From positions 1,178,001 to 1,242,000 of the forward strand of contig NZ_CP040812.1 of assembly GCF_006159205.1 (NCBI RefSeq): a DNA stretch of 64,000 bases, written 5' to 3'. Below the pieces are notes generated by a model. That model had not been told where the DNA came from. It saw only the letters and a program-made list of their open reading frames with translations, and ran no database searches. Within the stretch, counting starts at the first letter, position 1, and the number at the start of each line of letters is the position of its first letter. The DNA is from Antarcticibacterium flavum. Its GTDB lineage: Bacteria > Bacteroidota > Bacteroidia > Flavobacteriales > Flavobacteriaceae. Below, one piece after another: positions 1-64,000 of the stretch. Both the position numbers and the translations under genes were made by a program.

Positions 1-1616
1 CATAAAGGAATAAACAGGTTCCTTGTATTTATTTACCTTCTCGTCCCAACCTGTTATTATCTCCCAGTTATAAGGATCCAGGTCCATTTTCAGGCGGTCG
101 AATTCTTTTTTAAGAAGGCCGGTAAGCTGTTCATTTTCAGAAGTTGTGGCCTGCTCCAGGCTTTCCTCCTCTATACCATACTGGTTAAGTCCAAGGTGGG
201 TTCCTGTAACTGTTTCCAGCGTCTTGAAGATCCCATACAATTTTTGGGCAACCTCTTCCTGCTGTTGGGCTTTTTGATCATATCCCCTGTTGTTTTCTGA
301 AATTTCAGAAAGGTAACGGGTCCTGTTAGGCGGAATAATATAGATCTTCTCACTCTGGTCTTCGTTGGTCTCAAAACTGGAATTCAAGGCTGAACCCGTT
401 TTTTCATCTACTTTATTTATCAACTTCCTGTAAAGGGTATTCATCCCGGGATCGTTGAATTGGGAGGCGATAGTACCATAGACCGGAAGCGTTTCAGGAT
501 CTTCGTGCCACAGCCCGTGGTTGCGCTGGTATTGCTTCTTTACATCTCTTATAGCATCCAGAGCACCTCTTTTATCAAATTTATTGATCGCCACAACGTC
601 TGCAAAATCCAGCATATCTATTTTCTCAAGCTGTGTTGCAGCTCCAAACTCAGGAGTCATAACATATAGAGAAGCATCAGAGTGTTCAAGGATCTCGGTA
701 TCGCTTTGGCCAATCCCTGAGGTTTCCAGGATAATAAGGTCATAAGCTGCGGCTTTTAATACCTGCACCGCTTCTGCAACATATTTTGAAAGTGCGAGAT
801 TGGATTGCCTTGTGGCCAGGGATCTCATGTAAACCCTGGGATTGTTAATGGCGTTCATACGAATCCTGTCTCCCAGCAAGGCGCCGCCGGTCTTTCTTTT
901 TGAGGGATCTACAGAAACTATCCCAACGGTTTTTTCAGGAAAATCAATAAGGAACCGTCTTACGAGTTCATCTACAAGGGAAGATTTCCCTGCTCCACCG
1001 GTACCGGTGATCCCAAGTACAGGTGTGGTAGCCTTTGAATCCTCAGTATCATTGTAATGAAATACTTTTTCAAAATCCTCATGCCGGTTTTCTGCCAAAG
1101 AAATAAGTCTTGCTATAGTATTTACATCTTTCTTCTTTAGCAGCTCTTCAACTTTATTCTCATTCTTTAAGGCTGGGGTTGGGGTGTCTGATGTTTTTAC
1201 AAGATCATTGATCATCCCCTGCAATCCCATTTCGCGGCCATCATCTGGCGCATAGATACGGGTAATGCCGTAATCCATAAGTTCCTTTATCTCTTCAGGA
1301 AGTATAACACCTCCCCCGCCACCAAAGATCTTGATGTGGCCTGCCCCTTTTTCCTGAAGCAGATCATACATATATCGAAAATACTCATTATGTCCCCCTG
1401 GTAGGAAGTCATTGCAATTGCATTGGCATCTTCCTGGATCGCACAATTCACTACCTCTTCCACACTGCGGTCGTGGCCAAGGTGGATCACCTCTACCCCG
1501 GTAGACTGGATGATACGGCGCATAATATTTATCGCGGCATCATGCCCGTCGAAAAGAGAGGCGGCGGTTACTATTCTAACTTTATTGGTGGGTTTATAAG
1601 GAGCTTGTACTTCCAT
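1..1616 (-). CDS. icmF: Fused isobutyryl-CoA mutase (IcmF type), apparent frameshift, cut by window edge
   Basis: Adenosylcobalamin-dependent acyl-CoA mutase with its own GTPase chaperone in one chain; this family interconverts isobutyryl- and n-butyryl-CoA or similar branched and linear acyl-CoAs. From the start at 1616 the protein reads as a B12-binding domain with the DGHDAAI motif that carries the cobalt-ligand His. The frame breaks in a run of five C at 1394-1398. With one more base it continues as YQGGHNEYF and runs open to the window start. That second part has a MeaB-like GTPase with the P-loop GTGGAGKSS (about 981-1015) and a SVDPS strand. The mutase barrel lies outside the window. 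The break may be a sequencing indel in a homopolymer or a real mutation; nothing else looks decayed. The domain order B12-GTPase separates IcmF from ordinary methylmalonyl-CoA mutase. Confidence 0.85.
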
Positions 1617-1745
1617 TGTTGAAAATCTTTTTTAAGGTGCCGCAATTTACGAATTTCCTTAAAAAAGCTTTGCCTATATGTAAAGAACTTAATAAGGAGC
1701 TGGATTGGGCAAAAGTGATTGATGATTCATTAAACCGGCAGTAGA

Positions 1746-3284
1746 TTAAAGAGCACAGCTGGTATCCCTGGAATTGCCCTGCAACAAATCCTCAATAAAG
1801 TCTCTTTTATTTGATAGCCGCGGAATCTTATGTTGCCCGCCCAGCTTATGGTTCCTTTTAAGCCATCCATAGAAGGTGCCTCCCGGAACCGAATGAATTA
1901 CGGGCTCCGTAATTGCCGAATTGTCTGAGCGCTTGCTTTTGTAATCTTCATTAAGCCGGCATAGCTCATTATCCAAAAATCTGCTGAAGGATCTTAAATT
2001 ATCCGGTTCCTTGATAAATTCAATAACCCATTCGTGGCAACCTTTATTCTTATTATCATAAAACCTTGGTGCTGCACTAAAATTCTCAAGGATGGCCCCG
2101 GTATTCTTACAGGCTTCAAGCATAGCTTTTTCTGCCTGTTCCACAAAAAGATCCTCCCCAAATATATTGATGCAATTTTTAGTACGCCCGCTTATAATAA
2201 ATCGATAAGGTCTTTTTTCTGTGAAGCGCAGCGTATCTCCAATTTTGTATCTCCAAAGTCCCGAGCTGGTAGAGATCACCATACTGTAATTTTTATGCAG
2301 CTCAACTTCCTCGAGAGTTTTTGTCACGGGGTTCTCCTTCAGGAAATCCTCTTCAGCTATGAACTCATAGAAAATCTGGTAGTTAAGCATTAATAATAAT
2401 GAAGGATCATCCTGCCGGTCCTGCAAGCCAAAAAAACCTTCAGTAGCATTATATACTTCCAGGTACCTCATACTGCCATCCTTATCCATAAGGTCAAACA
2501 AGGGCTTATAAGGTAAAAACGACACCGAGCCATGGAAGAAAACCTCAAGATTGGGCCAAACATCCTGCAGGTAATTCACATTCTTACCATTGAAAATTTG
2601 CTGTAAAAGCAGGATGAGCCACATGGGAGACCCTGCCATACTGGTAACATTCTCCCTTGGTGTAACGGCAGCCATTTCTTTTATCTTTTCCTCCCAGCTT
2701 TCCATCATTGTAATATCTATACCGGGAGTACGTCTATATTGAGCCCAAAAGGGTAAATATTTCATTACAATGGCAGAGATATTCCCAATATAAATATCGC
2801 GATCTGTATCGGCTTGTTTACTCTCCTGATTTCCTCCAATAGAGAGGTTCTTTCCACTAAATAATTTGGTATCTGGATAGTTTTGTACGTACAGAGCGAA
2901 CATATCCCGGCCACCCTGGAAGTGAGTGTTTATAAGGCTTTCCCTGGACACCGGCACGAGCTTTCTGGAATCGCTGGTTGTCCCAGAGGACTTAGCAAAG
3001 CACTTAATGGGTGTAGGCCAGAGAATATTTTTTTCTCCTTTAAGCATCCTGTTTATCGATGGCAATAGATCTTCATAGGAGATAAGAGGCACACGTTCCC
3101 TGTAATCATTCATGGATTTAATGGATGCAAAATGGTACCTCCTTCCATACTCTGTATTTGCTGCCTGCCTGAGGAGGTAGTGCAGATTTTTTTGCTGTAC
3201 CTCTTCAGGGTGAGCTTTAAAATGGTCAATTTGACCAATGCGCTTTTGAAAGTACGCTTTGCCCAGGGAATTTACTATTTGCAT
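1746..3284 (-). CDS. GH3 auxin-responsive promoter family protein (acyl-adenylating enzyme)
   Basis: A 512-residue member of the GH3 family, ATP-dependent adenylate-forming enzymes. In plants they conjugate amino acids to auxin or jasmonate; the substrate of the Bacteroidota members is unknown. Visible landmarks are the nucleotide-binding stretch FAKSSGTTSDSRKLVPVS near residue 87, the middle motif YLEVYNATEGFFGLQD near 276, and the hinge region WRYKIGDTLRFTEKRPYRF near 345, which begin the C-terminal lid. The length is normal for the family. There is no signal peptide or membrane segment, so the protein should be cytoplasmic. It stands alone on the minus strand, separated from icmF by about 130 bases, with no partner gene suggesting a substrate. 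Confidence 0.85.
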   Translation of the reverse strand: MQIVNSLGKAYFQKRIGQIDHFKAHPEEVQQKNLHYLLRQAANTEYGRRYHFASIKSMNDYRERVPLISYEDLLPSINRMLKGEKNILWPTPIKCFAKSSGTTSDSRKLVPVSRESLINTHFQGGRDMFALYVQNYPDTKLFSGKNLSIGGNQESKQADTDRDIYIGNISAIVMKYLPFWAQYRRTPGIDITMMESWEEKIKEMAAVTPRENVTSMAGSPMWLILLLQQIFNGKNVNYLQDVWPNLEVFFHGSVSFLPYKPLFDLMDKDGSMRYLEVYNATEGFFGLQDRQDDPSLLLMLNYQIFYEFIAEEDFLKENPVTKTLEEVELHKNYSMVISTSSGLWRYKIGDTLRFTEKRPYRFIISGRTKNCINIFGEDLFVEQAEKAMLEACKNTGAILENFSAAPRFYDNKNKGCHEWVIEFIKEPDNLRSFSRFLDNELCRLNEDYKSKRSDNSAITEPVIHSVPGGTFYGWLKRNHKLGGQHKIPRLSNKRDFIEDLLQGNSRDTSCAL

Positions 3285-3544
3285 GAATTAAAACTTAGCC
3301 ACCGGTAAGTTAAGAGGAAAATGCATAGGAAGTATAGCATTAACATTTTCTTACCAGTTGCACCTGCTCCATGGCCTTACTTTTGCATCCGGTAAAAGAA
3401 GCTGGTAATTCAGCCTCTGCAGGAATCCTTTATCTTTGATGAAATTGTTTGCCCATTGAGTGAATGCAAAACAATAGAAATCTAGTAGGGGAACAGGCAA
3501 ATTGCAAGGCTAAAATATTATATAAAAAAGAAGGGATTGTACAT

Positions 3545-3552
3545 TAATTTTG
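3545..3552 (+). promoter_or_regulatory. Bacteroidota-type -7 element
   Basis: TAATTTTG fits the TAnnTTTG consensus and lies 28 bases before the DUF4197 start. No clear TTTG -33 box is visible at the usual spacing. The rest of the 3285-3580 gap is featureless AT-rich sequence. Confidence 0.4.
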
Positions 3553-3580
3553 ATCCTGTAAGCAAATAAATATAGACTTC

Positions 3581-4285
3581 ATGAAAAAATTACTACTTAT
3601 CATTTTATTCCCGGTATTCGCCGGCTGTGCAGAGTTACAGGATATCGCCGGCCAATTGCCCCAGGGCGGCTATGGTATCTCCAATGCTGAAATTGCCTCT
3701 GGCCTTAGACAGGCACTCGATTTTGGGATAGACAAACAGGTTACCAAACTTACACAGGAAGATGGTTTCTTTAAGAACGAACTGGTGCGAATTAACCTGC
3801 CGCCTGAACTGCAAAAGGTAGATAAAACCTTAAGGGATGTAGGATTAAGTTCCCTTGCAGATGAAGGTTTAAAAGTCCTGAACCGTGCTGCTGAAGATGC
3901 CGTGAAAGAAGCTACTCCAATATTTGTGACTGCCGTGAAAGAGATCACCTTTACAGATGCGCGTAATATTCTTCTCGGTGATGACACTGCGGCAACGACT
4001 TATTTAAACAATAAAACAGCCACTCCCCTTTACTCTAAATTCAATCCTGTGATCCAGACCTCCCTTGATCGTGTTGGTGCCACCCAGGTATGGACGAATA
4101 TCATTGACAGGTACAATGCCCTGCCATTAACTTCAAATGTAAATCCAGATCTGGCCGATTATGTTACTCAACAGGCTATGGAAGGTGTTTTTACTATGAT
4201 AGCCCTGGAGGAAAAGGAGATTAGAAACAATCTGGGTGCAAGGTCTACCCAGTTGTTACAAAGGGTTTTTGCCTTGCAAGACTAA
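3581..4285 (+). CDS. DUF4197 lipoprotein
   Basis: A 234-residue DUF4197 protein of unknown function. The N-terminus is a lipoprotein signal peptide with the lipobox VFAGC (Cys at residue 16), so the mature protein should be anchored in a membrane. The body is helical, with the family-typical beginning ISNAEIASGLRQALDFGI and the conserved ITFTDARNILLGDDTAAT segment near residue 126. Length and architecture match other members. It is transcribed alone; the next gene downstream is a separate small ORF with its own promoter-like element. Confidence 0.85.
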   Translation: MKKLLLIILFPVFAGCAELQDIAGQLPQGGYGISNAEIASGLRQALDFGIDKQVTKLTQEDGFFKNELVRINLPPELQKVDKTLRDVGLSSLADEGLKVLNRAAEDAVKEATPIFVTAVKEITFTDARNILLGDDTAATTYLNNKTATPLYSKFNPVIQTSLDRVGATQVWTNIIDRYNALPLTSNVNPDLADYVTQQAMEGVFTMIALEEKEIRNNLGARSTQLLQRVFALQD

Positions 4286-4349
4286 TTTTTTAACATTTCC
4301 TACTGAAGCTATATCAAACTTTACAATTCATTTAACCTGAGATTATGAC

Positions 4350-4377
4350 TTTTTACCAATGGTCGGGGCTACTTTTG
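4350..4377 (+). promoter_or_regulatory. Promoter of the small Lacal_2735-type gene
   Basis: TACTTTTG at 4370-4377 matches TAnnTTTG and a TTTTTA tract lies about 16 bases upstream in the -33 region. The start codon follows 22 bases later, with AAGG at 4386-4389 as a possible ribosome-binding site. Confidence 0.5.
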
Positions 4378-4398
4378 TAGTAATCAAAGGATTATGTG

Positions 4399-4584
4399 AT
4401 GTTTGGATTTTTATTCAGAAGTGAAGAAGATCGCTTGAGCCATAAGTATACGCGTTTAATGAATCGTGCATATAACCTGGCCCTTGTAGACAAGGAAAAA
4501 AGCGACAAGATTAATGAAAGGGCACAAAAGATCCGGGAACAACTTAGAAGGATGAACTACCGCAAACTGGATAATTTCATTTGA
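4399..4584 (+). CDS. Lacal_2735 family small protein
   Basis: A 61-residue, highly charged, helical protein that starts MFGFLFRSEED and continues KYTRLMNRAYNLALVDKEKS. This matches the small flavobacterial family named after Lacal_2735, whose function is unknown. An in-frame GTG one codon earlier is possible, but the ATG at 4399 gives the family N-terminus and has AAGG at a good distance. The 3' end overlaps the convergent BtuF-like gene by 28 bases. No membrane segment is visible; the first residues are hydrophobic and the rest is probably a short coiled coil. Confidence 0.75.
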   Translation: MFGFLFRSEEDRLSHKYTRLMNRAYNLALVDKEKSDKINERAQKIREQLRRMNYRKLDNFI

Positions 4585-5357
4585 AATTTCCTGAAGTAAT
4601 CAAAGGCGGGCAATAACCTGGAACCATACCAGCTAAAATACTCCCCATCCACCAGTTGAATTTTTCCCTCAAAGTGTTTCGAGATTTCCTTCTTATGCTT
4701 TTCCCTAAATGGAAAAGGCTCTGAGGAAAGCAGGACCACATCTGGCCTCAAAGATTCCAGATCTTTAAGATCTATGGTGGGATAACGACTCCTATTGGCC
4801 TGGATGACATTCTCCAATTTATTTATTTTCAGCAAAGTATCGATAAAGGTACCCGAACCTGCCAGCATCCATGGATCCCTCCAGATGAAATATGCCACCT
4901 TTAAGTTCCTACCCTCCTTTAAAGTTTTCTGAAAGTTTTCTTTAGCCGATTTGAGATCTTCAATAAACCTGAAGGTTAGATGTTCCCGATTAAAGATCCT
5001 GCCATATTGATCAATCAATTCCAGGGAATCTTCAAAGGTTTTTATATCTGAAACGTGAACCGGTGCAATCTTCTCCAGCTCCTTTACCATTTCTTTGGTG
5101 TTCTCTTCTTTATTACAAAGGATGATATCGGGCTTCAGGTCCCTAATCCTATCGAAATGAACCTGCTTTGTGCCGCCTACTATCCTCGTGTTTTTTCTAA
5201 GATGATTGGGATGAATACAAAATTTGGTAATACCACCAATTTCATTTTCGAGACCCAGGTCATAAAGCAATTCGGTTTGACTGGGAACCAAAGACACTAT
5301 GCGTTGCAAATTATCCCCGAGGTGAACATCCCGTTGCAACTGGTCTTTGATGATCAT
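4557..5357 (-). CDS. BtuF-like helical-backbone metal/corrinoid receptor protein
   Basis: A 266-residue protein of the ABC-transporter class III substrate-binding fold (BtuF/FhuD type), which binds cobalamin, haem or siderophore iron. The characteristic N-terminal lobe RIVSLVPSQTELLYDLGL (near residue 18) and the linker-region DIKTFEDSLELIDQYGRIF are visible. It has no recognisable signal peptide, unlike a true periplasmic receptor, which is common for the flavobacterial homologues next to pyrF. It starts 4 bases after the pyrF stop, so the two are surely cotranscribed. No permease or ATPase for it lies in the window. A role in corrinoid handling fits with icmF and the cobalamin riboswitch nearby but is not shown. 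Confidence 0.7.
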   Translation of the reverse strand: MIIKDQLQRDVHLGDNLQRIVSLVPSQTELLYDLGLENEIGGITKFCIHPNHLRKNTRIVGGTKQVHFDRIRDLKPDIILCNKEENTKEMVKELEKIAPVHVSDIKTFEDSLELIDQYGRIFNREHLTFRFIEDLKSAKENFQKTLKEGRNLKVAYFIWRDPWMLAGSGTFIDTLLKINKLENVIQANRSRYPTIDLKDLESLRPDVVLLSSEPFPFREKHKKEISKHFEGKIQLVDGEYFSWYGSRLLPAFDYFRKFQMKLSSLR

Positions 5358-5361
5358 TTTT

Positions 5362-6180
5362 CTACAGGTTTTCCATTTGTTTTGCCATCTCCCGCTGGAT
5401 CACTTCAGCTTTGGCTGCAGCTATTTCTGGGAAGTTTGAACTTTCAGAAGCATAGATAATACCCCTGGACGAATTTACAAGGAGGCCCACATTTTTGTTC
5501 ATTCCATATTTACAAACATCTACCAGACTTCCACCCTGGGCTCCCACTCCCGGAACAAGAAGAAAACTATCGGGGATTATCTTTCTTATTTCTGCCAGAT
5601 ATTCTGCCTTGGTCGCCCCCACAACATACATAAGTCTTTCAGAGTTTTTCCAGTCTTTTGAGATCTCAATTACTTTTTTATACAGGGTGGTATTGTCTAT
5701 TTCCAATGTTTGAAAATCAAAGGCGCCCTCATTTGAAGTAAGTGCCAGCAAAATCGCATGCTTATCACGAAACTGCAGGAAAGGCTCTACAGAATCCTTC
5801 CCCATATAAGGCGCCACAGTAACAGAATCGAACCCCATCTCCTGCAGGAATGCTTTGGCATACATACTCGAGGTATTTCCAATATCGCCGCGTTTGGCAT
5901 CGGCAATGGTAAAGATCTCGGGATAGTTCTTGTTGAGGTAATCTATGGTTTTAGTAAGCGATTTCCAGCCTTTTCTTCCGCAGGCTTCATAAAATGCCGT
6001 ATTTGGTTTGTATGCAACCGCAAATTGGTGGGTGGCGTCTATAATTGCTTTATTAAAACTGAAAATTGGATCCTCTTCGCTTAAAAGATAGGTAGGGATC
6101 TTCTCAAGATCTGTATCCAGGCCTATACATAAAAAGGATTTTTTCTTATGGATTTGGGCAATAAGGTCCTTGGTGGTCAT
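5362..6180 (-). CDS. pyrF: Orotidine-5'-phosphate decarboxylase
   Basis: Decarboxylates OMP to UMP, the last step of pyrimidine synthesis. The 272-residue length and the catalytic motif [10 protein letters not shown] (near residue 92) identify the longer bacterial subfamily. [14 protein letters not shown] at the N-terminus and [10 protein letters not shown] near residue 205 form the phosphate-binding part. A terminator-like hairpin separates it from the upstream prfA, while the downstream BtuF-like gene follows after 4 bases, so pyrF and that gene form one unit. Confidence 0.95.
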
Positions 6181-6219
6181 ACGGCTGCAAAATTTTAAAT
6201 GGGAAGATAGTATATAAAA

Positions 6220-6248
6220 AAAGTTCCCGCAAAACCTGCGGGAACTTT
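6220..6248 (-). terminator. Rho-independent terminator after prfA
   Basis: A 12-bp perfect stem, AAAGTTCCCGCA and its complement, with a 5-base loop. On the minus strand it is followed by a run of T. It sits between the prfA stop and the pyrF start. Confidence 0.85.
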
Positions 6249-6259
6249 AAGAGTTATAG

Positions 6260-7336
6260 TTAAAAAACATCGCTGTTCTCCTTCAGCTTTTCTGTATTAT
6301 CAACCAGTTGGAGTTCATCAATGATCTTCTGTATATCGCCATTTATAATATTTCCAAGGTCATAAAGAGTAAGGTTAATACGATGATCTGTAACCCGTCC
6401 CTGGGCATAATTGTAAGTGCGTATTTTCGCGCTGCGGTCACCACTGGAAACCATGGAATTCCTTTTGGCAGCATCTGCCTCCATCTTTTTGGCAAGTTCC
6501 TGCTCGTATAGCCTGGAACGTAATACCCTAAAAGCCTTTTCCTTATTTTTATGTTGTGATTTTTGATCCTGGCATTGTGCTACCAGTCCCGTGGGAACGT
6601 GTGTTAAACGCACAGCGGAATATGTGGTGTTAACCGATTGTCCCCCTGGCCCAGATGAACAGAAATAATCTATTCTCACATCCTTGGGATTGATCTCCAC
6701 ATCAAACTCCTCTGCCTCTGGCAGGACCATAACGGTTGCAGCCGATGTATGCACCCTTCCCTGGGTTTCTGTTTGCGGGACCCGCTGCACACGGTGCACC
6801 CCGGCTTCAAATTTTAAGGTACCATAAACATCCTCACCGGTTACTTCAAAGATCATTTCCTTGAAACCGCCACTGGTGCCCTCATTATAATCTACAATAT
6901 TAGATTTCCACCCTTTACTCTCTATGTATTTTGTATACATTTTATAAAGGTCTCCTGCAAAGATACTAGCCTCATCACCCCCTGTACCTGCACGAATTTC
7001 CATTACCACGTTCTTGGCATCCTCAGGATCTTTTGGAACCAGCATGAACCTTATCTTCTCTTCTAAAGCAGGAATAGCTTCCTTAGCCTCTTCAAGTTGT
7101 AGTTTGGCCATTTCTGTCATCTCAGGGTCACTCCCGTCTGCAATGATCTCCTGGGCCTCCTTCATATTATTGCTAAGGGTCATATAATTCTCCCGCACCT
7201 CCATAAGTGCCTTAAGATCCTTATATTCCTTATTTAATTCAATATAACGTTTCTGGTCTGAAATTACCTCCGGCTGGATGATCAAATCATTGACCTCATC
7301 AAAGCGTTGCTTCACTATGTTCAGCTTCTCAATCAT
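6260..7336 (-). CDS. prfA: Peptide chain release factor 1
   Basis: Recognises UAA and UAG in the ribosomal A site and triggers peptide release. The 358-residue protein has the GGQ motif ([11 protein letters not shown], near residue 230) that enters the peptidyl-transferase centre. The stop-codon-reading tripeptide is PQT in [15 protein letters not shown], corresponding to the PxT of RF1 and not the SPF of RF2. Length is normal. A strong terminator follows it. Confidence 0.97.
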
Positions 7337-7417
7337 AAATATCTCGATAGATTTTTCGAAACAAATTTACGATAATTTGACGGATTACGAAGATTTACCT
7401 CCAACTCAAAAAAGATT

Positions 7418-8122
7418 TCACAGGTAGTCGGGTTTTTGAAGCATCCCCTCCTTTTTATCTATACTGCCAAACTTTACTAGTGCTGCCAGCCCGGCAATAT
7501 AAAATAACCTGTCTGGATAATAAAACTCCCATACCTCAAGATAATAGGCGATAAAGGAAGAAATATCAGAAAAAATAAGTGCCAGTACAGCTACAATGAA
7601 AAAGAAGGAGGCCCTGTTGGAAAACCTGTGGTTAAAGGAAAATGCAAATACAACCAGAAAGATCATACTTAACCCATATGCAATAAAAAGTATTTGGTGC
7701 AAACTTCCCTGTATCCCTGGCCCGGCCATCTCCAGCAAAAAGAACAACAGGCTGATATTTATAATAAGGACAATCGTAAAAAGAAGTTTTTGCAACATCA
7801 TCACTTTTAAATTCCTTATATAAGGAAAAATATGAGCTGCTAAAAACATATAGGCCAGGATACCAACGAGAAAATTAATATATCTTAATATAGGATTCTC
7901 ATAATAGATCAATAGCACATCTGCAATAAGTAAAAAAAGTAATGCAGGCAAAAGATTAAACTTCCTTCCAGTCGCAAAAACAACAAAATAGGCTACGAAC
8001 AAACCTACACTAAAAGCTCTTATCCATCTGCTTTCCTCAAGACCATAATAGGTAATAATTAGAATATTTACTAAAAGGAGGAAAAGGCCTCCAAAGCCGG
8101 GGAGTAATTTTTTAACGTACAT
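7418..8122 (-). CDS. Multipass membrane protein, possibly YhhN (lysoplasmalogenase) family
   Basis: A 234-residue protein with about seven to eight hydrophobic segments across its whole length. The pattern of an acidic residue in TM3 (LLIADVLLIYYE, near 63), FLAAHIFPYI near 92 and FSDISSFIAYYLEVW near 188 resembles the YhhN family, whose characterised members hydrolyse the vinyl-ether bond of lysoplasmalogens. This is pattern similarity only; another small membrane family is possible. It lies 81 bases upstream of prfA on the same strand and may be read with it. Confidence 0.5.
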   Translation of the reverse strand: MYVKKLLPGFGGLFLLLVNILIITYYGLEESRWIRAFSVGLFVAYFVVFATGRKFNLLPALLFLLIADVLLIYYENPILRYINFLVGILAYMFLAAHIFPYIRNLKVMMLQKLLFTIVLIINISLLFFLLEMAGPGIQGSLHQILFIAYGLSMIFLVVFAFSFNHRFSNRASFFFIVAVLALIFSDISSFIAYYLEVWEFYYPDRLFYIAGLAALVKFGSIDKKEGMLQKPDYL

Positions 8123-8309
8123 CTTTAGGGTTGAAGATTATTCCCATTTACGCAAAAATCGAACTTCTGGTTTACTAAAGTTTAAAAAAAAAGAAAATTT
8201 ATTTTTTGATATGGCTAATGGTCATCCAGATAAGCGTTGGATTAAATTTATAAAGGAAAAAATAAAAATTTAATTTTTTAAATGTAGATTTGAGAAGAAG
8301 GACTGGGTT

Positions 8310-8600
8310 ATGGCACAAAAATTAAACTCCATATTCGTTTTTTACAGAAGATTTTTTGTGTCTTCCTTTATTGTGAACATACTTTTATTGTTACTGGGAA
8401 TTGCATTTGTTGTTGCTGCTACCATCAAAGTGCTTTTCTTTGGCCTTCTTTTATTTATATATCTCACTACCAGGCAAAAGGAAAAATTGACCTTTTATCA
8501 TAACCTCTCAATTAGTACCTATTATCTTTTTGGGATGAGCCTGCTGCTGGACCTGTTACTTTTGTTCTTCACCTATGTGATCTTTGGCCATGTATATTGA
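8310..8600 (+). CDS. Small membrane protein preceding an ABC ATPase
   Basis: A 96-residue protein with two long hydrophobic stretches (about residues 16-50 and 66-95) separated by a polar TTRQKEKLTFYHN loop; no family is recognised. Its last 11 bases overlap the start of the ABC ATPase gene, which implies translational coupling. It could be a minimal membrane partner for that ATPase, but it is much smaller than a normal permease. Confidence 0.6.
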   Translation: MAQKLNSIFVFYRRFFVSSFIVNILLLLLGIAFVVAATIKVLFFGLLLFIYLTTRQKEKLTFYHNLSISTYYLFGMSLLLDLLLLFFTYVIFGHVY

Positions 8601-9246
8601 GATAGACAACATAGAACTTGGTTTTGGGGGGAAACAGCTCCTTAACGGCGTTTATCTTAAAGCTGAAACAGGCAAAATTACGGCGGTTATGGGAGCCAAC
8701 GGATGCGGCAAAAGCAGCCTCCTTAATATTATTTTCGGGAATCTTGATCCCCGGCACAAACTCATCAGGATCAACAGTACGCCTCATTTAAAGCCGCTGT
8801 TTACTTACAGGGGAATGGTCAAATATCTACCCCAACACTCCTTTTTACCTACTCATTTAAAACTAAGTTCTATCTTTAAGCTTTACGAGGTTTCCTGGGA
8901 TGAGTTTACAGAGGAGTTCAGTTTTTTTTCTGAATATTATAACTCCAGGATAACAGAAGTCTCTGGAGGGGAAAGAAGGATAGCTGAAACTTACCTTATA
9001 ATTAAGAGCAAGGCTGAAGTCCTGTTGCTCGACGAGCCCTTTACCCACCTGGCGCCTGTTTATATTGAAACTTTCAGGAAGATCCTTAGGCAAGAGGCAA
9101 AACAAAAAGCTGTTATTATCACAGATCATTTATATAGTCACATCATTGACCTTGCAGACGAGCTGTACTTCATCAACAACGGCTGCACCAGGCTTATAAA
9201 GGATCCTGCAGAATTGGAGCAGCTTAATTATTTAACTTCCCGTTAA
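8590..9246 (+). CDS. ABC transporter-type ATP-binding protein
   Basis: A 218-residue nucleotide-binding domain. Walker A is GANGCGKSS (near residue 36), the signature is VSGGERR (near 126), and Walker B with the catalytic Glu is VLLLDEPF (near 146), followed by the switch His in ITDH. The start is taken as ATG 8590, giving MYIEIDNIELGFGG; an in-frame TTG lies two codons earlier. No ordinary permease accompanies it, only the small membrane protein whose end it overlaps. Whether it energises transport or acts as a soluble ABC protein cannot be told. Confidence 0.85.
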   Translation: MYIEIDNIELGFGGKQLLNGVYLKAETGKITAVMGANGCGKSSLLNIIFGNLDPRHKLIRINSTPHLKPLFTYRGMVKYLPQHSFLPTHLKLSSIFKLYEVSWDEFTEEFSFFSEYYNSRITEVSGGERRIAETYLIIKSKAEVLLLDEPFTHLAPVYIETFRKILRQEAKQKAVIITDHLYSHIIDLADELYFINNGCTRLIKDPAELEQLNYLTSR

Positions 9247-9452
9247 AAAGATTATCCGGGCTCTAAAGGAATTCCTGGATGAAGGTTTGTTGCCTCGAAC
9301 TTCAACAATTTGGACAATCTCCTTTTTCTAAGTCTTATGGTCTATTTAAACACTGGGTTACTGGAGGTTAAAAAAGGAGTTTCACAGAGTTATAGTGTTT
9401 AAACGAAGTGGTTTAGACTATAAATTGCAATTGCCCAATCCTCTTTTTCCCT

Positions 9453-9473
9453 CCCCCTTCGGGGGTCGGGGGG
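9453..9473. repeat. C/G-rich REP-like palindrome
   Basis: CCCCC TTC GGGGG hairpin followed by TCGGGGGG, abutting the purM stop codon. The A-rich continuation on the minus strand does not look like a normal purM terminator. Related C/G-rich blocks occur at 18690-18710 and 46529-46622. The rest of the 9247-9452 gap shows nothing I can name. Confidence 0.5.
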
Positions 9474-10652
9474 CTAATACTCAAACCGCCCAAACTCACT
9501 TTCAATCGTAAGTTTCTTCGAGTCTGCCGCTTCTACTCTCCCAACAATTTTTGCATCTACATTGAAAGATTTTGAGATCGCAATAATATCTTCAGCAATA
9601 TTTTCATCAACATATAATTCCATCCTGTGGCCCATATTAAAAACCTGGTACATCTCTTTCCAGTCGGTTTTGCTTTCCTGCTGGATAAGTTTAAAGAGTG
9701 GCGGAACATCGAATAGGTTGTCCTTTATGATATGTAAATTATCTATGAAGTGAAGGATCTTGGTTTGAGCTCCTCCACTGCAATGAACCATTCCTTGTAT
9801 TTCCTTATTGGTATAATTGCCAAGGATCTTTTTGATTACCGGAGCATAGGTCCTGGTAGGTGATAATACCAATTTCCCAGCATCCAGAGGTGAGTCCTCT
9901 ACAGCATCTGTAAGCTTTTTTGTTCCGGAATATATAAGCTCCTGTGGGATATTATCATCAAAACTTTCGGGATATTTTTCAGCTAAAATTTTAGAGAATA
10001 CATCGTGACGGGCAGATGTGAGCCCATTACTTCCCATTCCGCCGTTATACTCCTTTTCGTAGGTAGCCTGTCCATAAGACGAAAGACCAACAATGACATT
10101 TCCGGGTTTGATGTTTGAGTTATCAATAACATCAGCTCTTTTCATCCTGGCAGTCACGGTAGAATCCACTATTATGGTACGCACAAGGTCACCAACATCG
10201 GCAGTTTCCCCACCGGTGGAATGTATTTCTACCCCAAACTCCTTAAGGTCTGCCAGCAATTCTTCTGTGCCGTTTATGATGGCAGAGATCACTTCGCCGG
10301 GAATTAGATTCTTATTCCTTCCAATTGTTGAAGAAAGCAGGATATTATCTGTAGCCCCCACACAAAGCAGGTCATCAATATTCATTATAAGGGCATCCTG
10401 GGCAATCCCTTTCCAAACCGTAATATCTCCGGTTTCCTTCCAGTACATATAGGCCAGGGAAGATTTTGTTCCCGCACCATCGGCATGCATGATAAGGCAA
10501 TACTCCTCATCACCAGTAAGATGATCTGGGACGATCTTGCAAAAAGCTTGTGGAACCAAGCCTTTATCTACATTCTTTATCGCGTTATGAACATCCTCTT
10601 TTCCTGCAGAGACACCTCTGCCAGCATACCTCTTACTTATTTCCTCACTCAT
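9474..10652 (-). CDS. purM: Phosphoribosylformylglycinamidine cyclo-ligase (AIR synthetase)
   Basis: ATP-dependent ring closure of FGAM to AIR in purine synthesis. The start at 10652 gives MSEEISKRYAGRGVSAGKED, the usual N-terminus; the open frame extends 22 codons further upstream but that part has no family likeness. Residues such as MHADGAGTKSSLAY (near 53), NIDDLLCVGA (near 88), STGGETADVGD (near 143) and GLSSYGQATYEKEYNGGMGSNG (two adjoining parts, near 189) are the PurM ATP- and substrate-binding landmarks. At 392 residues it is the long Bacteroidota form. It lies downstream of glnN but behind a terminator. Confidence 0.93.
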   Translation of the reverse strand: MSEEISKRYAGRGVSAGKEDVHNAIKNVDKGLVPQAFCKIVPDHLTGDEEYCLIMHADGAGTKSSLAYMYWKETGDITVWKGIAQDALIMNIDDLLCVGATDNILLSSTIGRNKNLIPGEVISAIINGTEELLADLKEFGVEIHSTGGETADVGDLVRTIIVDSTVTARMKRADVIDNSNIKPGNVIVGLSSYGQATYEKEYNGGMGSNGLTSARHDVFSKILAEKYPESFDDNIPQELIYSGTKKLTDAVEDSPLDAGKLVLSPTRTYAPVIKKILGNYTNKEIQGMVHCSGGAQTKILHFIDNLHIIKDNLFDVPPLFKLIQQESKTDWKEMYQVFNMGHRMELYVDENIAEDIIAISKSFNVDAKIVGRVEAADSKKLTIESEFGRFEY

Positions 10653-10790
10653 GAATATGAAATTTAAAGCTGCCCCAAAGATACATGCTTTTGATTTTTT
10701 TGAAGGCCCGCGGCTCATTGTTTCTTTAGCTTTTTATGTAGAATTAGGGAGCAAAAACGGGAAATCCTCAGGAATTCCAACTAAAAAGCA

Positions 10791-10812
10791 AAGCCCCGCA
10801 ATCGCGGGGCTT
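10791..10812 (-). terminator. Rho-independent terminator after glnN
   Basis: 9-bp perfect stem AAGCCCCGC with the loop AATC; T-rich on both exits, so it can also work on the plus strand. It follows the glnN stop at 10830 on the minus strand. Confidence 0.85.
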
Positions 10813-10829
10813 TTATTAATTTCTAGTAA

Positions 10830-13016
10830 TTATCGGGTAAATAATAATTCCCTGTACTTGGTCAAAGGCCAGATCTCGTCATCTACAACCAATTCCAGTT
10901 TATCACAATGATATCTTATCTTTTCAAAATAAGGCTTCACATTATCACAATAAGCATGGGCTTTTTTATCTGCATCCTCGATCTTATTAGCTTTCTTCCT
11001 CTCCTCGATCATATCGTTGATATCACTGTTTATATTCTCAATATGATCTGATATCTCAGTAATAAGTTCAAGTTGTTCCTTGGAATGCTTTTTAAAATCT
11101 TTTTCAAAGATCTCTTTAAGCCCTCTTACGTTCTCCAGGAGGATATTTTGATACTTAATACCTGTTGGGATCACGTGGTTGCGTGCTATATCGCCAAGGA
11201 TACGTCCCTCTATCTGGATACGCATTGCATATTCCTCCAATTCTATCTCGTGACGTGCCTCGACCTCTTTTTTATTCATAACGCCCATTTCCTCAAACAG
11301 TGCTATGGTTTTTTGGGAGATCTGAGCTTTTAAGGCGGTAGGTGTAGTTTTATTATTACTTAGACCTCTTTTTGCCGCCTCTTCCTGCCATGCATCACCG
11401 TAACCATCTCCTTCGAACCTAATTTTTTTAGAGTCCTTGATATATTCTCTAAGGATATTAAAGATGGCATCATCCTTCTTCATCTTTTTACTCTTGATCA
11501 ATTCATCTACCCTGGATTTGAAATCTGTAAGCTGTTTAGCTACTATGGTATTAAGAACAGTCATAGGGTTAGCACAGTTGGCTTGAGAGCCCACTGCACG
11601 GAATTCGAATTTATTACCGGTGAACGCAAAAGGCGAAGTCCTGTTCCTGTCGGTATTATCAAGCAGTACATCAGGGATCTTACCTACTACGTTCAGCTTA
11701 AGTTCTGTCTTTTCCTGCGGTGATAACTTCCCGTCAGTAACCTTTTCAAGTTCGTCCAGCACTTCGGTTAACTGACTTCCTATGAAAGCAGAAATGATTG
11801 CGGGAGGAGCTTCGTTGGCACCAAGACGGTGGTCATTTGAGGCACTCGCTATAGTGGCCCTAAGCAATTCTTCGTGATCATGAACAGCCTTTATCGTATT
11901 GATAAAGAAAGTAAGGAACTGCAGGTTCTTCATTGGCGTGGAGCCTGGACCTAATAAATTTACACCGGTATCAGTCGCCAGGGACCAGTTATTATGTTTT
12001 CCACTTCCGTTTATCCCGGCAAATGGTTTTTCATGGAAGAGCACCTTAAAATTATGTCTTTCTGCCACCTTGTCCATAACATCCATCAAAAGGGAATTAT
12101 GATCTACTGCAAGGTTGGCCTCCTCAAAAATTGGCGCAAGTTCAAATTGGTTTGGCGCTACCTCATTATGTCTTGTCTTAACAGGGATCCCAAGGTACAT
12201 ACATTCAATTTCCAGGTCTCGCATATAAGCAAGAACTCTTGAAGGAATAGAACCAAAATAGTGATCATCCAGCTGCTGACCTTTGGCCGGGGAATGTCCA
12301 AGAAGGGTTCTACCTGAAAGTTGCAGGTCTGGCCTTGAAGCAGCAAGGGCTGAATCTATAAGGAAATACTCCTGTTCCCATCCAAGGGTAGCAGTAACCT
12401 TAGTAACATTCTTGTCAAAATATTTCGCTACATCTGTAGCAGCCTTGTCTACAGATTGTAAGGCACGCAGTAGCGGAGTTTTATAATCCAGGGCCTCTCC
12501 AGTATAGGATACAAAAACGGTTGGAATACATAAAGTTGTACCGTATATAAAAGCCGGGGAAGTAGGATCCCAGGCAGTATAACCCCTTGCTTCAAAAGTA
12601 TTTCGTATTCCCCCGTGAGGAAAACTGGATGCATCGGGCTCCTGTTGCACCAGTTGGCTTCCACCAAATTTCTCTATTGCCAACCCGTCGCCAATTGTTT
12701 CAAAAAAGGCATCGTGCTTCTCGGCAGTTGCTCCTGTTAAGGGTTGGAACCAGTGGGTATAATGTGTAGCTCCCTTGGAGATCGCCCACTCTTTCATTCC
12801 TGTTGAAATATGGTCGGCCACCACACGGCTTATTTTTAAACCGTTCTTATTGGCATCCATCACACTTTGATAAGCTTCCTTGGTAAGGAATTGCCTCATT
12901 ACCGTCTCATTGAAAACGTTCTTTCCAAATAGATCTGAACGGCGTTCAGTTTCGTCAATTTTTACCGGCTTGCGGTTTAAAGTTTCTTTTAAGGCCTGAA
13001 ATCTTAATGTAGACAT
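10830..13016 (-). CDS. glnN: Glutamine synthetase type III
   Basis: Makes glutamine from glutamate, ammonia and ATP. The 728-residue length and the dedicated N-terminal region (FGKNVFNETVMRQFL near residue 28, THYTHWFQPLTGATAEKHD near 82) mark the GSIII class typical of Bacteroidota. The catalytic core shows LGWEQEYFLID near 211, the NGSGKHNNWS ATP-loop near 331 and NRTSPFAFTGNKFEFRAVG near 447. Family members are cytoplasmic double-ringed dodecamers. It is a single gene with its own terminator. Confidence 0.97.
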   Translation of the reverse strand: MSTLRFQALKETLNRKPVKIDETERRSDLFGKNVFNETVMRQFLTKEAYQSVMDANKNGLKISRVVADHISTGMKEWAISKGATHYTHWFQPLTGATAEKHDAFFETIGDGLAIEKFGGSQLVQQEPDASSFPHGGIRNTFEARGYTAWDPTSPAFIYGTTLCIPTVFVSYTGEALDYKTPLLRALQSVDKAATDVAKYFDKNVTKVTATLGWEQEYFLIDSALAASRPDLQLSGRTLLGHSPAKGQQLDDHYFGSIPSRVLAYMRDLEIECMYLGIPVKTRHNEVAPNQFELAPIFEEANLAVDHNSLLMDVMDKVAERHNFKVLFHEKPFAGINGSGKHNNWSLATDTGVNLLGPGSTPMKNLQFLTFFINTIKAVHDHEELLRATIASASNDHRLGANEAPPAIISAFIGSQLTEVLDELEKVTDGKLSPQEKTELKLNVVGKIPDVLLDNTDRNRTSPFAFTGNKFEFRAVGSQANCANPMTVLNTIVAKQLTDFKSRVDELIKSKKMKKDDAIFNILREYIKDSKKIRFEGDGYGDAWQEEAAKRGLSNNKTTPTALKAQISQKTIALFEEMGVMNKKEVEARHEIELEEYAMRIQIEGRILGDIARNHVIPTGIKYQNILLENVRGLKEIFEKDFKKHSKEQLELITEISDHIENINSDINDMIEERKKANKIEDADKKAHAYCDNVKPYFEKIRYHCDKLELVVDDEIWPLTKYRELLFTR

Positions 13017-13134
13017 GTTGTGCTGTTGTTTTTAAAAATACATCAGCAAAAGTAAATGAATTTTTGAAACACCCCCTAAAAGTTGAGGGGTATTTTTATT
13101 AAAATTACCTTAATTTTATTGAAGACCCCCTTAA

Positions 13135-14079
13135 TTATTCTAAAAATGCCATTCCAATATATACCACATAGCCTACAAACAGGATGATTCCCTTATAACG
13201 ACTGAACTGGAATCTTTTTGGAAGAAATGCCAGTGGTATTAATATAAATGCAATACCCAGCATCCAGAATATATCAAAATTAAGAAGGGCGTCATTTACC
13301 AGGTTTATAGGTTGTATGATCGCAGTTATCCCAAGTACAGAAGCTATATTAAAGATGTTGGAACCTATTAGGTTTCCAAGCGACAAAGCCTTTTCCTTTT
13401 TAAGGGCAGCCATAACAGAAGCTGCAAGCTCGGGTACACTGGTACCTATCGCTATAACGGTAACCGAGATCACCCGTTCGCTTACCCCCAGCATTCCCGC
13501 TACATCAACGGCCCCGGTAACCAGCAATTCTGCTCCTCCCCATAAGGCGACCCCACCAATAACAAGCCAAACTATGATCTTGAAATTGGATATTTTTTCA
13601 AGAGCATCGTCAATTCCCTTTACTTCAATGTGTGCCCGGCGGCCGCGCCTTATAAGGAAAAAAAGATAGAGCGCAAGTAAGACCACCAGTATGATCCCCT
13701 CAACCCGGGAAAGTACATCACCACTACCCAGCAGAAAATATAGTGCAATGGAAAAAAGCATCATGACCGGCCAGTTGAATTTATAGAAATCCTTGTCAAC
13801 AGCCAGGGGAGTTATGATCGCAGTGATGCCCAGCACCAAACCTATATTTGCAATATTAGACCCAATGACGTTCCCCAGGGAAATATCAGAAAAACCATTT
13901 AGAGCAGCCTGCAAGCTTACCAGTAATTCCGGAGCTGAAGTAGCAAAGGAGACAACTGTTAACCCAATCACCATTTTAGAAAGTTTGAGTTTAAAAGATA
14001 GTGCTACTGATGATCTTACCAAAAACTCACCTCCTACTACTAGAAGGGTTAATCCTATAAGAATAAAAAGAATGCTCAT
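13135..14079 (-). CDS. Calcium/sodium antiporter (YrbG/CaCA family)
   Basis: A 314-residue inner-membrane cation/Ca2+ exchanger with about ten membrane segments. The two inverted alpha repeats are clear: SFATSAPELLVSLQAAL with GNVIGSNIANIGLVLG (near residues 45-80) and AIGTSVPELAASVMAAL with GNLIGSNIFNIASVLG (near 210-250). The acidic residue in each PE motif coordinates the cation. Length and layout are those of the bacterial YrbG type. Confidence 0.92.
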   Translation of the reverse strand: MSILFILIGLTLLVVGGEFLVRSSVALSFKLKLSKMVIGLTVVSFATSAPELLVSLQAALNGFSDISLGNVIGSNIANIGLVLGITAIITPLAVDKDFYKFNWPVMMLFSIALYFLLGSGDVLSRVEGIILVVLLALYLFFLIRRGRRAHIEVKGIDDALEKISNFKIIVWLVIGGVALWGGAELLVTGAVDVAGMLGVSERVISVTVIAIGTSVPELAASVMAALKKEKALSLGNLIGSNIFNIASVLGITAIIQPINLVNDALLNFDIFWMLGIAFILIPLAFLPKRFQFSRYKGIILFVGYVVYIGMAFLE

Positions 14080-14156
14080 CCTGGAAAAAATTTTAAACGA
14101 AGATAAAGAAAGATAGCTGTAGCAGCCTAATGCTATTTTAATAACTATAAAAACAG

Positions 14157-14185
14157 TTTAACAACTATTTTTTTCGTTATGTTTG
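14157..14185 (+). promoter_or_regulatory. Promoter of the secreted protein gene, shared with blaI
   Basis: TATGTTTG (14178-14185) fits TAnnTTTG, with GTTTA about 17 bases upstream. The block from AACTATTTTT to TTTG is nearly identical to the one in front of blaI, which suggests common control. Confidence 0.6.
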
Positions 14186-14204
14186 CATCTTAGGTTATAG
14201 ATCT

Positions 14205-15224
14205 ATGATGAATATCAAAAAAATTATCCTTTGTTTTGTCCTGCTCCTGCTTGCCAGCAGGCTCTATTCTCAAACTCATTTGGAAGGATTTGTATACAGT
14301 ACTATTGATTCCCTTGCATTACAAGGAGCATCGGTTTATTTTGACGGGACAAGCACAGGAGTTTCCACTACGGCAGAAGGCTATTTTAAAATTTCTCTTG
14401 AAGATGACACGACCAGCCCTTTGATCATTAGCTCCCTGGGATACGAATCTTTTATAATTAATCTGCCTTCGCAGCAATCTTCCAGGCCTTTAAAGATCTA
14501 CCTTAAAGAGAGCGAGGAATCCCTGGGAGAGGTTTATCTTGAATTTGATCCCTGGAGCCGTAAAAAGAAACTTGATATTTTTAAAAGGGAATTTCTTGGC
14601 AGGTCAGCCGCAGCTGCAAAATGCCGCATAAAAAATGAGAAAGTAATAAAACTTACTTATATCCCCTCCAAAGATATTCTGGTTGCCAGTGCAGCAGAGC
14701 CAATTAAGATTGTGAACAGGTACCTGGGCTATGAGGTAAATTATGACCTAAAGGATTTTAAAGTAGAATTTAGTACAGGCACATCAAATTTACGCCTTGT
14801 ACATATCGTTTACTTTGAAGGTACAAGCTTTTTCATGGATATTAGAAAAGTAACTCCGCGACGCTTTTTGAAGAATCGCGAAAAGGCATATACAGGTTCT
14901 ACCCTGCAATTCATGAGATCACTTGCAAATGGGAATCTCGAAGAAAATAATTTCAGGATCTTTAAAAAGAGTTATGAGGTACCACCCTATTCCCCATTTC
15001 GAATTGAGACAAAAAAAGGCTTAACCAAAGTGGAACTCGTCGAAGAAACTATTAATATACTGCACCGGGAGATAGACCAAAGTTCCTTAAAAACTTCAGG
15101 TAGCTTCTATATAGATAACCTGGGTAACCATACTCCTGCACAAAATGTATTGTTTTCCGGAGTAATGGGTAACCAACGAATGGCAGAAACCCTTCCGTTA
15201 AATTATAAAGAAACAGGGAACTAA
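14205..15224 (+). CDS. Secreted carboxypeptidase-regulatory-like domain protein
   Basis: A 339-residue exported protein. Residues 1-23 form a signal peptide ending near RLYSQ. Residues 24-105 are a CarboxypepD_reg-like beta-sandwich (LEGFVYSTIDSLALQGASVY ... STTAEGYFKI ... SSLGYESFII), the domain found at the N-terminus of TonB-dependent receptors. The remainder (110-339) is not recognised and has no barrel, so it is not itself a receptor. It precedes the BlaI/M56 pair on the same strand and shares their promoter sequence, so it is a plausible member of the same regulon. Confidence 0.7.
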   Translation: MMNIKKIILCFVLLLLASRLYSQTHLEGFVYSTIDSLALQGASVYFDGTSTGVSTTAEGYFKISLEDDTTSPLIISSLGYESFIINLPSQQSSRPLKIYLKESEESLGEVYLEFDPWSRKKKLDIFKREFLGRSAAAAKCRIKNEKVIKLTYIPSKDILVASAAEPIKIVNRYLGYEVNYDLKDFKVEFSTGTSNLRLVHIVYFEGTSFFMDIRKVTPRRFLKNREKAYTGSTLQFMRSLANGNLEENNFRIFKKSYEVPPYSPFRIETKKGLTKVELVEETINILHREIDQSSLKTSGSFYIDNLGNHTPAQNVLFSGVMGNQRMAETLPLNYKETGN

Positions 15225-15316
15225 GTTAAAGGCTCACCAGGTCTTCATTTAATTTTGAAAATTTTTCCTGAAAGAACCTTTAAAAAAATATTTTTGAACA
15301 AAACTAGAAATTTAGG

Positions 15317-15353
15317 TTTAAAACTATTTTTATCGTTATATTTGAAATAGTTT
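15317..15353 (+). promoter_or_regulatory. blaI promoter with a 9-bp dyad
   Basis: TATATTTG at 15337-15344 fits TAnnTTTG, with TTTA at 15317. A perfect inverted repeat AAACTATTT (15321-15329) / AAATAGTTT (15345-15353) brackets the -7 element, the expected place for an operator. BlaI-family repressors bind dyads; the link to this one is an inference. Confidence 0.6.
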
Positions 15354-15370
15354 ATATAATAGCTTATTAA

Positions 15371-15733
15371 ATGGAAAAACTTACCAACAAGGAAGAAGAG
15401 ATCATGCACATCCTGTGGAACCTCGAAAAAGCCTTTGTCAAAGAGGTGCTGGCAGAGATCCCTGAAGAGAACCTTCACTATAATACGGTCTCAACGATCA
15501 TAAGGAATATGGAGGAAAAAGGTTATGTTGCCCATAAAGCTTATGGCAAGACCCACCAGTATTATCCTGTGATCTCCAAAGAGGAATACAGAAAACAATT
15601 CATGAGTACGGCTACAAAAAAGTTTTTTGATAATTCCTACAAAAGCATGGTTTCCTTTTTTGCCAGGGAAGAAAAAATAAGTGCCGAAGAATTACGGGAG
15701 ATTTTGGACATTATTGAAAAAAAGAAAAAGTAA
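15371..15733 (+). CDS. BlaI/MecI/CopY family transcriptional repressor
   Basis: A 120-residue winged-helix repressor. The N-terminal helix-turn-helix covers LTNKEEEIMHILWNLEKAFV and NTVSTIIRNMEEKGYVAHK (recognition helix near residue 40); the C-terminal third is the dimerisation helix bundle (FFAREEKISAEELREILDII). In the classic system the partner metallopeptidase triggers inactivation of the repressor. The stop codon overlaps the M56 start by one base (TAATG), the normal tight arrangement. A dyad over the promoter suggests autoregulation. Confidence 0.93.
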   Translation: MEKLTNKEEEIMHILWNLEKAFVKEVLAEIPEENLHYNTVSTIIRNMEEKGYVAHKAYGKTHQYYPVISKEEYRKQFMSTATKKFFDNSYKSMVSFFAREEKISAEELREILDIIEKKKK

Positions 15734-18213
15734 TGGAAGATTTTTTAATATATCTCCTGAAAAGTGCCGGGCTGCTTAGCCTATTCTTTCTGTCCTATCA
15801 AATATTGCTGAAACAGGATACTTCTTTTGTAGCAAACAGGAAATTTCTCCTTGGTGGCCTAATTATCTCTGCAGTCCTCCCGGCGATAGTATTTACTAAA
15901 ACCATTTATATAGACGCAGTTCCTGCAACGTCGTTTTTCATTGCTGAAGAAGGATTACCCGTAACAGAAATAACCACAGCACCTGCAATTTCTCTCCCTG
16001 AGATATTCTTACTTATATATTTAGCCGGGGTATTCCTATTATTTGGCAGGCTTCTCCTTCAACTATTCTCCCTGGCTCTGTTGTTATTTAAAGGAAAGAT
16101 TACTACAAGAGGACAAATAAAGTATGTGGAGATCGACCGCAGACTGGCTCCTTTTTCGTTTCTCAATTTCATAGTATACAATCCAAATTTACATAGCGAT
16201 AAAGAATTAGAACATATTCTAAAACATGAAAAGGTCCACGTTTCCCAATGGCATACAATAGATGTTCTTATTGCCAACCTTAATCTTTTATACCAATGGT
16301 TTAATCCTTTTGCATGGCTCTATCTTAGAAACCTTCAGCAAAACCTGGAATTTATTGCAGACAGGGAGGCAGTCAAGGCTGTTTCCTGTAAAAAGGAATA
16401 TCAAAAGGCACTTGTGAAAATTTCCGTAGAAAATTTTAACCTGGCGCTCACCAATAATTTTTATCAATCTCTCATCAAAAAACGAATACTTATGTTAAAC
16501 AAAGCATCACAAAACAAGAACACCTCCTGGAAAGCAGTATTGATCCTCCCACTTCTATTGGCTTTCATTTTTTTGTTCAATGTGCGCACAGAGGCCCAGG
16601 TGCGTGAACCAAATGATACTCAAATTACCGGCCGCGCGAGTGATGCCGATATTTCTTTTTCCATTACCGCAAACACAAAGCAGGAGCAACTGGACCTGTA
16701 CAAAAAATTGGCAGCGAAACACAATGTGCTTCTTGAATTTAGCGAAGTACGCTACAACGAAAAAGATGTTTTAACTGCCATTAATGCTAATTTCATTGAT
16801 AAGGAAACCAACACCACAGGATCGATGAACAGGGAAAATCCAGATGGGATCAAAACTTTCGTTTTCCACTTTGGACCAAAAGGCACCGGATTTATTTCCA
16901 ATGACTCCCCCGCTGGCCGTACTGCCAAATATGCATTACAGGAACTGGAAGTGGATCCACTTTACATTATTAACGGAAAGAACTACAGCAGCAGCGAACT
17001 GGATGATAAAGCAATTAAGGTACAGGGAGAAGTATTTGCAGTAAGCCCAGAAGAGGCTATGAAAAAATATGGGGCAGAAGCAAAAAGCGGGGCTCTTATC
17101 ATTTCCAGCGGAATCATAATTGAGGATTTCCAGGCAGAACTTAAAAAGATAGACCAGGAGAATGCCGCTCTAATCAATGAATATGTAAGGATTGAAAAAG
17201 GAAAAAAGCCTATGGTAATAGGCCTCAACAATTCCCCCGGAAAGCATAAAGTTATAAGAGAATCCAAACCTTCTTCTTCCGGAAAAGTAATCAACATTAA
17301 AAATCTTAATACAGATGGTAAGGATCCCATATATATTTTAAATGGAAAGGTCCTAAAGGATGATGAAACACTCCTTAAAATCTCCACAGAGAATATAGAC
17401 AGCATCCAGGTCCTTAAAGGTAAGAACGCAGTGAGGCACTACGGTAAAGGCGCAAAGGATGGTGCGATACTCATTTATACAAAAAAAGATTCTACAGGAA
17501 ATGCAGGTACGGGTTCTCTCAAAAACTTCAGAAATAATAAAGTAATAGTTTCCACCGGACCAACCTTTACAAAAGATCGGAATATATCCATAACCTCTGC
17601 AAGAACTATTAAAAATGATACTACTTATAGCAGAGATTCTTCTTTCGTGAAATTGAGGGAATTTAGAGTAAATAAGGATAGTGTGGATATTATTGCAACC
17701 CAATATGGCACCCGGACTTTCCCCCAACGACAGGTTATAGTTAACAATCAGGGTCCACAGCCCCTTTATGTAATTAACGGGGAGGTAATGAAGAATTCCT
17801 TCGATATGAAAAGCCTGAAGCCGGAAAATATCTCTGCCATAAATGTACTTAAGGATGCAGCTGCAACAAGAATGTATGGGGAAAAGGCAAAACATGGAGT
17901 GATCGTGGTCACTACTAAAAATGCTGGAAAGAAGGCTCTAATAGGGAATAATGACCTTGGAATTGTAAACCCTTCCACAACAGACGAAGAACTAGAAGGG
18001 ATCAAGAGCAGGCTGAAGGATGCGGGTGTAAATATTAAATTTGAAAAGGTAAAACGCAACAGAGGAGGCCTTCTTACCTCCATAAAGATAAGCGCCCGTA
18101 CCTCCACCCAAAACGCTTCGGCCACATTTGAGGTGAATGACGGCATTCCTCCGGTTTACGTGGGTCTTATAAATAAAAAGCTGGTGGTCTCCTCGAATCC
18201 ACCGGGGCATTAG
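15733..18213 (+). CDS. M56 (BlaR1-type) metallopeptidase with three TonB-plug-like modules
   Basis: An 826-residue membrane sensor-protease. The N-terminal ~290 residues contain four membrane segments and a gluzincin site, HEKVH near residue 160 with EFIADREAV downstream as the third ligand region. The rest is extracytoplasmic. It holds three repeated plug-like modules, each of the form PLYIINGK...IxVLKGK...YGxxAKxGxIxVxT: near residues 398-455 (PLYIINGKNYSS), 532-590 (PIYILNGKVLKD) and 675-730 (PLYVINGEVMKN). Such modules recall the plug of TonB-dependent outer-membrane proteins. The C-terminus has another small domain. Coupled to the BlaI repressor upstream; the signal is unknown and no beta-lactamase is near. 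Confidence 0.88.
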   Translation: MEDFLIYLLKSAGLLSLFFLSYQILLKQDTSFVANRKFLLGGLIISAVLPAIVFTKTIYIDAVPATSFFIAEEGLPVTEITTAPAISLPEIFLLIYLAGVFLLFGRLLLQLFSLALLLFKGKITTRGQIKYVEIDRRLAPFSFLNFIVYNPNLHSDKELEHILKHEKVHVSQWHTIDVLIANLNLLYQWFNPFAWLYLRNLQQNLEFIADREAVKAVSCKKEYQKALVKISVENFNLALTNNFYQSLIKKRILMLNKASQNKNTSWKAVLILPLLLAFIFLFNVRTEAQVREPNDTQITGRASDADISFSITANTKQEQLDLYKKLAAKHNVLLEFSEVRYNEKDVLTAINANFIDKETNTTGSMNRENPDGIKTFVFHFGPKGTGFISNDSPAGRTAKYALQELEVDPLYIINGKNYSSSELDDKAIKVQGEVFAVSPEEAMKKYGAEAKSGALIISSGIIIEDFQAELKKIDQENAALINEYVRIEKGKKPMVIGLNNSPGKHKVIRESKPSSSGKVINIKNLNTDGKDPIYILNGKVLKDDETLLKISTENIDSIQVLKGKNAVRHYGKGAKDGAILIYTKKDSTGNAGTGSLKNFRNNKVIVSTGPTFTKDRNISITSARTIKNDTTYSRDSSFVKLREFRVNKDSVDIIATQYGTRTFPQRQVIVNNQGPQPLYVINGEVMKNSFDMKSLKPENISAINVLKDAAATRMYGEKAKHGVIVVTTKNAGKKALIGNNDLGIVNPSTTDEELEGIKSRLKDAGVNIKFEKVKRNRGGLLTSIKISARTSTQNASATFEVNDGIPPVYVGLINKKLVVSSNPPGH

Positions 18214-18232
18214 TAGTTAGAAAGGTTTTCGG

Positions 18233-18358
18233 TTTACCGTTTGCCGTTTGCCGTTTGCCGTTTGCCGTTTTCTGTTTTCTGTTTTCTGTTTTCTGTTTTC
18301 TGAAATCTGAAATCTGAAATCTGAAATCTGAAATCTATTTGGAATTTGGACATTGGAA
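18233..18358. repeat. Phase-locked heptanucleotide array, left of MITE copy 1
   Basis: Eighteen consecutive 7-nt units: TTTACCG x1, TTTGCCG x4, TTTTCTG x5, AAATCTG x4, then AAATCTA, TTTGGAA, TTTGGAC and ATTGGAA. Word changes never break the 7-nt register. It begins 19 bases after the M56 stop codon and ends at the inverted repeat of the MITE. Confidence 0.9.
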
Positions 18359-18359
18359 T

Positions 18360-18585
18360 CATTGTTGTCCGATTAAAATATGTGAAATCTTCCATAAACC
18401 TTTCTCTATATAGTCAGAGGTTATTTTACCTGCAATCAGGGGGTTGGTTTTGGATTTAAAATAGTTTAGGAGATTTCAAAATAGACAGCAAAATGTAAGT
18501 AACTATTTTTTAGGCACTCAGAATTTAGTCCAGGCTCTTTATTCTAGTAGCAAAGCGATCTAGACTCTTTTACCGGCCAACAATG
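18360..18585 (+). mobile_element. MITE copy 1 (226 bp, IS4-like ends)
   Basis: Non-coding element that starts CATTGTTGTCCGATTAAAA and ends with the reverse complement of nearly the same sequence (TTTTACCGGCCAACAATG). The same 226-bp sequence, diverged, lies at 50384-50609 and, inverted, at 28908-29131. Flanks ATTGGAAT / ATTTGGAAT are an imperfect target duplication. It is inserted in a heptad array. Confidence 0.85.
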
Positions 18586-18683
18586 ATTTGGAATTTGGAA
18601 TTTGTTTGATGTTTGGTGTTTGTTGTTTGGACTCACAACTTTCAACCCACAACCCACAACCCACAACCGACAACTGATAACAG
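18586..18683. repeat. Heptanucleotide array, right of MITE copy 1
   Basis: About fourteen 7-nt units, beginning with ATTTGGA words, passing to TGGTGTT and TGTTGTT types and then, still in register, to the complementary-looking ACAACCC/ACAACCG types. The strand composition flips from G/T-rich to A/C-rich in the middle. Confidence 0.8.
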
Positions 18684-18725
18684 ACTCCTCCCCTTCCAGG
18701 ATCCGGGGGGCTTCATCTTTTTTAT

Positions 18726-18733
18726 TACCTTTG
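18726..18733 (+). promoter_or_regulatory. -7 element for the 50-residue protein gene
   Basis: TACCTTTG fits TAnnTTTG, 24 bases before ATG 18757. Confidence 0.45.
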
Positions 18734-18756
18734 AAAGAACCGCCAAAACAAAAAAT

Positions 18757-18909
18757 ATGAAAAAGGCTTTTTTTAAACTGCTTTCAAAAGTAAATCAAAA
18801 AGTGCTACCCAGTTATTCAAAGCAGCAGCTGGACCTTCGCAAAGCCTCGAAGGCTCAAAAAGCTCTTATTGGCTGGAAGACCTGGGTGACCAAAAATTCT
18901 TTGGATTAA
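18757..18909 (+). CDS. Small basic conserved flavobacterial protein
   Basis: A 50-residue protein, MKKAFFKLLSKVNQKVLPS at the start and GWKTWVTKNSLD at the end, rich in Lys. Similar short proteins ending in a W-V-x-K-N-S-L motif are widespread in flavobacteria and are sometimes labelled SsrA-binding-like, which the length does not support. The frame is open 48 codons further upstream, but that part runs through heptad repeats and is not coding. It overlaps the convergent apt gene by 4 bases. Confidence 0.65.
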   Translation: MKKAFFKLLSKVNQKVLPSYSKQQLDLRKASKAQKALIGWKTWVTKNSLD

Positions 18910-19421
18910 TATTTCAGTAAAGATTCAACAGGATATTTCTTTATCCGCTCCCTGCCCTTAAGGAAACTAAGTTCTACCAAAAAGTTGCAATGAACTATGT
19001 TCCCGCCCAAATGCTCCACCAGGTTACATGCTGCAAAGGCAGTCCCACCTGTAGCAAGCACATCATCGTGAATTAAGACATTCTCCCCTTCTTTAATAGC
19101 ATCCACATGCATCTCCAGCATGTCTGTACCATATTCAAGATTATAAGCTTCCGAAATTGTTTTGTATGGCAGTTTCCCAGGCTTCCTTACCGGCACAAAT
19201 CCTGCATCAAGCTTCTCTGCCAAAAGGGTGGCAAAGAAAAATCCGCGGGATTCAATACCAACAACCTTATCGACTTTTATGTCACCAAGGTTATCAAGAA
19301 AGATCTGTACCGCAGTACGCATAGCCACCGGGTCCTGTAATAAAGGCGTTATATCCTTGTATAAAACTCCTCTTTTGGGAAAATCGGGTATATCACGAAT
19401 GTATTTCTCTAGATTCTTCAT
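18906..19421 (-). CDS. apt: Adenine phosphoribosyltransferase
   Basis: Salvages adenine with PRPP to AMP. The 171-residue protein has the PRPP motif VLIHDDVLATGGTA (near residue 115) and GIESRGFFFATLLA (near 57), and begins with the APT-typical IRDIPDFPKRGVLYKDITPLL. Length is normal. Single gene, convergent with the small protein gene downstream. Confidence 0.96.
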   Translation of the reverse strand: MKNLEKYIRDIPDFPKRGVLYKDITPLLQDPVAMRTAVQIFLDNLGDIKVDKVVGIESRGFFFATLLAEKLDAGFVPVRKPGKLPYKTISEAYNLEYGTDMLEMHVDAIKEGENVLIHDDVLATGGTAFAACNLVEHLGGNIVHCNFLVELSFLKGRERIKKYPVESLLKY

Positions 19422-19459
19422 AGCTGCAAGATAAAATTTCCTTCAGCTTTCCCGAAGCA

Positions 19460-20110
19460 TTATTCGCTCATTTTTTCAGCTCTTTCCTCAAGTTTTTTCA
19501 CATGGGTGGGATATGGGTTTTCCTTAAGTGTTTTGGCCAGATGCACCATATTGTGGACCATAAGCAGGATCATATTATTGGTGAATTCATGTTTATTACC
19601 TTCAGCTTCAATATAACTTGGACCCGGGCCTGCCTCTCCCACATAATAGGTGAAACCGTTTACCGGGATGGTAAAACCGTGTTCACTAAGATCGAATACC
19701 AGGCTGGAAATGGCCTTTTTAGCTCCATCCTCATTTCCATCTACCATAACTCCCCCTACTTTATTATATGTAAGGAACTGCCCGTTCTCTTTGGTATCCT
19801 CACTCATTACCCCGTCAAATCTTTCAGCCACCATTTTGGCGATAGATCCCCGATCACCCCGCCAAATTGGAGTGGCATAGATCACCATGTCTGCCTTTTT
19901 CACTTTATCCAGAATCCCGGGCCAGGCATCACCCTCTCCTTCGTCTGAGGTGGTACCAAATTTTACATTGTGGTCTACAACTCTTATAGTTTCTGTTTCC
20001 ACATCAAGCTCATGGAAGATCTTCTCTGCTTCAGCAATGAATGCAGCTGTATTGGACGTTTCAGGCGATTTTTTAAGAGTACAGTTTAGAAATAATGCTT
20101 TAAGTTTCAT
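19460..20110 (-). CDS. Flavodoxin-fold NAD(P)H-dependent oxidoreductase
   Basis: A 216-residue flavin reductase-type protein. The FMN phosphate loop is LNCTLKKSPETSNT (residues 8-22), and the second flavin motif is MVIYATPIWRGDRGSIAKM near 82. It is cytoplasmic with no extra domains. The substrate cannot be predicted. It stands alone between apt and the divergent kelch gene. Confidence 0.85.
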   Translation of the reverse strand: MKLKALFLNCTLKKSPETSNTAAFIAEAEKIFHELDVETETIRVVDHNVKFGTTSDEGEGDAWPGILDKVKKADMVIYATPIWRGDRGSIAKMVAERFDGVMSEDTKENGQFLTYNKVGGVMVDGNEDGAKKAISSLVFDLSEHGFTIPVNGFTYYVGEAGPGPSYIEAEGNKHEFTNNMILLMVHNMVHLAKTLKENPYPTHVKKLEERAEKMSE

Positions 20111-20322
20111 AAGCTAAAATTTTTATTTTTATAACCCTTGAAAGGTGGTATACAATAGCAGGATAATTATTTTTCCCTGCATTTCCTTTCCGGGATCTTT
20201 TCATTTTTCCTTTCCAAGCTACAGAAAAATTAAACCAACGGCCGTTAATGACTGGTTAAAGCTTTAAGAGATAAACCCTAACCAAAATGTTTATATTTAG
20301 AGAAAATTCAAAATCGTTTAAA

Positions 20323-21609
20323 ATGAGGCCAATCTTCCTGTTGCTGTTTTTTGTCATTCACTCGTTTACTTTTTCCCAAGAAATATCCTGGAGAGAACTG
20401 GAGGCTGAAGGTGAGCCACTGGCCAGGCACGAGAATGCACTTATTGAAGCCGGAGGAAAATTGATCCTTATTGGTGGGCGTGGTGAAAAACCAATTAACA
20501 TTTATGATCCTGGAACAAAAACCTGGAGCAAGGGAGCAATCCCTCCTTTCGAGATACATCATATGCAGGCAGTAAACCTGGACGGACTTATATATATCCT
20601 GGGTGCTTTTACCGGCGCCTGGCCTAATGAGACACCTCTAACGCACGTTCTTATTTATGACGTATCTACAGACACCTGGGCTATTGGACCTGAAGTCCCG
20701 GCAAACAGGCGACGGGGAGCCGCAGGAGTTGTAGTATACAACAAGAAAGTCTATATGGTAAATGGGATCATTAACGGGCATTCGTCTGGCTGGGTAAACT
20801 GGCTGGATGAATATGATCCATATTCTGGCCAATGGAAAACGCTCGCCTCCTCCCCACGGTCACGGGACCATTTCCAGGCTGCTGTAATAGAAAGTAAATT
20901 ATATGTAGCCGGTGGCAGAAGATCGGGAAGTGCTGAGAGTGGATTTGCAGGTACTGTGGGCCCTACAAATGTTTATGATTTCAACTCCAATACCTGGGAA
21001 GAACTTCCCAATATACCTACCCCCAGGGCAGGTACGGCTGCAGCGGTAATGAATGGAATATATGTAGTTATAGGTGGGGAAAGTGATACCCAGGAGAATT
21101 CCCATAGCGAGGTGGAGGCATTTGATCCGGTTTCCCGAAAATGGAGTAGCTTACCTGTACTGGGCACGGGAAGGCATGGCACCCAGGCTGTCAATGCAGG
21201 AGAGGCTATCATCATAGGCAGTGGCAGCAGCAATAGAGGCGGTGGGCCCGAACTTACCTCCTTTGAAGTGTTAACAGCTAAGGCAACGGCACAATTTGAA
21301 TTACCTACGTTTAAAAAAGAGGGCCTAAGGGTTTCAGCAAAGGAAATAGACTTCAGGAAAGATCCCGGTCCAAAAGAACTTCTTATAACTAATCCCGGCC
21401 AAACGGCTGTTATAATGCCATATCTTCAGCATGATAATCAAGAGGATTTTATGATGCGTGAGGTTCCGGGTTCGCCTATAATAATTGCGCCGGGTGCCAC
21501 AAGGAAGATCAGTATTGAAAGAGTGGGTAAAAGGAAAAATGCTTCAGCAACAATTTTCATAAAAACTACAGGGAATTCGGCCCCTGTGGAAATAAAATTA
21601 TCGGCTTGA
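20323..21609 (+). CDS. Secreted kelch-repeat protein
   Basis: A 428-residue exported protein; the start at 20323 gives the signal peptide MRPIFLLLFFVIHSFTFSQ. An open frame 12 codons upstream is less likely because it adds polar residues before the signal. Residues 20-330 contain at least five kelch motifs (for example RGAAGVVVYNKKVYMVNGI, RDHFQAAVIESKLYVAGG, RAGTAAAVMNGIYVVIGG, RHGTQAVNAGEAIIIGSG), predicting a beta-propeller. The last ~95 residues form a separate beta-domain (IDFRKDPGPKELLITNPG), reminiscent of Ig-like ASH domains. Ligand unknown. Confidence 0.85.
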   Translation: MRPIFLLLFFVIHSFTFSQEISWRELEAEGEPLARHENALIEAGGKLILIGGRGEKPINIYDPGTKTWSKGAIPPFEIHHMQAVNLDGLIYILGAFTGAWPNETPLTHVLIYDVSTDTWAIGPEVPANRRRGAAGVVVYNKKVYMVNGIINGHSSGWVNWLDEYDPYSGQWKTLASSPRSRDHFQAAVIESKLYVAGGRRSGSAESGFAGTVGPTNVYDFNSNTWEELPNIPTPRAGTAAAVMNGIYVVIGGESDTQENSHSEVEAFDPVSRKWSSLPVLGTGRHGTQAVNAGEAIIIGSGSSNRGGGPELTSFEVLTAKATAQFELPTFKKEGLRVSAKEIDFRKDPGPKELLITNPGQTAVIMPYLQHDNQEDFMMREVPGSPIIIAPGATRKISIERVGKRKNASATIFIKTTGNSAPVEIKLSA

Positions 21610-21684
21610 TACGGGCTGCACGACTTATAATTTTTAATTATCTTGCTCTTCTTTAAAAATAACCCTAATACTTCAGCAAACATA

Positions 21685-24081
21685 ATGCAAACAGTTTTTA
21701 AAAAATTCACCCCCCTGTTCTTCCTATTCCTGGGCTGCCAGGTAATTTTTTCACAGGAAAGCAGTCTTACTGTAGAACAAATTATGCAAGACCCTCAATG
21801 GATGGGGACCTTCCCTTCAAACATTCACTGGGCAGAGGATAGTAAGACGATCTTCTTTAATTATAACCTGCAAAAGGATCCTGCCGATTCGCTCTATAAA
21901 ATTAACCTGAATGCACAGGATCAAATTTTGAAAGTGCCTTACGAGGAAGAAAAAAAGGAGATCTCAAGGGCCGGGGATTATAATAAAAAAAGGGATAAAA
22001 AAGTATTTGTTAAGGATGATGCACTTATGCTGTATGATCTAAAAACCCACAATTCCAAAAAACTCCTGGAACTTGACGGTCGAATAGGAAATCCAAAATT
22101 CCTTGGCGATGAAAATAAAATTTCATTTAATCTTAGGGATAACATTTTTGTTTATGACCAGCAAACCGGGAGCCTGAAGAAGCTTACCAATATTTCCTCT
22201 GGAGAGAAAAAGAAAGAAGCTGCAGGCCTGGGTGCTAAAGATGACTGGGTAAAGACTGAAAATCTGGGATTACTGGAAGTAGTCCGCGAGAGGGAAGATA
22301 AAAAAGAGGCAAGTAAGACCTACAGGACGCAAACCCAGGGAGAGCCATTTACTTTCTATGCCGGTAAAAGATCTGTTTCCAATTTACAATTATCCCCAGA
22401 TGCTTCTTACGCCACTTTCACATTGATCACGCGTCCTGAAAGTAAAAGCACAGATGTCCCGAATTATGTGGATGCTTCGGGTTATACAGTGAACCTGCCT
22501 GCAAGAAGTAAAGTGGGAGATGACCCTACCAAAGTTGAAATGGCTATTTATGATATTAAAAGGGATACCGTTTATATGGTACAAACCGGAAACCTCCCCG
22601 GAATCCAGGATCTGCCAGATTATACTTCCAGTTATCCAGATCGTGAATGGGAAAAAAAGGACCGGGACCTCATCCTTGCGGGACCATATTTTTCAGATAA
22701 CGGAAAGCAGACAGTAGTAAATGTTCGTTCGCAGGATAATAAAGATCGCTGGATCGCACTGCTGGACCTGCAAACAGGAGCACTTAAAAACCTGGATCGC
22801 CAGCGGGATGAGGCCTGGATCGCAGGGCCCGGGATTGGCTGGTCCTTTAGTGGCGGTACCTTTGGATGGCTGCCCGATAATAGGCATATCTATTTCCAAA
22901 GCGAAGTAAGCGGCTATTCACATCTCTATCTTCTAGATGTGAACAGCGGCGATAAAAAAGCTCTTACCAGCGGGAATTATGAAGTTTTTGATCCTTTTCT
23001 CTCCAGGGATAAAAAACACTGGTATTTAACCACTTCTGAAGTTGGTCCCGGAGAACGCCATTTTTACAAAATGCCTGTCATGGGTGGCAAGATGGAGAAA
23101 CTCACCCAAATGACAGGAAATAATGATGTTAGCCTTTCGCCAGATGAGAAGTACATGGCAATTCTTTATTCGTATAGCAATAAACCCTGGGAGTTATATC
23201 TAAAAAGAACTACGGCCGGCGCTGAAGCAAAACAGCTTACAAGCGGGCAAAGTGAGGAATTTAAGTCTTATGACTGGAGAGAACCTGAGCTGGTACAGTT
23301 CCAGGCAGAAGATGGTGTGATGGTACCTGCAAGGTTATATAAGCCAGAGAATGCCAACGGCGCAGCGGTGATCTTCGTGCACGGGGCAGGATATCTTCAA
23401 AATGTCCATAAGTGGTGGTCAAGCTATTTTAGAGAATATATGTTCCACAACCTGCTTACAGATCTTGGTTATACCGTCCTGGACATAGATTATCGCGGCA
23501 GTGCGGGCTATGGCAGGGACTGGAGAACAGGGATCTATCGCCATATGGGTGGTAAGGACCTTAGTGACCAGGTTGACGGTGCAAAATATCTTGTGGCTGA
23601 ACATGGAGTAGACGCAGAAAATGTTGGGATCTATGGTGGTAGCTATGGCGGATTCATTACGCTTATGGCTCTATTCACAGAAGCTGAGACTTTTAAAAGC
23701 GGCGCGGCTTTAAGATCTGTTACAGACTGGGCACATTATAACCATGGCTATACTTCGAATATTCTTAATAACCCCAGTGATGACCCAATCGCATACCGGC
23801 AATCCTCCCCTATTTATTTTGCTGAAGGGCTTGAGGGACACCTGTTGATCGCACACGGAATGCTGGATGTAAATGTTCATTTCCAGGATGTCGTGCGACT
23901 CGCACAGCGACTCATCGAACTAAAAAAAGATAATTGGGAAATGGCTGTCTACCCGGTAGAAGATCACGGCTTTGTAGAGCCAAGCAGCTGGACAGATGAG
24001 TATAAGAGGATCCTGAAGTTGTTCAATGAAACTTTACTGGAGAAAGAGAGGAACACTGAGATGGAAAGAGTTAAGAGTTAG
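21685..24081 (+). CDS. S9 family (DPP IV-like) peptidase
   Basis: A 798-residue secreted serine peptidase from ATG 21685, which places a signal peptide at the start (MQTVFKKFTPLFFLFLGC; the Cys suggests possible lipidation). Residues ~50-540 form the DPP IV N-terminal propeller. The alpha/beta-hydrolase domain carries the triad: Ser 653 in GGSYGGF, Asp 728 in HGMLDVNVHFQD and His 761 in EDHGF. Family members remove dipeptides or act as oligopeptidases. The last codons lie inside a heptad array that reads through the stop codon. Confidence 0.93.
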   Translation: MQTVFKKFTPLFFLFLGCQVIFSQESSLTVEQIMQDPQWMGTFPSNIHWAEDSKTIFFNYNLQKDPADSLYKINLNAQDQILKVPYEEEKKEISRAGDYNKKRDKKVFVKDDALMLYDLKTHNSKKLLELDGRIGNPKFLGDENKISFNLRDNIFVYDQQTGSLKKLTNISSGEKKKEAAGLGAKDDWVKTENLGLLEVVREREDKKEASKTYRTQTQGEPFTFYAGKRSVSNLQLSPDASYATFTLITRPESKSTDVPNYVDASGYTVNLPARSKVGDDPTKVEMAIYDIKRDTVYMVQTGNLPGIQDLPDYTSSYPDREWEKKDRDLILAGPYFSDNGKQTVVNVRSQDNKDRWIALLDLQTGALKNLDRQRDEAWIAGPGIGWSFSGGTFGWLPDNRHIYFQSEVSGYSHLYLLDVNSGDKKALTSGNYEVFDPFLSRDKKHWYLTTSEVGPGERHFYKMPVMGGKMEKLTQMTGNNDVSLSPDEKYMAILYSYSNKPWELYLKRTTAGAEAKQLTSGQSEEFKSYDWREPELVQFQAEDGVMVPARLYKPENANGAAVIFVHGAGYLQNVHKWWSSYFREYMFHNLLTDLGYTVLDIDYRGSAGYGRDWRTGIYRHMGGKDLSDQVDGAKYLVAEHGVDAENVGIYGGSYGGFITLMALFTEAETFKSGAALRSVTDWAHYNHGYTSNILNNPSDDPIAYRQSSPIYFAEGLEGHLLIAHGMLDVNVHFQDVVRLAQRLIELKKDNWEMAVYPVEDHGFVEPSSWTDEYKRILKLFNETLLEKERNTEMERVKS

Positions 24082-24115
24082 GAGTTAGAAGTTAGAAGTT
24101 AGAAGTTAGAAGTTT
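24067..24115. repeat. Heptad array overlapping the S9 peptidase stop codon
   Basis: Seven in-phase units of the AGAGTTA, GGAGTTA and GAAGTTA types. The first two lie in the coding sequence and the stop codon TAG (24079-24081) is itself part of the array. Confidence 0.85.
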
Positions 24116-24178
24116 AAAACTCAGATTTATATATTAAGCCCGGAAGCGATTAGGTTTTCGGGTTTTTCTCGTTATCTA

Positions 24179-24243
24179 TTTTCTGTTTGTCGTTTGGTGT
24201 TTGGTGTTTGGTGTTTAGTGTTTAGTTTGGTGTTTGGTGTTTT
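24179..24243. repeat. Heptad array of TTTGGTG type
   Basis: Units TTTTCTG, TTTGTCG, TTTGGTG and TTTAGTG in register, with one 5-nt break. Non-coding. Confidence 0.8.
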
Positions 24244-24279
24244 TCTTTTAGAATTTAGTGTTAAGTTAATTAGGTTGGA

Positions 24280-24861
24280 TTCACGCAAAGAACGCCAAGA
24301 AAAAAAATGCGCAAAGGATGCAAAGACAAAACTCTTATCCCAATTTGGGCGCTAAATCTTTATCTATAATCCATTTACAATCCGGTGAATTCCGTCTTTC
24401 AGGATTTTACAATAAAAGTTTATCAGCAAGCCAAGCTTATGATTGGATAATTTCAAGTAGGTTAAAAGTTGAGCGTAATGTACAGGAGCCGGAGTTTCCA
24501 AAGATTTGATTTCTATTATTAATTTGTTTTCAACCAAAAGATCGACTCGGTAACCAACTTCCAATTTCACCTCTTTATAAAAAAAGGGCATGGGAACCTG
24601 CTGTTTCACCTCCAAACCTGCTTGCCTGAGGTCATATGCTAATGCATTCTCATATGCAGATTCCAACAAACCGGGGCCTATTTTCTTATGAAGCGGCAAT
24701 GCCGCTCCTATAGTTTTAAAAGAGAGTTCATTTTCAGTCATACTAATCTTTAAATATTTAAAATTAAGCTGATGTCACTATTTAAATGTGATACCGAAGA
24801 GTGTTTTCTCTGCGCCCTTTGCGTTAAAGTGCGCCACAGTCCTTTGCGTTCTTTGCGTGAA
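24280..24861. mobile_element. Putative cassette: GxxExxY gene between inverted TTTGCG boxes
   Basis: The two ends form an inverted repeat of about 20 bp (TTCACGCAAAGAACGC then C/A AAG) with one mismatch, and further CGCAAAG boxes continue inward on both sides. The only gene between them is the GxxExxY ORF. I see no clear target duplication, so mobility is inferred from the symmetry and from gene-less relatives at 46252-46487. Confidence 0.5.
24364..24741 (-). CDS. GxxExxY protein (PD-(D/E)XK nuclease-like)
   Basis: A 125-residue protein of the GxxExxY family. The naming motif is GPGLLESAYENAL (near residue 22). The core YRVDLLVENKLIIEIKSLE near residue 64 has the D...E-x-K arrangement of the PD-(D/E)XK nuclease fold, so a DNA-cleaving or structure-specific role is plausible, though no function is established. 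The family is scattered through many phyla. Here it sits alone inside a symmetrical repeat-bounded segment and is unrelated to the neighbouring genes. Confidence 0.88.
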   Translation of the reverse strand: MTENELSFKTIGAALPLHKKIGPGLLESAYENALAYDLRQAGLEVKQQVPMPFFYKEVKLEVGYRVDLLVENKLIIEIKSLETPAPVHYAQLLTYLKLSNHKLGLLINFYCKILKDGIHRIVNGL

Positions 24862-24932
24862 AAAATTCGTTCTCCTTTAGACTTGATTAAACTCCTCCTG
24901 GAGAGCTAATAACCTCATAACTCATAACTTTC

Positions 24933-26144
24933 TCAATCCTTATAAGGGTCGTAAGTTTCGCTTCCCGCCATTGCGACACCAATAGGGTGTAATCTATGGA
25001 GCACCTCTATAGTTTCTCCCTGGTGGCTTAAAACCTCATCCAGATTCTTATAAGCCTCCGGTGCTTCGTCTGCCCCGGCGCCGCGGAGTTCTACTTTGTT
25101 CCTGAGCCTGGCTTTTACAGCTTCAAAGTCCACTGCTCCTTTGGATACTATAGTGGGCCTTTTTTTACCATCTTTCCCCCGCAGCCATTTGGTCTTTCCG
25201 GCTGCCTTTCGCCTGGACATTACCCGGCCGGCACCGTGGACCGTTGAGTAGAGTCCGCTGCGGGAGAGGTTCGAATCTTTTCCCTTTACAATTACCGAAG
25301 TATCCTCCATATTGGCTCCTATGAAACCCATTTGTCCAGGGAAAGCAGGAGTACATCCCTTCCGTACCACCCAGTAGTCCTCCCCAAAATGTTCCTCTTT
25401 CCAGGCAAAATTATGATGGTTATGAACCTCGAAATCGGGTTTCCCCGCTTGCAATATCTCCAGCACTTTATCTACAACCACATCCCTGCCGGCATAGGCA
25501 TATTCCCCCGCCAGGTTCATAGCTGCAATATACTCCTGTCCCAAAGCAGAATTTACGTCAAATAATATTGGTTTCGAATCCATGCCTCCTTCTTTAGCAT
25601 GGTCAAAAAAACCTTTTCCCTGTGACATTGCAATGAAACCTGTGGTGGTTTTATGGCCAAATCCCCGGGAGCCAAAGTGAACTCCTAACCACAAAAATCC
25701 CTCATCATCTTCAAAAAGGTCTACAAAATGATTTCCAGCTCCTACCGTTCCCAATTGTTCTACAGAGAGGTCAAGCAGTTTGCGCTGCGGGGAGAAATCG
25801 GCTTTTGCGATCTTCTCAAATACAGGATGGTCCAGCGGTTCTTTATTCACCCTCCCCACACCAAAGGAAATGCGCCTGAAGATCTCATCCATCACTGCAG
25901 CCACATCTATCTCTGAGGCTTTGATATTTGTTTTCACAGCTTTGTTCCCACAGGCAATATCAAAGCCAACGCCAGAGAGGGATATCTTATTTTTATAAGC
26001 CACAGCACCACCTATAGGGTGCCCGTAACCATAGTGGGCATCGGCAGTGAGAACTGCAATATCCTCCGGGCCCACAGCATTTTTGATCTGGGTGATCGAT
26101 TTTTCATCGATGAGCTCTTTTCCGAAGATCGTTAATCTCTCCAT
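24933..26144 (-). CDS. rtcB: RtcB family RNA ligase
   Basis: Mn2+/GTP-dependent ligase that joins 2',3'-cyclic phosphate (3'-phosphate) RNA ends to 5'-OH ends. The start at 26144 gives MERLTIFGKELIDEK; the nine residues of open frame before it are not family-like. The metal-binding Cys lies in GVGFDIACGNKAV (near residue 58), with histidine motifs GTVGAGNHFVDLF, WLGVHFGSRGFGH and VHNHHNFAWKE. The guanylated His is in the C-terminal HRLHPIGVAMAG region. The ~403-residue form is shorter than E. coli RtcB but usual for this branch. No RtcA or archease is nearby. Confidence 0.9.
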   Translation of the reverse strand: MERLTIFGKELIDEKSITQIKNAVGPEDIAVLTADAHYGYGHPIGGAVAYKNKISLSGVGFDIACGNKAVKTNIKASEIDVAAVMDEIFRRISFGVGRVNKEPLDHPVFEKIAKADFSPQRKLLDLSVEQLGTVGAGNHFVDLFEDDEGFLWLGVHFGSRGFGHKTTTGFIAMSQGKGFFDHAKEGGMDSKPILFDVNSALGQEYIAAMNLAGEYAYAGRDVVVDKVLEILQAGKPDFEVHNHHNFAWKEEHFGEDYWVVRKGCTPAFPGQMGFIGANMEDTSVIVKGKDSNLSRSGLYSTVHGAGRVMSRRKAAGKTKWLRGKDGKKRPTIVSKGAVDFEAVKARLRNKVELRGAGADEAPEAYKNLDEVLSHQGETIEVLHRLHPIGVAMAGSETYDPYKD

Positions 26145-26333
26145 TCTCCTAGTTTTATTAAAAAGTATCAAATTTGTGGGAAAGAATGGGTTAAGAAAAT
26201 ACCAAATTATAAGGCGGGAGTCTTTCCGGGAATTCGGGGAAGAAAGTATTATGAATTTTTTTCCGCTTTTCCTTTTACCGTTATCACATTAGAATTATAT
26301 TATACCTCCAAAACACGAAAAATAGCATTAGCA

Positions 26334-27380
26334 ATGAAAAAGGTACATGTAGCAATGGCAGGTTTTGGTAAAGGGGGGAGGATCTATAATGCCCCCGTGA
26401 TCTCCAGTGTAGAGGGAATGGAGATCAAAAAGATCCTCACTTCCAGCAGGGAAAACATTTCTGCTGCAGGAAAGGACTTTCCTGATGCTCTTGTGGTAAA
26501 CAGTTTTGAAGAAATCCTCGAAGACCCTGAGATTAATTTAATCGTTATTACGACTCCCAATCATCTTCATAAAGATTATGCCACCAAAGCCTTACAGGCA
26601 GGGAAACATGTTGTACTTGAAAAACCCATTACCCCGCTTGCGGCACAGGCAGAAGAGCTCATAAGGCTTGCGAGGGAAAAGGAGCTTATCTTAAGCGTAC
26701 ATCACAACCGCCGGTGGGACAGCGATTTCCTCACCATACAAAAACTTCTGGATGATAAGAAGCTGGGGGAAGTAGTTGAATATGAAGCACATTTTGACAG
26801 GTTTCGTCCTGAGATCAAGGAAAGCTGGAAAGAAAATCCGGAAAACCCCGGCAGCGGGATCCTTTATGACCTGGGAAGCCATTTGATAGATCAGGCCCTT
26901 GTACTTTTTGGCCTGCCAACCCATGTTTTTGCCGATGTTCGTGTACAGCGTAAGACTGCTACAGTAGCTGATAGTTTTGAGCTTCTTTTATATTATCCGA
27001 ACTTAAAGGTCACCTTAAAGGCCGGGATGCTTGTTAAGGGTAAAACGCCCACCTTTCTAATTCATGGTACAAAAGGAAGTTTCATAAAATATGGGCAGGA
27101 TCCCCAGGAAGAGAAACTTAAAGCCGGTTTTAAACCCGCGGGAGCAAAGGACTGGGGTCTTGAACCAAAAGAAAGTTGGGGTAGTATAGATACTATAGAT
27201 GAAATGGGATTCCTTATTAGCAAACAGGGAGATTATTCTTCTTTTTACAGCAATATTTATAAAGCTATAACTTCCGGGGAAGAACTGGAGGTAAAACCGG
27301 AAGAAGCCAAAAATGTGATCCGCATTATAGAAGCAGCCCTGCGAAGCCAGGCTGAAGGCAGGAAGGTTGAGTTTTATTAA
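26334..27380 (+). CDS. Gfo/Idh/MocA family oxidoreductase
   Basis: A 348-residue NAD(P)-dependent dehydrogenase of sugars or cyclitols. The Rossmann nucleotide loop is MAGFGKGGRIYNAPV (residues 8-22), and the catalytic motif EKPITPLAAQAEEL follows at about 98. The C-terminal domain has GSGILYDLGSHLIDQALVLFG near 176. Length is normal. It is transcribed alone and the substrate is unknown. Confidence 0.92.
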   Translation: MKKVHVAMAGFGKGGRIYNAPVISSVEGMEIKKILTSSRENISAAGKDFPDALVVNSFEEILEDPEINLIVITTPNHLHKDYATKALQAGKHVVLEKPITPLAAQAEELIRLAREKELILSVHHNRRWDSDFLTIQKLLDDKKLGEVVEYEAHFDRFRPEIKESWKENPENPGSGILYDLGSHLIDQALVLFGLPTHVFADVRVQRKTATVADSFELLLYYPNLKVTLKAGMLVKGKTPTFLIHGTKGSFIKYGQDPQEEKLKAGFKPAGAKDWGLEPKESWGSIDTIDEMGFLISKQGDYSSFYSNIYKAITSGEELEVKPEEAKNVIRIIEAALRSQAEGRKVEFY

Positions 27381-27450
27381 TTTTTGTGATCTTTAGTTAC
27401 CTATAACATTCCTTTCTACTCCTGCATCCCCAAAGGAAGCATAGCAATTT

Positions 27451-28839
27451 CTAAGAATTGACTTTTCTGGAAGCTTTCATCCTGGCAAAGTAAGCTGTTG
27501 CTTCTTTCAGCACCCTGGGCGCCAGGATAAGTGTGGAGATCATTGTAGGTATCGCCATGAGCGCAAAGAAACCATCTATAAGATTGATCATCATACTTAG
27601 TGAAGTTGTCGCACCTACCAGAATACTTATTACATAGAAGTAATTGTAATAATGTTTCTTATCTGCCCCCACCAGGAATGAGAGACATTTTGTTCCATAA
27701 TAAGAGTAAGAAAATAAGGAAGAAATGCTAAAGATGGCAATACACAGCATTAACAGGTAATTTCCGAAAATGGGAATTGAGGCATCAAAGGCTGAAGCTG
27801 TAAGACTCACTCCATTCACATCTGTAGACTGCCACACCCCGGTCACAAGGATGGCCAGCGCCGTTAGGGTACATACCACAAGTGTGTCTATTGCAGGTCC
27901 TAGCATGGCTACCAGCCCCTCACGAATAGGCTCGTTGGTCTTGGCTGCCCCATGTGCCATAGGTGCCGTTCCAATACCGGCCTCATTGGAAAAAGCCCCA
28001 CGACGAATTCCAAGAATTATAAGGCCTCCCAGGACCCCACCTAAAAATGAATCTCCTGTAAAATTATTGGCTGCAAAGGCATCAGTAAATATCAATGAAA
28101 AATAATATGGTACCTGGTCAATATTCACGAAAAGAATGATCAAAACAGAGACAAAGTATAAGGCTACCATTGAAGGTACCAATTTGGAAACGGTTTTACT
28201 TATACGGCTCAATCCTCCAAAGATCACTACAGAAGTAATGGTGACTAAAATAAGACCTATTATAAGATTGGTTCCAAAGCCTGTTTCCACTCCATTTGGT
28301 GCGAGGATTATAAAATTTACTGCCTGCGTAAGCTGGTTTACGTTGAAAACAGGCAATGCTCCAACCAACCCTGCAATGCTAAAGAAAACGGCGAGCGATT
28401 TCCACTTCTCACCAAGCCCCACCATTATAACATACATAGGACCACCCTGTATCTCCCCTGCACTATCCCGGCCCCTGTACATAACTGCAAGGCTACAGGT
28501 GAAGAATTTGGTGGCCATTCCAATAATTGCGCTAATCCACATCCAGAATATCGCTCCCGGCCCCCCTATAGCTATTGCCACTGCAACCCCGGCAATATTC
28601 CCCATGCCAACCGTGGCAGCAAGAGCGGTAGAAAGAGCCTGAAAATGGCTTATTTCCCCGGGATCATCGGGATTATCATATTTCCCTCTTAAAACCTGCA
28701 GCGAGTGTACGAGGTATCTAAAAGGGAGGAATCTGGATCTTATAAGGAGGTAAAACCCTCCGCCAATAAGTAATATTAAAAGAGGGAGTCCCCAGACAAA
28801 AGAAGCGAACTGGGCAATGAAATTATCTACTGTGGCCAT
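27451..28839 (-). CDS. Sodium:alanine symporter family (AGCS) protein
   Basis: A 462-residue inner-membrane transporter taking up alanine or glycine with Na+. The start at 28839 gives MATVDNFIAQFASFVWGLPL; upstream codons lack family likeness. Motifs include the LSTALAATVGMGNIAGVAVA segment near residue 74, GGPMYVIMVGLGEKW near 130, and RRGAFSNEAGIGTAPMAHGA near 278. About eleven membrane segments. Single gene. Confidence 0.93.
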   Translation of the reverse strand: MATVDNFIAQFASFVWGLPLLILLIGGGFYLLIRSRFLPFRYLVHSLQVLRGKYDNPDDPGEISHFQALSTALAATVGMGNIAGVAVAIAIGGPGAIFWMWISAIIGMATKFFTCSLAVMYRGRDSAGEIQGGPMYVIMVGLGEKWKSLAVFFSIAGLVGALPVFNVNQLTQAVNFIILAPNGVETGFGTNLIIGLILVTITSVVIFGGLSRISKTVSKLVPSMVALYFVSVLIILFVNIDQVPYYFSLIFTDAFAANNFTGDSFLGGVLGGLIILGIRRGAFSNEAGIGTAPMAHGAAKTNEPIREGLVAMLGPAIDTLVVCTLTALAILVTGVWQSTDVNGVSLTASAFDASIPIFGNYLLMLCIAIFSISSLFSYSYYGTKCLSFLVGADKKHYYNYFYVISILVGATTSLSMMINLIDGFFALMAIPTMISTLILAPRVLKEATAYFARMKASRKVNS

Positions 28840-28907
28840 AAGCAAATATAAGTATTGGCGGCATACCGGCAAATTTTAAATATGGGCCATAATTTCCAGT
28901 TTTTATA

Positions 28908-29131
28908 CACTACTGTCCCGTAAAAGAGTCTGGACTGCTTCGCTGCCGGAATTTAGAATCTGGAATAAAATATAGATTTTTGGAAAAGGTCCGTTTACCA
29001 ACTTCTAAAAAGCCTGAATTTTCCTGAACTATTTCAGGTTCAAAACCTCCCCTGGTTGAGGTGTATATGTCCTTTGACTGGGTATAATAAGGCTTAAGGA
29101 AAAAAATGAATATTTTAAGCGGACACCAATG
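28908..29131 (-). mobile_element. MITE copy 3 (inverted, diverged)
   Basis: Aligns over its whole 224 bp with the reverse complement of the copies at 18360 and 50384, including the internal GTCCTTTGACT and TAAACTATTT blocks. It is flanked by a perfect 9-bp target duplication GTTTTTATA (28899-28907 and 29132-29140). Its ends are more decayed than in the other copies. The rest of the 28840-29309 gap shows nothing else. Confidence 0.85.
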
Positions 29132-29309
29132 GTTTTTATATATAGAAATGGAAAATCCTTTCGTGCTAGAGATTAGTTTACGATTTCGGTGATTTGTTAA
29201 CGAGGGTTAAGCGGAAGGACTGTGTACTTAAATAGAATGCCGGACCCAATTCTCCCCAAAGGCCCTACCCAGATGGTCGAATCAGGAACCGGCACTTTAC
29301 TTTAGTGTT

Positions 29310-29975
29310 CTAAATAAGCTTAAGATCCTTAACTATGCTTATTAAATGAGGTGTAGTCCTGGCATTAAAATTTTCCCGCAGTTCTTTGAGCCTTTTTTCA
29401 ATGGCGCTCTTACTGTTAGGTGATATGTTTTGTTCTAAAAATTTTTCCCGTATCTCATCCTGGGTAAGTCCCTGGGATACACATTTTAACATGGTCACCT
29501 CAAAAGGATCCAAAGTAATAAGGTTTTCTTGTTTCAGGCTTCTTTCAATCCTTGGGGAATTATAACTTTTGCCTCTTTTTATTTGGAGGATAGCTTCTTT
29601 GAGTTCACTCAATCCCCTCCGGTCTTTGCAAACATAGGCGTTTATATAACCGGTCTCCCACAGGGACTTTACGGTATGAGGATGGTCTTCTATTGAATTC
29701 ACAATGACCTTTATATTGGGATCCTCGAGTTTGATCTTTTCTATTAATTCCTTGCCTGAAGTGATCTTCTCTACCCTGTGATCACTTTTAAAAGATAGAT
29801 CGCAAATAAGCAAATCAAAAGGTTCATTGTCCAGAATAGCCTTTTTGGCCAGGAGAAAAGCCTGGTCACAATACTGGGCATGTGCCACGAGGGGAATTTT
29901 GAATTCATCAAGCACACTTCCTACAGCGTGGTTCACACTATCCATATCTTCAGCTACAAGGACTTTTTTAAACAT
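29310..29975 (-). CDS. Response regulator with LuxR-like output domain
   Basis: A 221-residue two-component regulator. The receiver domain (1-125) has acidic residues in VLVAEDMD and the phosphorylation Asp in LLICDLSF (near residue 60). The C-terminal part (150-221) is a helix-turn-helix of the LuxR/NarL kind, TLDPFEVTMLKCVSQGLTQD, but divergent. No kinase gene adjoins it. The IS4 element is inserted about 165 bases upstream of its start, between it and whatever lay before, so its promoter or a former partner may have been displaced. Confidence 0.8.
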   Translation of the reverse strand: MFKKVLVAEDMDSVNHAVGSVLDEFKIPLVAHAQYCDQAFLLAKKAILDNEPFDLLICDLSFKSDHRVEKITSGKELIEKIKLEDPNIKVIVNSIEDHPHTVKSLWETGYINAYVCKDRRGLSELKEAILQIKRGKSYNSPRIERSLKQENLITLDPFEVTMLKCVSQGLTQDEIREKFLEQNISPNSKSAIEKRLKELRENFNARTTPHLISIVKDLKLI

Positions 29976-30222
29976 AATTACACCCTTAAAAGGATTTTAA
30001 TCCAGAATTTTTATTATTCCTTTTCCTTGATTCCAAAGGTAATTGTTCCTGTTTGAGATTAATTACGGTTTTCCACATTCTACCTCATTTTTGTGGAGTT
30101 TTGAGCCAAACCTGGATCTTTTTTTCATTAATTATTAATCACTGGCGTCCGGTAAAAATAGTATTTCTTGTTTTAATCTTAATAAACCTTGATTCTACAT
30201 CACTTCGATTTTGATTTCCGGC

Positions 30223-31446
30223 TTATGGGGGCCCTAGATCAAAAAGATTGGGTGCAAGCTGTATATTTTTTGGATAAATGTTAGGATCTGCTGATTTTAA
30301 AAGTAAGTCTGTAACTCTCACATAATTCATTAAATGAAGCCTGAATAGCCCACAGATAACCGAATATGATAATCTACAACGTCGCGACCCTTTTCGAGCT
30401 ATTTGGACGAGTAAATCCGCTATAAGTGCACACCAGATTTGAATTCGTATTGCATTCTTATTATCGCCAATAAAGCTGGTGATCTTAAGGTTTTGCTTGA
30501 GCCTTTTAAATAAAAGCTCAATTTGCCATCGCTGCTTGTATATTTCTGCAATTGTGCAAGCAGGCAGCTGCATATCATTGGTAATAAATTCAATTTCCCG
30601 TTGATCTTTGTGATCATAAAACTTTATAATGCGGCATTTTACTTTTTGTTTTTGCTGGCTATGCCCTAATTCTGCTCTACAGTCTTCCAATATGCCATAT
30701 TGCTCATCCTCCTTAGTTAAGAGGTTATAATTCCCCCAAGTTACTTTGCATCTTTTGTGCAGTCGGCTTACAAAACTGACATCGTTTTTACTCCAATGAA
30801 TAAATAAACCAAAATTTAAGTATGCCTTATCAAAAACTACAATGGTCTGTGCAGGAAGTTTTTTAAATCGGGGCATAAAATTTTTATCATTTTCCGCTGC
30901 TTTAGTAATCATTATTAAAGAAGGAACTTGTTCTTTTAGCCACATTCCAGTATGTATTTTAACTCCTCCCTTACGCCTCCCATTTGCCATAGCATTACCA
31001 CAGGCCTTCATTATATTCTTGAAAAGGGTAACAGTTGTAGAATCAACCAAAAATAGCCTAGAGAGCCATTTTTCATTTTTAGGTATACTGCTGTCCGAGA
31101 AAAAACGATAGTGCTGCTTATATATGCTTATAAAGGTTTTTTCAAACAACTCAGAACACCGGCGCATATTAGCATCACTCACGGTGCTTCTGCATGGCAT
31201 AGAACTCATTCCCAAATGTTTTAAACTTTGATTATGTGCTGCTAAACCAGAGCATAACTCACGTAATCCGCCAACATTCTCAATAACCGCAAACAACATA
31301 CAGACCAGGTGATCCCAGGATGTAAAACGTTTGGTATAGCGATCTGTACGTAATTGGCCAACAATACGATTAAAATTGTTCCGGGGAATAAAAGATAACA
31401 GCTGTCCGAGAACCGGCATTCCAGAATTTCTTGTAATTTTGTCCAT
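30223..31446 (-). CDS. IS4 family transposase with DUF4372 N-terminus
   Basis: A 407-residue DDE transposase. Residues 1-75 are the DUF4372-type N-terminal region (GQLLSFIPRNNFNRIVGQL). The catalytic residues are in LFLVDSTTVTLF (first Asp), IVVFDKAYLNFG (second Asp) and IYKQRWQIELLFKRLKQ, which has the exact Y-2-R-3-E-6-K spacing of the IS4 family. Full-length and uninterrupted, so probably active. Its ends resemble those of the three MITEs, which it or a close relative might mobilise. Confidence 0.95.
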   Translation of the reverse strand: MDKITRNSGMPVLGQLLSFIPRNNFNRIVGQLRTDRYTKRFTSWDHLVCMLFAVIENVGGLRELCSGLAAHNQSLKHLGMSSMPCRSTVSDANMRRCSELFEKTFISIYKQHYRFFSDSSIPKNEKWLSRLFLVDSTTVTLFKNIMKACGNAMANGRRKGGVKIHTGMWLKEQVPSLIMITKAAENDKNFMPRFKKLPAQTIVVFDKAYLNFGLFIHWSKNDVSFVSRLHKRCKVTWGNYNLLTKEDEQYGILEDCRAELGHSQQKQKVKCRIIKFYDHKDQREIEFITNDMQLPACTIAEIYKQRWQIELLFKRLKQNLKITSFIGDNKNAIRIQIWCALIADLLVQIARKGSRRCRLSYSVICGLFRLHLMNYVRVTDLLLKSADPNIYPKNIQLAPNLFDLGPP

Positions 31447-31471
31447 AATGTCCGCTTTAAGTGGAACCTTT

Positions 31472-31507
31472 AAAGGGAGTCTGTGGTCGAAAACGAGGAC
31501 TCCCTTT
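31472..31507. promoter_or_regulatory. Hairpin upstream of the transposase
   Basis: 10-bp perfect stem AAAGGGAGTC / GACTCCCTTT just inside the right IS end, before the transposase start. In RNA entering from outside it would fold in the leader. In IS10 and IS50 such fold-back limits transposase translation from read-through transcripts; the same use here is inferred. On the plus strand it looks like a terminator (T run). Confidence 0.5.
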
Positions 31508-31711
31508 TTTCATGGTATTAAGGTAGGATTTAATTTGGTTTACCGGACGCCAGTGAATTATTAATTTATAATCAAAAGTTTAATAAGCTGTATTGGGGTT
31601 TATATTTTTTTCTCATTTTTATTTGAATCCAATGACCCATTCTTCAATTCTTAGATACTGCGGTGAACATCTCCTGTCCAAAGCAGCATCACCTACCCGG
31701 TAGAAAGTAGG

Positions 31712-32629
31712 TTAATTTAGTTCTTCGAAATTCTCCCGAATTATTTGTTCCTTATTCTTACTCAAATAATTTACAAATGAAAGGGCTACCGGGGAGAGAT
31801 TTTTTCCTTTGAGCCAAACCAGTTTCCAACGTGACTGTATGGGAAAACCATCCACAGGAATAATTTTAAGGATACCGGTTTTTAATTCATTCCTAATCCC
31901 TATGATGGGCATAATGGAATAGCCAAGATTGGCGATTATCGCCTGTTTAACAGCCTCATTGGAAGTTAATTCCATTTTCTTTGTCACCGGGATCTTCTTT
32001 TGTTTAATATATTTTTCCATTATATGACGGGTCCCGGAACCGGTTTCCCTGAATATTAAGGGGATATTCTGCAGTATCTTTTTTCCAAAATTAGAAAGGT
32101 CCTGCTCCTCCCTTGAACTACCAACCAGATAAAGTTTGTTCTCCATTAATTCGATTTCATCTACCTGCAGGTTTTCTGGCATGACAGATACCAAAGCAAA
32201 ATCCACTTCATTTTTTTCAAGGCTTTCCCTCACCCTGGACCTGTTTGTAACATCGAGGACAAGCTCTATTCCCTGGTGCTGCTTGATGAAATTTGTAAGA
32301 AAAGTGGGTATCACATATTTACCTGTGGAGACCGAGGTGATCCTTAAAGTTCCAATAAGCTCTCCTTTATATGCCGCTGCTTTTGAGTTTATAGCATTTA
32401 CTTCTTGTAGGATCCTACCCGCTGCTTCGGCAATTTCCTGCCCAAATTCTGTAATGAAGATCTTTCTGCCAATATTCTCTATGAGTGGTATCTCGAACTG
32501 CTCCTGGAGGTTGCGTACCTGTATAGAGATTGCCGGCTGTGAGAGATGAAGCTCTTCTGCAGCCTTTGTAATACTTCCCAGCCTGCTCACCGTGTGAAAA
32601 ACCTGAAGTTGATGTAAGGTATAATTCAT
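31712..32629 (-). CDS. LysR family transcriptional regulator
   Basis: A 305-residue LysR-type regulator. The winged helix-turn-helix is in the first 60 residues (FHTVSRLGSITKAAEELHLS, QPAISIQVRNLQEQF). Residues 90-300 form the periplasmic-binding-like effector domain. It is divergent from the small membrane protein gene, 85 bases apart, and LysR regulators often control such a divergent neighbour. Effector unknown; the domain resembles the CysB/CbbR side of the family. Confidence 0.93.
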   Translation of the reverse strand: MNYTLHQLQVFHTVSRLGSITKAAEELHLSQPAISIQVRNLQEQFEIPLIENIGRKIFITEFGQEIAEAAGRILQEVNAINSKAAAYKGELIGTLRITSVSTGKYVIPTFLTNFIKQHQGIELVLDVTNRSRVRESLEKNEVDFALVSVMPENLQVDEIELMENKLYLVGSSREEQDLSNFGKKILQNIPLIFRETGSGTRHIMEKYIKQKKIPVTKKMELTSNEAVKQAIIANLGYSIMPIIGIRNELKTGILKIIPVDGFPIQSRWKLVWLKGKNLSPVALSFVNYLSKNKEQIIRENFEELN

Positions 32630-32687
32630 AAGTACAATTTATGCAAGGCATTAAATATATAAAACAATTTAAACAATTAAACTACTG

Positions 32688-32695
32688 TAATTTTG
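32688..32695 (+). promoter_or_regulatory. -7 element in the divergent LysR intergenic region
   Basis: TAATTTTG fits TAnnTTTG and lies inside a small dyad ACTAC...GTAGT (32681-32699), a possible LysR site. Confidence 0.45.
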
Positions 32696-32714
32696 TAGTA
32701 TATTTTTTACAACC

Positions 32715-33074
32715 ATGATGAACACGATAGAAAAACCTACAAATGACCCAGATAAGCTGCTAAAGCTTATCAAAGAAGGGGATGCAGAGTTGTTACTGGC
32801 AGAAGGTGACCTGGGAAAGGGTTTTAATAAGTTGATCAATCTTGACCTTATTTCTATAGAAGACGGCAAAGTGAAAATAACTTTGCTGGGAGAGGAGGCG
32901 CTGGAAACAGGAATAGAACCCGTTATTGCCAAAAAAGATAAGTTCCAGGAGGTTCAAACGACGAATACAAATGTACATGTTGTCAAACCGAATTTTAATA
33001 AAAAAATATGGCTACTGGGACTACTGCTGTTTTTGTTTTTGTTGGTCCTCCTGGCTTCGCAGATGATCTCCTGA
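32715..33074 (+). CDS. Tail-anchored small protein, possible winged-helix N-terminus
   Basis: A 119-residue protein, not recognised. Residues 8-70 (DPDKLLKLIKEGDAELLLAE ... LINLDLISIEDGKVKITLLG) look like a small winged-helix domain. Residues 95-117 are one hydrophobic segment (WLLGLLLFLFLLVLLASQ) at the C-terminus, so it would be tail-anchored with the first part in the cytoplasm. It is divergent from the LysR gene and followed by a strong terminator, hence a single-gene unit that LysR may control. Confidence 0.65.
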   Translation: MMNTIEKPTNDPDKLLKLIKEGDAELLLAEGDLGKGFNKLINLDLISIEDGKVKITLLGEEALETGIEPVIAKKDKFQEVQTTNTNVHVVKPNFNKKIWLLGLLLFLFLLVLLASQMIS

Positions 33075-33097
33075 AACTTTAAAAAGCAAATTCATAT

Positions 33098-33128
33098 AAT
33101 TCCCGTTTAGCCGGGAATTTTTTTTTTT
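33098..33128 (+). terminator. Rho-independent terminator
   Basis: 8-bp stem AATTCCCG / CGGGAATT with a long T run, ending the 32715 gene. Confidence 0.9.
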
Positions 33129-33245
33129 GACGCAGCCTGAAACTGGTAACTTTCTATTATAATCTTTAAAAATCACAGGAAGTATAGAGAAATCCTAAGA
33201 AAGTGAATATATTCTATGCTGAAGCATGGATGAGATAAGGCTTAA

Positions 33246-33374
33246 TTACCCGTGGCCTGTATAAGCGGCCCTATTGCACAGGCCTACTATGGAGAGATCC
33301 CTGAAAAATTGAGAGCAGCTGCCATGAAAATGTTACCTGAAGGTATGCGTGCGGTTATTGATGATTTTTATTAG
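33246..33374 (+). pseudogene. ADP-ribosylglycohydrolase C-terminal remnant
   Basis: The frame from 33249 reads PVACISGPIAQAYYG followed by EIPEKLRAAAMKMLPEGMRA and VIDDFY before TAG at 33372. This is the C-terminal end typical of ADP-ribosylglycohydrolases, where a D-T-D metal site precedes an ACIxGxIAxAYYG helix. An in-frame stop (33243) and no start or metal site lie upstream, so only about 41 codons survive. The remaining 33129-33444 sequence shows no other feature. Confidence 0.7.
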
Positions 33375-33444
33375 CATATTATGAAAATAATTAATTAAAG
33401 CTGTATTAAGAATAAAAATCTCCCTGCGGGCAGGTAGAAACTAA

Positions 33445-33473
33445 AAGATCCGCAGCTTTTCGGTGCGGATCTT
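33445..33473 (-). terminator. Terminator after the 33513-34046 gene
   Basis: 10-bp perfect stem AAGATCCGCA / TGCGGATCTT, followed by TTTTAG on the minus strand. Confidence 0.75.
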
Positions 33474-33512
33474 CAGTTAGGGATCGTCTTCATTTATTTC
33501 ATTTTAAAGGAT

Positions 33513-34046
33513 TTAATTACTTACTACACGGCCGTCCCTTGTTTCCCCGGGGATGAATTTCACTCGTTTAACTTCTTTCCCGTTCACAAGTTTCACCTTG
33601 TATTTTTGATTTTCGAGATTATTCTTGGTGCCGGAAGCAATATATAAATTACCTGCCATACTCCACCCTATATTGTCGTTGTAGATTTCACTCCACACAG
33701 CTCTTGGAAGTGTGATATCTCTAAACTTTTGAAAGGTATCCTTTAATTCTCCGTTGGCGTCATAAGTGGCTAATAGAAATCCCTTGTTACTTATAAATTT
33801 AACTTCAATTTCTTCATATTCATCTAGATCCAGAGACGCCAGACTAAAATTCTCTTCAATGAATTTTATAGGATCTTTAGAAAAGTAGTTTGCATAGTTT
33901 TCCTTTACTTCTATAGTGACATTCCCAAGGTTTGAGGAGGTTTTTACTTTTTGAAAGGTTACTGTTGCAGGATCCAGTGGGATCACCTGGCTGTGAAGGT
34001 TGCCCATAAGACACACCAGGAAGAACGATAAAAATACTGTTTTCAT
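33513..34046 (-). CDS. Secreted protein of unknown function
   Basis: A 177-residue protein with a signal peptide (MKTVFLSFFLVCLMGNLHSQ). The mature part is a mixed charged domain with no motif I recognise (KFIEENFSLASLDLDEYEEI, GFLLATYDANGELKDTFQK). That second segment resembles the short GFLLATYDxxG stretches of small exported flavobacterial proteins with BLIP/PepSY-like folds, but the match is too weak to name. It stands alone, with its own terminator. Confidence 0.7.
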   Translation of the reverse strand: MKTVFLSFFLVCLMGNLHSQVIPLDPATVTFQKVKTSSNLGNVTIEVKENYANYFSKDPIKFIEENFSLASLDLDEYEEIEVKFISNKGFLLATYDANGELKDTFQKFRDITLPRAVWSEIYNDNIGWSMAGNLYIASGTKNNLENQKYKVKLVNGKEVKRVKFIPGETRDGRVVSN

Positions 34047-34243
34047 AATAAAGGTATTAAAGGTTAATAATAATTAAATGTAACCCGGAATACCTCGTTC
34101 TGCAATCGCCTTTTAAGATGGTTTTTTATACTCGAAATGGGTTTAAAGTCACGCAACTAATCGGTATAGGTGATGAATTAAAACCGTGGAAGTTTAAAGC
34201 AAATTTTTGTTTACAGCTTTAAGATAAAAAGCCGCCATATACC

Positions 34244-34882
34244 TTAGAATTTTATGCGACCTGAAAGGATCTTTGCGATGGCTTCCTTCCCGCAGTTCAC
34301 ATGCAATTTATTATAGATATTGCGCAGGTGAGACCTTGTGGTATCATAAGCAATATTAAGTTCTGCTGCGATCATTTTAATACTATAACCCTTTACCAGC
34401 AATTTCAACACCTCCCTTTCCCTCTCGGTTAATCCGAATTTATCACCGGACTCTCTGGGGTCTCCCTGGAAAAAGTGCAATACTTTTCTTGCAATTGCGG
34501 GAGACAGGGGTACTCCACCTTTACGTACCTCCTCAATTGAATCAAAAAGATGCATAGGAGAAGTAGATTTTAATATATAACCATCTGCACCCGCGCAAAG
34601 GCTTTTAAATAATTTATCATCATCTTCAAATTGGGTGTACATAATAATAGAAATGCCGGGGTCTACCCCTTTAATAACAGGAAGGGCAGAGATCCCATCC
34701 ATACCGGGCATATCTATATCAAGAAGTACCACCTCCGGCCTGTCTTTTTCGATCAATTTCTTTGCATCCAATACATTTTCATACATTCCGGTGATCTCAT
34801 AATCATTATTATACTGGAAGAGAGACTTAAGTAAGTTTCTAAGCTTCTCATTATCTTCAAATATTACAAGTTTAACAGCCAT
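34244..34882 (-). CDS. NarL/FixJ-type response regulator
   Basis: A 212-residue DNA-binding response regulator. The receiver has VIFEDNEKLR (acidic pair), the phosphorylation site VVLLDIDMPGMDG near residue 54, and the conserved Lys in GYILKSTSP near 103. The C-terminal LuxR helix-turn-helix is LTEREREVLKLLVKGYSIKM with SHLRNIYNKLHV. It follows the histidine kinase gene after about 20 bases, on the same strand, so the two form a pair. Confidence 0.95.
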   Translation of the reverse strand: MAVKLVIFEDNEKLRNLLKSLFQYNNDYEITGMYENVLDAKKLIEKDRPEVVLLDIDMPGMDGISALPVIKGVDPGISIIMYTQFEDDDKLFKSLCAGADGYILKSTSPMHLFDSIEEVRKGGVPLSPAIARKVLHFFQGDPRESGDKFGLTEREREVLKLLVKGYSIKMIAAELNIAYDTTRSHLRNIYNKLHVNCGKEAIAKILSGRIKF

Positions 34883-34903
34883 ACTTAAAAGTTTAAGTTT
34901 TAC

Positions 34904-37900
34904 CTATGAAGAGATAGAAAAGGACCGGCGATCAAAAGGAACGTGCAGGAGGACATGAGTTCCTTTATTATGTTGAGACTCGAGTGAGATCCTGCCTTTC
35001 CATTTATTCACCCGCTCCCGGATATTTTTAAGCCCATTCCTGGAACTTTCCTGCGTGGTATCAAACCCACACCCATCATCCTTAAATTCCATTACAAAAT
35101 GATCATTTTCTATAGCAATCCTGATATATATCCTGGTTGCCCTTGCGTGTTTTTTTATATTATTCAGCAATTCTTTAAATACCAGGAAGAGTTCCCGCCG
35201 CTTCTGCATAGACATCCTTTTTTTCCTGAATTTACCTTTTACCTCAATTTGAAAATCATACTGGCCATCTAGAGTCTCGCCTGCATATCTTCGCATTTTT
35301 GCCACGATCTCCTCAAGGCTTTCATCTTTCATTTTAATATTCCATACAATCTCGTCCAATGCTCTGGCAGATGCTTCCACCTCTTCCTCTATTTTCTGCA
35401 AATACATGGCTTCCGGCTTATCTACTCCCAGTTTTCTTCTGGATATTGCAGAAAGCACTTGTATATTGGTGAGCCTGGCGCCAAGGTCGTCATGAAGATC
35501 GGCAGAGATGTTGTTCTTAACACGCTGAACCCGGAGTAATTGATAAACCCTGTATTTATGCAACCCATAAATAAAAGCCATTAATAAAACTCCAACAAGG
35601 AGTAAAAACCACCATTGTTTCCAAAACGGTACAGCTATGGAAATAATTAAAGAGGTAAGAGGTGCCCTGGATCCCGCTTTATTTGCGACCCTAACCCTAA
35701 AGATATAGTCGGCAGAGGGCAGGTTGGTATATGCTGTATAATTACGATCCATAGCATCTACCCAATCCTCGTCGTATCCTTCCAGCATATATTGATAGAG
35801 GGTATTATCGGCTGATAGGTAATCGAGTACCGTATAATTAAAGGAGAGGGAGTTTTGATTGTATGGTAAGCTAAGCCTGGTCAAATAGGTGATGACGGTA
35901 TCAGTACTTACCGGTTTGTTACCAACCATCGCCCCGGTTAGGACCACGGGAAGTTCATTGCGGTCACTGGAGATCTTTGACGGATTGAAATAGGTGAGCC
36001 CGCTTATGCCTCCAAAATAGAGATTCCCGTTTTGGTCCCGGTGGTATGCGCCTGTATTGAATTCATTGCTTTGCAAACCATCGGTTACCGTGAAGTGCTG
36101 GAGCTGTCTTATTTCGGGACCCAGACTGGTTGTATAATAATCTAATTTAAACAAGCCTCTGTTACTACTTACCCAAACCCTCCCTTTTTGTCCGGGTAAA
36201 ATACCGTAGATCATATTATTATGTAAAAAATTGGAATCATCCAGCAGCTGTGTCCTCCCTGTCTCCAAATGGATCAATAGGATTCCCCGTCCCGCGGTTC
36301 CTGCCCATAACCACCCATCTTCATAAAAAAAACTCTTAATACCTGTTTCCCCGCGAAGGGTTTCCTCTATTAACGGATGGTTTACCCGGTTAAATTTCTC
36401 CCCTAGAATGTCCAATAGATAAATACCTTCTTCTTCATATCCAAGAACAAGGGTCTTTTCATCGAGCTGCATCAAAGCCTGCAGGTTTGCGGCCTTTAGC
36501 TTCCTGTTCCCTTGTGACGGAAGCAAATATTGCTTTTGCATCCCCAGCTCCTTATCTATAAGCAACAGGCCTCCACTCCTGGTAGCTACCCACATTTGAC
36601 CCCTCCCGGCGGGAATAAGGACCCATTGGGTATTGCACTCTATCCTTGCTCCAGCTTCCACAGCATCTGTAGTAAACCATTTTTTGATATTCCCGGTTAA
36701 GGAATCCAGGATAATCAAGCCATTTCCCTGTGTCCCTATCCAAAGGTCGCCTTCACCATCAACCTGTAAAGATACCACCCTGTCATAATTGCTTATCCCG
36801 GGTTTATAGGGAGAAAGGTGCAGTGTAGCAAAATCCTGAAGTTTAGGATCAAAGGAGGTCAAACCCTGTCCAGATGTTCCCAGCCAAATACGTCCTGTGG
36901 CTGTGGTTGTTATCGCCCGTATTTGCTCAATACTTATATTCTCTTTTACTTCCCTGGCAGTAATGGTCCTGAGGGTATTAAACTGCTCATCAAAATAGCT
37001 TACCCCTCCCCCGTCTGTTCCTATCCAGATACCGCCCCTGCTATCTTCTTTAACAGATAAGACATCCTGAAAGTTTATGGATTTTGGATCCTGCCTATTG
37101 GGCATAAGATTCTTAATGACACGGGCAGCTGTATTAATAACAAAAAGACCTTTCCCATAGGTTCCTACCCATATCCTGTTCCTGCCATCTGCATATATAG
37201 TTTCTACCACAAGATCCTCAGGAAGTTCCCCGGCCTCATAGCCGGTAAATTTCTGAAAGTTTTGATCTTCGGGACCTCTTCGATAGATCCCATTGCCGAG
37301 ACTGCCCAACCAGAGAGTTTTGTCTGCTGTTTCAGTTATAACATTTGAATTGATCCCCTTAAGAAAGTGATTGGCCTGGTCACCCTTAAAACCGGTTAAG
37401 CCATTAGGGGTTAATATCCAAATATTCTTGTTGCTATCCTCGTAGATAGCCCGAATCCTGCTATGTAGTAGCTTTTTTCCTTTTGCTGCTTCAGGACTAT
37501 AATGTTCCAGACTATTATTTTTATTTATTAGAATAGCCCCATCCTGGAGAGTTCCAATCCACATTCGTCCTGATTTGTCATTATAAAGATATGTAGCGGC
37601 AGGAATGTTATGATGGACATAGCCGGGTAAACTTAGCGGAGTAAATTTATGGGTGTAAAGGTCCAGTTTGGCGACCTTTCCACCTCGTTTGATCATCCAT
37701 AACTTTCCGGGAGTGGCCAGAAGTTTTCCAAGTTGGGCATTATCCGGGGTGGTTATATCATCAAATGCCACCGGAAATACAAGAAAATTCTTTCCATCAT
37801 ATCTATTGAGCCCTTCCTGGGTGGCAAACCACATGAATCCTGAGGGATCCTCGGCAATATCTATTACAGAATTCTGGGAGAGACCTTCATTTATTGTAAT

Positions 37901-37990
37901 ATTTTTAAACACAAAATTTTCCTGCTGTGGAATAGATAAAAAACTATTGAACAGAAGATAAAATAATATAAGGCCCCTACGATTTCCCAT
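34904..37990 (-). CDS. Two-component propeller sensor histidine kinase
   Basis: A 1028-residue one-piece sensor. A signal peptide is followed by about 14 propeller repeats (two seven-bladed propellers; blades of the type IWVGTYGKGLFVI, IWIGTDGGGVSYF, LWIGTQGNGLIIL, residues ~25-690). Next come a Y_Y_Y domain (NSLSFNYTVLDYLSADNTLY, ~715-785), one membrane segment (WWFLLLVGVLLMAFIYGLH), a HisKA_3 domain with the phospho-His in NNISADLHDDLGARLTNIQ (~835) and an ATPase domain ending GLKNIRERVNKWKGRI. Such proteins often sense polysaccharide fragments in Bacteroidota, but no carbohydrate genes adjoin. The partner is the LuxR-type regulator downstream. Confidence 0.93.
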   Translation of the reverse strand: MGNRRGLILFYLLFNSFLSIPQQENFVFKNITINEGLSQNSVIDIAEDPSGFMWFATQEGLNRYDGKNFLVFPVAFDDITTPDNAQLGKLLATPGKLWMIKRGGKVAKLDLYTHKFTPLSLPGYVHHNIPAATYLYNDKSGRMWIGTLQDGAILINKNNSLEHYSPEAAKGKKLLHSRIRAIYEDSNKNIWILTPNGLTGFKGDQANHFLKGINSNVITETADKTLWLGSLGNGIYRRGPEDQNFQKFTGYEAGELPEDLVVETIYADGRNRIWVGTYGKGLFVINTAARVIKNLMPNRQDPKSINFQDVLSVKEDSRGGIWIGTDGGGVSYFDEQFNTLRTITAREVKENISIEQIRAITTTATGRIWLGTSGQGLTSFDPKLQDFATLHLSPYKPGISNYDRVVSLQVDGEGDLWIGTQGNGLIILDSLTGNIKKWFTTDAVEAGARIECNTQWVLIPAGRGQMWVATRSGGLLLIDKELGMQKQYLLPSQGNRKLKAANLQALMQLDEKTLVLGYEEEGIYLLDILGEKFNRVNHPLIEETLRGETGIKSFFYEDGWLWAGTAGRGILLIHLETGRTQLLDDSNFLHNNMIYGILPGQKGRVWVSSNRGLFKLDYYTTSLGPEIRQLQHFTVTDGLQSNEFNTGAYHRDQNGNLYFGGISGLTYFNPSKISSDRNELPVVLTGAMVGNKPVSTDTVITYLTRLSLPYNQNSLSFNYTVLDYLSADNTLYQYMLEGYDEDWVDAMDRNYTAYTNLPSADYIFRVRVANKAGSRAPLTSLIISIAVPFWKQWWFLLLVGVLLMAFIYGLHKYRVYQLLRVQRVKNNISADLHDDLGARLTNIQVLSAISRRKLGVDKPEAMYLQKIEEEVEASARALDEIVWNIKMKDESLEEIVAKMRRYAGETLDGQYDFQIEVKGKFRKKRMSMQKRRELFLVFKELLNNIKKHARATRIYIRIAIENDHFVMEFKDDGCGFDTTQESSRNGLKNIRERVNKWKGRISLESQHNKGTHVLLHVPFDRRSFSISS

Positions 37991-38295
37991 TCAAAATTCT
38001 CACCGGGAGGACCGTATTAAATTATACATTTAATTTGGAAAAAGTAAAAAAGAAGCAAAAATAAAAAAGTTAAATAATTAAATATCAGTCAATTATTTTC
38101 ACAACTTCTATAAATAGTTATATTTTATTAAGAAAGCACCAGCATTTTATTCCACGTGTAAGCTCAAAAATTTGTGAAGGAAAGATGTTTCAAGATTAAT
38201 CACCACTTTATTAAAAGTTAACTGCCGTTATAAGTTTCAGGCAGGTAGGGGTGGTGTGAAGATTTTTTTTAAGATAGGAAACCTAAGGCACCTTA
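37991..38295. other. Intergenic region without recognised features
   Basis: About 305 AT-rich bases between the kinase start and the nuclease stop. I see no ORF, RNA or clear repeat; the kinase promoter must lie here. Confidence 0.5.
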
Positions 38296-39747
38296 TTATT
38301 GCAGGGCAAACAACCCATCTGTCCAGTTACCGGAAACCTTTTTAAGGGAAGAACTGGCTGCCGGTTGTTCGAGAATTACGATATTCTTATGGGCACCGTT
38401 GCGTAAATAGCTGCTCAGGATCTTATTTGTATGATAGGTAGCTTCTTTTATTCTCAGGAAAGGGTCAAGGTCTTCAACAGTAGCAATTGATACATCTGTA
38501 TCTATAAAGCCGTAACCCATATAACGGCCCTCTTTTATATAAACAAATGCTTCCTCCTTAAAATGCCGTCCTTTTTCCCTTATTATATATGTTGAATTCT
38601 CCTCCCCAAGGGATGCAATGGCCGCAAGTACTTTTTTATTATATGAAGATATAGATTCTTTTCCTTCACAAACACCTTCACAATTTTGTATGCTGTAATG
38701 GGAGCATACCTCCACATTGCTTTGCAGGGTACAAAAGCGGGGGCAAAGATTAAAATCTTCACACAACTGCTCCAGCTTTTCAGCAGCACGAAGCCGGTTA
38801 TAAAATGTACCTACAGAATTATTTAAGGTCCTGGTAGTTCCCAGGGCAAGCTGGATAACCCCCTTTTGGTTGGTGTAACTAATGATCTGGTAAACCGTTC
38901 CCGGCCGCTTTTGGGCACGATTAAATTTTGGATAATGCTTCTTAATTTTTTCAGCCTCCAGCAAAAGGGCGATAAGTTCATTCCCTGTGGTTTCATAATC
39001 AATATGATAGGTTTCCTGCCCCAACTTATATTCTTTTGTCCCTTTATCGTAAAAATGGGAAATCACCCTTTTTTTAATATTTATAGCCTTTCCCGCATAG
39101 ATCACCTTGTGCTTATTATCCTTAAAGAGATAGATCCCGGGATCATCTGGCAAGTCAAATATTTGTTCTGCTTCAAGATGCGGCGGCAAGGTAGCCTCTC
39201 TGGATCGTGCATGCAAAAACGACCTCATCACTTCAAAATTCGTATCCAGGCCAAGCAGTCTTTGAAACAGGATCACTGTGGCATCTGTATCCCCTTCTGC
39301 CCTGTGCCGTGAAGTTATTGGAATATTGATGGAATCGCACAGGCGTCCCAGGCTATAGGAGAATAGCCCCGGGATGAGCTTACGCGAGAGGCGAACCGTA
39401 CACAATTTCCTGCGGGTAAATTCAAATCCCAGTTCCCTGAACTCATTGCGCAGCACGTTATAATCGAAATTGACATTATGAGCAACGAAGATCGCATCGC
39501 GGGTCATTAGCTCAATATCCTTTGCAACTTCATGAAACCTTGGGGCATTTGCAACAAGAGCATTGTCAATTCCTGTAAGTGCAGTGATATATGAAGGGAT
39601 AGGCTTTTCGGGATTTATGAGACTGGTATACTTGTCCAGCACTTTATTCCCCTTAAGCAGCACGATGCAAATTTCTGTAAGCCTGTTCCCGCTCATCCCA
39701 CCTCCCGTGGTTTCTACATCTACAACTGCAAATAATTGATCCTTCAT
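38296..39747 (-). CDS. DnaQ-like exonuclease fused to GIY-YIG (UvrC/Cho-like) nuclease
   Basis: A 483-residue fusion. Residues 1-170 form a DEDDh 3'-5' exonuclease: FAVVDVETTGG (Exo I), VAHNVNFDYNVLR (Exo II) and SRHRAEGDTDATVILF (Exo III with His). Residues ~195-280 are a GIY-YIG domain (DDPGIYLFKDNKHKVIYAGK, then INIKKRVISHF) as in the N-terminal half of UvrC and in Cho. The last third contains Cys residues (CSHYSIQNCEGVCEG) like the UvrC Cys-rich region. The role is probably repair or recombination, proofreading plus incision. Such fusions are known in Bacteroidota and Actinobacteria. Single gene. Confidence 0.9.
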   Translation of the reverse strand: MKDQLFAVVDVETTGGGMSGNRLTEICIVLLKGNKVLDKYTSLINPEKPIPSYITALTGIDNALVANAPRFHEVAKDIELMTRDAIFVAHNVNFDYNVLRNEFRELGFEFTRRKLCTVRLSRKLIPGLFSYSLGRLCDSINIPITSRHRAEGDTDATVILFQRLLGLDTNFEVMRSFLHARSREATLPPHLEAEQIFDLPDDPGIYLFKDNKHKVIYAGKAINIKKRVISHFYDKGTKEYKLGQETYHIDYETTGNELIALLLEAEKIKKHYPKFNRAQKRPGTVYQIISYTNQKGVIQLALGTTRTLNNSVGTFYNRLRAAEKLEQLCEDFNLCPRFCTLQSNVEVCSHYSIQNCEGVCEGKESISSYNKKVLAAIASLGEENSTYIIREKGRHFKEEAFVYIKEGRYMGYGFIDTDVSIATVEDLDPFLRIKEATYHTNKILSSYLRNGAHKNIVILEQPAASSSLKKVSGNWTDGLFALQ

Positions 39748-39833
39748 GTATTTTGTGCTGAAGAAACAAAAGTATGAATTATTTTTATTTATTTGGATAA
39801 TTTCCTAATAAGTGGATTTTATCCAATGCACTC

Positions 39834-42425
39834 TTAATTTGCAATATTAGGGACCTTAATAATTTGACCAAAAAACAGGGCATTAAAAAATAATTTATTG
39901 GTGCCATACCAGGTGCCCCTAAAATTGGGATTATCTATAAAAGAGATCACCCTTCCCCTGCCTGCCTTGCTGACCAAAGTAGAAGCTGTGCCGGGTATCT
40001 TCTCCAGGTTTTCACGGGAAACATACCCGCTAACTAATGGGTTCTCCTTATATACAGCTACTGTACTATATGGATTTTTAGAAGGTTTCAACAGCGTATT
40101 ATTGTTCTTGTAAACGATAAGCTCCCTTTCTTTATATCCGAATCCAAGCGGATGGGTGATATCAAGGTCCACCCTATACATCGAACCTCCTATGATCTTT
40201 GCTCCTTCAGTAGCTTCGGCAGTTTCGAAATCCCGGCGTACAGTTGTTTCGCCATTAGTTGCGGTATCTTTTTTCACCTCAAGTTCTTCAGCAATGATCT
40301 TATTATTAATCGCCCAGGTCACAGCCGATTTTTGGAGAATAAGCGTGTTTCCTTTTTCCACCCAGGCTTTGATGTTTTGCACATCCTCCTCATCCAGCAG
40401 GTTATAATTTCCCTGTACCATGATCAATTCGTTATACCTGTCCAGATCCAGGCGGCTGAAGTCCAGAATATCCACCTTCGTCAAAGGCATCTTCAGTTTA
40501 CTGTCCAGCATGTGCCAAATCTCTCCCGCCTCATACTGCGAGGTTCCCTTTCCTATAATAAGTAGTGGTTGTGGCTTCTCCAAAGCTTCAAAGGACCGGC
40601 TGCCAAGATCAACCCCGGTAGTACTAAATCCCCCTGTAACAGCTTCTACAGGCACCCTGTTTTCTACTGCAACCTCCCTCATAATTTGATATAACTCCTC
40701 AGGAGATAATTCCTGGATCGCTACCGGCACCATAATACTTCCATAGCTAAATTCCTTCTCCCCATTCACGGTCTTAATACTAAATGGTTTATATGCGACA
40801 CGCGTGAGTATTCCTTTTTGCTGAAGTTTATATAGTACCGCAGGGGCGTTATAATCTTCCCAGCTAAAAATATAAGCGTAATTGCTTTTTTCTACGGAAA
40901 GATCTCCAGGCTCCATAAATGTGCTATCTATCCTGGAGCCGCGGTTAAATGTCCTCACCTGACTTTTATTGAGGGTAGCTGAAGGTAATCCATAGGCATG
41001 CACCATTGACCAGGCTGAAGTATCGTAAAAGAGACTATCCTGAAATTGAGTAACTGTATCAAATATTGAAGCCACCATCCTGAACTGTGGCTGACTTCCA
41101 GGGACAAAATATGACCTGCCGGCCTCAAATCTCCTGTTTCCGGCTATTAGGTCCCGGTTGTTTTCATAAACCTCTATTTTATGGCGCAGGAGCAAGTCCA
41201 TAAATGCCCTGATCCTGTTGGAGTCACCTGCATCTCCAAAAATATATCCCCGTGAAGGATGATCCTCAGCCTGGGTGATAGCCGATTCAAAAAATTCCTT
41301 CTGGTGACGAAGGAAAACCTCCCTGTTCTCTACCGCCGCTTTTACTGTGGCAAGGCTATTTACTAAATGATTTCGAATTGTAAAGGCAAAGGAGAGATCG
41401 CCATGAATACTCTCCTGCAAGTGCCCTCTTGAACTTGCCTGTTCAAAAACCAGCCCCAGCCCACCCTGGATATCGGGATATGTAGATCCATATCCCGGGT
41501 AGGAATTATCAAATACCTCCTTTGTAAAATACAGGGAACCTATTTCATCCATCGCACCGGCAAAATATGGTGCCAGCAGGTTATTGAGCCCTTCATAATT
41601 ACTGCGGGGAATGATCGGATTTTCAGAACCAAACGGTTTGGTAGGTTCAAAAAAGTATGTACTGTTCGTACCCATCTCATGGAAATCGGTTACCACATTT
41701 GGGTACCAGCGGTGATAAAAATCTATCCTGGCCTTGCTCTCAACGTGCACCAGGGGCAGCCAGTCGCGGTTTAGGTCAAACCAATAGTGGTTAACCCTGC
41801 CGCTGGGCCATACTTCATTGTGCTCCCTGTCATTGGCATCTGCCACAGGAGGGAAACTGCGATGCATATTTGCCCAATTTGTATGCCTGTCACGGCCGTC
41901 GGGATTTAGCACCGGCTCTACAAAGATAACTGCCTCTTCCAGGTACCGCAAAACTTCGAGATCATTGGAAGCAGTAAGATAATAGGCAGTAAGCATTGCG
42001 GCCTCACTGCTGGAGGGCTCGTTGCCGTGCACATTATATCCCAGCTGAATGATCACCGGCATCCCGTCCAGAGAAGGTAAAGAAGGTTCCTGCTTTATGA
42101 GCTGCAGGTGTTCCTGGCGTATGGTTTCCAGGTTATTATAATTTTGTTCACTTGTAATTGTAGCTACGATCATAGACCGTTGCTCATAGGTTTTTCCAAT
42201 TTCCTGTATATGAACCCTGTTTGATACCCTTGCCAATTCTTCAAAATAAGCTACCAGCCTGTCGTGACGGGTATGGAACTCACCAACTTCATAACCTAAA
42301 AATTCCTGCGGACTTGGTATTTCCTCACTTAAGGATTTATTACCGGGAAAGAAATATTCCTGCTGTGCTGCGGCAGGAAAAATTATGATCATTAAAAAAA
42401 CCAGGGGGAGAAAAAACTGTTTCAT
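39834..42425 (-). CDS. Secreted M14 family zinc carboxypeptidase
   Basis: An 863-residue exported metallopeptidase from the start at 42425 (MKQFFLPLVFLMIIIFPAAA signal). The zinc motif is HxxE in GYNVHGNEPSSSEAAML (near residue 125), and the third ligand and substrate site are in the LVHVESKARIDFYHRWYPNV / DFHEMGTNSTYFFEP region. The catalytic Glu region is GLVFEQASSRG. After the ~350-residue peptidase domain comes a ~450-residue C-terminal part with a class I glutamine-amidotransferase-like fold, as in other large Bacteroidota M14 proteins. Single gene. Confidence 0.92.
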   Translation of the reverse strand: MKQFFLPLVFLMIIIFPAAAQQEYFFPGNKSLSEEIPSPQEFLGYEVGEFHTRHDRLVAYFEELARVSNRVHIQEIGKTYEQRSMIVATITSEQNYNNLETIRQEHLQLIKQEPSLPSLDGMPVIIQLGYNVHGNEPSSSEAAMLTAYYLTASNDLEVLRYLEEAVIFVEPVLNPDGRDRHTNWANMHRSFPPVADANDREHNEVWPSGRVNHYWFDLNRDWLPLVHVESKARIDFYHRWYPNVVTDFHEMGTNSTYFFEPTKPFGSENPIIPRSNYEGLNNLLAPYFAGAMDEIGSLYFTKEVFDNSYPGYGSTYPDIQGGLGLVFEQASSRGHLQESIHGDLSFAFTIRNHLVNSLATVKAAVENREVFLRHQKEFFESAITQAEDHPSRGYIFGDAGDSNRIRAFMDLLLRHKIEVYENNRDLIAGNRRFEAGRSYFVPGSQPQFRMVASIFDTVTQFQDSLFYDTSAWSMVHAYGLPSATLNKSQVRTFNRGSRIDSTFMEPGDLSVEKSNYAYIFSWEDYNAPAVLYKLQQKGILTRVAYKPFSIKTVNGEKEFSYGSIMVPVAIQELSPEELYQIMREVAVENRVPVEAVTGGFSTTGVDLGSRSFEALEKPQPLLIIGKGTSQYEAGEIWHMLDSKLKMPLTKVDILDFSRLDLDRYNELIMVQGNYNLLDEEDVQNIKAWVEKGNTLILQKSAVTWAINNKIIAEELEVKKDTATNGETTVRRDFETAEATEGAKIIGGSMYRVDLDITHPLGFGYKERELIVYKNNNTLLKPSKNPYSTVAVYKENPLVSGYVSRENLEKIPGTASTLVSKAGRGRVISFIDNPNFRGTWYGTNKLFFNALFFGQIIKVPNIAN

Positions 42426-42594
42426 ATTTATAAATTCTAAGAACTTCAAATGTAAGGCTCAGCAACTAAAATAGAATAGCAGTATTAGATTTTTATTCCC
42501 CTGAAAATAGAATTTAAGAAGCAGGTGGCGATGTCCATGATTCTGGAGCCCGTTTTATAAAAACCTGAAGTACAGGAAGAAATTGGATTAAGTT

Positions 42595-43401
42595 TTAAAC
42601 TTTTAGTTTGAGAATTTCCCTGAAAAGCTCCTTCACCTCTTCCAGGTCCTGCACCCCATAATCGGCATAAGTGTTTTGGGAGTGTTCGCCTACAAGAATT
42701 CCAAGATTGTTCTTAACATATTTGAAAGCATCTTCATCTGTCACGTCATCGCCTACATAAATGGAAAAATCTTCGGGGCCAGCTCCAAGCTGAGATTTCA
42801 GAAACTCCACAGCTTTACCTTTATGCCAGTCTATGGAGGGTTTTATCTCAATTACTTTCTTTCCCTCGGCTTTGGAGAGCTCTGGGTATTCACTGACGGT
42901 TTTCAGCACCAGGTCGTGCACCTCCTGCTCGTGTTCTTTGGCTACCTGACGGTAATGCACGGCAAGGGTAAATTTTTTCCGTTCAAAATCCACTCCCTGG
43001 ATATGCTTCAATTCCTCCTTAAGCATAGGTTCAATTTTTTCAAAAACAGGCAATACCTTCTCTGCCTCTTCATGATCTTTGGAAAATCCATTTGGCCCTG
43101 AGATCTCATAGCCGTGGCTGCCGGCATAGTATATATTATCGATTCCTGCCTTTTTGCTCACGTCGGCAAGTCCACGCCCGCTTACCACAGCCAGGGAAAA
43201 TTTCTTTGCCAGTTTTTCTACCAGCCCTTTCATTTCACTTGAGATCGCGGCATCGGCATGGTGCTCCACAATAGGTGCCAGGGTGCCATCAAAATCAAGG
43301 AAAATAAGTGGCTTATGACGCTTTATGTTCTCTGATATTTCTTCAAAATTTTTTATAGCAGAGGGCAGTTCTGCAGGAGTTCGTTCTTTCTTAATATTCA
43401 T
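42595..43401 (-). CDS. otsB: Trehalose-6-phosphate phosphatase
   Basis: HAD-superfamily phosphatase releasing trehalose from its 6-phosphate. Motif I is FLDFDGTLAPI (near residue 36), motif II SGRG (near 74), and motif IV YVGDDVTDEDAFKYV (near 215) with IGDD-type metal ligands. The 268-residue length is typical. The partner synthase otsA is not in the window, which is unusual since the two often adjoin. Confidence 0.93.
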   Translation of the reverse strand: MNIKKERTPAELPSAIKNFEEISENIKRHKPLIFLDFDGTLAPIVEHHADAAISSEMKGLVEKLAKKFSLAVVSGRGLADVSKKAGIDNIYYAGSHGYEISGPNGFSKDHEEAEKVLPVFEKIEPMLKEELKHIQGVDFERKKFTLAVHYRQVAKEHEQEVHDLVLKTVSEYPELSKAEGKKVIEIKPSIDWHKGKAVEFLKSQLGAGPEDFSIYVGDDVTDEDAFKYVKNNLGILVGEHSQNTYADYGVQDLEEVKELFREILKLKV

Positions 43402-43616
43402 GCTCTTTTTTTTCAGGCCACTTAAAATACAGATTTAATTTGAGCTTTGAAAAAATTTGGGATTGCTTTGATATTTTGCATAAAGATTACACGGATTTTG
43501 ACGGATTACACTGAGATTAATCATTAGGCTTAAGCCCTCAAATTAACCAAGCCCTATTCAACCAATTTCAATCCGTACTAACAAATTAACCAACCCTGAA
43601 TTAACAATTTACCAAT
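43402..43616. other. Gap with phrase-like short repeats
   Basis: Contains ATTACACGGATTTTGACGG (near 43487) and several AATTAACCAA-type phrases. These resemble dispersed intergenic phrases seen elsewhere in the window. No gene. Confidence 0.4.
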
Positions 43617-45410
43617 TTAAACATACTTCCCTTCTTCAATCATCATCTGCGCAATTTTCCTGCGGGCATCTTTAATATTGAACTGTACTGGCATCGTCAA
43701 ACTTTCCAGCCAACTTAACAGCTGGGAACGTTCCTCGCCATCTGCAAACCCAAAGATAGCCTCCTGCCCTGCCTGCCTTATCTTTTCAACCGACTCATAT
43801 ATAAACACATTGGCTATATCTTTATTTTTGTGCGGCGCAGAATCTTGCCCCTCACTCTTCAGGTTCGCTATTTTTGTAATTACTGCCTCCAAAAGATACA
43901 CCTGCATCACCATATCTGAAACATGCATAAGCACCTCCTGTTCTTCCTTCAGCTTTTTCCCCAGCTTTTGCGTTGCTGCTTCAAGAATAAGCAGGTTGGC
44001 GTTTTTAAGTTCTTGCAGGATTACTAATGATTCCTTTGGTCCCCTGGCGGGCTTTTCACTATCAGTTTCACCAGTAGTAAGATCTGCCTTTATTTTCCTA
44101 CCCCTTTCCAATAACTTCAGCTCTCCCGTGTTCGCCTTCTTCAGCAACATATCAACAATCAGCATCCTGTTTATCTCATTGGTGCCTTCATAGATGCGGG
44201 TGATTCGGGCATTTCGATATAACCTGGCCATGGGAGCGTCTTCAGAAAAGCCCATTCCGCCAAAGATCTGTACCCCCTCATCTACCACCAGGGCCAGGCT
44301 TTCAGATCCATAAACCTTAATTACAGCACACTCAATTCCGTAGGCCGATACTGCCGCGACCTCAGCCTTTTCTGCTGAAAGGCCGCCTGCTTCAAGGGCA
44401 TTTATCTTATCATCTATATACTTTCCGGTGAGGTAAGTAGCTGCCTCCAGGGCAAAAATACGCACCGCCATTTGTGCCAGCTTATGCTGGATCGCACCAA
44501 AATTGCTTATGGATGTTCCAAACTGCTTTCGCTCCTTTGCATAGGCCACAGCCAGGTCAAAGGCAGTTTTGGAGGTGCCAATGGCCCCTGCACCCAGTTT
44601 TATGCGTCCGCCATTAAGCACATTGAGAGCGATCTTAAATCCCTCTTCCCTTTCTCCCAACATATTCTCAAGTGGCACCCGTACATTATTGAAAAATACC
44701 TGCCGCGTGGAGGAGCCTTTAATTCCCATTTTACGCTCCTCTTCGCCCAGGCTTATTCCGCCAAACTCTTTTTCCACAATAAATGCTGAAAGGTTCCTGT
44801 CATCCTCCACTTTCGCAAAGACAATAAACACATCTGCAAAACCGGAATTGGTGATCCACATTTTTTGTCCGTTAAGCACATAAGCAGCCCCTTCTTCCAC
44901 CGGAGTGGCCCTGGTCTTTCCGGAGTTGGCATCAGATCCTGCATCGGGCTCAGTAAGGCAATAGCAGCTTTTCCACTCCCCGCTCACCAGTTTAGGCAGG
45001 TACTTTTGCTTCTGGGCATGTTTACCGTAAAAAAGTATGGGGGCGATGCCTATGCTGGTTTGCACCCCGAAAGTGGGTGAAAATTCCGATACCCGCCCAA
45101 CTTCCTCTGTTACCCGCAGGATTGTAGTGAAAGAAACCGGGAGTCCGCCAAATTCTTCAGCGATCCCAAGACCTAAAAGCCCCAGTTCCCCCGCTTTTTC
45201 CAACAGGGCAACAGAGCGGCTATGCTCCTTCTGGTGCTCCATTTCTTCCGCATGCGGCTGTACCTCCCGCTGTATGAATTCTTTCACACTGCCAAGGATC
45301 ATTTTTTCTTCTTCTGAAAATTGGGCCGGTAGATGATTGCCTGTTCCAGCCGTACGCACTAAAAACGCGCCGCCGGTTCTTTGCTCCTGGTTTTTCTGAA
45401 TTGTTTTCAT
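43617..45410 (-). CDS. Acyl-CoA dehydrogenase, long C-terminally extended form
   Basis: A 597-residue FAD enzyme of fatty acid beta-oxidation. The core (40-430) has the FAD/substrate motif CYCLTEPDAGSDANS (near 152), ITNSGFADVFIVFAK (near 185), and QIFGGMGFSEDAPMARLYRN with IYEGTNEINR (near 370-405). The extra ~170 residues at the C-terminus match the very-long-chain type. It is the first gene of no obvious operon; a transglutaminase-like gene lies 66 bases upstream on the same strand. Confidence 0.93.
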   Translation of the reverse strand: MKTIQKNQEQRTGGAFLVRTAGTGNHLPAQFSEEEKMILGSVKEFIQREVQPHAEEMEHQKEHSRSVALLEKAGELGLLGLGIAEEFGGLPVSFTTILRVTEEVGRVSEFSPTFGVQTSIGIAPILFYGKHAQKQKYLPKLVSGEWKSCYCLTEPDAGSDANSGKTRATPVEEGAAYVLNGQKMWITNSGFADVFIVFAKVEDDRNLSAFIVEKEFGGISLGEEERKMGIKGSSTRQVFFNNVRVPLENMLGEREEGFKIALNVLNGGRIKLGAGAIGTSKTAFDLAVAYAKERKQFGTSISNFGAIQHKLAQMAVRIFALEAATYLTGKYIDDKINALEAGGLSAEKAEVAAVSAYGIECAVIKVYGSESLALVVDEGVQIFGGMGFSEDAPMARLYRNARITRIYEGTNEINRMLIVDMLLKKANTGELKLLERGRKIKADLTTGETDSEKPARGPKESLVILQELKNANLLILEAATQKLGKKLKEEQEVLMHVSDMVMQVYLLEAVITKIANLKSEGQDSAPHKNKDIANVFIYESVEKIRQAGQEAIFGFADGEERSQLLSWLESLTMPVQFNIKDARRKIAQMMIEEGKYV

Positions 45411-45476
45411 AACTGGTGGGTTAGCCTCCCGAATTCCCTTCGGAAGTATGGTTGTTTATATAAAATTCCTGCTCTT

Positions 45477-46145
45477 TTAAAGTTCTATAAGCCGTCCCTC
45501 ACCAATCTCTTCCCTGAGGTGCGGATAATGACGCTGAAGTTCGCTCATAAAGAATTCATAGGGGATATCCTCAAACCGGCCATAATCGTGCAGGTATTCC
45601 ATGAACTTCCCGCCCCGCCGGTCGAATTCCTGGAAGATCACATCTTTGTGTGCATTAAACTCCAGTGGAGCTACGCCCAGCCTTTCACAAAGCTCTTTAT
45701 TAAATACCGGGGTCATTTTGATCCACCGCCCGCCGATATACACCTCTGCAAAGCCATGAAAAACCAGCACATTTGTTTGCAAAACCTCCTCCAGCCTGGC
45801 AGTGCCAATATGATTGCGCACATTGGCAAAACCCATTCGCGCAGGTACCCCAATCACCCGTGCAGCCGCGGCAAAGAGACCGCTTTTTTCCACGCAATAC
45901 CCATATTCCCTGCCGGTGAGATGGCTGGCCCTCATCGCTTCCCGTGAAAAATCCAGCCTGTAAGGATCATATCTAAACCCATCTCTCACAGCATAATATA
46001 AAGCTTCCAGTTTCTCCACATCGCCGATAAACCCACTTGTATGTTTCTCCACAAACTCCTGTACCGCAGGATGGCCGGAGTCGAGGAATTCGGTGGGTTT
46101 AAGAAAGGGGTCTAATGAGGCGTTTTTCATGTTAGGGCTAAGCAT
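45477..46145 (-). CDS. Transglutaminase-like domain protein
   Basis: A 222-residue cytoplasmic protein with the transglutaminase/cysteine-protease fold. The nucleophile Cys is in GREYGYCVEKSGLFAA (near residue 82) and the His in VFHGFAEVYIGGRWIKMTP (near 126). The third, acidic residue usually found after the W is Thr here (KMTPVFN), as in a subfamily of unknown activity. Upstream of the acyl-CoA dehydrogenase on the same strand. Confidence 0.85.
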   Translation of the reverse strand: MLSPNMKNASLDPFLKPTEFLDSGHPAVQEFVEKHTSGFIGDVEKLEALYYAVRDGFRYDPYRLDFSREAMRASHLTGREYGYCVEKSGLFAAAARVIGVPARMGFANVRNHIGTARLEEVLQTNVLVFHGFAEVYIGGRWIKMTPVFNKELCERLGVAPLEFNAHKDVIFQEFDRRGGKFMEYLHDYGRFEDIPYEFFMSELQRHYPHLREEIGEGRLIEL

Positions 46146-46239
46146 TGTTTTGTTATTGAATAGAAAGCAATACTTCTGTAATTTACATAATTTTTATATT
46201 ATTAAATAAGCCTTTTTTTGTGATGAGTGATGGAATAAA

Positions 46240-46490
46240 GCAGTTGCCTGGTGATAGAAAATTTTTCACGCAAAGGCCGCAAAGTGAAACCGCAAAGCAC
46301 GGAGAGAAAAAATCCTTTGCGCTCTCTGCGTAATTTGGTGATTTGGAATTTGGTGCTTGGGTTTTGTTGTTTTAGCTGCCTGTTGATGGAAAATTTTTCA
46401 CGCAAAGTCCACAAAGTAAAACCGCAAAGCACGCAGCGAATAAACCCTTTGCGCCCTTTGCGTAAACCTTAGCGCACTTTGCGTGAAATG
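46240..46490. repeat. Two tandem TTTGCG-box repeats, one a perfect inverted-end miniature
   Basis: Two related units about 133 bases apart, each starting GAAAATTTTTCACGCAAAG. The second (46397-46487) begins TTCACGCAAAGT and ends ACTTTGCGTGAA, a perfect 12-bp inverted repeat around 67 bases with no gene. The words match the flanks of the GxxExxY cassette and the tandem repeat at 51-52 kb. Confidence 0.75.
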
Positions 46491-46528
46491 GATATTACCA
46501 TTATATCATAAGTAAAATTCTCCTCCAT

Positions 46529-46622
46529 AGACCCCCAACCCCCTAAAGGGGGCAAAATCTTCCTATTTCTCCACTTAAATCTTTGCAGGATCAAAAGTCC
46601 CCTTCAGGGGATTTAGGGGTCC
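46529..46622. repeat. REP-like inverted pair
   Basis: Left arm ACCCCCAACCCCCTAAAGGG type and right arm CCCCTTCAGGGGATTTAGGG type. Each arm is a hairpin, and the arms are roughly inverted to each other, as in a REP doublet. Common in Bacteroidota intergenic DNA. Confidence 0.6.
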
Positions 46623-46853
46623 TTCGGAAGAAAAATAATCTCGTAATAGAACCTCCCCGAAAAACTCCCCGAAACTCCGTCCCTCACTCCGTTTCCTCCG
46701 GGTTAAGTCAGTCATTTAAGAAAAAACATTCGTGCATTCGTGGCTAAAAAAAGAATCAAGAGTCAAGAGCCAGGAATCAAGACAGAGAGAAAAAAGACAA
46801 GTCTAAATTGAATATTCCCCCGTCCAGACTTCCCCCTCTCCCCTTTTTTTCAC

Positions 46854-46955
46854 CCGACAACAGACAACCCACAACTGACAACCTTTCCAAATCCAGATTA
46901 TTCTCTCTCCTGAATTTTCAAACCCACAACCTACAACATACAACCTACAACCTCC
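46854..46955. repeat. A/C-rich heptad arrays
   Basis: Two short arrays of ACAACCC-, ACAACTG- and ACAACCT-type 7-nt units, the opposite strand composition of the arrays after genes. Between 46623 and 46853 only phrase-like repeats (CATTCGTGCATTCGTGGC) are seen. Confidence 0.7.
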
Positions 46956-47007
46956 CCTGTGCAAAACTCTGTTGAAAACAATTCCCTCCCTCGCCAGAAA
47001 TACCCAC

Positions 47008-47038
47008 TTTGATTCCTATTTTTACTCTATAGATTTTG
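47008..47038 (+). promoter_or_regulatory. nrdBA promoter
   Basis: TTTG at 47008-47011 and TAGATTTTG at 47030-47038, 18 bases apart, a good Bacteroidota -33/-7 pair (one extra base in the -7 box). Transcription would start right at the riboswitch. Confidence 0.6.
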
Positions 47039-47040
47039 TA

Positions 47041-47149
47041 ACTGTTGAGTATTACCTGAGGTAATAAACAAGGGGAATCATGTGAGAAACATGAGCTGTT
47101 GCGCAACTGTGAGTAATTTAATTACAAGCCAGGATACCTTCTCTACAGT
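47041..47149 (+). ncRNA. Cobalamin riboswitch
   Basis: Closing helix P1 is ACTGTTGAG (47041) with CTCTACAGT (47141-47149). The core shows GGGGAATCATGTGAGAAAC, then GCGCAACTGT, and the B12 box AGCCAGGATACC (47127-47138); these are the conserved adenosylcobalamin-riboswitch blocks in the right order. Local hairpins TATTACC/GGTAATA and CATGT/ACATG fit the extra stems. The aptamer is compact. The following ~120 bases to the nrdB start must hold the expression platform. Confidence 0.88.
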
Positions 47150-47272
47150 CCAGACTATTACTTTCGCATAAAAAGTAAATGTCCCGTTGCATACTTGTGG
47201 CTGCCTGTCACATATCTCCCCGGCACATCTCTCTTTATGCTTTTGAATTATTAACCTAATAACAAAAGTATT

Positions 47273-48247
47273 ATGAGCATTTTTGACAAACGAGTTAACT
47301 ACAAACCTTTCGAGTACCCGAAGATCCTAACTTTTACTGAAGCCATTAACCGTTCCTTCTGGGTTCACTCTGAAGTGGATTTTACGGCAGATGTGCAGGA
47401 TTTCCATTCCCACCTTACTCCCAATGAAAAACAGGTGATAAAACGCAGCCTTCTGGCCATCGCGCAAATTGAAGTGGCAGTAAAATCATTTTGGGGAGAC
47501 CTTTACCTACACCTCCCAAAACCTGAATTCAACGGACTGGGTTCCACTTTTGCCGAGTGTGAATTCCGACATTCTGAAGCCTATTCAAGGCTTCTGGAAG
47601 TGCTGGGTTATAATAACGAATTTCAGCATCTTATTGAAACGCCGGTCATAAAGAAACGGATTGAATACCTCTCTGCCGCCCTGGCAAATACCAAATCAAC
47701 CAATAAGAAAGAGTACGTAACGTCCCTTATCCTTTTTTCAATTCTTATTGAAAATGTCTCCCTCTTCAGCCAGTTTGCGATTATCCTTTCCTTTTCCAGG
47801 TTCAAGGGGGTGATGAAGAATGTGAGCAACATCATTGCCTGGACTTCTGTAGATGAGCAAATTCATGCCAATGCGGGGATTTATATTGTAAACAGGATCA
47901 AAGAAGAATTTCCGGAGATCTTCAATGAGCAAACCAAAGAGGAAATCCTCGAGATCGTGGCCCATTCCATCGAGGTGGAAGCAGAGATCCTGGACTGGAT
48001 ATTTTCTGCCGGAGAAATTGAGCATCTTGGTAAAAGCGACCTTCTTAATTTCATGAAATTCCGCGTGGATGAGAGCCTTGTGAAAATAGGAATGGAAAAA
48101 CTCTATCCTGAAACCGCGCTTGGCAGCCAGCCCCTGCGATGGTTTGAGGAGGAGATCTATGCCAACAGCCTGGACGATTTCTTCGCCAAGAGGCCGGTAG
48201 ATTATACCAAGCATGATAAAAGTATCACGGCAAACGATCTGTTCTAG
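47273..48247 (+). CDS. nrdB: Ribonucleotide reductase small (radical) subunit
   Basis: Diiron (or dimetal) R2 protein that supplies the radical for reduction of ribonucleotides. In the 324 residues the metal ligands are visible: Glu in AIAQIEVAVK, Glu and His in AECEFRHSEAYSRLLE, Glu in ILIENVSLF, and Glu and His in SVDEQIHANAG. The radical Tyr sits in HSEAY, at the E-x-x-H-S-x-x-Y spacing of class Ia. There is no N-terminal ATP-cone. It is preceded by a cobalamin riboswitch and followed by nrdA after 62 bases. Confidence 0.95.
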   Translation: MSIFDKRVNYKPFEYPKILTFTEAINRSFWVHSEVDFTADVQDFHSHLTPNEKQVIKRSLLAIAQIEVAVKSFWGDLYLHLPKPEFNGLGSTFAECEFRHSEAYSRLLEVLGYNNEFQHLIETPVIKKRIEYLSAALANTKSTNKKEYVTSLILFSILIENVSLFSQFAIILSFSRFKGVMKNVSNIIAWTSVDEQIHANAGIYIVNRIKEEFPEIFNEQTKEEILEIVAHSIEVEAEILDWIFSAGEIEHLGKSDLLNFMKFRVDESLVKIGMEKLYPETALGSQPLRWFEEEIYANSLDDFFAKRPVDYTKHDKSITANDLF

Positions 48248-48309
48248 GCGGTAAAGGCTAATGTTTAATGCTGAAGGATGCAGCTTCAGCAGACAAAAAT
48301 ATATATAAG

Positions 48310-49977
48310 ATGAAAATACAGGAAGTAACAAAAGACAGGTTATGGTGGCTTAATGAGGAAAGTCAGCAAATATTAAACAGGGGATATCTTTTAAAAGGGG
48401 AAACCACCCAAGCGGCGATTGAAAGAATTGCCAACGCAGCCGCAAAACGCCTCTTCAAACCCGAAATGGCAGAAGCCTTTATCGAAATGATAGAGCGTGG
48501 CTGGATGAGCCTTAGTTCTCCAATCTGGGCCAATATGGGTACAGAGCGGGGACTTCCCATTTCCTGTTTCAACGTGTATGTACCGGATAATATTGAGGGC
48601 ATAACCCACAAACTGGGCGAGGTGATCATGCAAACCAAGATAGGTGGCGGAACTTCGGGCTACTTCGGCGAACTCCGCGGCCGCGGTAGTGCCGTGACAG
48701 ATAACGGAAAAAGCAGCGGTGCCACCAGTTTTATGAAACTCTTTGACACGGCCATGGACACAATCTCCCAGGGAGGGGTGCGCCGCGGGGCCTTTGCCGC
48801 GTACCTGGATATTGACCACGCCGATATTCGCGAATTCCTGGAGATCAAGAACATTGGAAATCCCATCCAGAATCTTTTCACCGGGGTGTGCGTACCCGAT
48901 TACTGGATGCAGGAAATGATAGACGGAGATCAGGAAAAAAGGGAGATCTGGGCCAAGGTGCTGGAAAGCCGACAACAAAAAGGACTGCCTTATATTTTCT
49001 TTACAGATAACATTAACCGAAACCGGCCGCAGGTCTACAAGGACCAGAACCTTACCATCCACTCCAGTAACCTGTGTTCAGAAATTGCACTGCCATCAAC
49101 CCGCGAAGAATCCTTTATTTGCTGCCTCTCCTCTATGAACCTGGAGCTCTATGATGAGTGGAAAGACACCGAGGCTGTGAAACTCGCCATCTATTTCCTC
49201 GATGCGGTGTTGCAGGAGTTCATCGCGAAGACAGAGGATAATTATTACCTCGCCTCTGCCAACCGCTTTGCAAAACGTCACCGCGCCCTTGGACTTGGGG
49301 TAATGGGCTGGCACTCCTACCTGCAAAAGAATATGATCCCATTTGAGGGGCTGCAGGCAAAGGGCCTTACCAATAAGATCTTTGAGGAGATAAGCGCGAA
49401 AGCATTGAAAGCCTCCAAAGAACTGGCACATATCTATGGAGAACCGGATATTCTTAAGGGCTACGGACAGCGAAACACCACGCTCATGGCCATTGCTCCC
49501 ACCACCTCCTCCTCTGCCATCCTGGGGCAAACCTCTCCGGGGATAGAACCCTTTAGCAGCAACTACTACAAAGCGGGGCTCGCAAAAGGTAATTTTATGC
49601 GAAAAAATAAGTACCTCAAAAAACTACTCGCTAAAAAAGAGATGGACACAGAAGAAATTTGGCGAAGCATTATGCTCAACCACGGCAGCGTACAGCACCT
49701 GCCCCAACTCACGGCTGAAGAAAAAGCGGTGTTCAAGACCTTCAAGGAAATAAGTCAGCTCGAGATCATTCAGCAGGCATCGGTACGGCAGCGATTTATA
49801 GATCAGGCGCAAAGCCTCAACCTCAACATCCCGTCCAATCTACCGGTAAAGGAGGTGAACAAGCTTATGATCGAGGCCTGGCAGCTTGGAGTTAAAACGC
49901 TCTACTACCAGAGAAGCCAGAGTGTTTCCAAGGAGTTTATTGCGGAGATGGTGACTTGTGCTAGTTGTGAAGCGTAG
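48310..49977 (+). CDS. nrdA: Ribonucleotide reductase large subunit
   Basis: Catalytic subunit, 555 residues from ATG 48310. The active-site cysteines are in LPISCFNVYV (near residue 80) and in SNLCSEIALP, the N-x-C-x-E motif, near 255. The radical-transfer tyrosine pair is in KTLYYQRSQ near the end, and the C-terminal redox pair is CASC. The usual N-terminal ATP-cone is missing, so overall-activity control by dATP through this subunit is unlikely; this short form is typical of flavobacteria. Control comes from the B12 riboswitch upstream: with cobalamin present the cell would rely on a class II enzyme. Confidence 0.95.
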   Translation: MKIQEVTKDRLWWLNEESQQILNRGYLLKGETTQAAIERIANAAAKRLFKPEMAEAFIEMIERGWMSLSSPIWANMGTERGLPISCFNVYVPDNIEGITHKLGEVIMQTKIGGGTSGYFGELRGRGSAVTDNGKSSGATSFMKLFDTAMDTISQGGVRRGAFAAYLDIDHADIREFLEIKNIGNPIQNLFTGVCVPDYWMQEMIDGDQEKREIWAKVLESRQQKGLPYIFFTDNINRNRPQVYKDQNLTIHSSNLCSEIALPSTREESFICCLSSMNLELYDEWKDTEAVKLAIYFLDAVLQEFIAKTEDNYYLASANRFAKRHRALGLGVMGWHSYLQKNMIPFEGLQAKGLTNKIFEEISAKALKASKELAHIYGEPDILKGYGQRNTTLMAIAPTTSSSAILGQTSPGIEPFSSNYYKAGLAKGNFMRKNKYLKKLLAKKEMDTEEIWRSIMLNHGSVQHLPQLTAEEKAVFKTFKEISQLEIIQQASVRQRFIDQAQSLNLNIPSNLPVKEVNKLMIEAWQLGVKTLYYQRSQSVSKEFIAEMVTCASCEA

Positions 49978-49984
49978 GAAAAGT

Positions 49985-50180
49985 GGACAGAGGGCAGAGG
50001 ACAGAGGACAGGGAAAAGTCTTTAGTCGTTAGTCTTTAGTCGTTAGAGGGTTTTCTGTTTACCGTTTGCCGTTTTCCGTTTGGTGTTTTGGTGTTTGGTG
50101 TTTGGTGTTTGGTGTTTGGTGTTTGGTGTTTGGTGTTTGGTGTTTGGTGTTTGTTGTTTGTTGTTTGTTGTTTGTTGTTT
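49985..50180. repeat. Heptad array after nrdA
   Basis: Starts 7 bases after the stop. Word order in near-constant register: GGACAGA, CTTTAGT / CGTTAGT, CTGTTTA / CCGTTTG, then about ten GTGTTTG and four TTGTTTG. One 8-nt slip occurs. Open frames that cross it encode 7-residue-periodic peptides and are not genes. Confidence 0.9.
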
Positions 50181-50287
50181 AGGGTTAAAAAAAGTGAAAA
50201 TTGGATAGTCTGAACGCGAAAAAAATAAATATAAACTTCTGGCGCTGTGCTTTTTTGGGCTCCCTTTAGGGCCGGGGCAAAACCAAA

Positions 50288-50383
50288 AAAGTTTACCGTT
50301 TTCTGTTTAGGTTTTGGGATTTGGGTTTTGGGATTTGGGATTTGGGATTTGGGATTTGGGATTTGGGATTTGGGATTTGGTGC
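50288..50383. repeat. TTTGGGA array with G-quadruplex pattern, left of MITE copy 2
   Basis: Opens with TTTACCG/TTTTCTG words and continues as nine GGG tracts (50316-50374) each separated by 4 bases (ATTT or TTTT). It runs up to the MITE end. Confidence 0.9.
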
Positions 50384-50609
50384 CATTGTTGTCCGATTAA
50401 AATATGTAAAATTTCTATTAACTCTTTCTATATATAGTCAAAGGACATATCAACATCTACCAGGGGGTGGTTTTGGATTTAAAATAGTTTAGGGAAATTG
50501 GAAGTTATGTAGCAGAATGTAAGTAACTATTTTCCAGGCATTCAGATTTAAGTCTAGGTTCTATATTCTAGCAGCGGAGCGGTCCAGACTCTTTTACCGG
50601 ACAACAATG
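50384..50609 (+). mobile_element. MITE copy 2 (226 bp)
   Basis: Same length and orientation as the 18360 copy. Ends CATTGTTGTCCGATTAAAA and, inverted, CATTGTTGTCCGGTAAAAG. Perfect 9-bp target duplication ATTTGGTGC (50375-50383 and 50610-50618), which proves insertion into an existing heptad array. Confidence 0.9.
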
Positions 50610-50670
50610 ATTTGGTGCTTGGAATTTGTTTGTTGTTTGTAGTTTGGTGTTTGGTGATTCGGTTTTTGAT
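50610..50670. repeat. Heptad array right of MITE copy 2
   Basis: Continuation of TTTGGTG, TTGGAAT and TTTGTTG words after the MITE. Confidence 0.75.
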
Positions 50671-50794
50671 TTTTTGTTTAATATACTTGGAATATAGCCC
50701 CTCAAATTTGGAATTTAGATCAAAAAGAATAGTGGTCAGTAATCTATTAAAGATATGGGATAGAGGGGGATGAAATGACAACCATGAATTTACC

Positions 50795-50994
50795 AGCCCT
50801 GAAAGGGCATAATATACTAGCATCCCGTGAAGCGGGATGATATAATTAATACAATTATTCAAGCCCTGAAGGTGCGTAATAGAAAGGCACCGAACTCACC
50901 CATTTTGTATTGCGCCCCTTCAGGGCTTTCTATGGAGGCGTTTTTTTTCGATGGGCTGCACCCATCGCTAATATATTTCGCCCTTTCAGGGCTT
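50795..50994. repeat. Mosaic of nested palindromes
   Basis: GCCCTGAAAGGGC (50796) is repeated inverted at 50980; CATCCCG/CGGGATG hairpin at 50821-50839; AAGCCCTGAAGG (50861) is inverted at 50911-50928; CGATGGG/CCCATCG hairpin at 50949-50967. These are REP-type palindromes widespread in Bacteroidota and other phyla, here arranged as an outer inverted pair enclosing the others. Confidence 0.75.
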
Positions 50995-51030
50995 ACTTCT
51001 CTCCAAGCCTTCCCTTATTTCTTATCTTTA

Positions 51031-52075
51031 CTCCGTGAAACTCTAAGCCTTACTCCGTTTTCTCCGTGGTTAGGTTTATTGCAGTAGGTGAGAAACAAAA
51101 AACATTCGTGGGCTTATAAATGGTTTAAACGTTTTCTGTTTACCGTTTACTGTTTTCTGTTTGAGATTGGCGTTTGATAAGTTTGATCCCTCAATGCGAT
51201 TAAAAATTAAAGAACTCAAGTAAAAACCCTTGGCGCTCTTTGCGTAAACCTTAGCGTGCTTTGCGGTTAAGAAAATGGATAGACCATTAAATATTTGAAC
51301 CATTTACCCTCCGTGAAACTTTACGCCGTACTCCGTTTTCTCTGTGGTTAGGTTTATTGCAGTAGGTGAGAAACAAAAAATATTCGTGCATTCGTGGCTT
51401 ATAAACGGTTTAAACGTTTTCTGTTTAGAGATTGGCGTTTGATAAGTTTAATCTATCATTGGAAGGCAGGTAAAAACCCTTGGCGCTCTTTGCGTAAACC
51501 TTAGCGTGCTTTGCGGTTAAGAAAATGGATATACCATTAAATATTTGAACCATTTACCCTCCGTGAAACTCCGTGCCTTAATCCGTTTCCTCCGTGGTTA
51601 GGTTTATTGCAGTAGGTGAGAAACAAAAAACATTCGTGCATTCGTGGCTTATAAACAGTTTAAACGTTTTCTGTTTACCGTTTTCTGTTTAGAGATTGAG
51701 CGTTTGATAAGTTTGATCTCTCAATGCGATTAAAAATTAAAGAACTCAAGTAAAAGCCCTTGGCGCTCTTTGCGTAAACCTTAGCGTACTTTGCGGTTAA
51801 AAAATGGATATACCATTAAATATTTGAACCATTTACCCTCCGTGCAACTTTACGCCGTACTCCGTTTTCTATGTGGTTAGGTTTATTGCAGTAGGTGAGA
51901 AACAAAAAACATTCGTGCATTCGTGGCTTATAAACGGTTTAAACGTTTTCTGTTTACCGTTTACTGTTTTCTGTTTGAGATTGGCGTTTGATAAGTTTGA
52001 TCTATTATTGGAAGGCAGGTAAAAACCCTTGGCGTTCTTTGCGTAAACCTTAGCGTGCTTTGCGGTTAAGAAAAT
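51031..52075. repeat. Four-unit ABAB tandem repeat (units of 250-279 bp)
   Basis: Units start at 51031, 51309, 51559 and 51838 with CTCCGTGAAACT (or a near copy). Each unit contains, in order, a CTCCGTG block, TTTATTGCAGTAGGTGAGAA, ATTCGTGCATTCGTGGC, a TTTTCTG heptad tract, and CTTTGCGTAAACCTTAGCG. Units 1 and 3 share one middle segment (AATGCGATTAAAAATTAAAG); units 2 and 4 share another (ATTGGAAGGCAGG). So a two-unit block of about 528 bp was duplicated. No gene inside. Confidence 0.9.
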
Positions 52076-52213
52076 GAAGACTTAAATTATTATATAAAAT
52101 GTTTTAGTTAAGTCCGTGGTCTCTGTAAGTTAGTTTATTCAGGACTTTAGGGACCTCCCTGATTGCAAATTAACCAAACCGCGTAATCCGCCTAAATCTG
52201 CAAAATCCTTTTA

Positions 52214-52609
52214 CTAAACTTCCTCAGCTTCCTTCCAATTTCTATAATCGGCCAGGTCTACACGCACATATTTCACCAAAGCTGCAATCACAGCGGCGTC
52301 GTCAAGGTAGCCTATAACCGGGATAAAGTCCGGGATAAGGTCTATGGGGGAAAGCACATACAGTAAGGCGCCTCCTATGGAAGAGATCACCAGCCACGGC
52401 ACATCCTTATAGCGGCCCTGGTACCAGTCGCGCAGCAGGGAAAAAAGATCTATAAAATCATCTGTGTATTCTTTGAGGTTGGTAACATTCAGGAATTTCG
52501 CAAACAAACTGTCCTCCTTCTGTAAAAGATCCTTCAGCTTCTCTGCTGAAAAATTCTTCTGCCCTTTCTTTAATTCTTTTTCTGCCTTTTCTTCTGAAAA
52601 TTTTGCCAT
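52214..52609 (-). CDS. YkvA family protein (DUF1232)
   Basis: A 131-residue protein. The C-terminal half contains the DUF1232 core WLVISSIGGALLYVLSPIDL and PDFIPVIGYLDDAAVIAAL, a short membrane-associated hairpin with a conserved SPxDxxPD motif. The N-terminal ~70 residues are charged and helical. Family function is unknown. A single gene beside the large repeat region. Confidence 0.88.
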   Translation of the reverse strand: MAKFSEEKAEKELKKGQKNFSAEKLKDLLQKEDSLFAKFLNVTNLKEYTDDFIDLFSLLRDWYQGRYKDVPWLVISSIGGALLYVLSPIDLIPDFIPVIGYLDDAAVIAALVKYVRVDLADYRNWKEAEEV

Positions 52610-52740
52610 TGAAACAGGTTTTTACTTTTTTTCTTTAAAAGTAAATATTATCACGGGGAAACCGAAATTTGATCGAGCTTTTATTACTTGTGAAGAGTCT
52701 AAGTAAAACGGCCGGTTGTCGTGCTCATCCAGGAAAACCT

Positions 52741-53634
52741 TTATTTATAACTTTTCAAAGCAATCTCCAGCTGCTTAATTATTTCCTTTTTTAAACTTTC
52801 AGGTTCGAGCACTTTTACTGTGTGTCCATAAGAGAGAAGTTCCATTCTAAAATCATAAGTGGGGACCAGGTAATACTCAAACATGTGTTCTTTTTTGTTG
52901 CACAACACCTCCTGCTGACTATGGTGTAGTGGCAGGCTGCTTATATATCTCCCCTCCTTCGGGGTAAAGGAGAGTACTACTCTTTGTGGCTCCTCCCCTG
53001 TGCCGTTAATGATCCCGAAATGATGTTCAAATTCGGACTGAACATTATAATCCTTAACAGGTTTGAAATTCTTTTGCAGGATCTCCAGGCCGCTCATCCT
53101 GTCCAGACCAAAATTCTTTACCACCCCTCCATCTTTTCCAATGAGATACCAGCGATTCCTCGCCTCCTTGATAGCTATAGGTATAACAGTTCGCCTGCTA
53201 ACAGCGCCGTCCTCAAATTTCTCATAGGTAAATTCCACCAGTCTCTTATGCCTTATTGCGTGCAGGAGTCCGTTCATATGCTCCGTTCCCAGGGCCTTGC
53301 GGTTCTCAAACAGCAGGTGATCGCCAAAACTGTTCCCTATTCGCATCGCATTGTAGAGGTCAAAAGTCTCCATAAGCCTTTCACTGTGCTCCTCCCTCCC
53401 ATCTTCAGCTATATAATACAGGTTACGGGACCTGTCATTTTTTATCAAAATATGATAATCCTGCTCAATCTCCTTTATATCCCGTTGCAAAGTTCTCTGC
53501 GAACAGGTTAATTTATCTTCAGAAAGAGATTCCTGTAATTCCAAAAAATCCTGGATCTCCTTAAAAGAAGACGGCCGTTTGGACAGTTGGTGGATGATGA
53601 ATCTGTGGCGTTGTATTCCTTCTCGTCTGGACAT
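52741..53634 (-). CDS. WYL-domain transcriptional regulator
   Basis: A 297-residue YafY-type regulator. A winged helix-turn-helix occupies residues 1-65 (QLSKRPSSFKEIQDFLE, CSQRTLQRDIKEIEQDY), and the WYL domain covers ~125-195, with the naming motif in ARNRWYLIGKDGG. A C-terminal WCX-like extension follows. Such proteins sense nucleic acid or nucleotide ligands and control DNA-damage or defence genes in some bacteria; no defence genes adjoin here. The upstream region is a heptad array that starts just before its start codon. Confidence 0.9.
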   Translation of the reverse strand: MSRREGIQRHRFIIHQLSKRPSSFKEIQDFLELQESLSEDKLTCSQRTLQRDIKEIEQDYHILIKNDRSRNLYYIAEDGREEHSERLMETFDLYNAMRIGNSFGDHLLFENRKALGTEHMNGLLHAIRHKRLVEFTYEKFEDGAVSRRTVIPIAIKEARNRWYLIGKDGGVVKNFGLDRMSGLEILQKNFKPVKDYNVQSEFEHHFGIINGTGEEPQRVVLSFTPKEGRYISSLPLHHSQQEVLCNKKEHMFEYYLVPTYDFRMELLSYGHTVKVLEPESLKKEIIKQLEIALKSYK

Positions 53635-53639
53635 TTGGG

Positions 53640-53895
53640 TAGTCTTTTTTAGTCGTTTGTCTTTAGTCGTTAGTTGGATGGGTGTTCGGTGTTTGGTGTT
53701 TCTCCGTTTGCTGTTTTCTGTTTTCTGTTTGCCGTTTACCGTTTTCTGTTTGCCTTTGGAATTTGGAATTTGGAATTTGGAATTTGGAATTTGGTGCTTG
53801 TGGTTAATCCACTCGCTGACGCTCGCTTCTTTCTCTTTTCTTCCTTCTCACATCTCACATCTCACATCTCACATCTCACATCTCACATCTCAAAT
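53640..53895. repeat. Heptad arrays upstream of the WYL gene
   Basis: Order: TTTAGTC, TGTTTGG, TGTTTTC / TGTTTGC, ATTTGGA x5, then after ~70 bases CACATCT x6 and CAAATCT. The order TTTAGTC, TTTTCTG/TTTGCCG, TTTGG repeats that of the array after nrdA. Confidence 0.85.
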
Positions 53896-53978
53896 CTAAC
53901 AAAAGAATACGACAATAAATGTCGGCAGTTGGAAAAGTTAAAATAGAGGAAGAATGGATTGAATAAAGCAATTAAGCC

Positions 53979-54235
53979 CTGTTTTCTGTTTTCTGTTTTC
54001 TGTTTTCCGTTTACTGTTTAACGTTAAAAGATAATTACGGACAACCTATTAGCTAAAAAAACCTTATACCGTCAACCGACAACCGACAACTTTTTCTACA
54101 ACCTACAACCTATAAATGACAACCGACAAATTTTTTCAACCTACAACCTACAACCTACAACCTACAACTTTTTCAACCGACAACAGACAACCGACAACTC
54201 ACAACATTTTTTCCAACCTACAACCAAATACATAC
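53979..54235. repeat. Heptad arrays upstream of the 54282 gene
   Basis: CTGTTTT x4, CCGTTTA and CTGTTTA in register, then several blocks of CAACCGA and CAACCTA units separated by short T runs. Gene-free apart from the promoter of the next gene. Confidence 0.85.
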
Positions 54236-54281
54236 TAACCTCCCAAATTCCCCGTTACATCAAATATTCAAACCTCAAACT

Positions 54282-54914
54282 ATGAAAACACCGACTCCCA
54301 TATTTACCATTCTTGCCATTCTGGCATTTTCTTTTTCCTCTATAGCACAAACGAGATCCCAGGTTAAGACGGAGAAAAAAATTGAAAAAGAGATCCTGAA
54401 GCTGGAAAGGAAAACGGAAAAAGCAAATGCGAAAGATTTCAGGGAGATAGCCAAAGCTGAAGAGAAATGGCACCGCGAGCGAGTAAAAGAAGCTGGGGCC
54501 CGGGAAAAGAATTATTCCAAACTTGCTGCCAAAGCAGAGAAAGGCCTGGCTAAAGCTGAATATGAACTTTACAGCAGCCGTGCCAGGGAGGAAGCTCAAT
54601 GGCATGGAGCCCGTGCAGAGGAAGCTGTAAACCGTGGGAAAAATATCAAAAAGAATGGGGAAGGCTGGAACAATGAAAGGGCGGCTGTGGAAGCCGATTT
54701 GGCCGAGCAGCGTGCAAAAGACGAGGAAAAATGGTATCGCGACCGCAGCAGGATTGCTGCTAAACAGGACAGGGCCCTCCTTAGAACTTATGCGAAGGAA
54801 AATCGTAAAATGGCCAAAGCTGAAAGAAAATTATATAAGGCCAGAGCTAAAAGTGAAACCCGTTACTACAGCAGAAAATCAAACCAGGCTGGAAGAAGGA
54901 CCGGTGGCATATAA
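54282..54914 (+). CDS. Exported charged coiled-coil protein with an internal duplication
   Basis: A 210-residue protein with a signal peptide (MKTPTPIFTILAILAFSFSS). The mature part is almost wholly helical and very rich in Lys, Arg, Glu and Ala. It is built from two copies of about 60 residues: EEKWHRERVKEAGAREKNYS ... AEYELYSSRAREEAQW and EEKWYRDRSRIAAKQDRA ... AERKLYKARAKSETRYYSRK. I do not recognise a family. It may be a periplasmic structural or nucleic-acid/envelope-binding protein; this is only a guess from composition. Confidence 0.7.
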   Translation: MKTPTPIFTILAILAFSFSSIAQTRSQVKTEKKIEKEILKLERKTEKANAKDFREIAKAEEKWHRERVKEAGAREKNYSKLAAKAEKGLAKAEYELYSSRAREEAQWHGARAEEAVNRGKNIKKNGEGWNNERAAVEADLAEQRAKDEEKWYRDRSRIAAKQDRALLRTYAKENRKMAKAERKLYKARAKSETRYYSRKSNQAGRRTGGI

Positions 54915-54922
54915 GCAAAGGT

Positions 54923-55135
54923 CTAATCCTCTAATTTTAGCTGTTTCTCCTTCTCCATAATAAGCATTCCAGATGTTGTAGGGGTAGCATCATCTGCCAC
55001 CACGGTAGATTTTCGGTTAAACACAAGAAGAAGGATGATTATGAGTACAATTGCAACTGCAGTCCAGATCCACCATCTGTTTCGGTTATCTTTAAATTCA
55101 TTCTTTTCTCTGTTGTCTCTATCTGTATTCGCCAT
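54923..55135 (-). CDS. Small single-pass membrane protein
   Basis: A 70-residue protein: a charged N-terminus (NREKNEFKDNRNRWWIW), one membrane segment (TAVAIVLIIILLLVF) and a polar tail. No family is recognised. It is convergent with the coiled-coil protein gene (8 bases apart) and divergent from the pyruvate kinase gene. Composition and a plausible upstream region make it more likely real than not. Confidence 0.55.
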   Translation of the reverse strand: MANTDRDNREKNEFKDNRNRWWIWTAVAIVLIIILLLVFNRKSTVVADDATPTTSGMLIMEKEKQLKLED

Positions 55136-55314
55136 AGTGCATATTTTAAAATATAGGGATCACATAAAGTTAGGAGTCCTTTAAGCATAAGCGAAATATT
55201 TAACCTTGTTTCACGTTTTTTTAGCAATCGTTGTAAAATTCCTACAGGGATCAGCAACCAAATGAGCTTGTCCGCTATTATCAAATTCTCTATCTTCAGG
55301 AAAGAATTTGGCTT

Positions 55315-56859
55315 ATGACTATTACGGAAGCTCAGATGAATTCTCTTATCCTTCAGCTTGAAAAACTGAAGGATGAGATTATGGACAGGGAAATTTCCTA
55401 TTCCTCTGTATACTATAAAACTCTCCCCCCCAATAATCTCGAAAGCGCGAGGAATTTGCTGCATTACCTGGCTTTGCGCAGCTTTGACCTGCGGCCATTG
55501 CAGGAGGAACTTACCAACTACGGATTGTCCTCCCTGAGCCACGCTGAAGCTTTTACCCGGGGTAATATTGAAAACATCCTGCAGCTGCTCTATAGAATTT
55601 CCGGCAGGGAGCCATCGAATAAATATAAAAACACCATTCCTATCCTAGATTATTCTTCGGGAAGAAAGAAATTACAGGCTAATACCACCGCGCTTTTTGG
55701 AACCCCATTTCAACCGGGCTCCAGAATTATGGTAACGATGCCAGATGAGGCCGCAGATGATACTACCCTTGTGGAAAACCTGCTGCTTGCAGGAATGGAT
55801 ATTGCCAGGATCAATTGCAGCCATGGCTCCCCACAACTTTGGAACAAAATGATCTGGAACATTCGCCAGGCGAAAGTTGCACAGGGAAAGAAATGCCTTA
55901 TCCATATGGACCTGCCGGGTCCTAAGATAAGGACTGGAAAAATTAGCTCAAAGCTCATTTCGAAAAAAAATAAAAAGAAAGGCCCGGGTATCAGGCTTTA
56001 TACCGGGGATATTCTTGAAGTATATAAAAGACCAGTAACGGGTAGCAAGGCCAGGCGAAAAAATGGAGAGGTCGTTACCCCGGCACGTATTTCGGTTTCC
56101 CTGCCGGAGGTATGGTCAAATGTGAAGCCGGGAGAAAAGATCTATTTTGATGACGGTAAAATAGGTGGAAAAATCATAGAGGATGCTGAAGAATTCATTT
56201 CGGTAAGGATCACCAGGGCCAGGCCAGAAAAGGGGAATTTGCTGCGGGAAGACAAAGGGGTGAATTTACCTGAAACAAACCTTAACCTGCCCTCACTCAC
56301 CGTGGAGGATCTCGAGATCCTGCCATTTATTTGTAAGCACGCAGATATGCTGGGTTTTTCCTTTGTAAGAAAGGCGGCAGATGTGGAGAGAATGCAACAG
56401 GAACTGAAAAAACTGAACCAGGAGGACTTTCCTGTTATTCTGAAAATTGAAACCAGCGAGGCCTTTAAAAATCTGCCGGAGCTATTATTGCAAAGTATGC
56501 GCAGCCCGGTTTACGGAATCATGCTTGCAAGGGGGGACCTGGCTATTGAAGTTGGCTTTACCCGCATCGCCGAAGTGCAGGAACAGGTCCTGTGGCTTTG
56601 CGAGGCGGCACATGTTCCCGTAATTTGGGCTACCCAGGTACTGGAAAATCTCCTGAAGGATGGGGTAGCCAGCCGGGCCGAGATCACAGATGCCGCAATG
56701 GCCGTTCGCGCAGAATGTGTGATGCTGAATAAAGGCCCCTTTGTTGAAAAAGCAATGAAGGCAATTCGAAATATAGACAACAGGATGATCCAGCACATGT
56801 CCAAAAAGCACGGTGCCCTGCGGCCGCTGAATGTGGCAAAGGATTTTTGGGAGAGGTAA
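55315..56859 (+). CDS. Divergent pyruvate kinase without C-terminal regulatory domain
   Basis: A 514-residue protein. Residues 1-135 form a helical N-terminal extension unlike normal pyruvate kinase. From there the catalytic barrel motifs appear in order: AGMDIARINCSHG, IHMDLPGPKIRTG, NLPETNLNLPSLTVEDLE, ILKIETSEAF, GIMLARGDLAIEVG and WATQVLENLLKDGVASRAEI. In ordinary enzymes these are MNVARLNFSHG, KIEN, MVARGDLG and TQMLESM. The protein ends right after the barrel, without the allosteric C domain. It may be an unregulated kinase or an enzyme with altered phosphoenolpyruvate chemistry; a canonical pyruvate kinase is expected elsewhere. Confidence 0.85.
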   Translation: MTITEAQMNSLILQLEKLKDEIMDREISYSSVYYKTLPPNNLESARNLLHYLALRSFDLRPLQEELTNYGLSSLSHAEAFTRGNIENILQLLYRISGREPSNKYKNTIPILDYSSGRKKLQANTTALFGTPFQPGSRIMVTMPDEAADDTTLVENLLLAGMDIARINCSHGSPQLWNKMIWNIRQAKVAQGKKCLIHMDLPGPKIRTGKISSKLISKKNKKKGPGIRLYTGDILEVYKRPVTGSKARRKNGEVVTPARISVSLPEVWSNVKPGEKIYFDDGKIGGKIIEDAEEFISVRITRARPEKGNLLREDKGVNLPETNLNLPSLTVEDLEILPFICKHADMLGFSFVRKAADVERMQQELKKLNQEDFPVILKIETSEAFKNLPELLLQSMRSPVYGIMLARGDLAIEVGFTRIAEVQEQVLWLCEAAHVPVIWATQVLENLLKDGVASRAEITDAAMAVRAECVMLNKGPFVEKAMKAIRNIDNRMIQHMSKKHGALRPLNVAKDFWER

Positions 56860-56868
56860 ATCGAGGGA

Positions 56869-57008
56869 AGTGGATAGTGGAGAGTGGAGAGTGGAGAGTG
56901 GAAAGTGGAGAGTTGGGTCGGGTTAAAAAGTTGTAGGTTGTAGGTTGTAGGTTGAAAAGTTGTCTGTTGTCTGTTGTAGGTTGTAGGTTGTAGGTTTTAG
57001 GTTTGCAG
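56869..57008. repeat. Heptad array after the pyruvate-kinase-like gene
   Basis: Starts 9 bases after the stop: AGTGGAG-type units x6, then TGTAGGT x3, TGTCTGT x2 and TGTAGGT x3, in register except one 8-nt unit. Confidence 0.88.
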
Positions 57009-57110
57009 GGTTTTTCTGTGTATTTAGTAGTTTAACCATTTAAGAAAAACTATGAGGCCTTTATTTTTGGGTTGAAAATTAGAAATTTTCCTTTAGCCGT
57101 CTTATACTGT

Positions 57111-57137
57111 TGTCATCCTGAACGACGTGAAGGATCC
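57111..57137. repeat. Dispersed GTCATCCTGAACGACGTGAAGG-type element
   Basis: TGTCATCCTGAACGACGTGA followed by AGGATCC, a short intergenic palindromic phrase found in many bacterial genomes. Nearby 57221-57245 is rich in GTATAC palindromes. No gene in 57009-57252. Confidence 0.5.
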
Positions 57138-57252
57138 CTACCTTGGATGCAGGTGGAAGTGATCGTTACGTACACAAAACACCTAACTATAATTAGGAAA
57201 CCTGCTGTTCCTAAAAACTGTATACAATATACAGTATATAGTATACGAGGAA

Positions 57253-57741
57253 CTAAACTTTCTCCAAAAACGACCTGACTTCAGCTTCAAAGACATCCAG
57301 AGGAATATTATGGGTTAGGCCCGGCAGGATGTGGAGGTGAAAATCTGTGTGCTCATTGTAAGCTTCAGCAATAAACTTTAGAGTTTCCCCTGGATTTACC
57401 ACATCATCTATGGCGCCAAGGAGAAATTGTTTAAGCTGTTTTTGCTCAATTTTCGCTTCCGGCACCTCCTGCTCTACAGTTCTTTCTGCAAGGGCAGGAT
57501 TGAACATAAGTGCGGGTTTATGTAAGGAAATAGAGACATAATATGCTGCAAAACCTCCCATACTGCTGCCTATGATCACATCTGGACCCTTCCCTTCCAA
57601 CTGCTGCAGGATTGTAGCTATAGCACCCGGGTTTTGGTAATAATTTACCTCGGGGCTTATTACCTCTCCAAATTTCTTAAGGATCTCTCTTTTTTCAGGA
57701 CTTAATTTACTATCCAGCCCATGTATATAAACGATCTTCAT
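57253..57741 (-). CDS. YqiA/YcfP-type alpha/beta hydrolase
   Basis: A 162-residue small esterase-fold protein from the start at 57741 (MKIVYIHGLDSKLSPEKREI). The oxyanion motif HGLDS is near residue 8, the nucleophile Ser in IIGSSMGGFAAY near 66, and the C-terminal His in PGLTHNI near 146. Thirty upstream codons in the open frame are unlike the family. Characterised relatives hydrolyse palmitoyl-CoA or p-nitrophenyl esters; the natural substrate is unknown. Confidence 0.8.
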   Translation of the reverse strand: MKIVYIHGLDSKLSPEKREILKKFGEVISPEVNYYQNPGAIATILQQLEGKGPDVIIGSSMGGFAAYYVSISLHKPALMFNPALAERTVEQEVPEAKIEQKQLKQFLLGAIDDVVNPGETLKFIAEAYNEHTDFHLHILPGLTHNIPLDVFEAEVRSFLEKV

Positions 57742-57876
57742 ACTCTCTTTTTTAATTCTATCAAATTTAAGAATTAGCGGCGTCAAACCACGTCGAGGAA
57801 GAGATAAATAAAAAAATCCCGCATCGGCCAATATTTTATTCTGAAGGAGTATCTTTAAGTATGAAAATCAATTCCA

Positions 57877-58476
57877 ATGAAAAATTTTTTATTGATATGC
57901 CTTTTTTCTGCACTGCTTTTCTCCTGCAGGGAAAAAGAAACAACAAATCCAGAACCTGAACCTGCGGCAGAGAATACTACTGAATTTAATAAGGAAGATG
58001 TGGCTGAAAAGGGAATGAAATATGCACAGACAACCCAGCAGTTATTGGCCCAAAACCTTCTTAAAGCTATTGGGGATAAAGGAACTTTACACGCTGTTGA
58101 ATTTTGCAATGTCGAGGCGATGCCCCTTACCCGGAAAATGGAGGAAGAACATAATGCCTATATAAGAAGGGTGAGTGACAGGAATCGCAATGAGAAGAAT
58201 GAGGCAAGCGAACAGGAACTGGATTACATTGAGCATTTTAAGGAACAAATAGCCACAGGTAAAGATCCTGAACCCATTGTGATCACAGAAAATGGCCGTT
58301 CCAGGTTTTACGCCACAATCCTAACCAATAAAATGTGCCTGCAGTGCCACGGCAAACCAGAGCAAATGAAACCGGAAGTAATTAAAAAGCTGCAGGACCT
58401 CTATCCTAATGACAAAGCCATTGGATACAGCGAAAATGAAGTAAGGGGAATGTGGAGTATTGAGTTTGAGGAGTGA
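57877..58476 (+). CDS. DUF3365 (Tll0287-like) haem-binding lipoprotein
   Basis: A 199-residue lipoprotein: lipobox ALLFSC with Cys at residue 17. The DUF3365 domain (~45-195) is the PAS-like fold of the cyanobacterial Tll0287 haem protein. It carries one c-type haem motif, CLQCH, near residue 151, so a covalently bound haem and a redox or gas-sensing role outside the cytoplasm are likely. Single gene; the heptad array begins 2 bases after its stop codon. Confidence 0.88.
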   Translation: MKNFLLICLFSALLFSCREKETTNPEPEPAAENTTEFNKEDVAEKGMKYAQTTQQLLAQNLLKAIGDKGTLHAVEFCNVEAMPLTRKMEEEHNAYIRRVSDRNRNEKNEASEQELDYIEHFKEQIATGKDPEPIVITENGRSRFYATILTNKMCLQCHGKPEQMKPEVIKKLQDLYPNDKAIGYSENEVRGMWSIEFEE

Positions 58477-58478
58477 TG

Positions 58479-58625
58479 GGTTGTCGGTTGTGGGTTGTCG
58501 GTTGTCGGTTGTTGGTTGTAGGTTGTTGGTTGTTGGTTGTCGGTTGTTGGTTGTAGGTTGTAGGTTGTTGGTTAAAGGTTTGTGGAAAAGTGGAGAGTGG
58601 AAAGTGGAGAGTGGATAGTTAGGAC
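58479..58625. repeat. GGTTGTN heptad array with one variable position
   Basis: Thirteen consecutive GGTTGTN units in which N is C, G, C, C, T, A, T, T, C, T, A, A, T while the other six bases never change. GGTTAAA, GGTTTGT, GGAAAAG and four TGGAGAG-type units follow, all in register. Starts 2 bases after the DUF3365 stop. Confidence 0.92.
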
Positions 58626-58880
58626 GGGTAAAATCTGTGTAAAAAGAATGAATTGACTCCGGCGTCAATTAAAAATTCCAAATTTTAGATCCTCACGTTT
58701 CGCGGAATCCGCTTAAATCTGTGTACTGTATTTTCTAATATCAAATTTGCACCTTTCCCACTAAAAAATTAACGGCAAACAAAAATTTTATAAAAAAATA
58801 AAAGAATTAACAAACGATTGCGGTTTTCCGTAAAGGAGTTTCAATGTTTTATTTTAAATTTACAAGCCTCATTATTAAAA

Positions 58881-59039
58881 ATGCTTAACTACATCTTTTT
58901 CTTTTTCCTATGCTTTGGCTTGATCTGGCTTCTTCTCTCTGTGAAAAGCAACCGGGAGCAGCGTGCTTTGATTGAAAAAGAACTTAAATCAATAAAGAAA
59001 TTACACGATAAAAATTCCTGCGGAACCCCTTCTGCATGA
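58881..59039 (+). CDS. Small membrane protein with charged tail
   Basis: A 52-residue ORF: one membrane segment (MLNYIFFFFLCFGLIWLLLS) and a charged cytoplasmic helix (NREQRALIEKELKSIKKLHD). No family is recognised. The start at 58881 puts the Met at the membrane segment; 21 more upstream codons are open but unlikely. The layout is common in small flavobacterial membrane proteins. Confidence 0.5.
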   Translation: MLNYIFFFFLCFGLIWLLLSVKSNREQRALIEKELKSIKKLHDKNSCGTPSA

Positions 59040-59267
59040 TAACAATTTTCCACCAATCTTTGATACTAACCGCATTTTAACTCAAGAGAATTTCTGGCAC
59101 TTAATCCTCAAAGAGTAGTCAATTTCCTACGCAAATTTCTTAAAAATCTCCCAAAAGCCCTCCAAAACATCTAAAAATTCTGGTAAAACGAATATTTTAT
59201 ACTAGTTTTAAGCTTACTATATAAATGTTTAACCTACACAATAAGAAGATAATGCGATGGTATTGAT

Positions 59268-59275
59268 TACTTTTG
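59268..59275 (+). promoter_or_regulatory. -7 element of the PAS sensor gene
   Basis: TACTTTTG fits TAnnTTTG, 32 bases before the start. The -33 box is not clear. The 59040-59267 stretch has no gene. Confidence 0.5.
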
Positions 59276-59307
59276 CACGCTAAAAATTATAATCCCCCGG
59301 TACGCCT

Positions 59308-61512
59308 ATGGTCGATTATTTACAGGTTTTTAATTCCTTACCTCTACCCTGCCTGCTACTTGAGCCCGGCAGGGAAACTTTTTTTATAGCAGGCGCAAAT
59401 TTGGCTTTCCAGAATAAGACAGGAATATCAGAAAGCGACCTTTCCGGCAGGCAAGTCCGGGAGATCTGGGCGAAGGAAAGCAGGGATAAAAACTCTTACG
59501 GCTACCGCCTCACCTCCACCCTGAATAAGGTTATACAAACCGGCAGGCCTTCTATTTTGGAGGCTGGATCTTCTGAAATTCTACCTGATACAGAAACTGC
59601 AATGGGTAAAAAAAACTGGCAGATCGAAAATATTCCGGTAACAGGTGAAAAAGATGTGGTTCAATATATATTGCAGATCCTGCACGATACTACTTCAGAA
59701 GTTTTTAGAAATAAGGAACGCACTTTCAATGAGGAGGATTTAGACTATAACCTGGAACAGGCAAGGTATTTTATCAACCAAAATCCAGATGGACTATATT
59801 CCCTGGACAGGGAGGGGAAGTTTTTAAGTGTGAATGACGGTCTCGTGAATATGGCAGAATTTTCTGAATCAGAGCTTTTGGAGATGACCTTCTTGCCATT
59901 TTGTGCACCCCATCACAGGGAGTTCGTGTTAGATCATTTTAACAGGGTAATTCATGGAGAACATCAACAGTTTGAGGCAGATTTCATTACCCGTACAGGT
60001 AAGCAAATTGTGCTTGAAGTAACTCTGGCTCCTATGGAGATTGAAGGTAAACTCGCAGGTGCTTATGGTATTGCCAAGGACATTTCCAGGCAACACAGGG
60101 CTGAAGAAACGGTACGCCATCAAAAAAATGAACTGTTGCAAAGTGAAAAAAAATTCAAGGCCTTAGTACAGGAAGGATCTGACCTTACAGCAATCCTCGA
60201 TGAGGAAGGAAACTACAAATTTGTAAGTGCAAGCACAAAAAGAATACTTGGGATCTCCCCCGTTCATTTTATCGGTAAAAATGCTTTTGATTTTATTCAT
60301 CCGGAGGATCAAGACCGGGTTCAAGCAAAATTTAGTAAAATGGGTGACCAAAAGCAAATGGAAATTGCCCCTTACAGGTTCAGGGATGGTCAAAATAAAT
60401 GGCGCTGGATTAGAGCTACCGTTACCAATTTATTGGATGAACCCGCCATCCAGGGATTTGTTGCAAATTCATCTGATGTTACAGAAAGCGTTGTAAATGC
60501 CGATAGGCTCGAACAGCTTTACCAGCGTTACCGGCTTGCTGCAAGTGCTACAGGTGACCTCATTTACGACTGGGACCTGGAAGCAGATAAGGTGAAGCGG
60601 TATTTTGATGGCAGGGATAAACTCTTTGGTTATACTGAAGCCCAGGTAGACCAGAAACATTTTTGGAAAGAACATATACATCCTGAAGAACTGGAGGAGA
60701 TAAAGAATACGCTGAATTCCACCCTCGCAAATCCCGAGGCTCACACCATTAAGACCCGGTACAGGTTTCGTAGGGCAAATGGCACCTATGCCCAGATTAT
60801 AGACCGGGGCCATATCGTAAGGGATGAACAGGGAAAGGCATTAAGCATTATAGGTGCAACCAATGATGTAAGTGAACTTACAGAGAAGCAGGAGGCGCTT
60901 GAGATCTCAAACAAGAGATTTAGCTATGCAATGAAGGCGACCAAGGAAATGATTTGGGACTGGGATATTTCCAACGATATGATAAAGAGGAGTAAAGCCT
61001 TTAAAAAAGCCTATTCTTACCAAACCCGGGAAGATACTGTCTATAACTCATGGTATGACAAAATCCATCCAAAGGATCGGGAAAGAGTGATAACCTCAAT
61101 AAATTATGCCCTCGACAATACAGATATCCAAAAATGGAGACAGGAATACAGGCTTATAACCAATCCCGGGGAAAAATCTCATGTGGTTGACAGGGGCTAT
61201 ATCCTGAGGGATGACAAAGGAAAAGCTATAAGAATGGTAGGTGCCTTGCTTGATGTAACCGAGTCCAGGAGGTTGATGAAAAACATTAAAAAGCAAAATA
61301 AAGTTCTAAAAGAGATCGCCTGGGAGCAGGCTCATATAGTGAGGGCGCCGCTGGTGAGGCTAAAAGGCCTTATGCAACTGCTGGATGCCGAATGTTATGA
61401 GCTATGGACCAGGGATTGCCTGCTGGAAAAGATGCAGGAGACCGTAGAGGAAATGGACGATATTATCAAAGGAATTATTCATAAGACAGAGGAAATTGAG
61501 AGTGAGGGATAA
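59308..61512 (+). CDS. Multi-PAS sensor with HisKA-like domain but no ATPase
   Basis: A 734-residue cytoplasmic signalling protein. Five PAS domains follow each other (about 5-130, 150-270, 285-390, 405-520 and 530-645); several end with the PAC-type turn (GYILRDDKGKAIRMVG, GHIVRDEQGKALSIIG). The last ~75 residues are a dimerisation helix pair with a conserved His (EIAWEQAHIVRAPLVRLKGL), like the phospho-acceptor of a histidine kinase. The protein ends where the ATPase domain should begin. Such ATPase-less forms are frequent in Bacteroidota and must be phosphorylated in trans or signal by contact. The response regulator overlaps its 3' end. Confidence 0.88.
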   Translation: MVDYLQVFNSLPLPCLLLEPGRETFFIAGANLAFQNKTGISESDLSGRQVREIWAKESRDKNSYGYRLTSTLNKVIQTGRPSILEAGSSEILPDTETAMGKKNWQIENIPVTGEKDVVQYILQILHDTTSEVFRNKERTFNEEDLDYNLEQARYFINQNPDGLYSLDREGKFLSVNDGLVNMAEFSESELLEMTFLPFCAPHHREFVLDHFNRVIHGEHQQFEADFITRTGKQIVLEVTLAPMEIEGKLAGAYGIAKDISRQHRAEETVRHQKNELLQSEKKFKALVQEGSDLTAILDEEGNYKFVSASTKRILGISPVHFIGKNAFDFIHPEDQDRVQAKFSKMGDQKQMEIAPYRFRDGQNKWRWIRATVTNLLDEPAIQGFVANSSDVTESVVNADRLEQLYQRYRLAASATGDLIYDWDLEADKVKRYFDGRDKLFGYTEAQVDQKHFWKEHIHPEELEEIKNTLNSTLANPEAHTIKTRYRFRRANGTYAQIIDRGHIVRDEQGKALSIIGATNDVSELTEKQEALEISNKRFSYAMKATKEMIWDWDISNDMIKRSKAFKKAYSYQTREDTVYNSWYDKIHPKDRERVITSINYALDNTDIQKWRQEYRLITNPGEKSHVVDRGYILRDDKGKAIRMVGALLDVTESRRLMKNIKKQNKVLKEIAWEQAHIVRAPLVRLKGLMQLLDAECYELWTRDCLLEKMQETVEEMDDIIKGIIHKTEEIESEG

Positions 61513-61912
61513 GTACTTACAAACCATCATAGTAGATGATGACCAGGTTATAGGCCAAATGCAGCTCTTTATGCTTAAGAAGATGGGTATTGAAGATCCC
61601 AGGTTCTTTCTGGATGGGAAGGGAATATTGGACTACCTGGATTCAGAAGAGAACACAGGTCAGGAATTTTTCATACTTCTCGATCTTAACATGCCCGGGA
61701 TGAATGGTTGGGACTTTCTGGAAGCAATAAAAGATAAACCCTATGCTTATAAGCTGCACATAGTTATAGTCACCTCCTCCTTATTCAGGGATGATATTAA
61801 ACGCTCCAAAAATTATCCCCGGGTCATTGGCTATTTTCAAAAATCATTAAGTGTGCAGGAATTTAAGGAGATCATAGCCCTACAGGAAGAGATCCCGGTT
61901 CCAAAAGATTAA
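61496..61912 (+). CDS. Single-domain response regulator
   Basis: A stand-alone receiver of about 137 residues: acidic pair in IIVDDDQVIG, phospho-Asp in ILLDLNMPGMNGWDF and conserved Lys in YFQKSLS. It has no output domain, so it acts by protein contact or as a phosphate carrier. The only starts are TTG 61496 or GTG 61502, both inside the PAS gene (overlap 11-17 bases), which means strict coupling. It is the natural partner of the ATPase-less sensor. Confidence 0.9.
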   Translation: MRVRDKYLQTIIVDDDQVIGQMQLFMLKKMGIEDPRFFLDGKGILDYLDSEENTGQEFFILLDLNMPGMNGWDFLEAIKDKPYAYKLHIVIVTSSLFRDDIKRSKNYPRVIGYFQKSLSVQEFKEIIALQEEIPVPKD

Positions 61913-61919
61913 GGATTTT

Positions 61920-63407
61920 TTAGTCCAGTTGTGGCAATACGAAAGCTTCCAAGGGACTTTTTTCCTTCATTAGCGCTTCGATCTCCTCTGCCCGTCGTGG
62001 TGCTTCAGCTGAAAGGTTTACCGGGCCATTCTCAGTAATAAGTATATCATCTTCGATCCTTACTGCAATTCCATACCATTTAGGGTCACAATTACTCCCT
62101 TCAGGAATATAGATCCCCGGCTCCACCGTGATCACCATATTAGGTTCAAAATTCTCTCCCAGTCCAGGGTCGTGAACATCCAGGCCAATATGATGTGAGG
62201 TCCCATGAGGAAAATACTGGCGTGCATCGGTTTCATCCTTCGCAATACCCAGTTTAACTAAGCCTTCATTAATAACCTTTCTTGCAGCCGCATCCGTGGA
62301 GCGAAATGGGTTCCCAACCACAGAGGCTGCAATTCCCGCCTCCTGTGCCTCATAGACCAGGTCGTAAATTGCCTTTTGTTCCGGGTTGAACTTTCCATTG
62401 GCAGGGATGGTACGGGTCACATCTGCCGTGTAACCATGGTACTCAGCCCCCAAATCCATAAGTACAAGGTCATCGCCTACTTTTGTTTTATTATTCTCAA
62501 TATAATGCAGCACGCAGCCATTATGGCCACCTCCAACAATGCTGGGATAACCTTCATATTCACTGCCATATTTTTTATAGACGTATTCATGAATCCCCTG
62601 TATCTCGCGCTCGCTCATCCCGGGGTGCATGGCCTTCATCACCTCCCGCTGTCCCATAGCCGATATTCGTACTGCTTTTTTAAGCAGCCCCAGTTCTTCT
62701 TCGGTTTTTATTTGCCGCAGCTTTGCCATATACCGCCTTACACTTCTATTGTCAAGGTTTGCTCTTTTCACCGGCAAACTCCCACCTGTTTTCAGCTCCT
62801 TATCAATAGCCGTAGTGGCTCCATCTTCACTTTCTTCAAGGTAATATCCTGTTTGTTGTTTGAAAGATTCTACAAGGCTAAAAAGATCGGCAGGATCCCG
62901 TGGATTGTCCCTGTAGTCATCGGCAAAACCTTTGAACAACACTTCATCAAAAGTTGTAAAATCTATACCAGATTTTAGGAATTCCTTGCCATTATAAACC
63001 TGTACAAAACCAAGCTTTTCCTTCGCCCCTTCTGTTCCCAACCTGTAGCCGTTCCACTGCTCTGCCTGCGGATTTTTTTCCTGCACATAAAGCATCTCAT
63101 TATAGACCTCGCCATTTTTACTTTTTTGATCCTCAGAAAAAATGACCAGTACCGCATGCGGCTCCTTATATCCTGTTAAATAATAGAAATCGGGATCCTG
63201 GTGGTAGATATAATCCACATCATTGGCCCGGTTTCTCACGGCATTGGCAAAGAAAACCGCAACAGAATTTGGCGGCATTTGTTCCCGAAGGGCTTCCCGT
63301 CTATCCTTATGGAATTGAGCTGAAAGATAATCGGCAGGCAGATCTTCCTGAGCGTGGGAGATGATAATAATTATTAAGCTGAAGAAAAGGGTGAACAAGG
63401 TTCTCAT
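61920..63407 (-). CDS. Exported aminopeptidase P (M24B)
   Basis: A 495-residue metallopeptidase removing N-terminal residues before proline. A signal peptide (MRTLFTLFFSLIIIIISHAQ) is followed by the AMP_N domain (30-170) and the pita-bread domain. Metal ligands: Asp in VLMDLGAEYHGYTADVTRT (two Asp), His in HGTSHHIGLDVHD, Glu in ITVEPGIYIP and Glu in VRIEDDILIT. Full length. Single gene, convergent with the response regulator. Confidence 0.94.
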   Translation of the reverse strand: MRTLFTLFFSLIIIIISHAQEDLPADYLSAQFHKDRREALREQMPPNSVAVFFANAVRNRANDVDYIYHQDPDFYYLTGYKEPHAVLVIFSEDQKSKNGEVYNEMLYVQEKNPQAEQWNGYRLGTEGAKEKLGFVQVYNGKEFLKSGIDFTTFDEVLFKGFADDYRDNPRDPADLFSLVESFKQQTGYYLEESEDGATTAIDKELKTGGSLPVKRANLDNRSVRRYMAKLRQIKTEEELGLLKKAVRISAMGQREVMKAMHPGMSEREIQGIHEYVYKKYGSEYEGYPSIVGGGHNGCVLHYIENNKTKVGDDLVLMDLGAEYHGYTADVTRTIPANGKFNPEQKAIYDLVYEAQEAGIAASVVGNPFRSTDAAARKVINEGLVKLGIAKDETDARQYFPHGTSHHIGLDVHDPGLGENFEPNMVITVEPGIYIPEGSNCDPKWYGIAVRIEDDILITENGPVNLSAEAPRRAEEIEALMKEKSPLEAFVLPQLD

Positions 63408-63596
63408 AGCAGAAATTTTGAAAAAGGAAAAATAAGAATATTAATCCTTTGTACAAACAGCTGGAGTCAACTCTTTTTCAAGTAAGAAGAAAAATATCTA
63501 CTACCCGCCAGGGGCCTTGTATGAGCTTCCCCCTGTTGCCGGTCAAATTTGCATAAAAAAAGCCTCTCTTTGTTTTCGGTTTTTTAAAAATAAACA

Positions 63597-63604
63597 TATA
63601 TTTG
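63597..63604 (+). promoter_or_regulatory. tRNA promoter -7 element
   Basis: TATATTTG, 12 bases before the tRNA; TTTC about 19 bases upstream in the -33 region. Confidence 0.5.
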
Positions 63605-63616
63605 CACCCGCAAAAC

Positions 63617-63690
63617 GGCCTCGTGGCGCAACTGAATAGCGCATCTGATTACGGCTCAGAAGGTTACAGGTTTGAATCCTGTCGAGGTCA
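63617..63690 (+). tRNA. tRNA-Arg (ACG)
   Basis: Full cloverleaf: acceptor GGCCTCG with CGAGGTC and discriminator A, D-arm GCGCAACTGAATAGCGC, anticodon stem TCTGA/TCAGA with loop TTACGGC (anticodon ACG), T-arm ACAGG TTTGAAT CCTGT. CCA is not encoded. An open frame antisense to it is not a gene. Confidence 0.96.
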
Positions 63691-63691
63691 C
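63677..63691 (+). repeat. 15-bp tRNA 3' end, duplicated downstream
   Basis: TCCTGTCGAGGTCAC at the tRNA 3' end recurs exactly at 63850-63864, 173 bases downstream, where no tRNA is present. The intervening segment holds only hairpins. Confidence 0.75.
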
Positions 63692-63701
63692 TTAAAGCAG
63701 A

Positions 63702-63730
63702 AAGTTCGCACGAAAGTGCGGACTTTTTTT
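63702..63730 (+). terminator. Terminator downstream of tRNA-Arg
   Basis: Stem AAGTTCGCAC / GTGCGGACTT with GAAA loop and T run. Confidence 0.85.
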
Positions 63731-63870
63731 GTGTTTGGAAAAGCTGAGCAACGCTCAAAGCTTGGGAAAAAATAAAAAAAGTGCCACGTCCCGGAGAGCG
63801 GGGCCACTTTCTATTTTCAGGAGGGGGTTCAAAGGAAAAACGAAGTCACTCCTGTCGAGGTCACGAAGCA

Positions 63871-63911
63871 AAATCCCAATTAGCTAAATATGAAGCTGTT
63901 GGGATTTTTTG
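63871..63911 (+). terminator. Second terminator after the duplicated tRNA end
   Basis: Stem AAATCCCAA / TTGGGATTT with an inner AGCT stem and a T run; it follows the second copy of the tRNA 3' end. From 63912 to the window end nothing is recognised. Confidence 0.75.
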
Positions 63912-64000
63912 TTTATAAAATGTGTAACTTTTCGTGTCACTTCAGTTAGAAAAGGTAATCCAAAATTTTTATCGCACCAGGAATAGTAGATAAACAATTC

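Follow-up and report, generated by a model that had tools for sequence, protein, structure and literature searches.

The STRR heptamers of cyanobacteria are 7-nt arrays of several words, and the arrays of Antarcticibacterium flavum resemble them in this. Such arrays were sampled here in the genome of Symploca, the one cyanobacterium covered, where the words are mostly others, with one canonical word shared between the 38 of A. flavum and the 22 of Symploca in the first sample. The STRR heptamers of Calothrix are cited by Rehm 2015 (PMC4692102). In most of the genomes that Mrazek 2007 surveyed, heptanucleotides outnumber every other class, as cited in PMC4679880. As reported through PMC4679880 and PMC4692102, the long simple-sequence repeats of that survey share with A. 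flavum the unit of 7 and the enrichment in scattered lineages, and polymerase slippage with a 7-nt contact has already been proposed for them; in-register drift, word orientation, and convergent order in spacers go unmentioned where those two papers cite the survey. The GGGAATC/GGGGATT heptamers of Xanthomonas and Nostoc, selected for G-quadruplex potential, have heterogeneous units as in A. flavum, lie mostly within 50 bp of stops (sense) or starts (antisense) irrespective of ORF direction, have stable surroundings, and are mostly retained with the same flanking genes in two species, according to PMC4692102. MacGregor 2015 (PMC4679880) describes TAACTGA direct repeats, which like ours are heptamers in spacers, flavobacteria included, but consist of a single word, stand mostly before start codons, and are read as a translational signal; no TAACTGA array is among the 45 A. 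flavum words from the 464 kb sampled. The same paper reports heptamer spacer repeats in Gramella forsetii, Aequorivita sublithincola, and Elizabethkingia anophelis, contrary to the first-pass annotation of this DNA, which knew of none in the group, and for three of the Gramella and Aequorivita repeat sets the spacers of close relatives are shorter and without obvious repeats. Hence, heptanucleotide abundance is already in print, flavobacteria included, and part of the orientation rule given below is already reported for G-quadruplex heptamers (PMC4692102).

The window, meaning the whole 64-kb stretch of A. flavum chromosome analyzed here, carries the arrays collected in Table 1. Ten had been named in the first-pass annotation, and Tandem Repeats Finder at period 7 recovers 9 of them within 30 bp; for the one placed at 53640, the first row is weaker and begins at 53681, 41 bp on, with TTTAGTC/GTTAGTC words visible from about 53643. 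Period-7 arrays beyond those ten are found by the same program at 18643, 46856, 46921, 50078, 53755, 53846, 54068-54206, 56930, and 58589. The stretch at 18233-18358, credited with up to 18 units, comes down to an in-register chain of 16. The DPP-IV-like protein has a C-terminus longer than in two congeners.

Table 1. Period-7 arrays in the window and their setting
Array	Position	Strand	Setting
16-unit in-register array: GTTTACC/GTTTGCC, then GTTTTCT, then GAAATCT	18224..18336	.	starts ~10 bp past stop of M56/SusC-like gene 15733-18213
ATTTGGA, then TGTTTGN	18586..18629	+	G-rich strand +
CAACCCA/CAACCGA/CAACTGA	18643..18681	-	G-rich strand -
AAGAGTT/AGGAGTT/AGAAGTT	24066..24114	+	overlaps stop of DPP-IV-like gene 21643-24081
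GTTTGGT/GTTTAGT	24185..24242	+	one 2-nt register break
CAACAGA/CAACCCA/CAACTGA and CAACCTA/CAACATA	46856..46953	-	upstream of ribonucleotide reductase genes
GGACAGA, AGTCTTT/AGTCGTT, GTTTTCT-type, TTTGGTG x9, TTTGTTG x4	49988..50180	+	starts 10 bp past stop of 48268-49977
TTTGGGA, ~10 units	50306..50380	+	ends at dispersed element
TTGTTTG-type	50626..50656	+	other side of dispersed element
TTAGTCN (weak), GGTGTTT, GTTTNNN, TTTGGAA	53640..53794	+	adjoin WYL-domain gene 52741-53634
TCTCACA	53846..53897	-	
CTGTTTT/CTGTTTA	53979..54020	.	G/C sign not clear
CAACCGA, CAACCTA, CAACAGA	54068..54225	-	G-rich strand -
AGTGGAN, then GTTGTAG/GTTGTCT	56869..57004	+	start 9 bp past pyruvate-kinase-like gene 55315-56859
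GGTTGTN x13 (N = A, C, G or T), then AGTGGAN	58479..58619	+	start 2 bp past stop of 57877-58476

Autocorrelation of the window spacers is 0.327 at lag 7 versus 0.269-0.288 at the remaining lags 4-13, with echoes at lags 14, 21, and 28, and the coding DNA of the window, at 0.260 for lag 7, has no comparable peak. Together with 20 stretches of 20 kb each, spaced evenly along the chromosome, the window makes up a 464-kb sample in which a run was an exact self-match of at least 10 bases, counted as outside ORF calls when it lay mainly there; arrays with N, and for the context tests ORFs that were more than 10 percent array, were dropped before counting. Outside ORF calls, period 7 has 59 exact runs and no other period between 2 and 13 has more than 2, with 24 and 17 at the multiples 14 and 21; inside ORF calls, there are 12 at period 7 and 7 at period 6. 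A further 20 stretches of A. flavum yield 118 runs at period 7, and none of the other periods between 4 and 12 gives more than 3. These head-to-tail 7-nt units, beyond chance and mostly intergenic, are what defines heptanucleotide simple-sequence repeats. The sharp genome-wide period with many words that had been anticipated is borne out, and the earlier suggestion that the period is set by a copying mechanism is probably right. A 34.6-kb duplicated contig end holds two short arrays only, identical between both assembled copies.

The successive words of an array had been taken for unrelated, and slippage had been held unable to yield them. Neither opinion is supported by a comparison of 266 neighboring unit pairs in 40 arrays, those under 4 units left out: 121 pairs are identical, 99 are one base apart, 33 differ at two bases, and 13 at three or four. 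Most words thus derive from their neighbor by substitution, and the same stepwise in-register changes occur in Portiera. Register is kept across words as had been claimed where arrays touch, with 16 of 23 in phase in A. flavum (about 3 expected), 39 of 50 in Portiera, and 14.7 of 16 in Symploca when ties are shared among shifts, but for arrays separated by 15-60 or 61-200 nt the agreement is near chance. A hypervariable column, suggested by GGTTGTN as stuttering at a lesion, was rejected, since the changes do not cluster in particular columns of the unit (sum of squares 173 in A. flavum versus a null of 193.2, sd 8.6). Mismatches are commoner in the 5' half of A. flavum arrays (51 versus 32, p 0.048; arrays under 35 bp or without variation left out), and the counts of 28 versus 30 in Symploca and 15 versus 11 in Portiera leave no consistent age gradient across the three. 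Word choice is skewed beyond local seeds in A. flavum, where 46 locus pairs share a word versus 4.4 simulated.

Portiera aleyrodidarum, a whitefly symbiont with a genome of 0.35 Mb, shows the same period and drift. The Portiera of Bemisia tabaci is said to be without dnaQ, and its spacer repeats are called microsatellites, the word heptamer being absent from the text excerpted from that paper (PMC7821994). As in A. flavum, period 7 dominates the spacer repeats, with 94 runs versus 19 at period 6, 9 at period 5, and 4 at period 8, and words drift in register, for example from TAAACAG through CAAACAG to CTAACAG. Because the same period and drift occur there, slippage plus substitution is probably enough to account for the arrays. 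Within the genus, the counts are uneven: runs of at least 9 bases number 28 in the window and 52 in the other A. flavum stretches (464 kb together), while among 5 of 15 congeners sampled at 80 kb each, G001 has 48, mostly in one stretch and in other words, and G002, G003, G005, and G013 have 1, 2, 0, and 1. The bursts are thus lineage-specific in this sample, with words that differ between two congeners. Loss of mutS or dnaQ-family genes does not explain the burst in A. flavum, since both are present in its genome.

What is new here is the orientation, which the first-pass annotation does not mention, in that the G-rich strand runs 5' to 3' away from each flanking gene, whatever the directions of the genes. 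In the window, the array at 18643..18681 converges with those at 18586-18629 because its G-rich strand is the minus strand, and for the same reason the spacer with the arrays at 54068..54225, between a divergent gene pair, reads G..C. Leaving out of all sign tests the arrays with |G-C|/(G+C) below 0.3, spacers holding both signs are ordered G..C in 16 of 19 cases in A. flavum (a 45-stretch set that includes 4 picked for CAACNNA hits, as also used for the age-gradient, word-pair, and word-orientation counts) and in 30 of 31 in Symploca. The order is identical at convergent, tandem, and divergent spacers, on which ground R-loops or transcription were rejected as the origin of the G skew. Arrays flush with 3' ends have G>C on the coding strand in 22 of 24 cases in A. 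flavum (2 ties) and 59 of 60 in Symploca. Within 100 bp of a border, outward G outnumbers inward G by 37 to 2 in A. flavum, by 21 to 1 in its hold-out, and by 105 to 16 in Symploca, and the loci of four further genomes (G178, G181, G189, G190) share the orientation, 14 versus 3. Borders free of arrays have a weaker outward-G bias (5' ends 104 versus 52 and 3' ends 49 versus 49 in A. flavum; 38 versus 16 and 36 versus 26 in Symploca), and the excess over them has Fisher p values of 7e-6 and 4e-5, respectively. Border arrays with periods other than 7, few as they are, show the same tendency, 12 versus 4 in Symploca. In Flexibacter litoralis, one TAACTGA set lies directly past a stop, reversed (PMC4679880), which would fit the outward rule. 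Individual words keep their orientation near borders, 63 versus 6 in A. flavum and 107 versus 17 in Symploca, and more loosely without a distance limit (118 versus 43; 122 versus 31), counts whose chance expectation exceeds one half because the majority orientation of each word is taken as agreement.

Unlike A. flavum, Portiera is without the outward G orientation: its 3' ends show 6 outward-G arrays versus 17 contrary, so that the polarity is absent or opposite, and its word orientation is 17 versus 10. Period and drift exist there without orientation; therefore, orientation needs something beyond slippage. The G-quadruplex heptamers have GGG or longer in each unit; GGG or CCC occurs in only 4 of 45 A. 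flavum words, TTTGGGA at 50306 among them, yet the orientation is alike and the G-rich strand is the sense strand just past stops in both A. flavum and Symploca.

Mechanical ORF calling could produce outward G by itself, because stop codons hold no C, which makes ORFs run out at arrays with G, and because there is G in start codons. The 5'-end flush test is confounded in this way, and the few words immune to it conflict (2 contrary in A. flavum, 3 in favor in Symploca); part of the flush 3' set is made of words with a coding-strand stop; and the effect at distances of at least 25 bp from 3' ends is weak in the A. flavum hold-out (30 versus 17, p 0.08) and gone in that of Symploca (15 versus 16). 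The bias stays, however, in flush 3' arrays whose words are without a coding-strand stop, G>C in 8 of 10 A. flavum arrays (the other 2 are ties, none is C>G) and 19 of 20 Symploca arrays, altogether 27 of 30 with 1 C>G and 2 ties. The sequence in which arrays follow one another along a spacer is independent of exact ORF ends and keeps the bias as well; in sets without the chosen stretches, it favors G..C by 11 to 1 in A. flavum and 34 to 1 in Symploca. With a similar pattern on database-annotated ORFs in Rehm 2015 (PMC4692102), we regard an artefact as quite unlikely.

Selection might instead keep the arrays as regulatory or terminator elements, either RNA stems or sites for a protein reading 7 nt. 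In the first A. flavum sample, 14 arrays lie within 30 bp of 3' ends versus 1 at 5' ends, and arrays are present in 9 of 37 spacers between convergent genes, 12 of 181 between tandem genes, and 4 of 49 between divergent genes; the 3' preference is weaker later (12 versus 8 in the A. flavum hold-out; 16 versus 13 and 40 versus 23 in Symploca). Most Xanthomonas repeats are transcribed (PMC4692102), and at loci found via the word AACCTAC, 10 of 14 converging pairs agree at no fewer than 6 of the 7 bases (0.44 expected). Against this, where words were not chosen (except in 4 of the 45 A. flavum stretches), the same word inverted occurs in 1 of 17 converging pairs in A. flavum and 2 of 34 in Symploca, no more than among random pairs, so the arrays are not stems there, and arms of a hairpin or intrinsic terminator were rejected for both. 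The orientation is also independent of gene direction, words differ between two congeners, and 4 of 5 sampled congeners are almost without arrays, all of which makes a selected function improbable. Spread by mobile elements, or through ectopic recombination of one array with another, would account for words that recur at many loci, a role in rearrangement has been suggested (MacGregor 2015, PMC4679880), and a 230-bp element with 43 genome matches has arrays at the ends of several copies. But no constant array belongs to that element, an array lying within 60 bp in 12 of 30 copies examined, two of the 12 representing a single locus that was assembled twice; the words at either side of one spacer are unrelated in A. 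flavum and Symploca; and Portiera reuses words too (104 pairs versus 23 simulated). Such spread we consider unlikely.

At telomeres, the G-rich strand also points outward, and the arrays of A. flavum and Symploca resemble this. A reverse transcriptase or telomerase-like enzyme writing heptamers at DNA ends from RNA templates would give the same words at many loci in a preferred orientation, and the A. flavum genome has 6 RVT_1 matches. Among the 13 genomes searched, however, Portiera, G178, G181, G189, and G190 bear arrays without an RVT_1 match, by a profile that would miss some reverse transcriptases, the last four of them with the orientation as well, whereas the array-poor G002 has 16 matches; such an enzyme is highly improbable as the author of the arrays. 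A reverse transcriptase or a GxxExxY (PF13366) nuclease as a required partner was rejected, both being absent in Portiera and G190.

The reading that we favor, and think reasonably likely, is that DNA synthesis gives rise to the arrays, as heptanucleotide simple-sequence repeats, and goes on rewriting them, with oriented growth at gene borders. The 3' end would slip back 7 nt on its template and recopy a unit, in a step set by the ordinary replication machinery and not by the word. Substitution then alters a single unit and later slippage multiplies it, a pattern that the unit and phase counts show, so that the word drifts at constant period, with phase surviving only while arrays touch; as the sampled congeners show, this comes in lineage-specific bursts with different words. 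The orientation from gene border into spacer may reflect growth at 3' ends that face the spacer on either side, as when gaps or breaks are repaired, while selection preserves the flanking genes; we infer, tentatively, that such growth is directed by 3' ends and starts at gene borders. Since period and drift in a very small symbiont genome point to the core replisome, the 7-nt preference becomes testable in a reconstituted system. The orientation is a clue to how the arrays are made and constrains how spacers get rewritten, since neither the direction of transcription nor RNA stems readily explain it, and it extends to ordinary words and all gene arrangements a rule that a limited literature search found in print only for G-quadruplex-type heptamers.

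A broader version of synthesis-borne growth, which we hold to be rather doubtful, is that the arrays are scars of a general bacterial healing of ends and gaps, in which 3' ends of the G-rich strand at gene borders would be lengthened into the spacer in 7-nt steps from both sides until the gap closes. Outward G would then be a telomere-like polarity without a dedicated telomerase, common to Bacteroidota, cyanobacteria, and, by published data, Xanthomonas, and rewritten spacers would hold two converging arrays of unrelated words. In Flexibacter litoralis, one TAACTGA set lies directly past a stop, reversed (PMC4679880), which would fit the outward rule.

The arrays are real and belong to a known kind. 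Tandem Repeats Finder recovers those named in the first-pass annotation (the one at 53640 weakly) along with several it had not listed. The window's spacers have a lag-7 autocorrelation peak, with echoes at 14, 21, and 28, and its coding DNA has no comparable peak. Over the window and 20 chromosome-wide stretches, autocorrelation is 0.309 at lag 7 vs 0.286 at 6 and 0.282 at 8, and exact runs (at least 10 matching bases, mainly outside ORF calls) number 59 at period 7 and at most 2 at each other period from 2 to 13; 20 fresh stretches of the same genome give 118 at period 7, with no other period from 4 to 12 exceeding 3. The annotation's own proposed disproof, the lack of a genome-wide 7-nt peak, therefore does not disprove its observation. 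As to its view that unrelated words share one 7-nt register, phase is indeed kept where arrays touch (16 of 23, 3.3 expected), but is near expectation at gaps of 15 to 60 nt (3 of 14, 2 expected) and 61 to 200 nt (2.8 of 16, 2.3 expected, ties being shared), and the words are mostly relatives: among 266 neighboring unit pairs in 40 arrays, 121 are identical and 99, 33, 7, and 6 differ at one, two, three, and four bases. Hence, the register holds only locally, and words that touch are mostly related. One true register break is listed in the table. By a column test, changes are less concentrated in particular unit columns than under random throwing. Reading GGTTGTN at 58479 as a fixed unit with one random column failed to generalize beyond that array.

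A small-genome test of where the period comes from is offered by the whitefly symbiont Portiera, whose name is among the record titles of 80 loci listed for AACCTAC x4 in a collection holding one genome per species, where the seed occurs in at least 117 stretches. By title, these loci include Bacteroidota, Patescibacteria, Planctomycetota, Desulfobacterales, Acidobacteria, a cyanobacterium, and Gammaproteobacteria. Nine stretches of 20 kb each, covering 180 of Portiera's 352 kb, hold 94 exact runs at period 7, 19 at 6, 9 at 5, and 4 at 8; words drift stepwise in register (CTACCAG x3, CTACCAT, CAACCAT x3), and touching arrays share phase in 39 of 50 cases. A profile search of Portiera gave zero matches to RVT_1 (reverse transcriptase) and to PF13366 (GxxExxY nuclease). 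An excerpt of PMC7821994 places the replication and repair set of Portiera of Bemisia tabaci among the most reduced of such symbionts, and reports dnaQ absent. The same period and drift appear in this reduced genome, and therefore little beyond core replication seems to be needed for them; nor do the arrays appear to call for a special writer. This result fits Mrazek's suggestion, relayed in passages of PMC4679880 and PMC4692102, that the polymerase contact accounts for the 7, and the annotation's suspicion that a copying mechanism sets the period is probably correct.

The part worth further study is the oriented, convergent arrangement of the arrays. The polarity, with the G-rich strand running 5' to 3' from gene border into spacer (outward G), was noticed in a first sample and then tested on fresh stretches, where arrays nearest a 3' end are outward G by 40 vs 17 in A. 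flavum (P = 0.003) and 54 vs 17 in the cyanobacterium Symploca. Arrays flush at a 3' end (−15 to 25 bp, all samples pooled per genome) are outward G in 22 cases, with none reversed and 2 ties, in A. flavum, and 59 to 1 in Symploca. Words without a coding-strand stop cannot create an ORF end, so the count restricted to them, 8 of 10 (2 ties) and 19 of 20, is free of that effect. Flush 3' ends in the pooled AACCTAC loci give 22 vs 7. Within 100 bp of a border, the tallies are 21 vs 1 in the A. flavum hold-out, 14 vs 4 in a Saprospiraceae genome, and 14 vs 3 in loci of G178, G181, G189, and G190, array-bearing genomes without RVT_1; at this distance words also have a preferred orientation, the majority vs minority being 63 vs 6 in A. 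flavum and 107 vs 17 in Symploca, a count in which chance alone exceeds half. The preference for 3' over 5' ends, 14 arrays vs 1 within 30 bp in the first A. flavum sample, was weak later (hold-out, 12 vs 8; Symploca, 16 vs 13 and 40 vs 23).

The order of arrays inside a spacer is independent of exact ORF ends. Neighboring arrays of opposite sign run G-then-C by 11 vs 1 in unbiased A. flavum stretches, 6 vs 1 in those chosen for CAACNNA matches, 34 vs 1 in Symploca, and 2 vs 0 in Portiera; array order in the pooled AACCTAC loci is 14 vs 3. Spacers with at least 2 signed arrays divide in A. flavum into 16 G..C, 1 C..G, 2 mixed, and 16 single-sign, and in Symploca into 30, 0, 1, and 7. The G..C spacers lie between convergent, tandem, and divergent genes (6, 6, and 4; 13, 12, and 5). 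Rehm 2015 (PMC4692102, in excerpt) used annotated ORFs and describes G-rich heptamers near ORFs of Xanthomonas and Nostoc, on the sense strand past stops and on the antisense strand ahead of starts, whichever way the ORF points, which on that excerpt is independent support and partial priority for the rule.

Our ORFs were called mechanically, and at 5' ends the calling of start codons is a confounder. Array-free borders are themselves not neutral throughout, with outward G by 49 vs 49 (3') and 104 vs 52 (5') in A. flavum and 38 vs 16 and 36 vs 26 in Symploca; the arrays, 37 vs 2 and 105 vs 16, stand above them (Fisher, 7 × 10−6 and 4 × 10−5). Farther out, at distances of at least 25 bp from 3' ends, the effect is weak in the A. 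flavum hold-out (30 vs 17) and absent in that of Symploca (15 vs 16), and outward-G orientation is absent in Portiera. The few border arrays of other periods lean likewise (Symploca, 12 vs 4; A. flavum, 1 vs 0), so the rule may not be confined to period 7.

Since the orientation ignores gene direction, transcription is unlikely as its cause. Stem arms or snap-back copies would put the same word inverted on both sides of a spacer; the AACCTAC-found loci do have 10 of 14 pairs that agree at no fewer than 6 of 7 bases, vs 0.44 expected, but A. flavum (1 of 17) and Symploca (2 of 34) are at chance level, the words on the two sides being unrelated, which rules these out there. A spacer is symmetrical in that it has conserved genes on both sides and, from each side, one strand with its 3' end pointing inward. 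We infer, as the simplest reading, that these 3' ends, on the G-rich strand, would be lengthened until the gap closes; the arrays show no consistent age gradient that would confirm such extension.

The arrays come in lineage-specific bursts. CAACNNA x3.5 is present in 37 of the 149 genomes of the family, A. flavum included, with 372 matches in A. flavum (reversed control, 3) and 44 in the runner-up. Among 5 of 15 congeners, sampled by four 20-kb stretches each, runs of at least 9 bases number 48 in G001, most in one stretch and with words quite unlike those of A. flavum, and 1, 2, 0, and 1 in G002, G003, G005, and G013. The mutS and dnaQ-family genes are present in A. flavum as in congeners, so its burst needs another trigger. 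The spacer between its DPP-IV-like and RtcB-like genes is ~850 bp; the distance between matched gene parts is ~80 bp in G003 and ~130 bp in G013. The A. flavum DPP-IV-like stop codon lies inside an array, and the C-terminus is longer than in these two, where the stop comes nine or ten codons earlier (DNA read by eye). Array lexicons are skewed, with 46 locus pairs sharing words vs 4.4 simulated in A. flavum, 104 vs 23 in Portiera, and 72 vs 2 in Symploca.

Coordinates of features in the window (unless another contig is named)
Feature	Position	Remarks
Window	G000:C1:1178001-1242000	part of 4.35-Mb contig
Dispersed element, ~230 bp	18356-18590; 50384-50614	ends CATTGTTGTCCG / CGGACAACAATG
DPP-IV-like stop codon in array	24040-24120	
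Array with true register break	24185-24242	
CTTTGCG / CGCAAAG phrases	24280-24330; 24808-24870; 46270-46480; 51220-52076	
GxxExxY (PF13366) gene	24364-24741	inverted copies of CTTTGCG phrases on both sides
Ribonucleotide reductase pair	47273-49977	array-dense spacers
250-bp unit	51220-52076	~3 copies; CATTCGTG and CTTTGCG phrases
Congener heptamer-array island, ~10 kb	G001:C2 1503071-1513759 (L248:3071-13759)	GGCTGTA, GCTTATA, TGAATGG; GxxExxY gene ~2 kb from start
Overlapping contig ends	G000:C1:1-34640; 4319058-4353683	~34.6 kb at 99.7 percent

The 230-bp element has 43 genome matches, some partial, and seems to have inserted into heptamer arrays, with short duplications on its flanks; an array lies within 60 bp of 12 of 30 copies examined, two of the 12 being one locus assembled twice. 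The ribonucleotide reductase pair was, by its sequence matches, probably acquired, since none of the 15 congeners searched has a close match to the large subunit (34 percent identity for the best near-full-length match, two without any) and another family of the order has one at 77 percent. Short indels account for nearly all differences between the copies at the contig ends (2 mismatches, 89 gap openings); the contig is apparently an uncircularized long-read assembly. In 400 kb of Symploca, period 9 is second among periods 4 to 12, with 41 exact runs vs 150 at period 7, an example being AGGGAGCTG.
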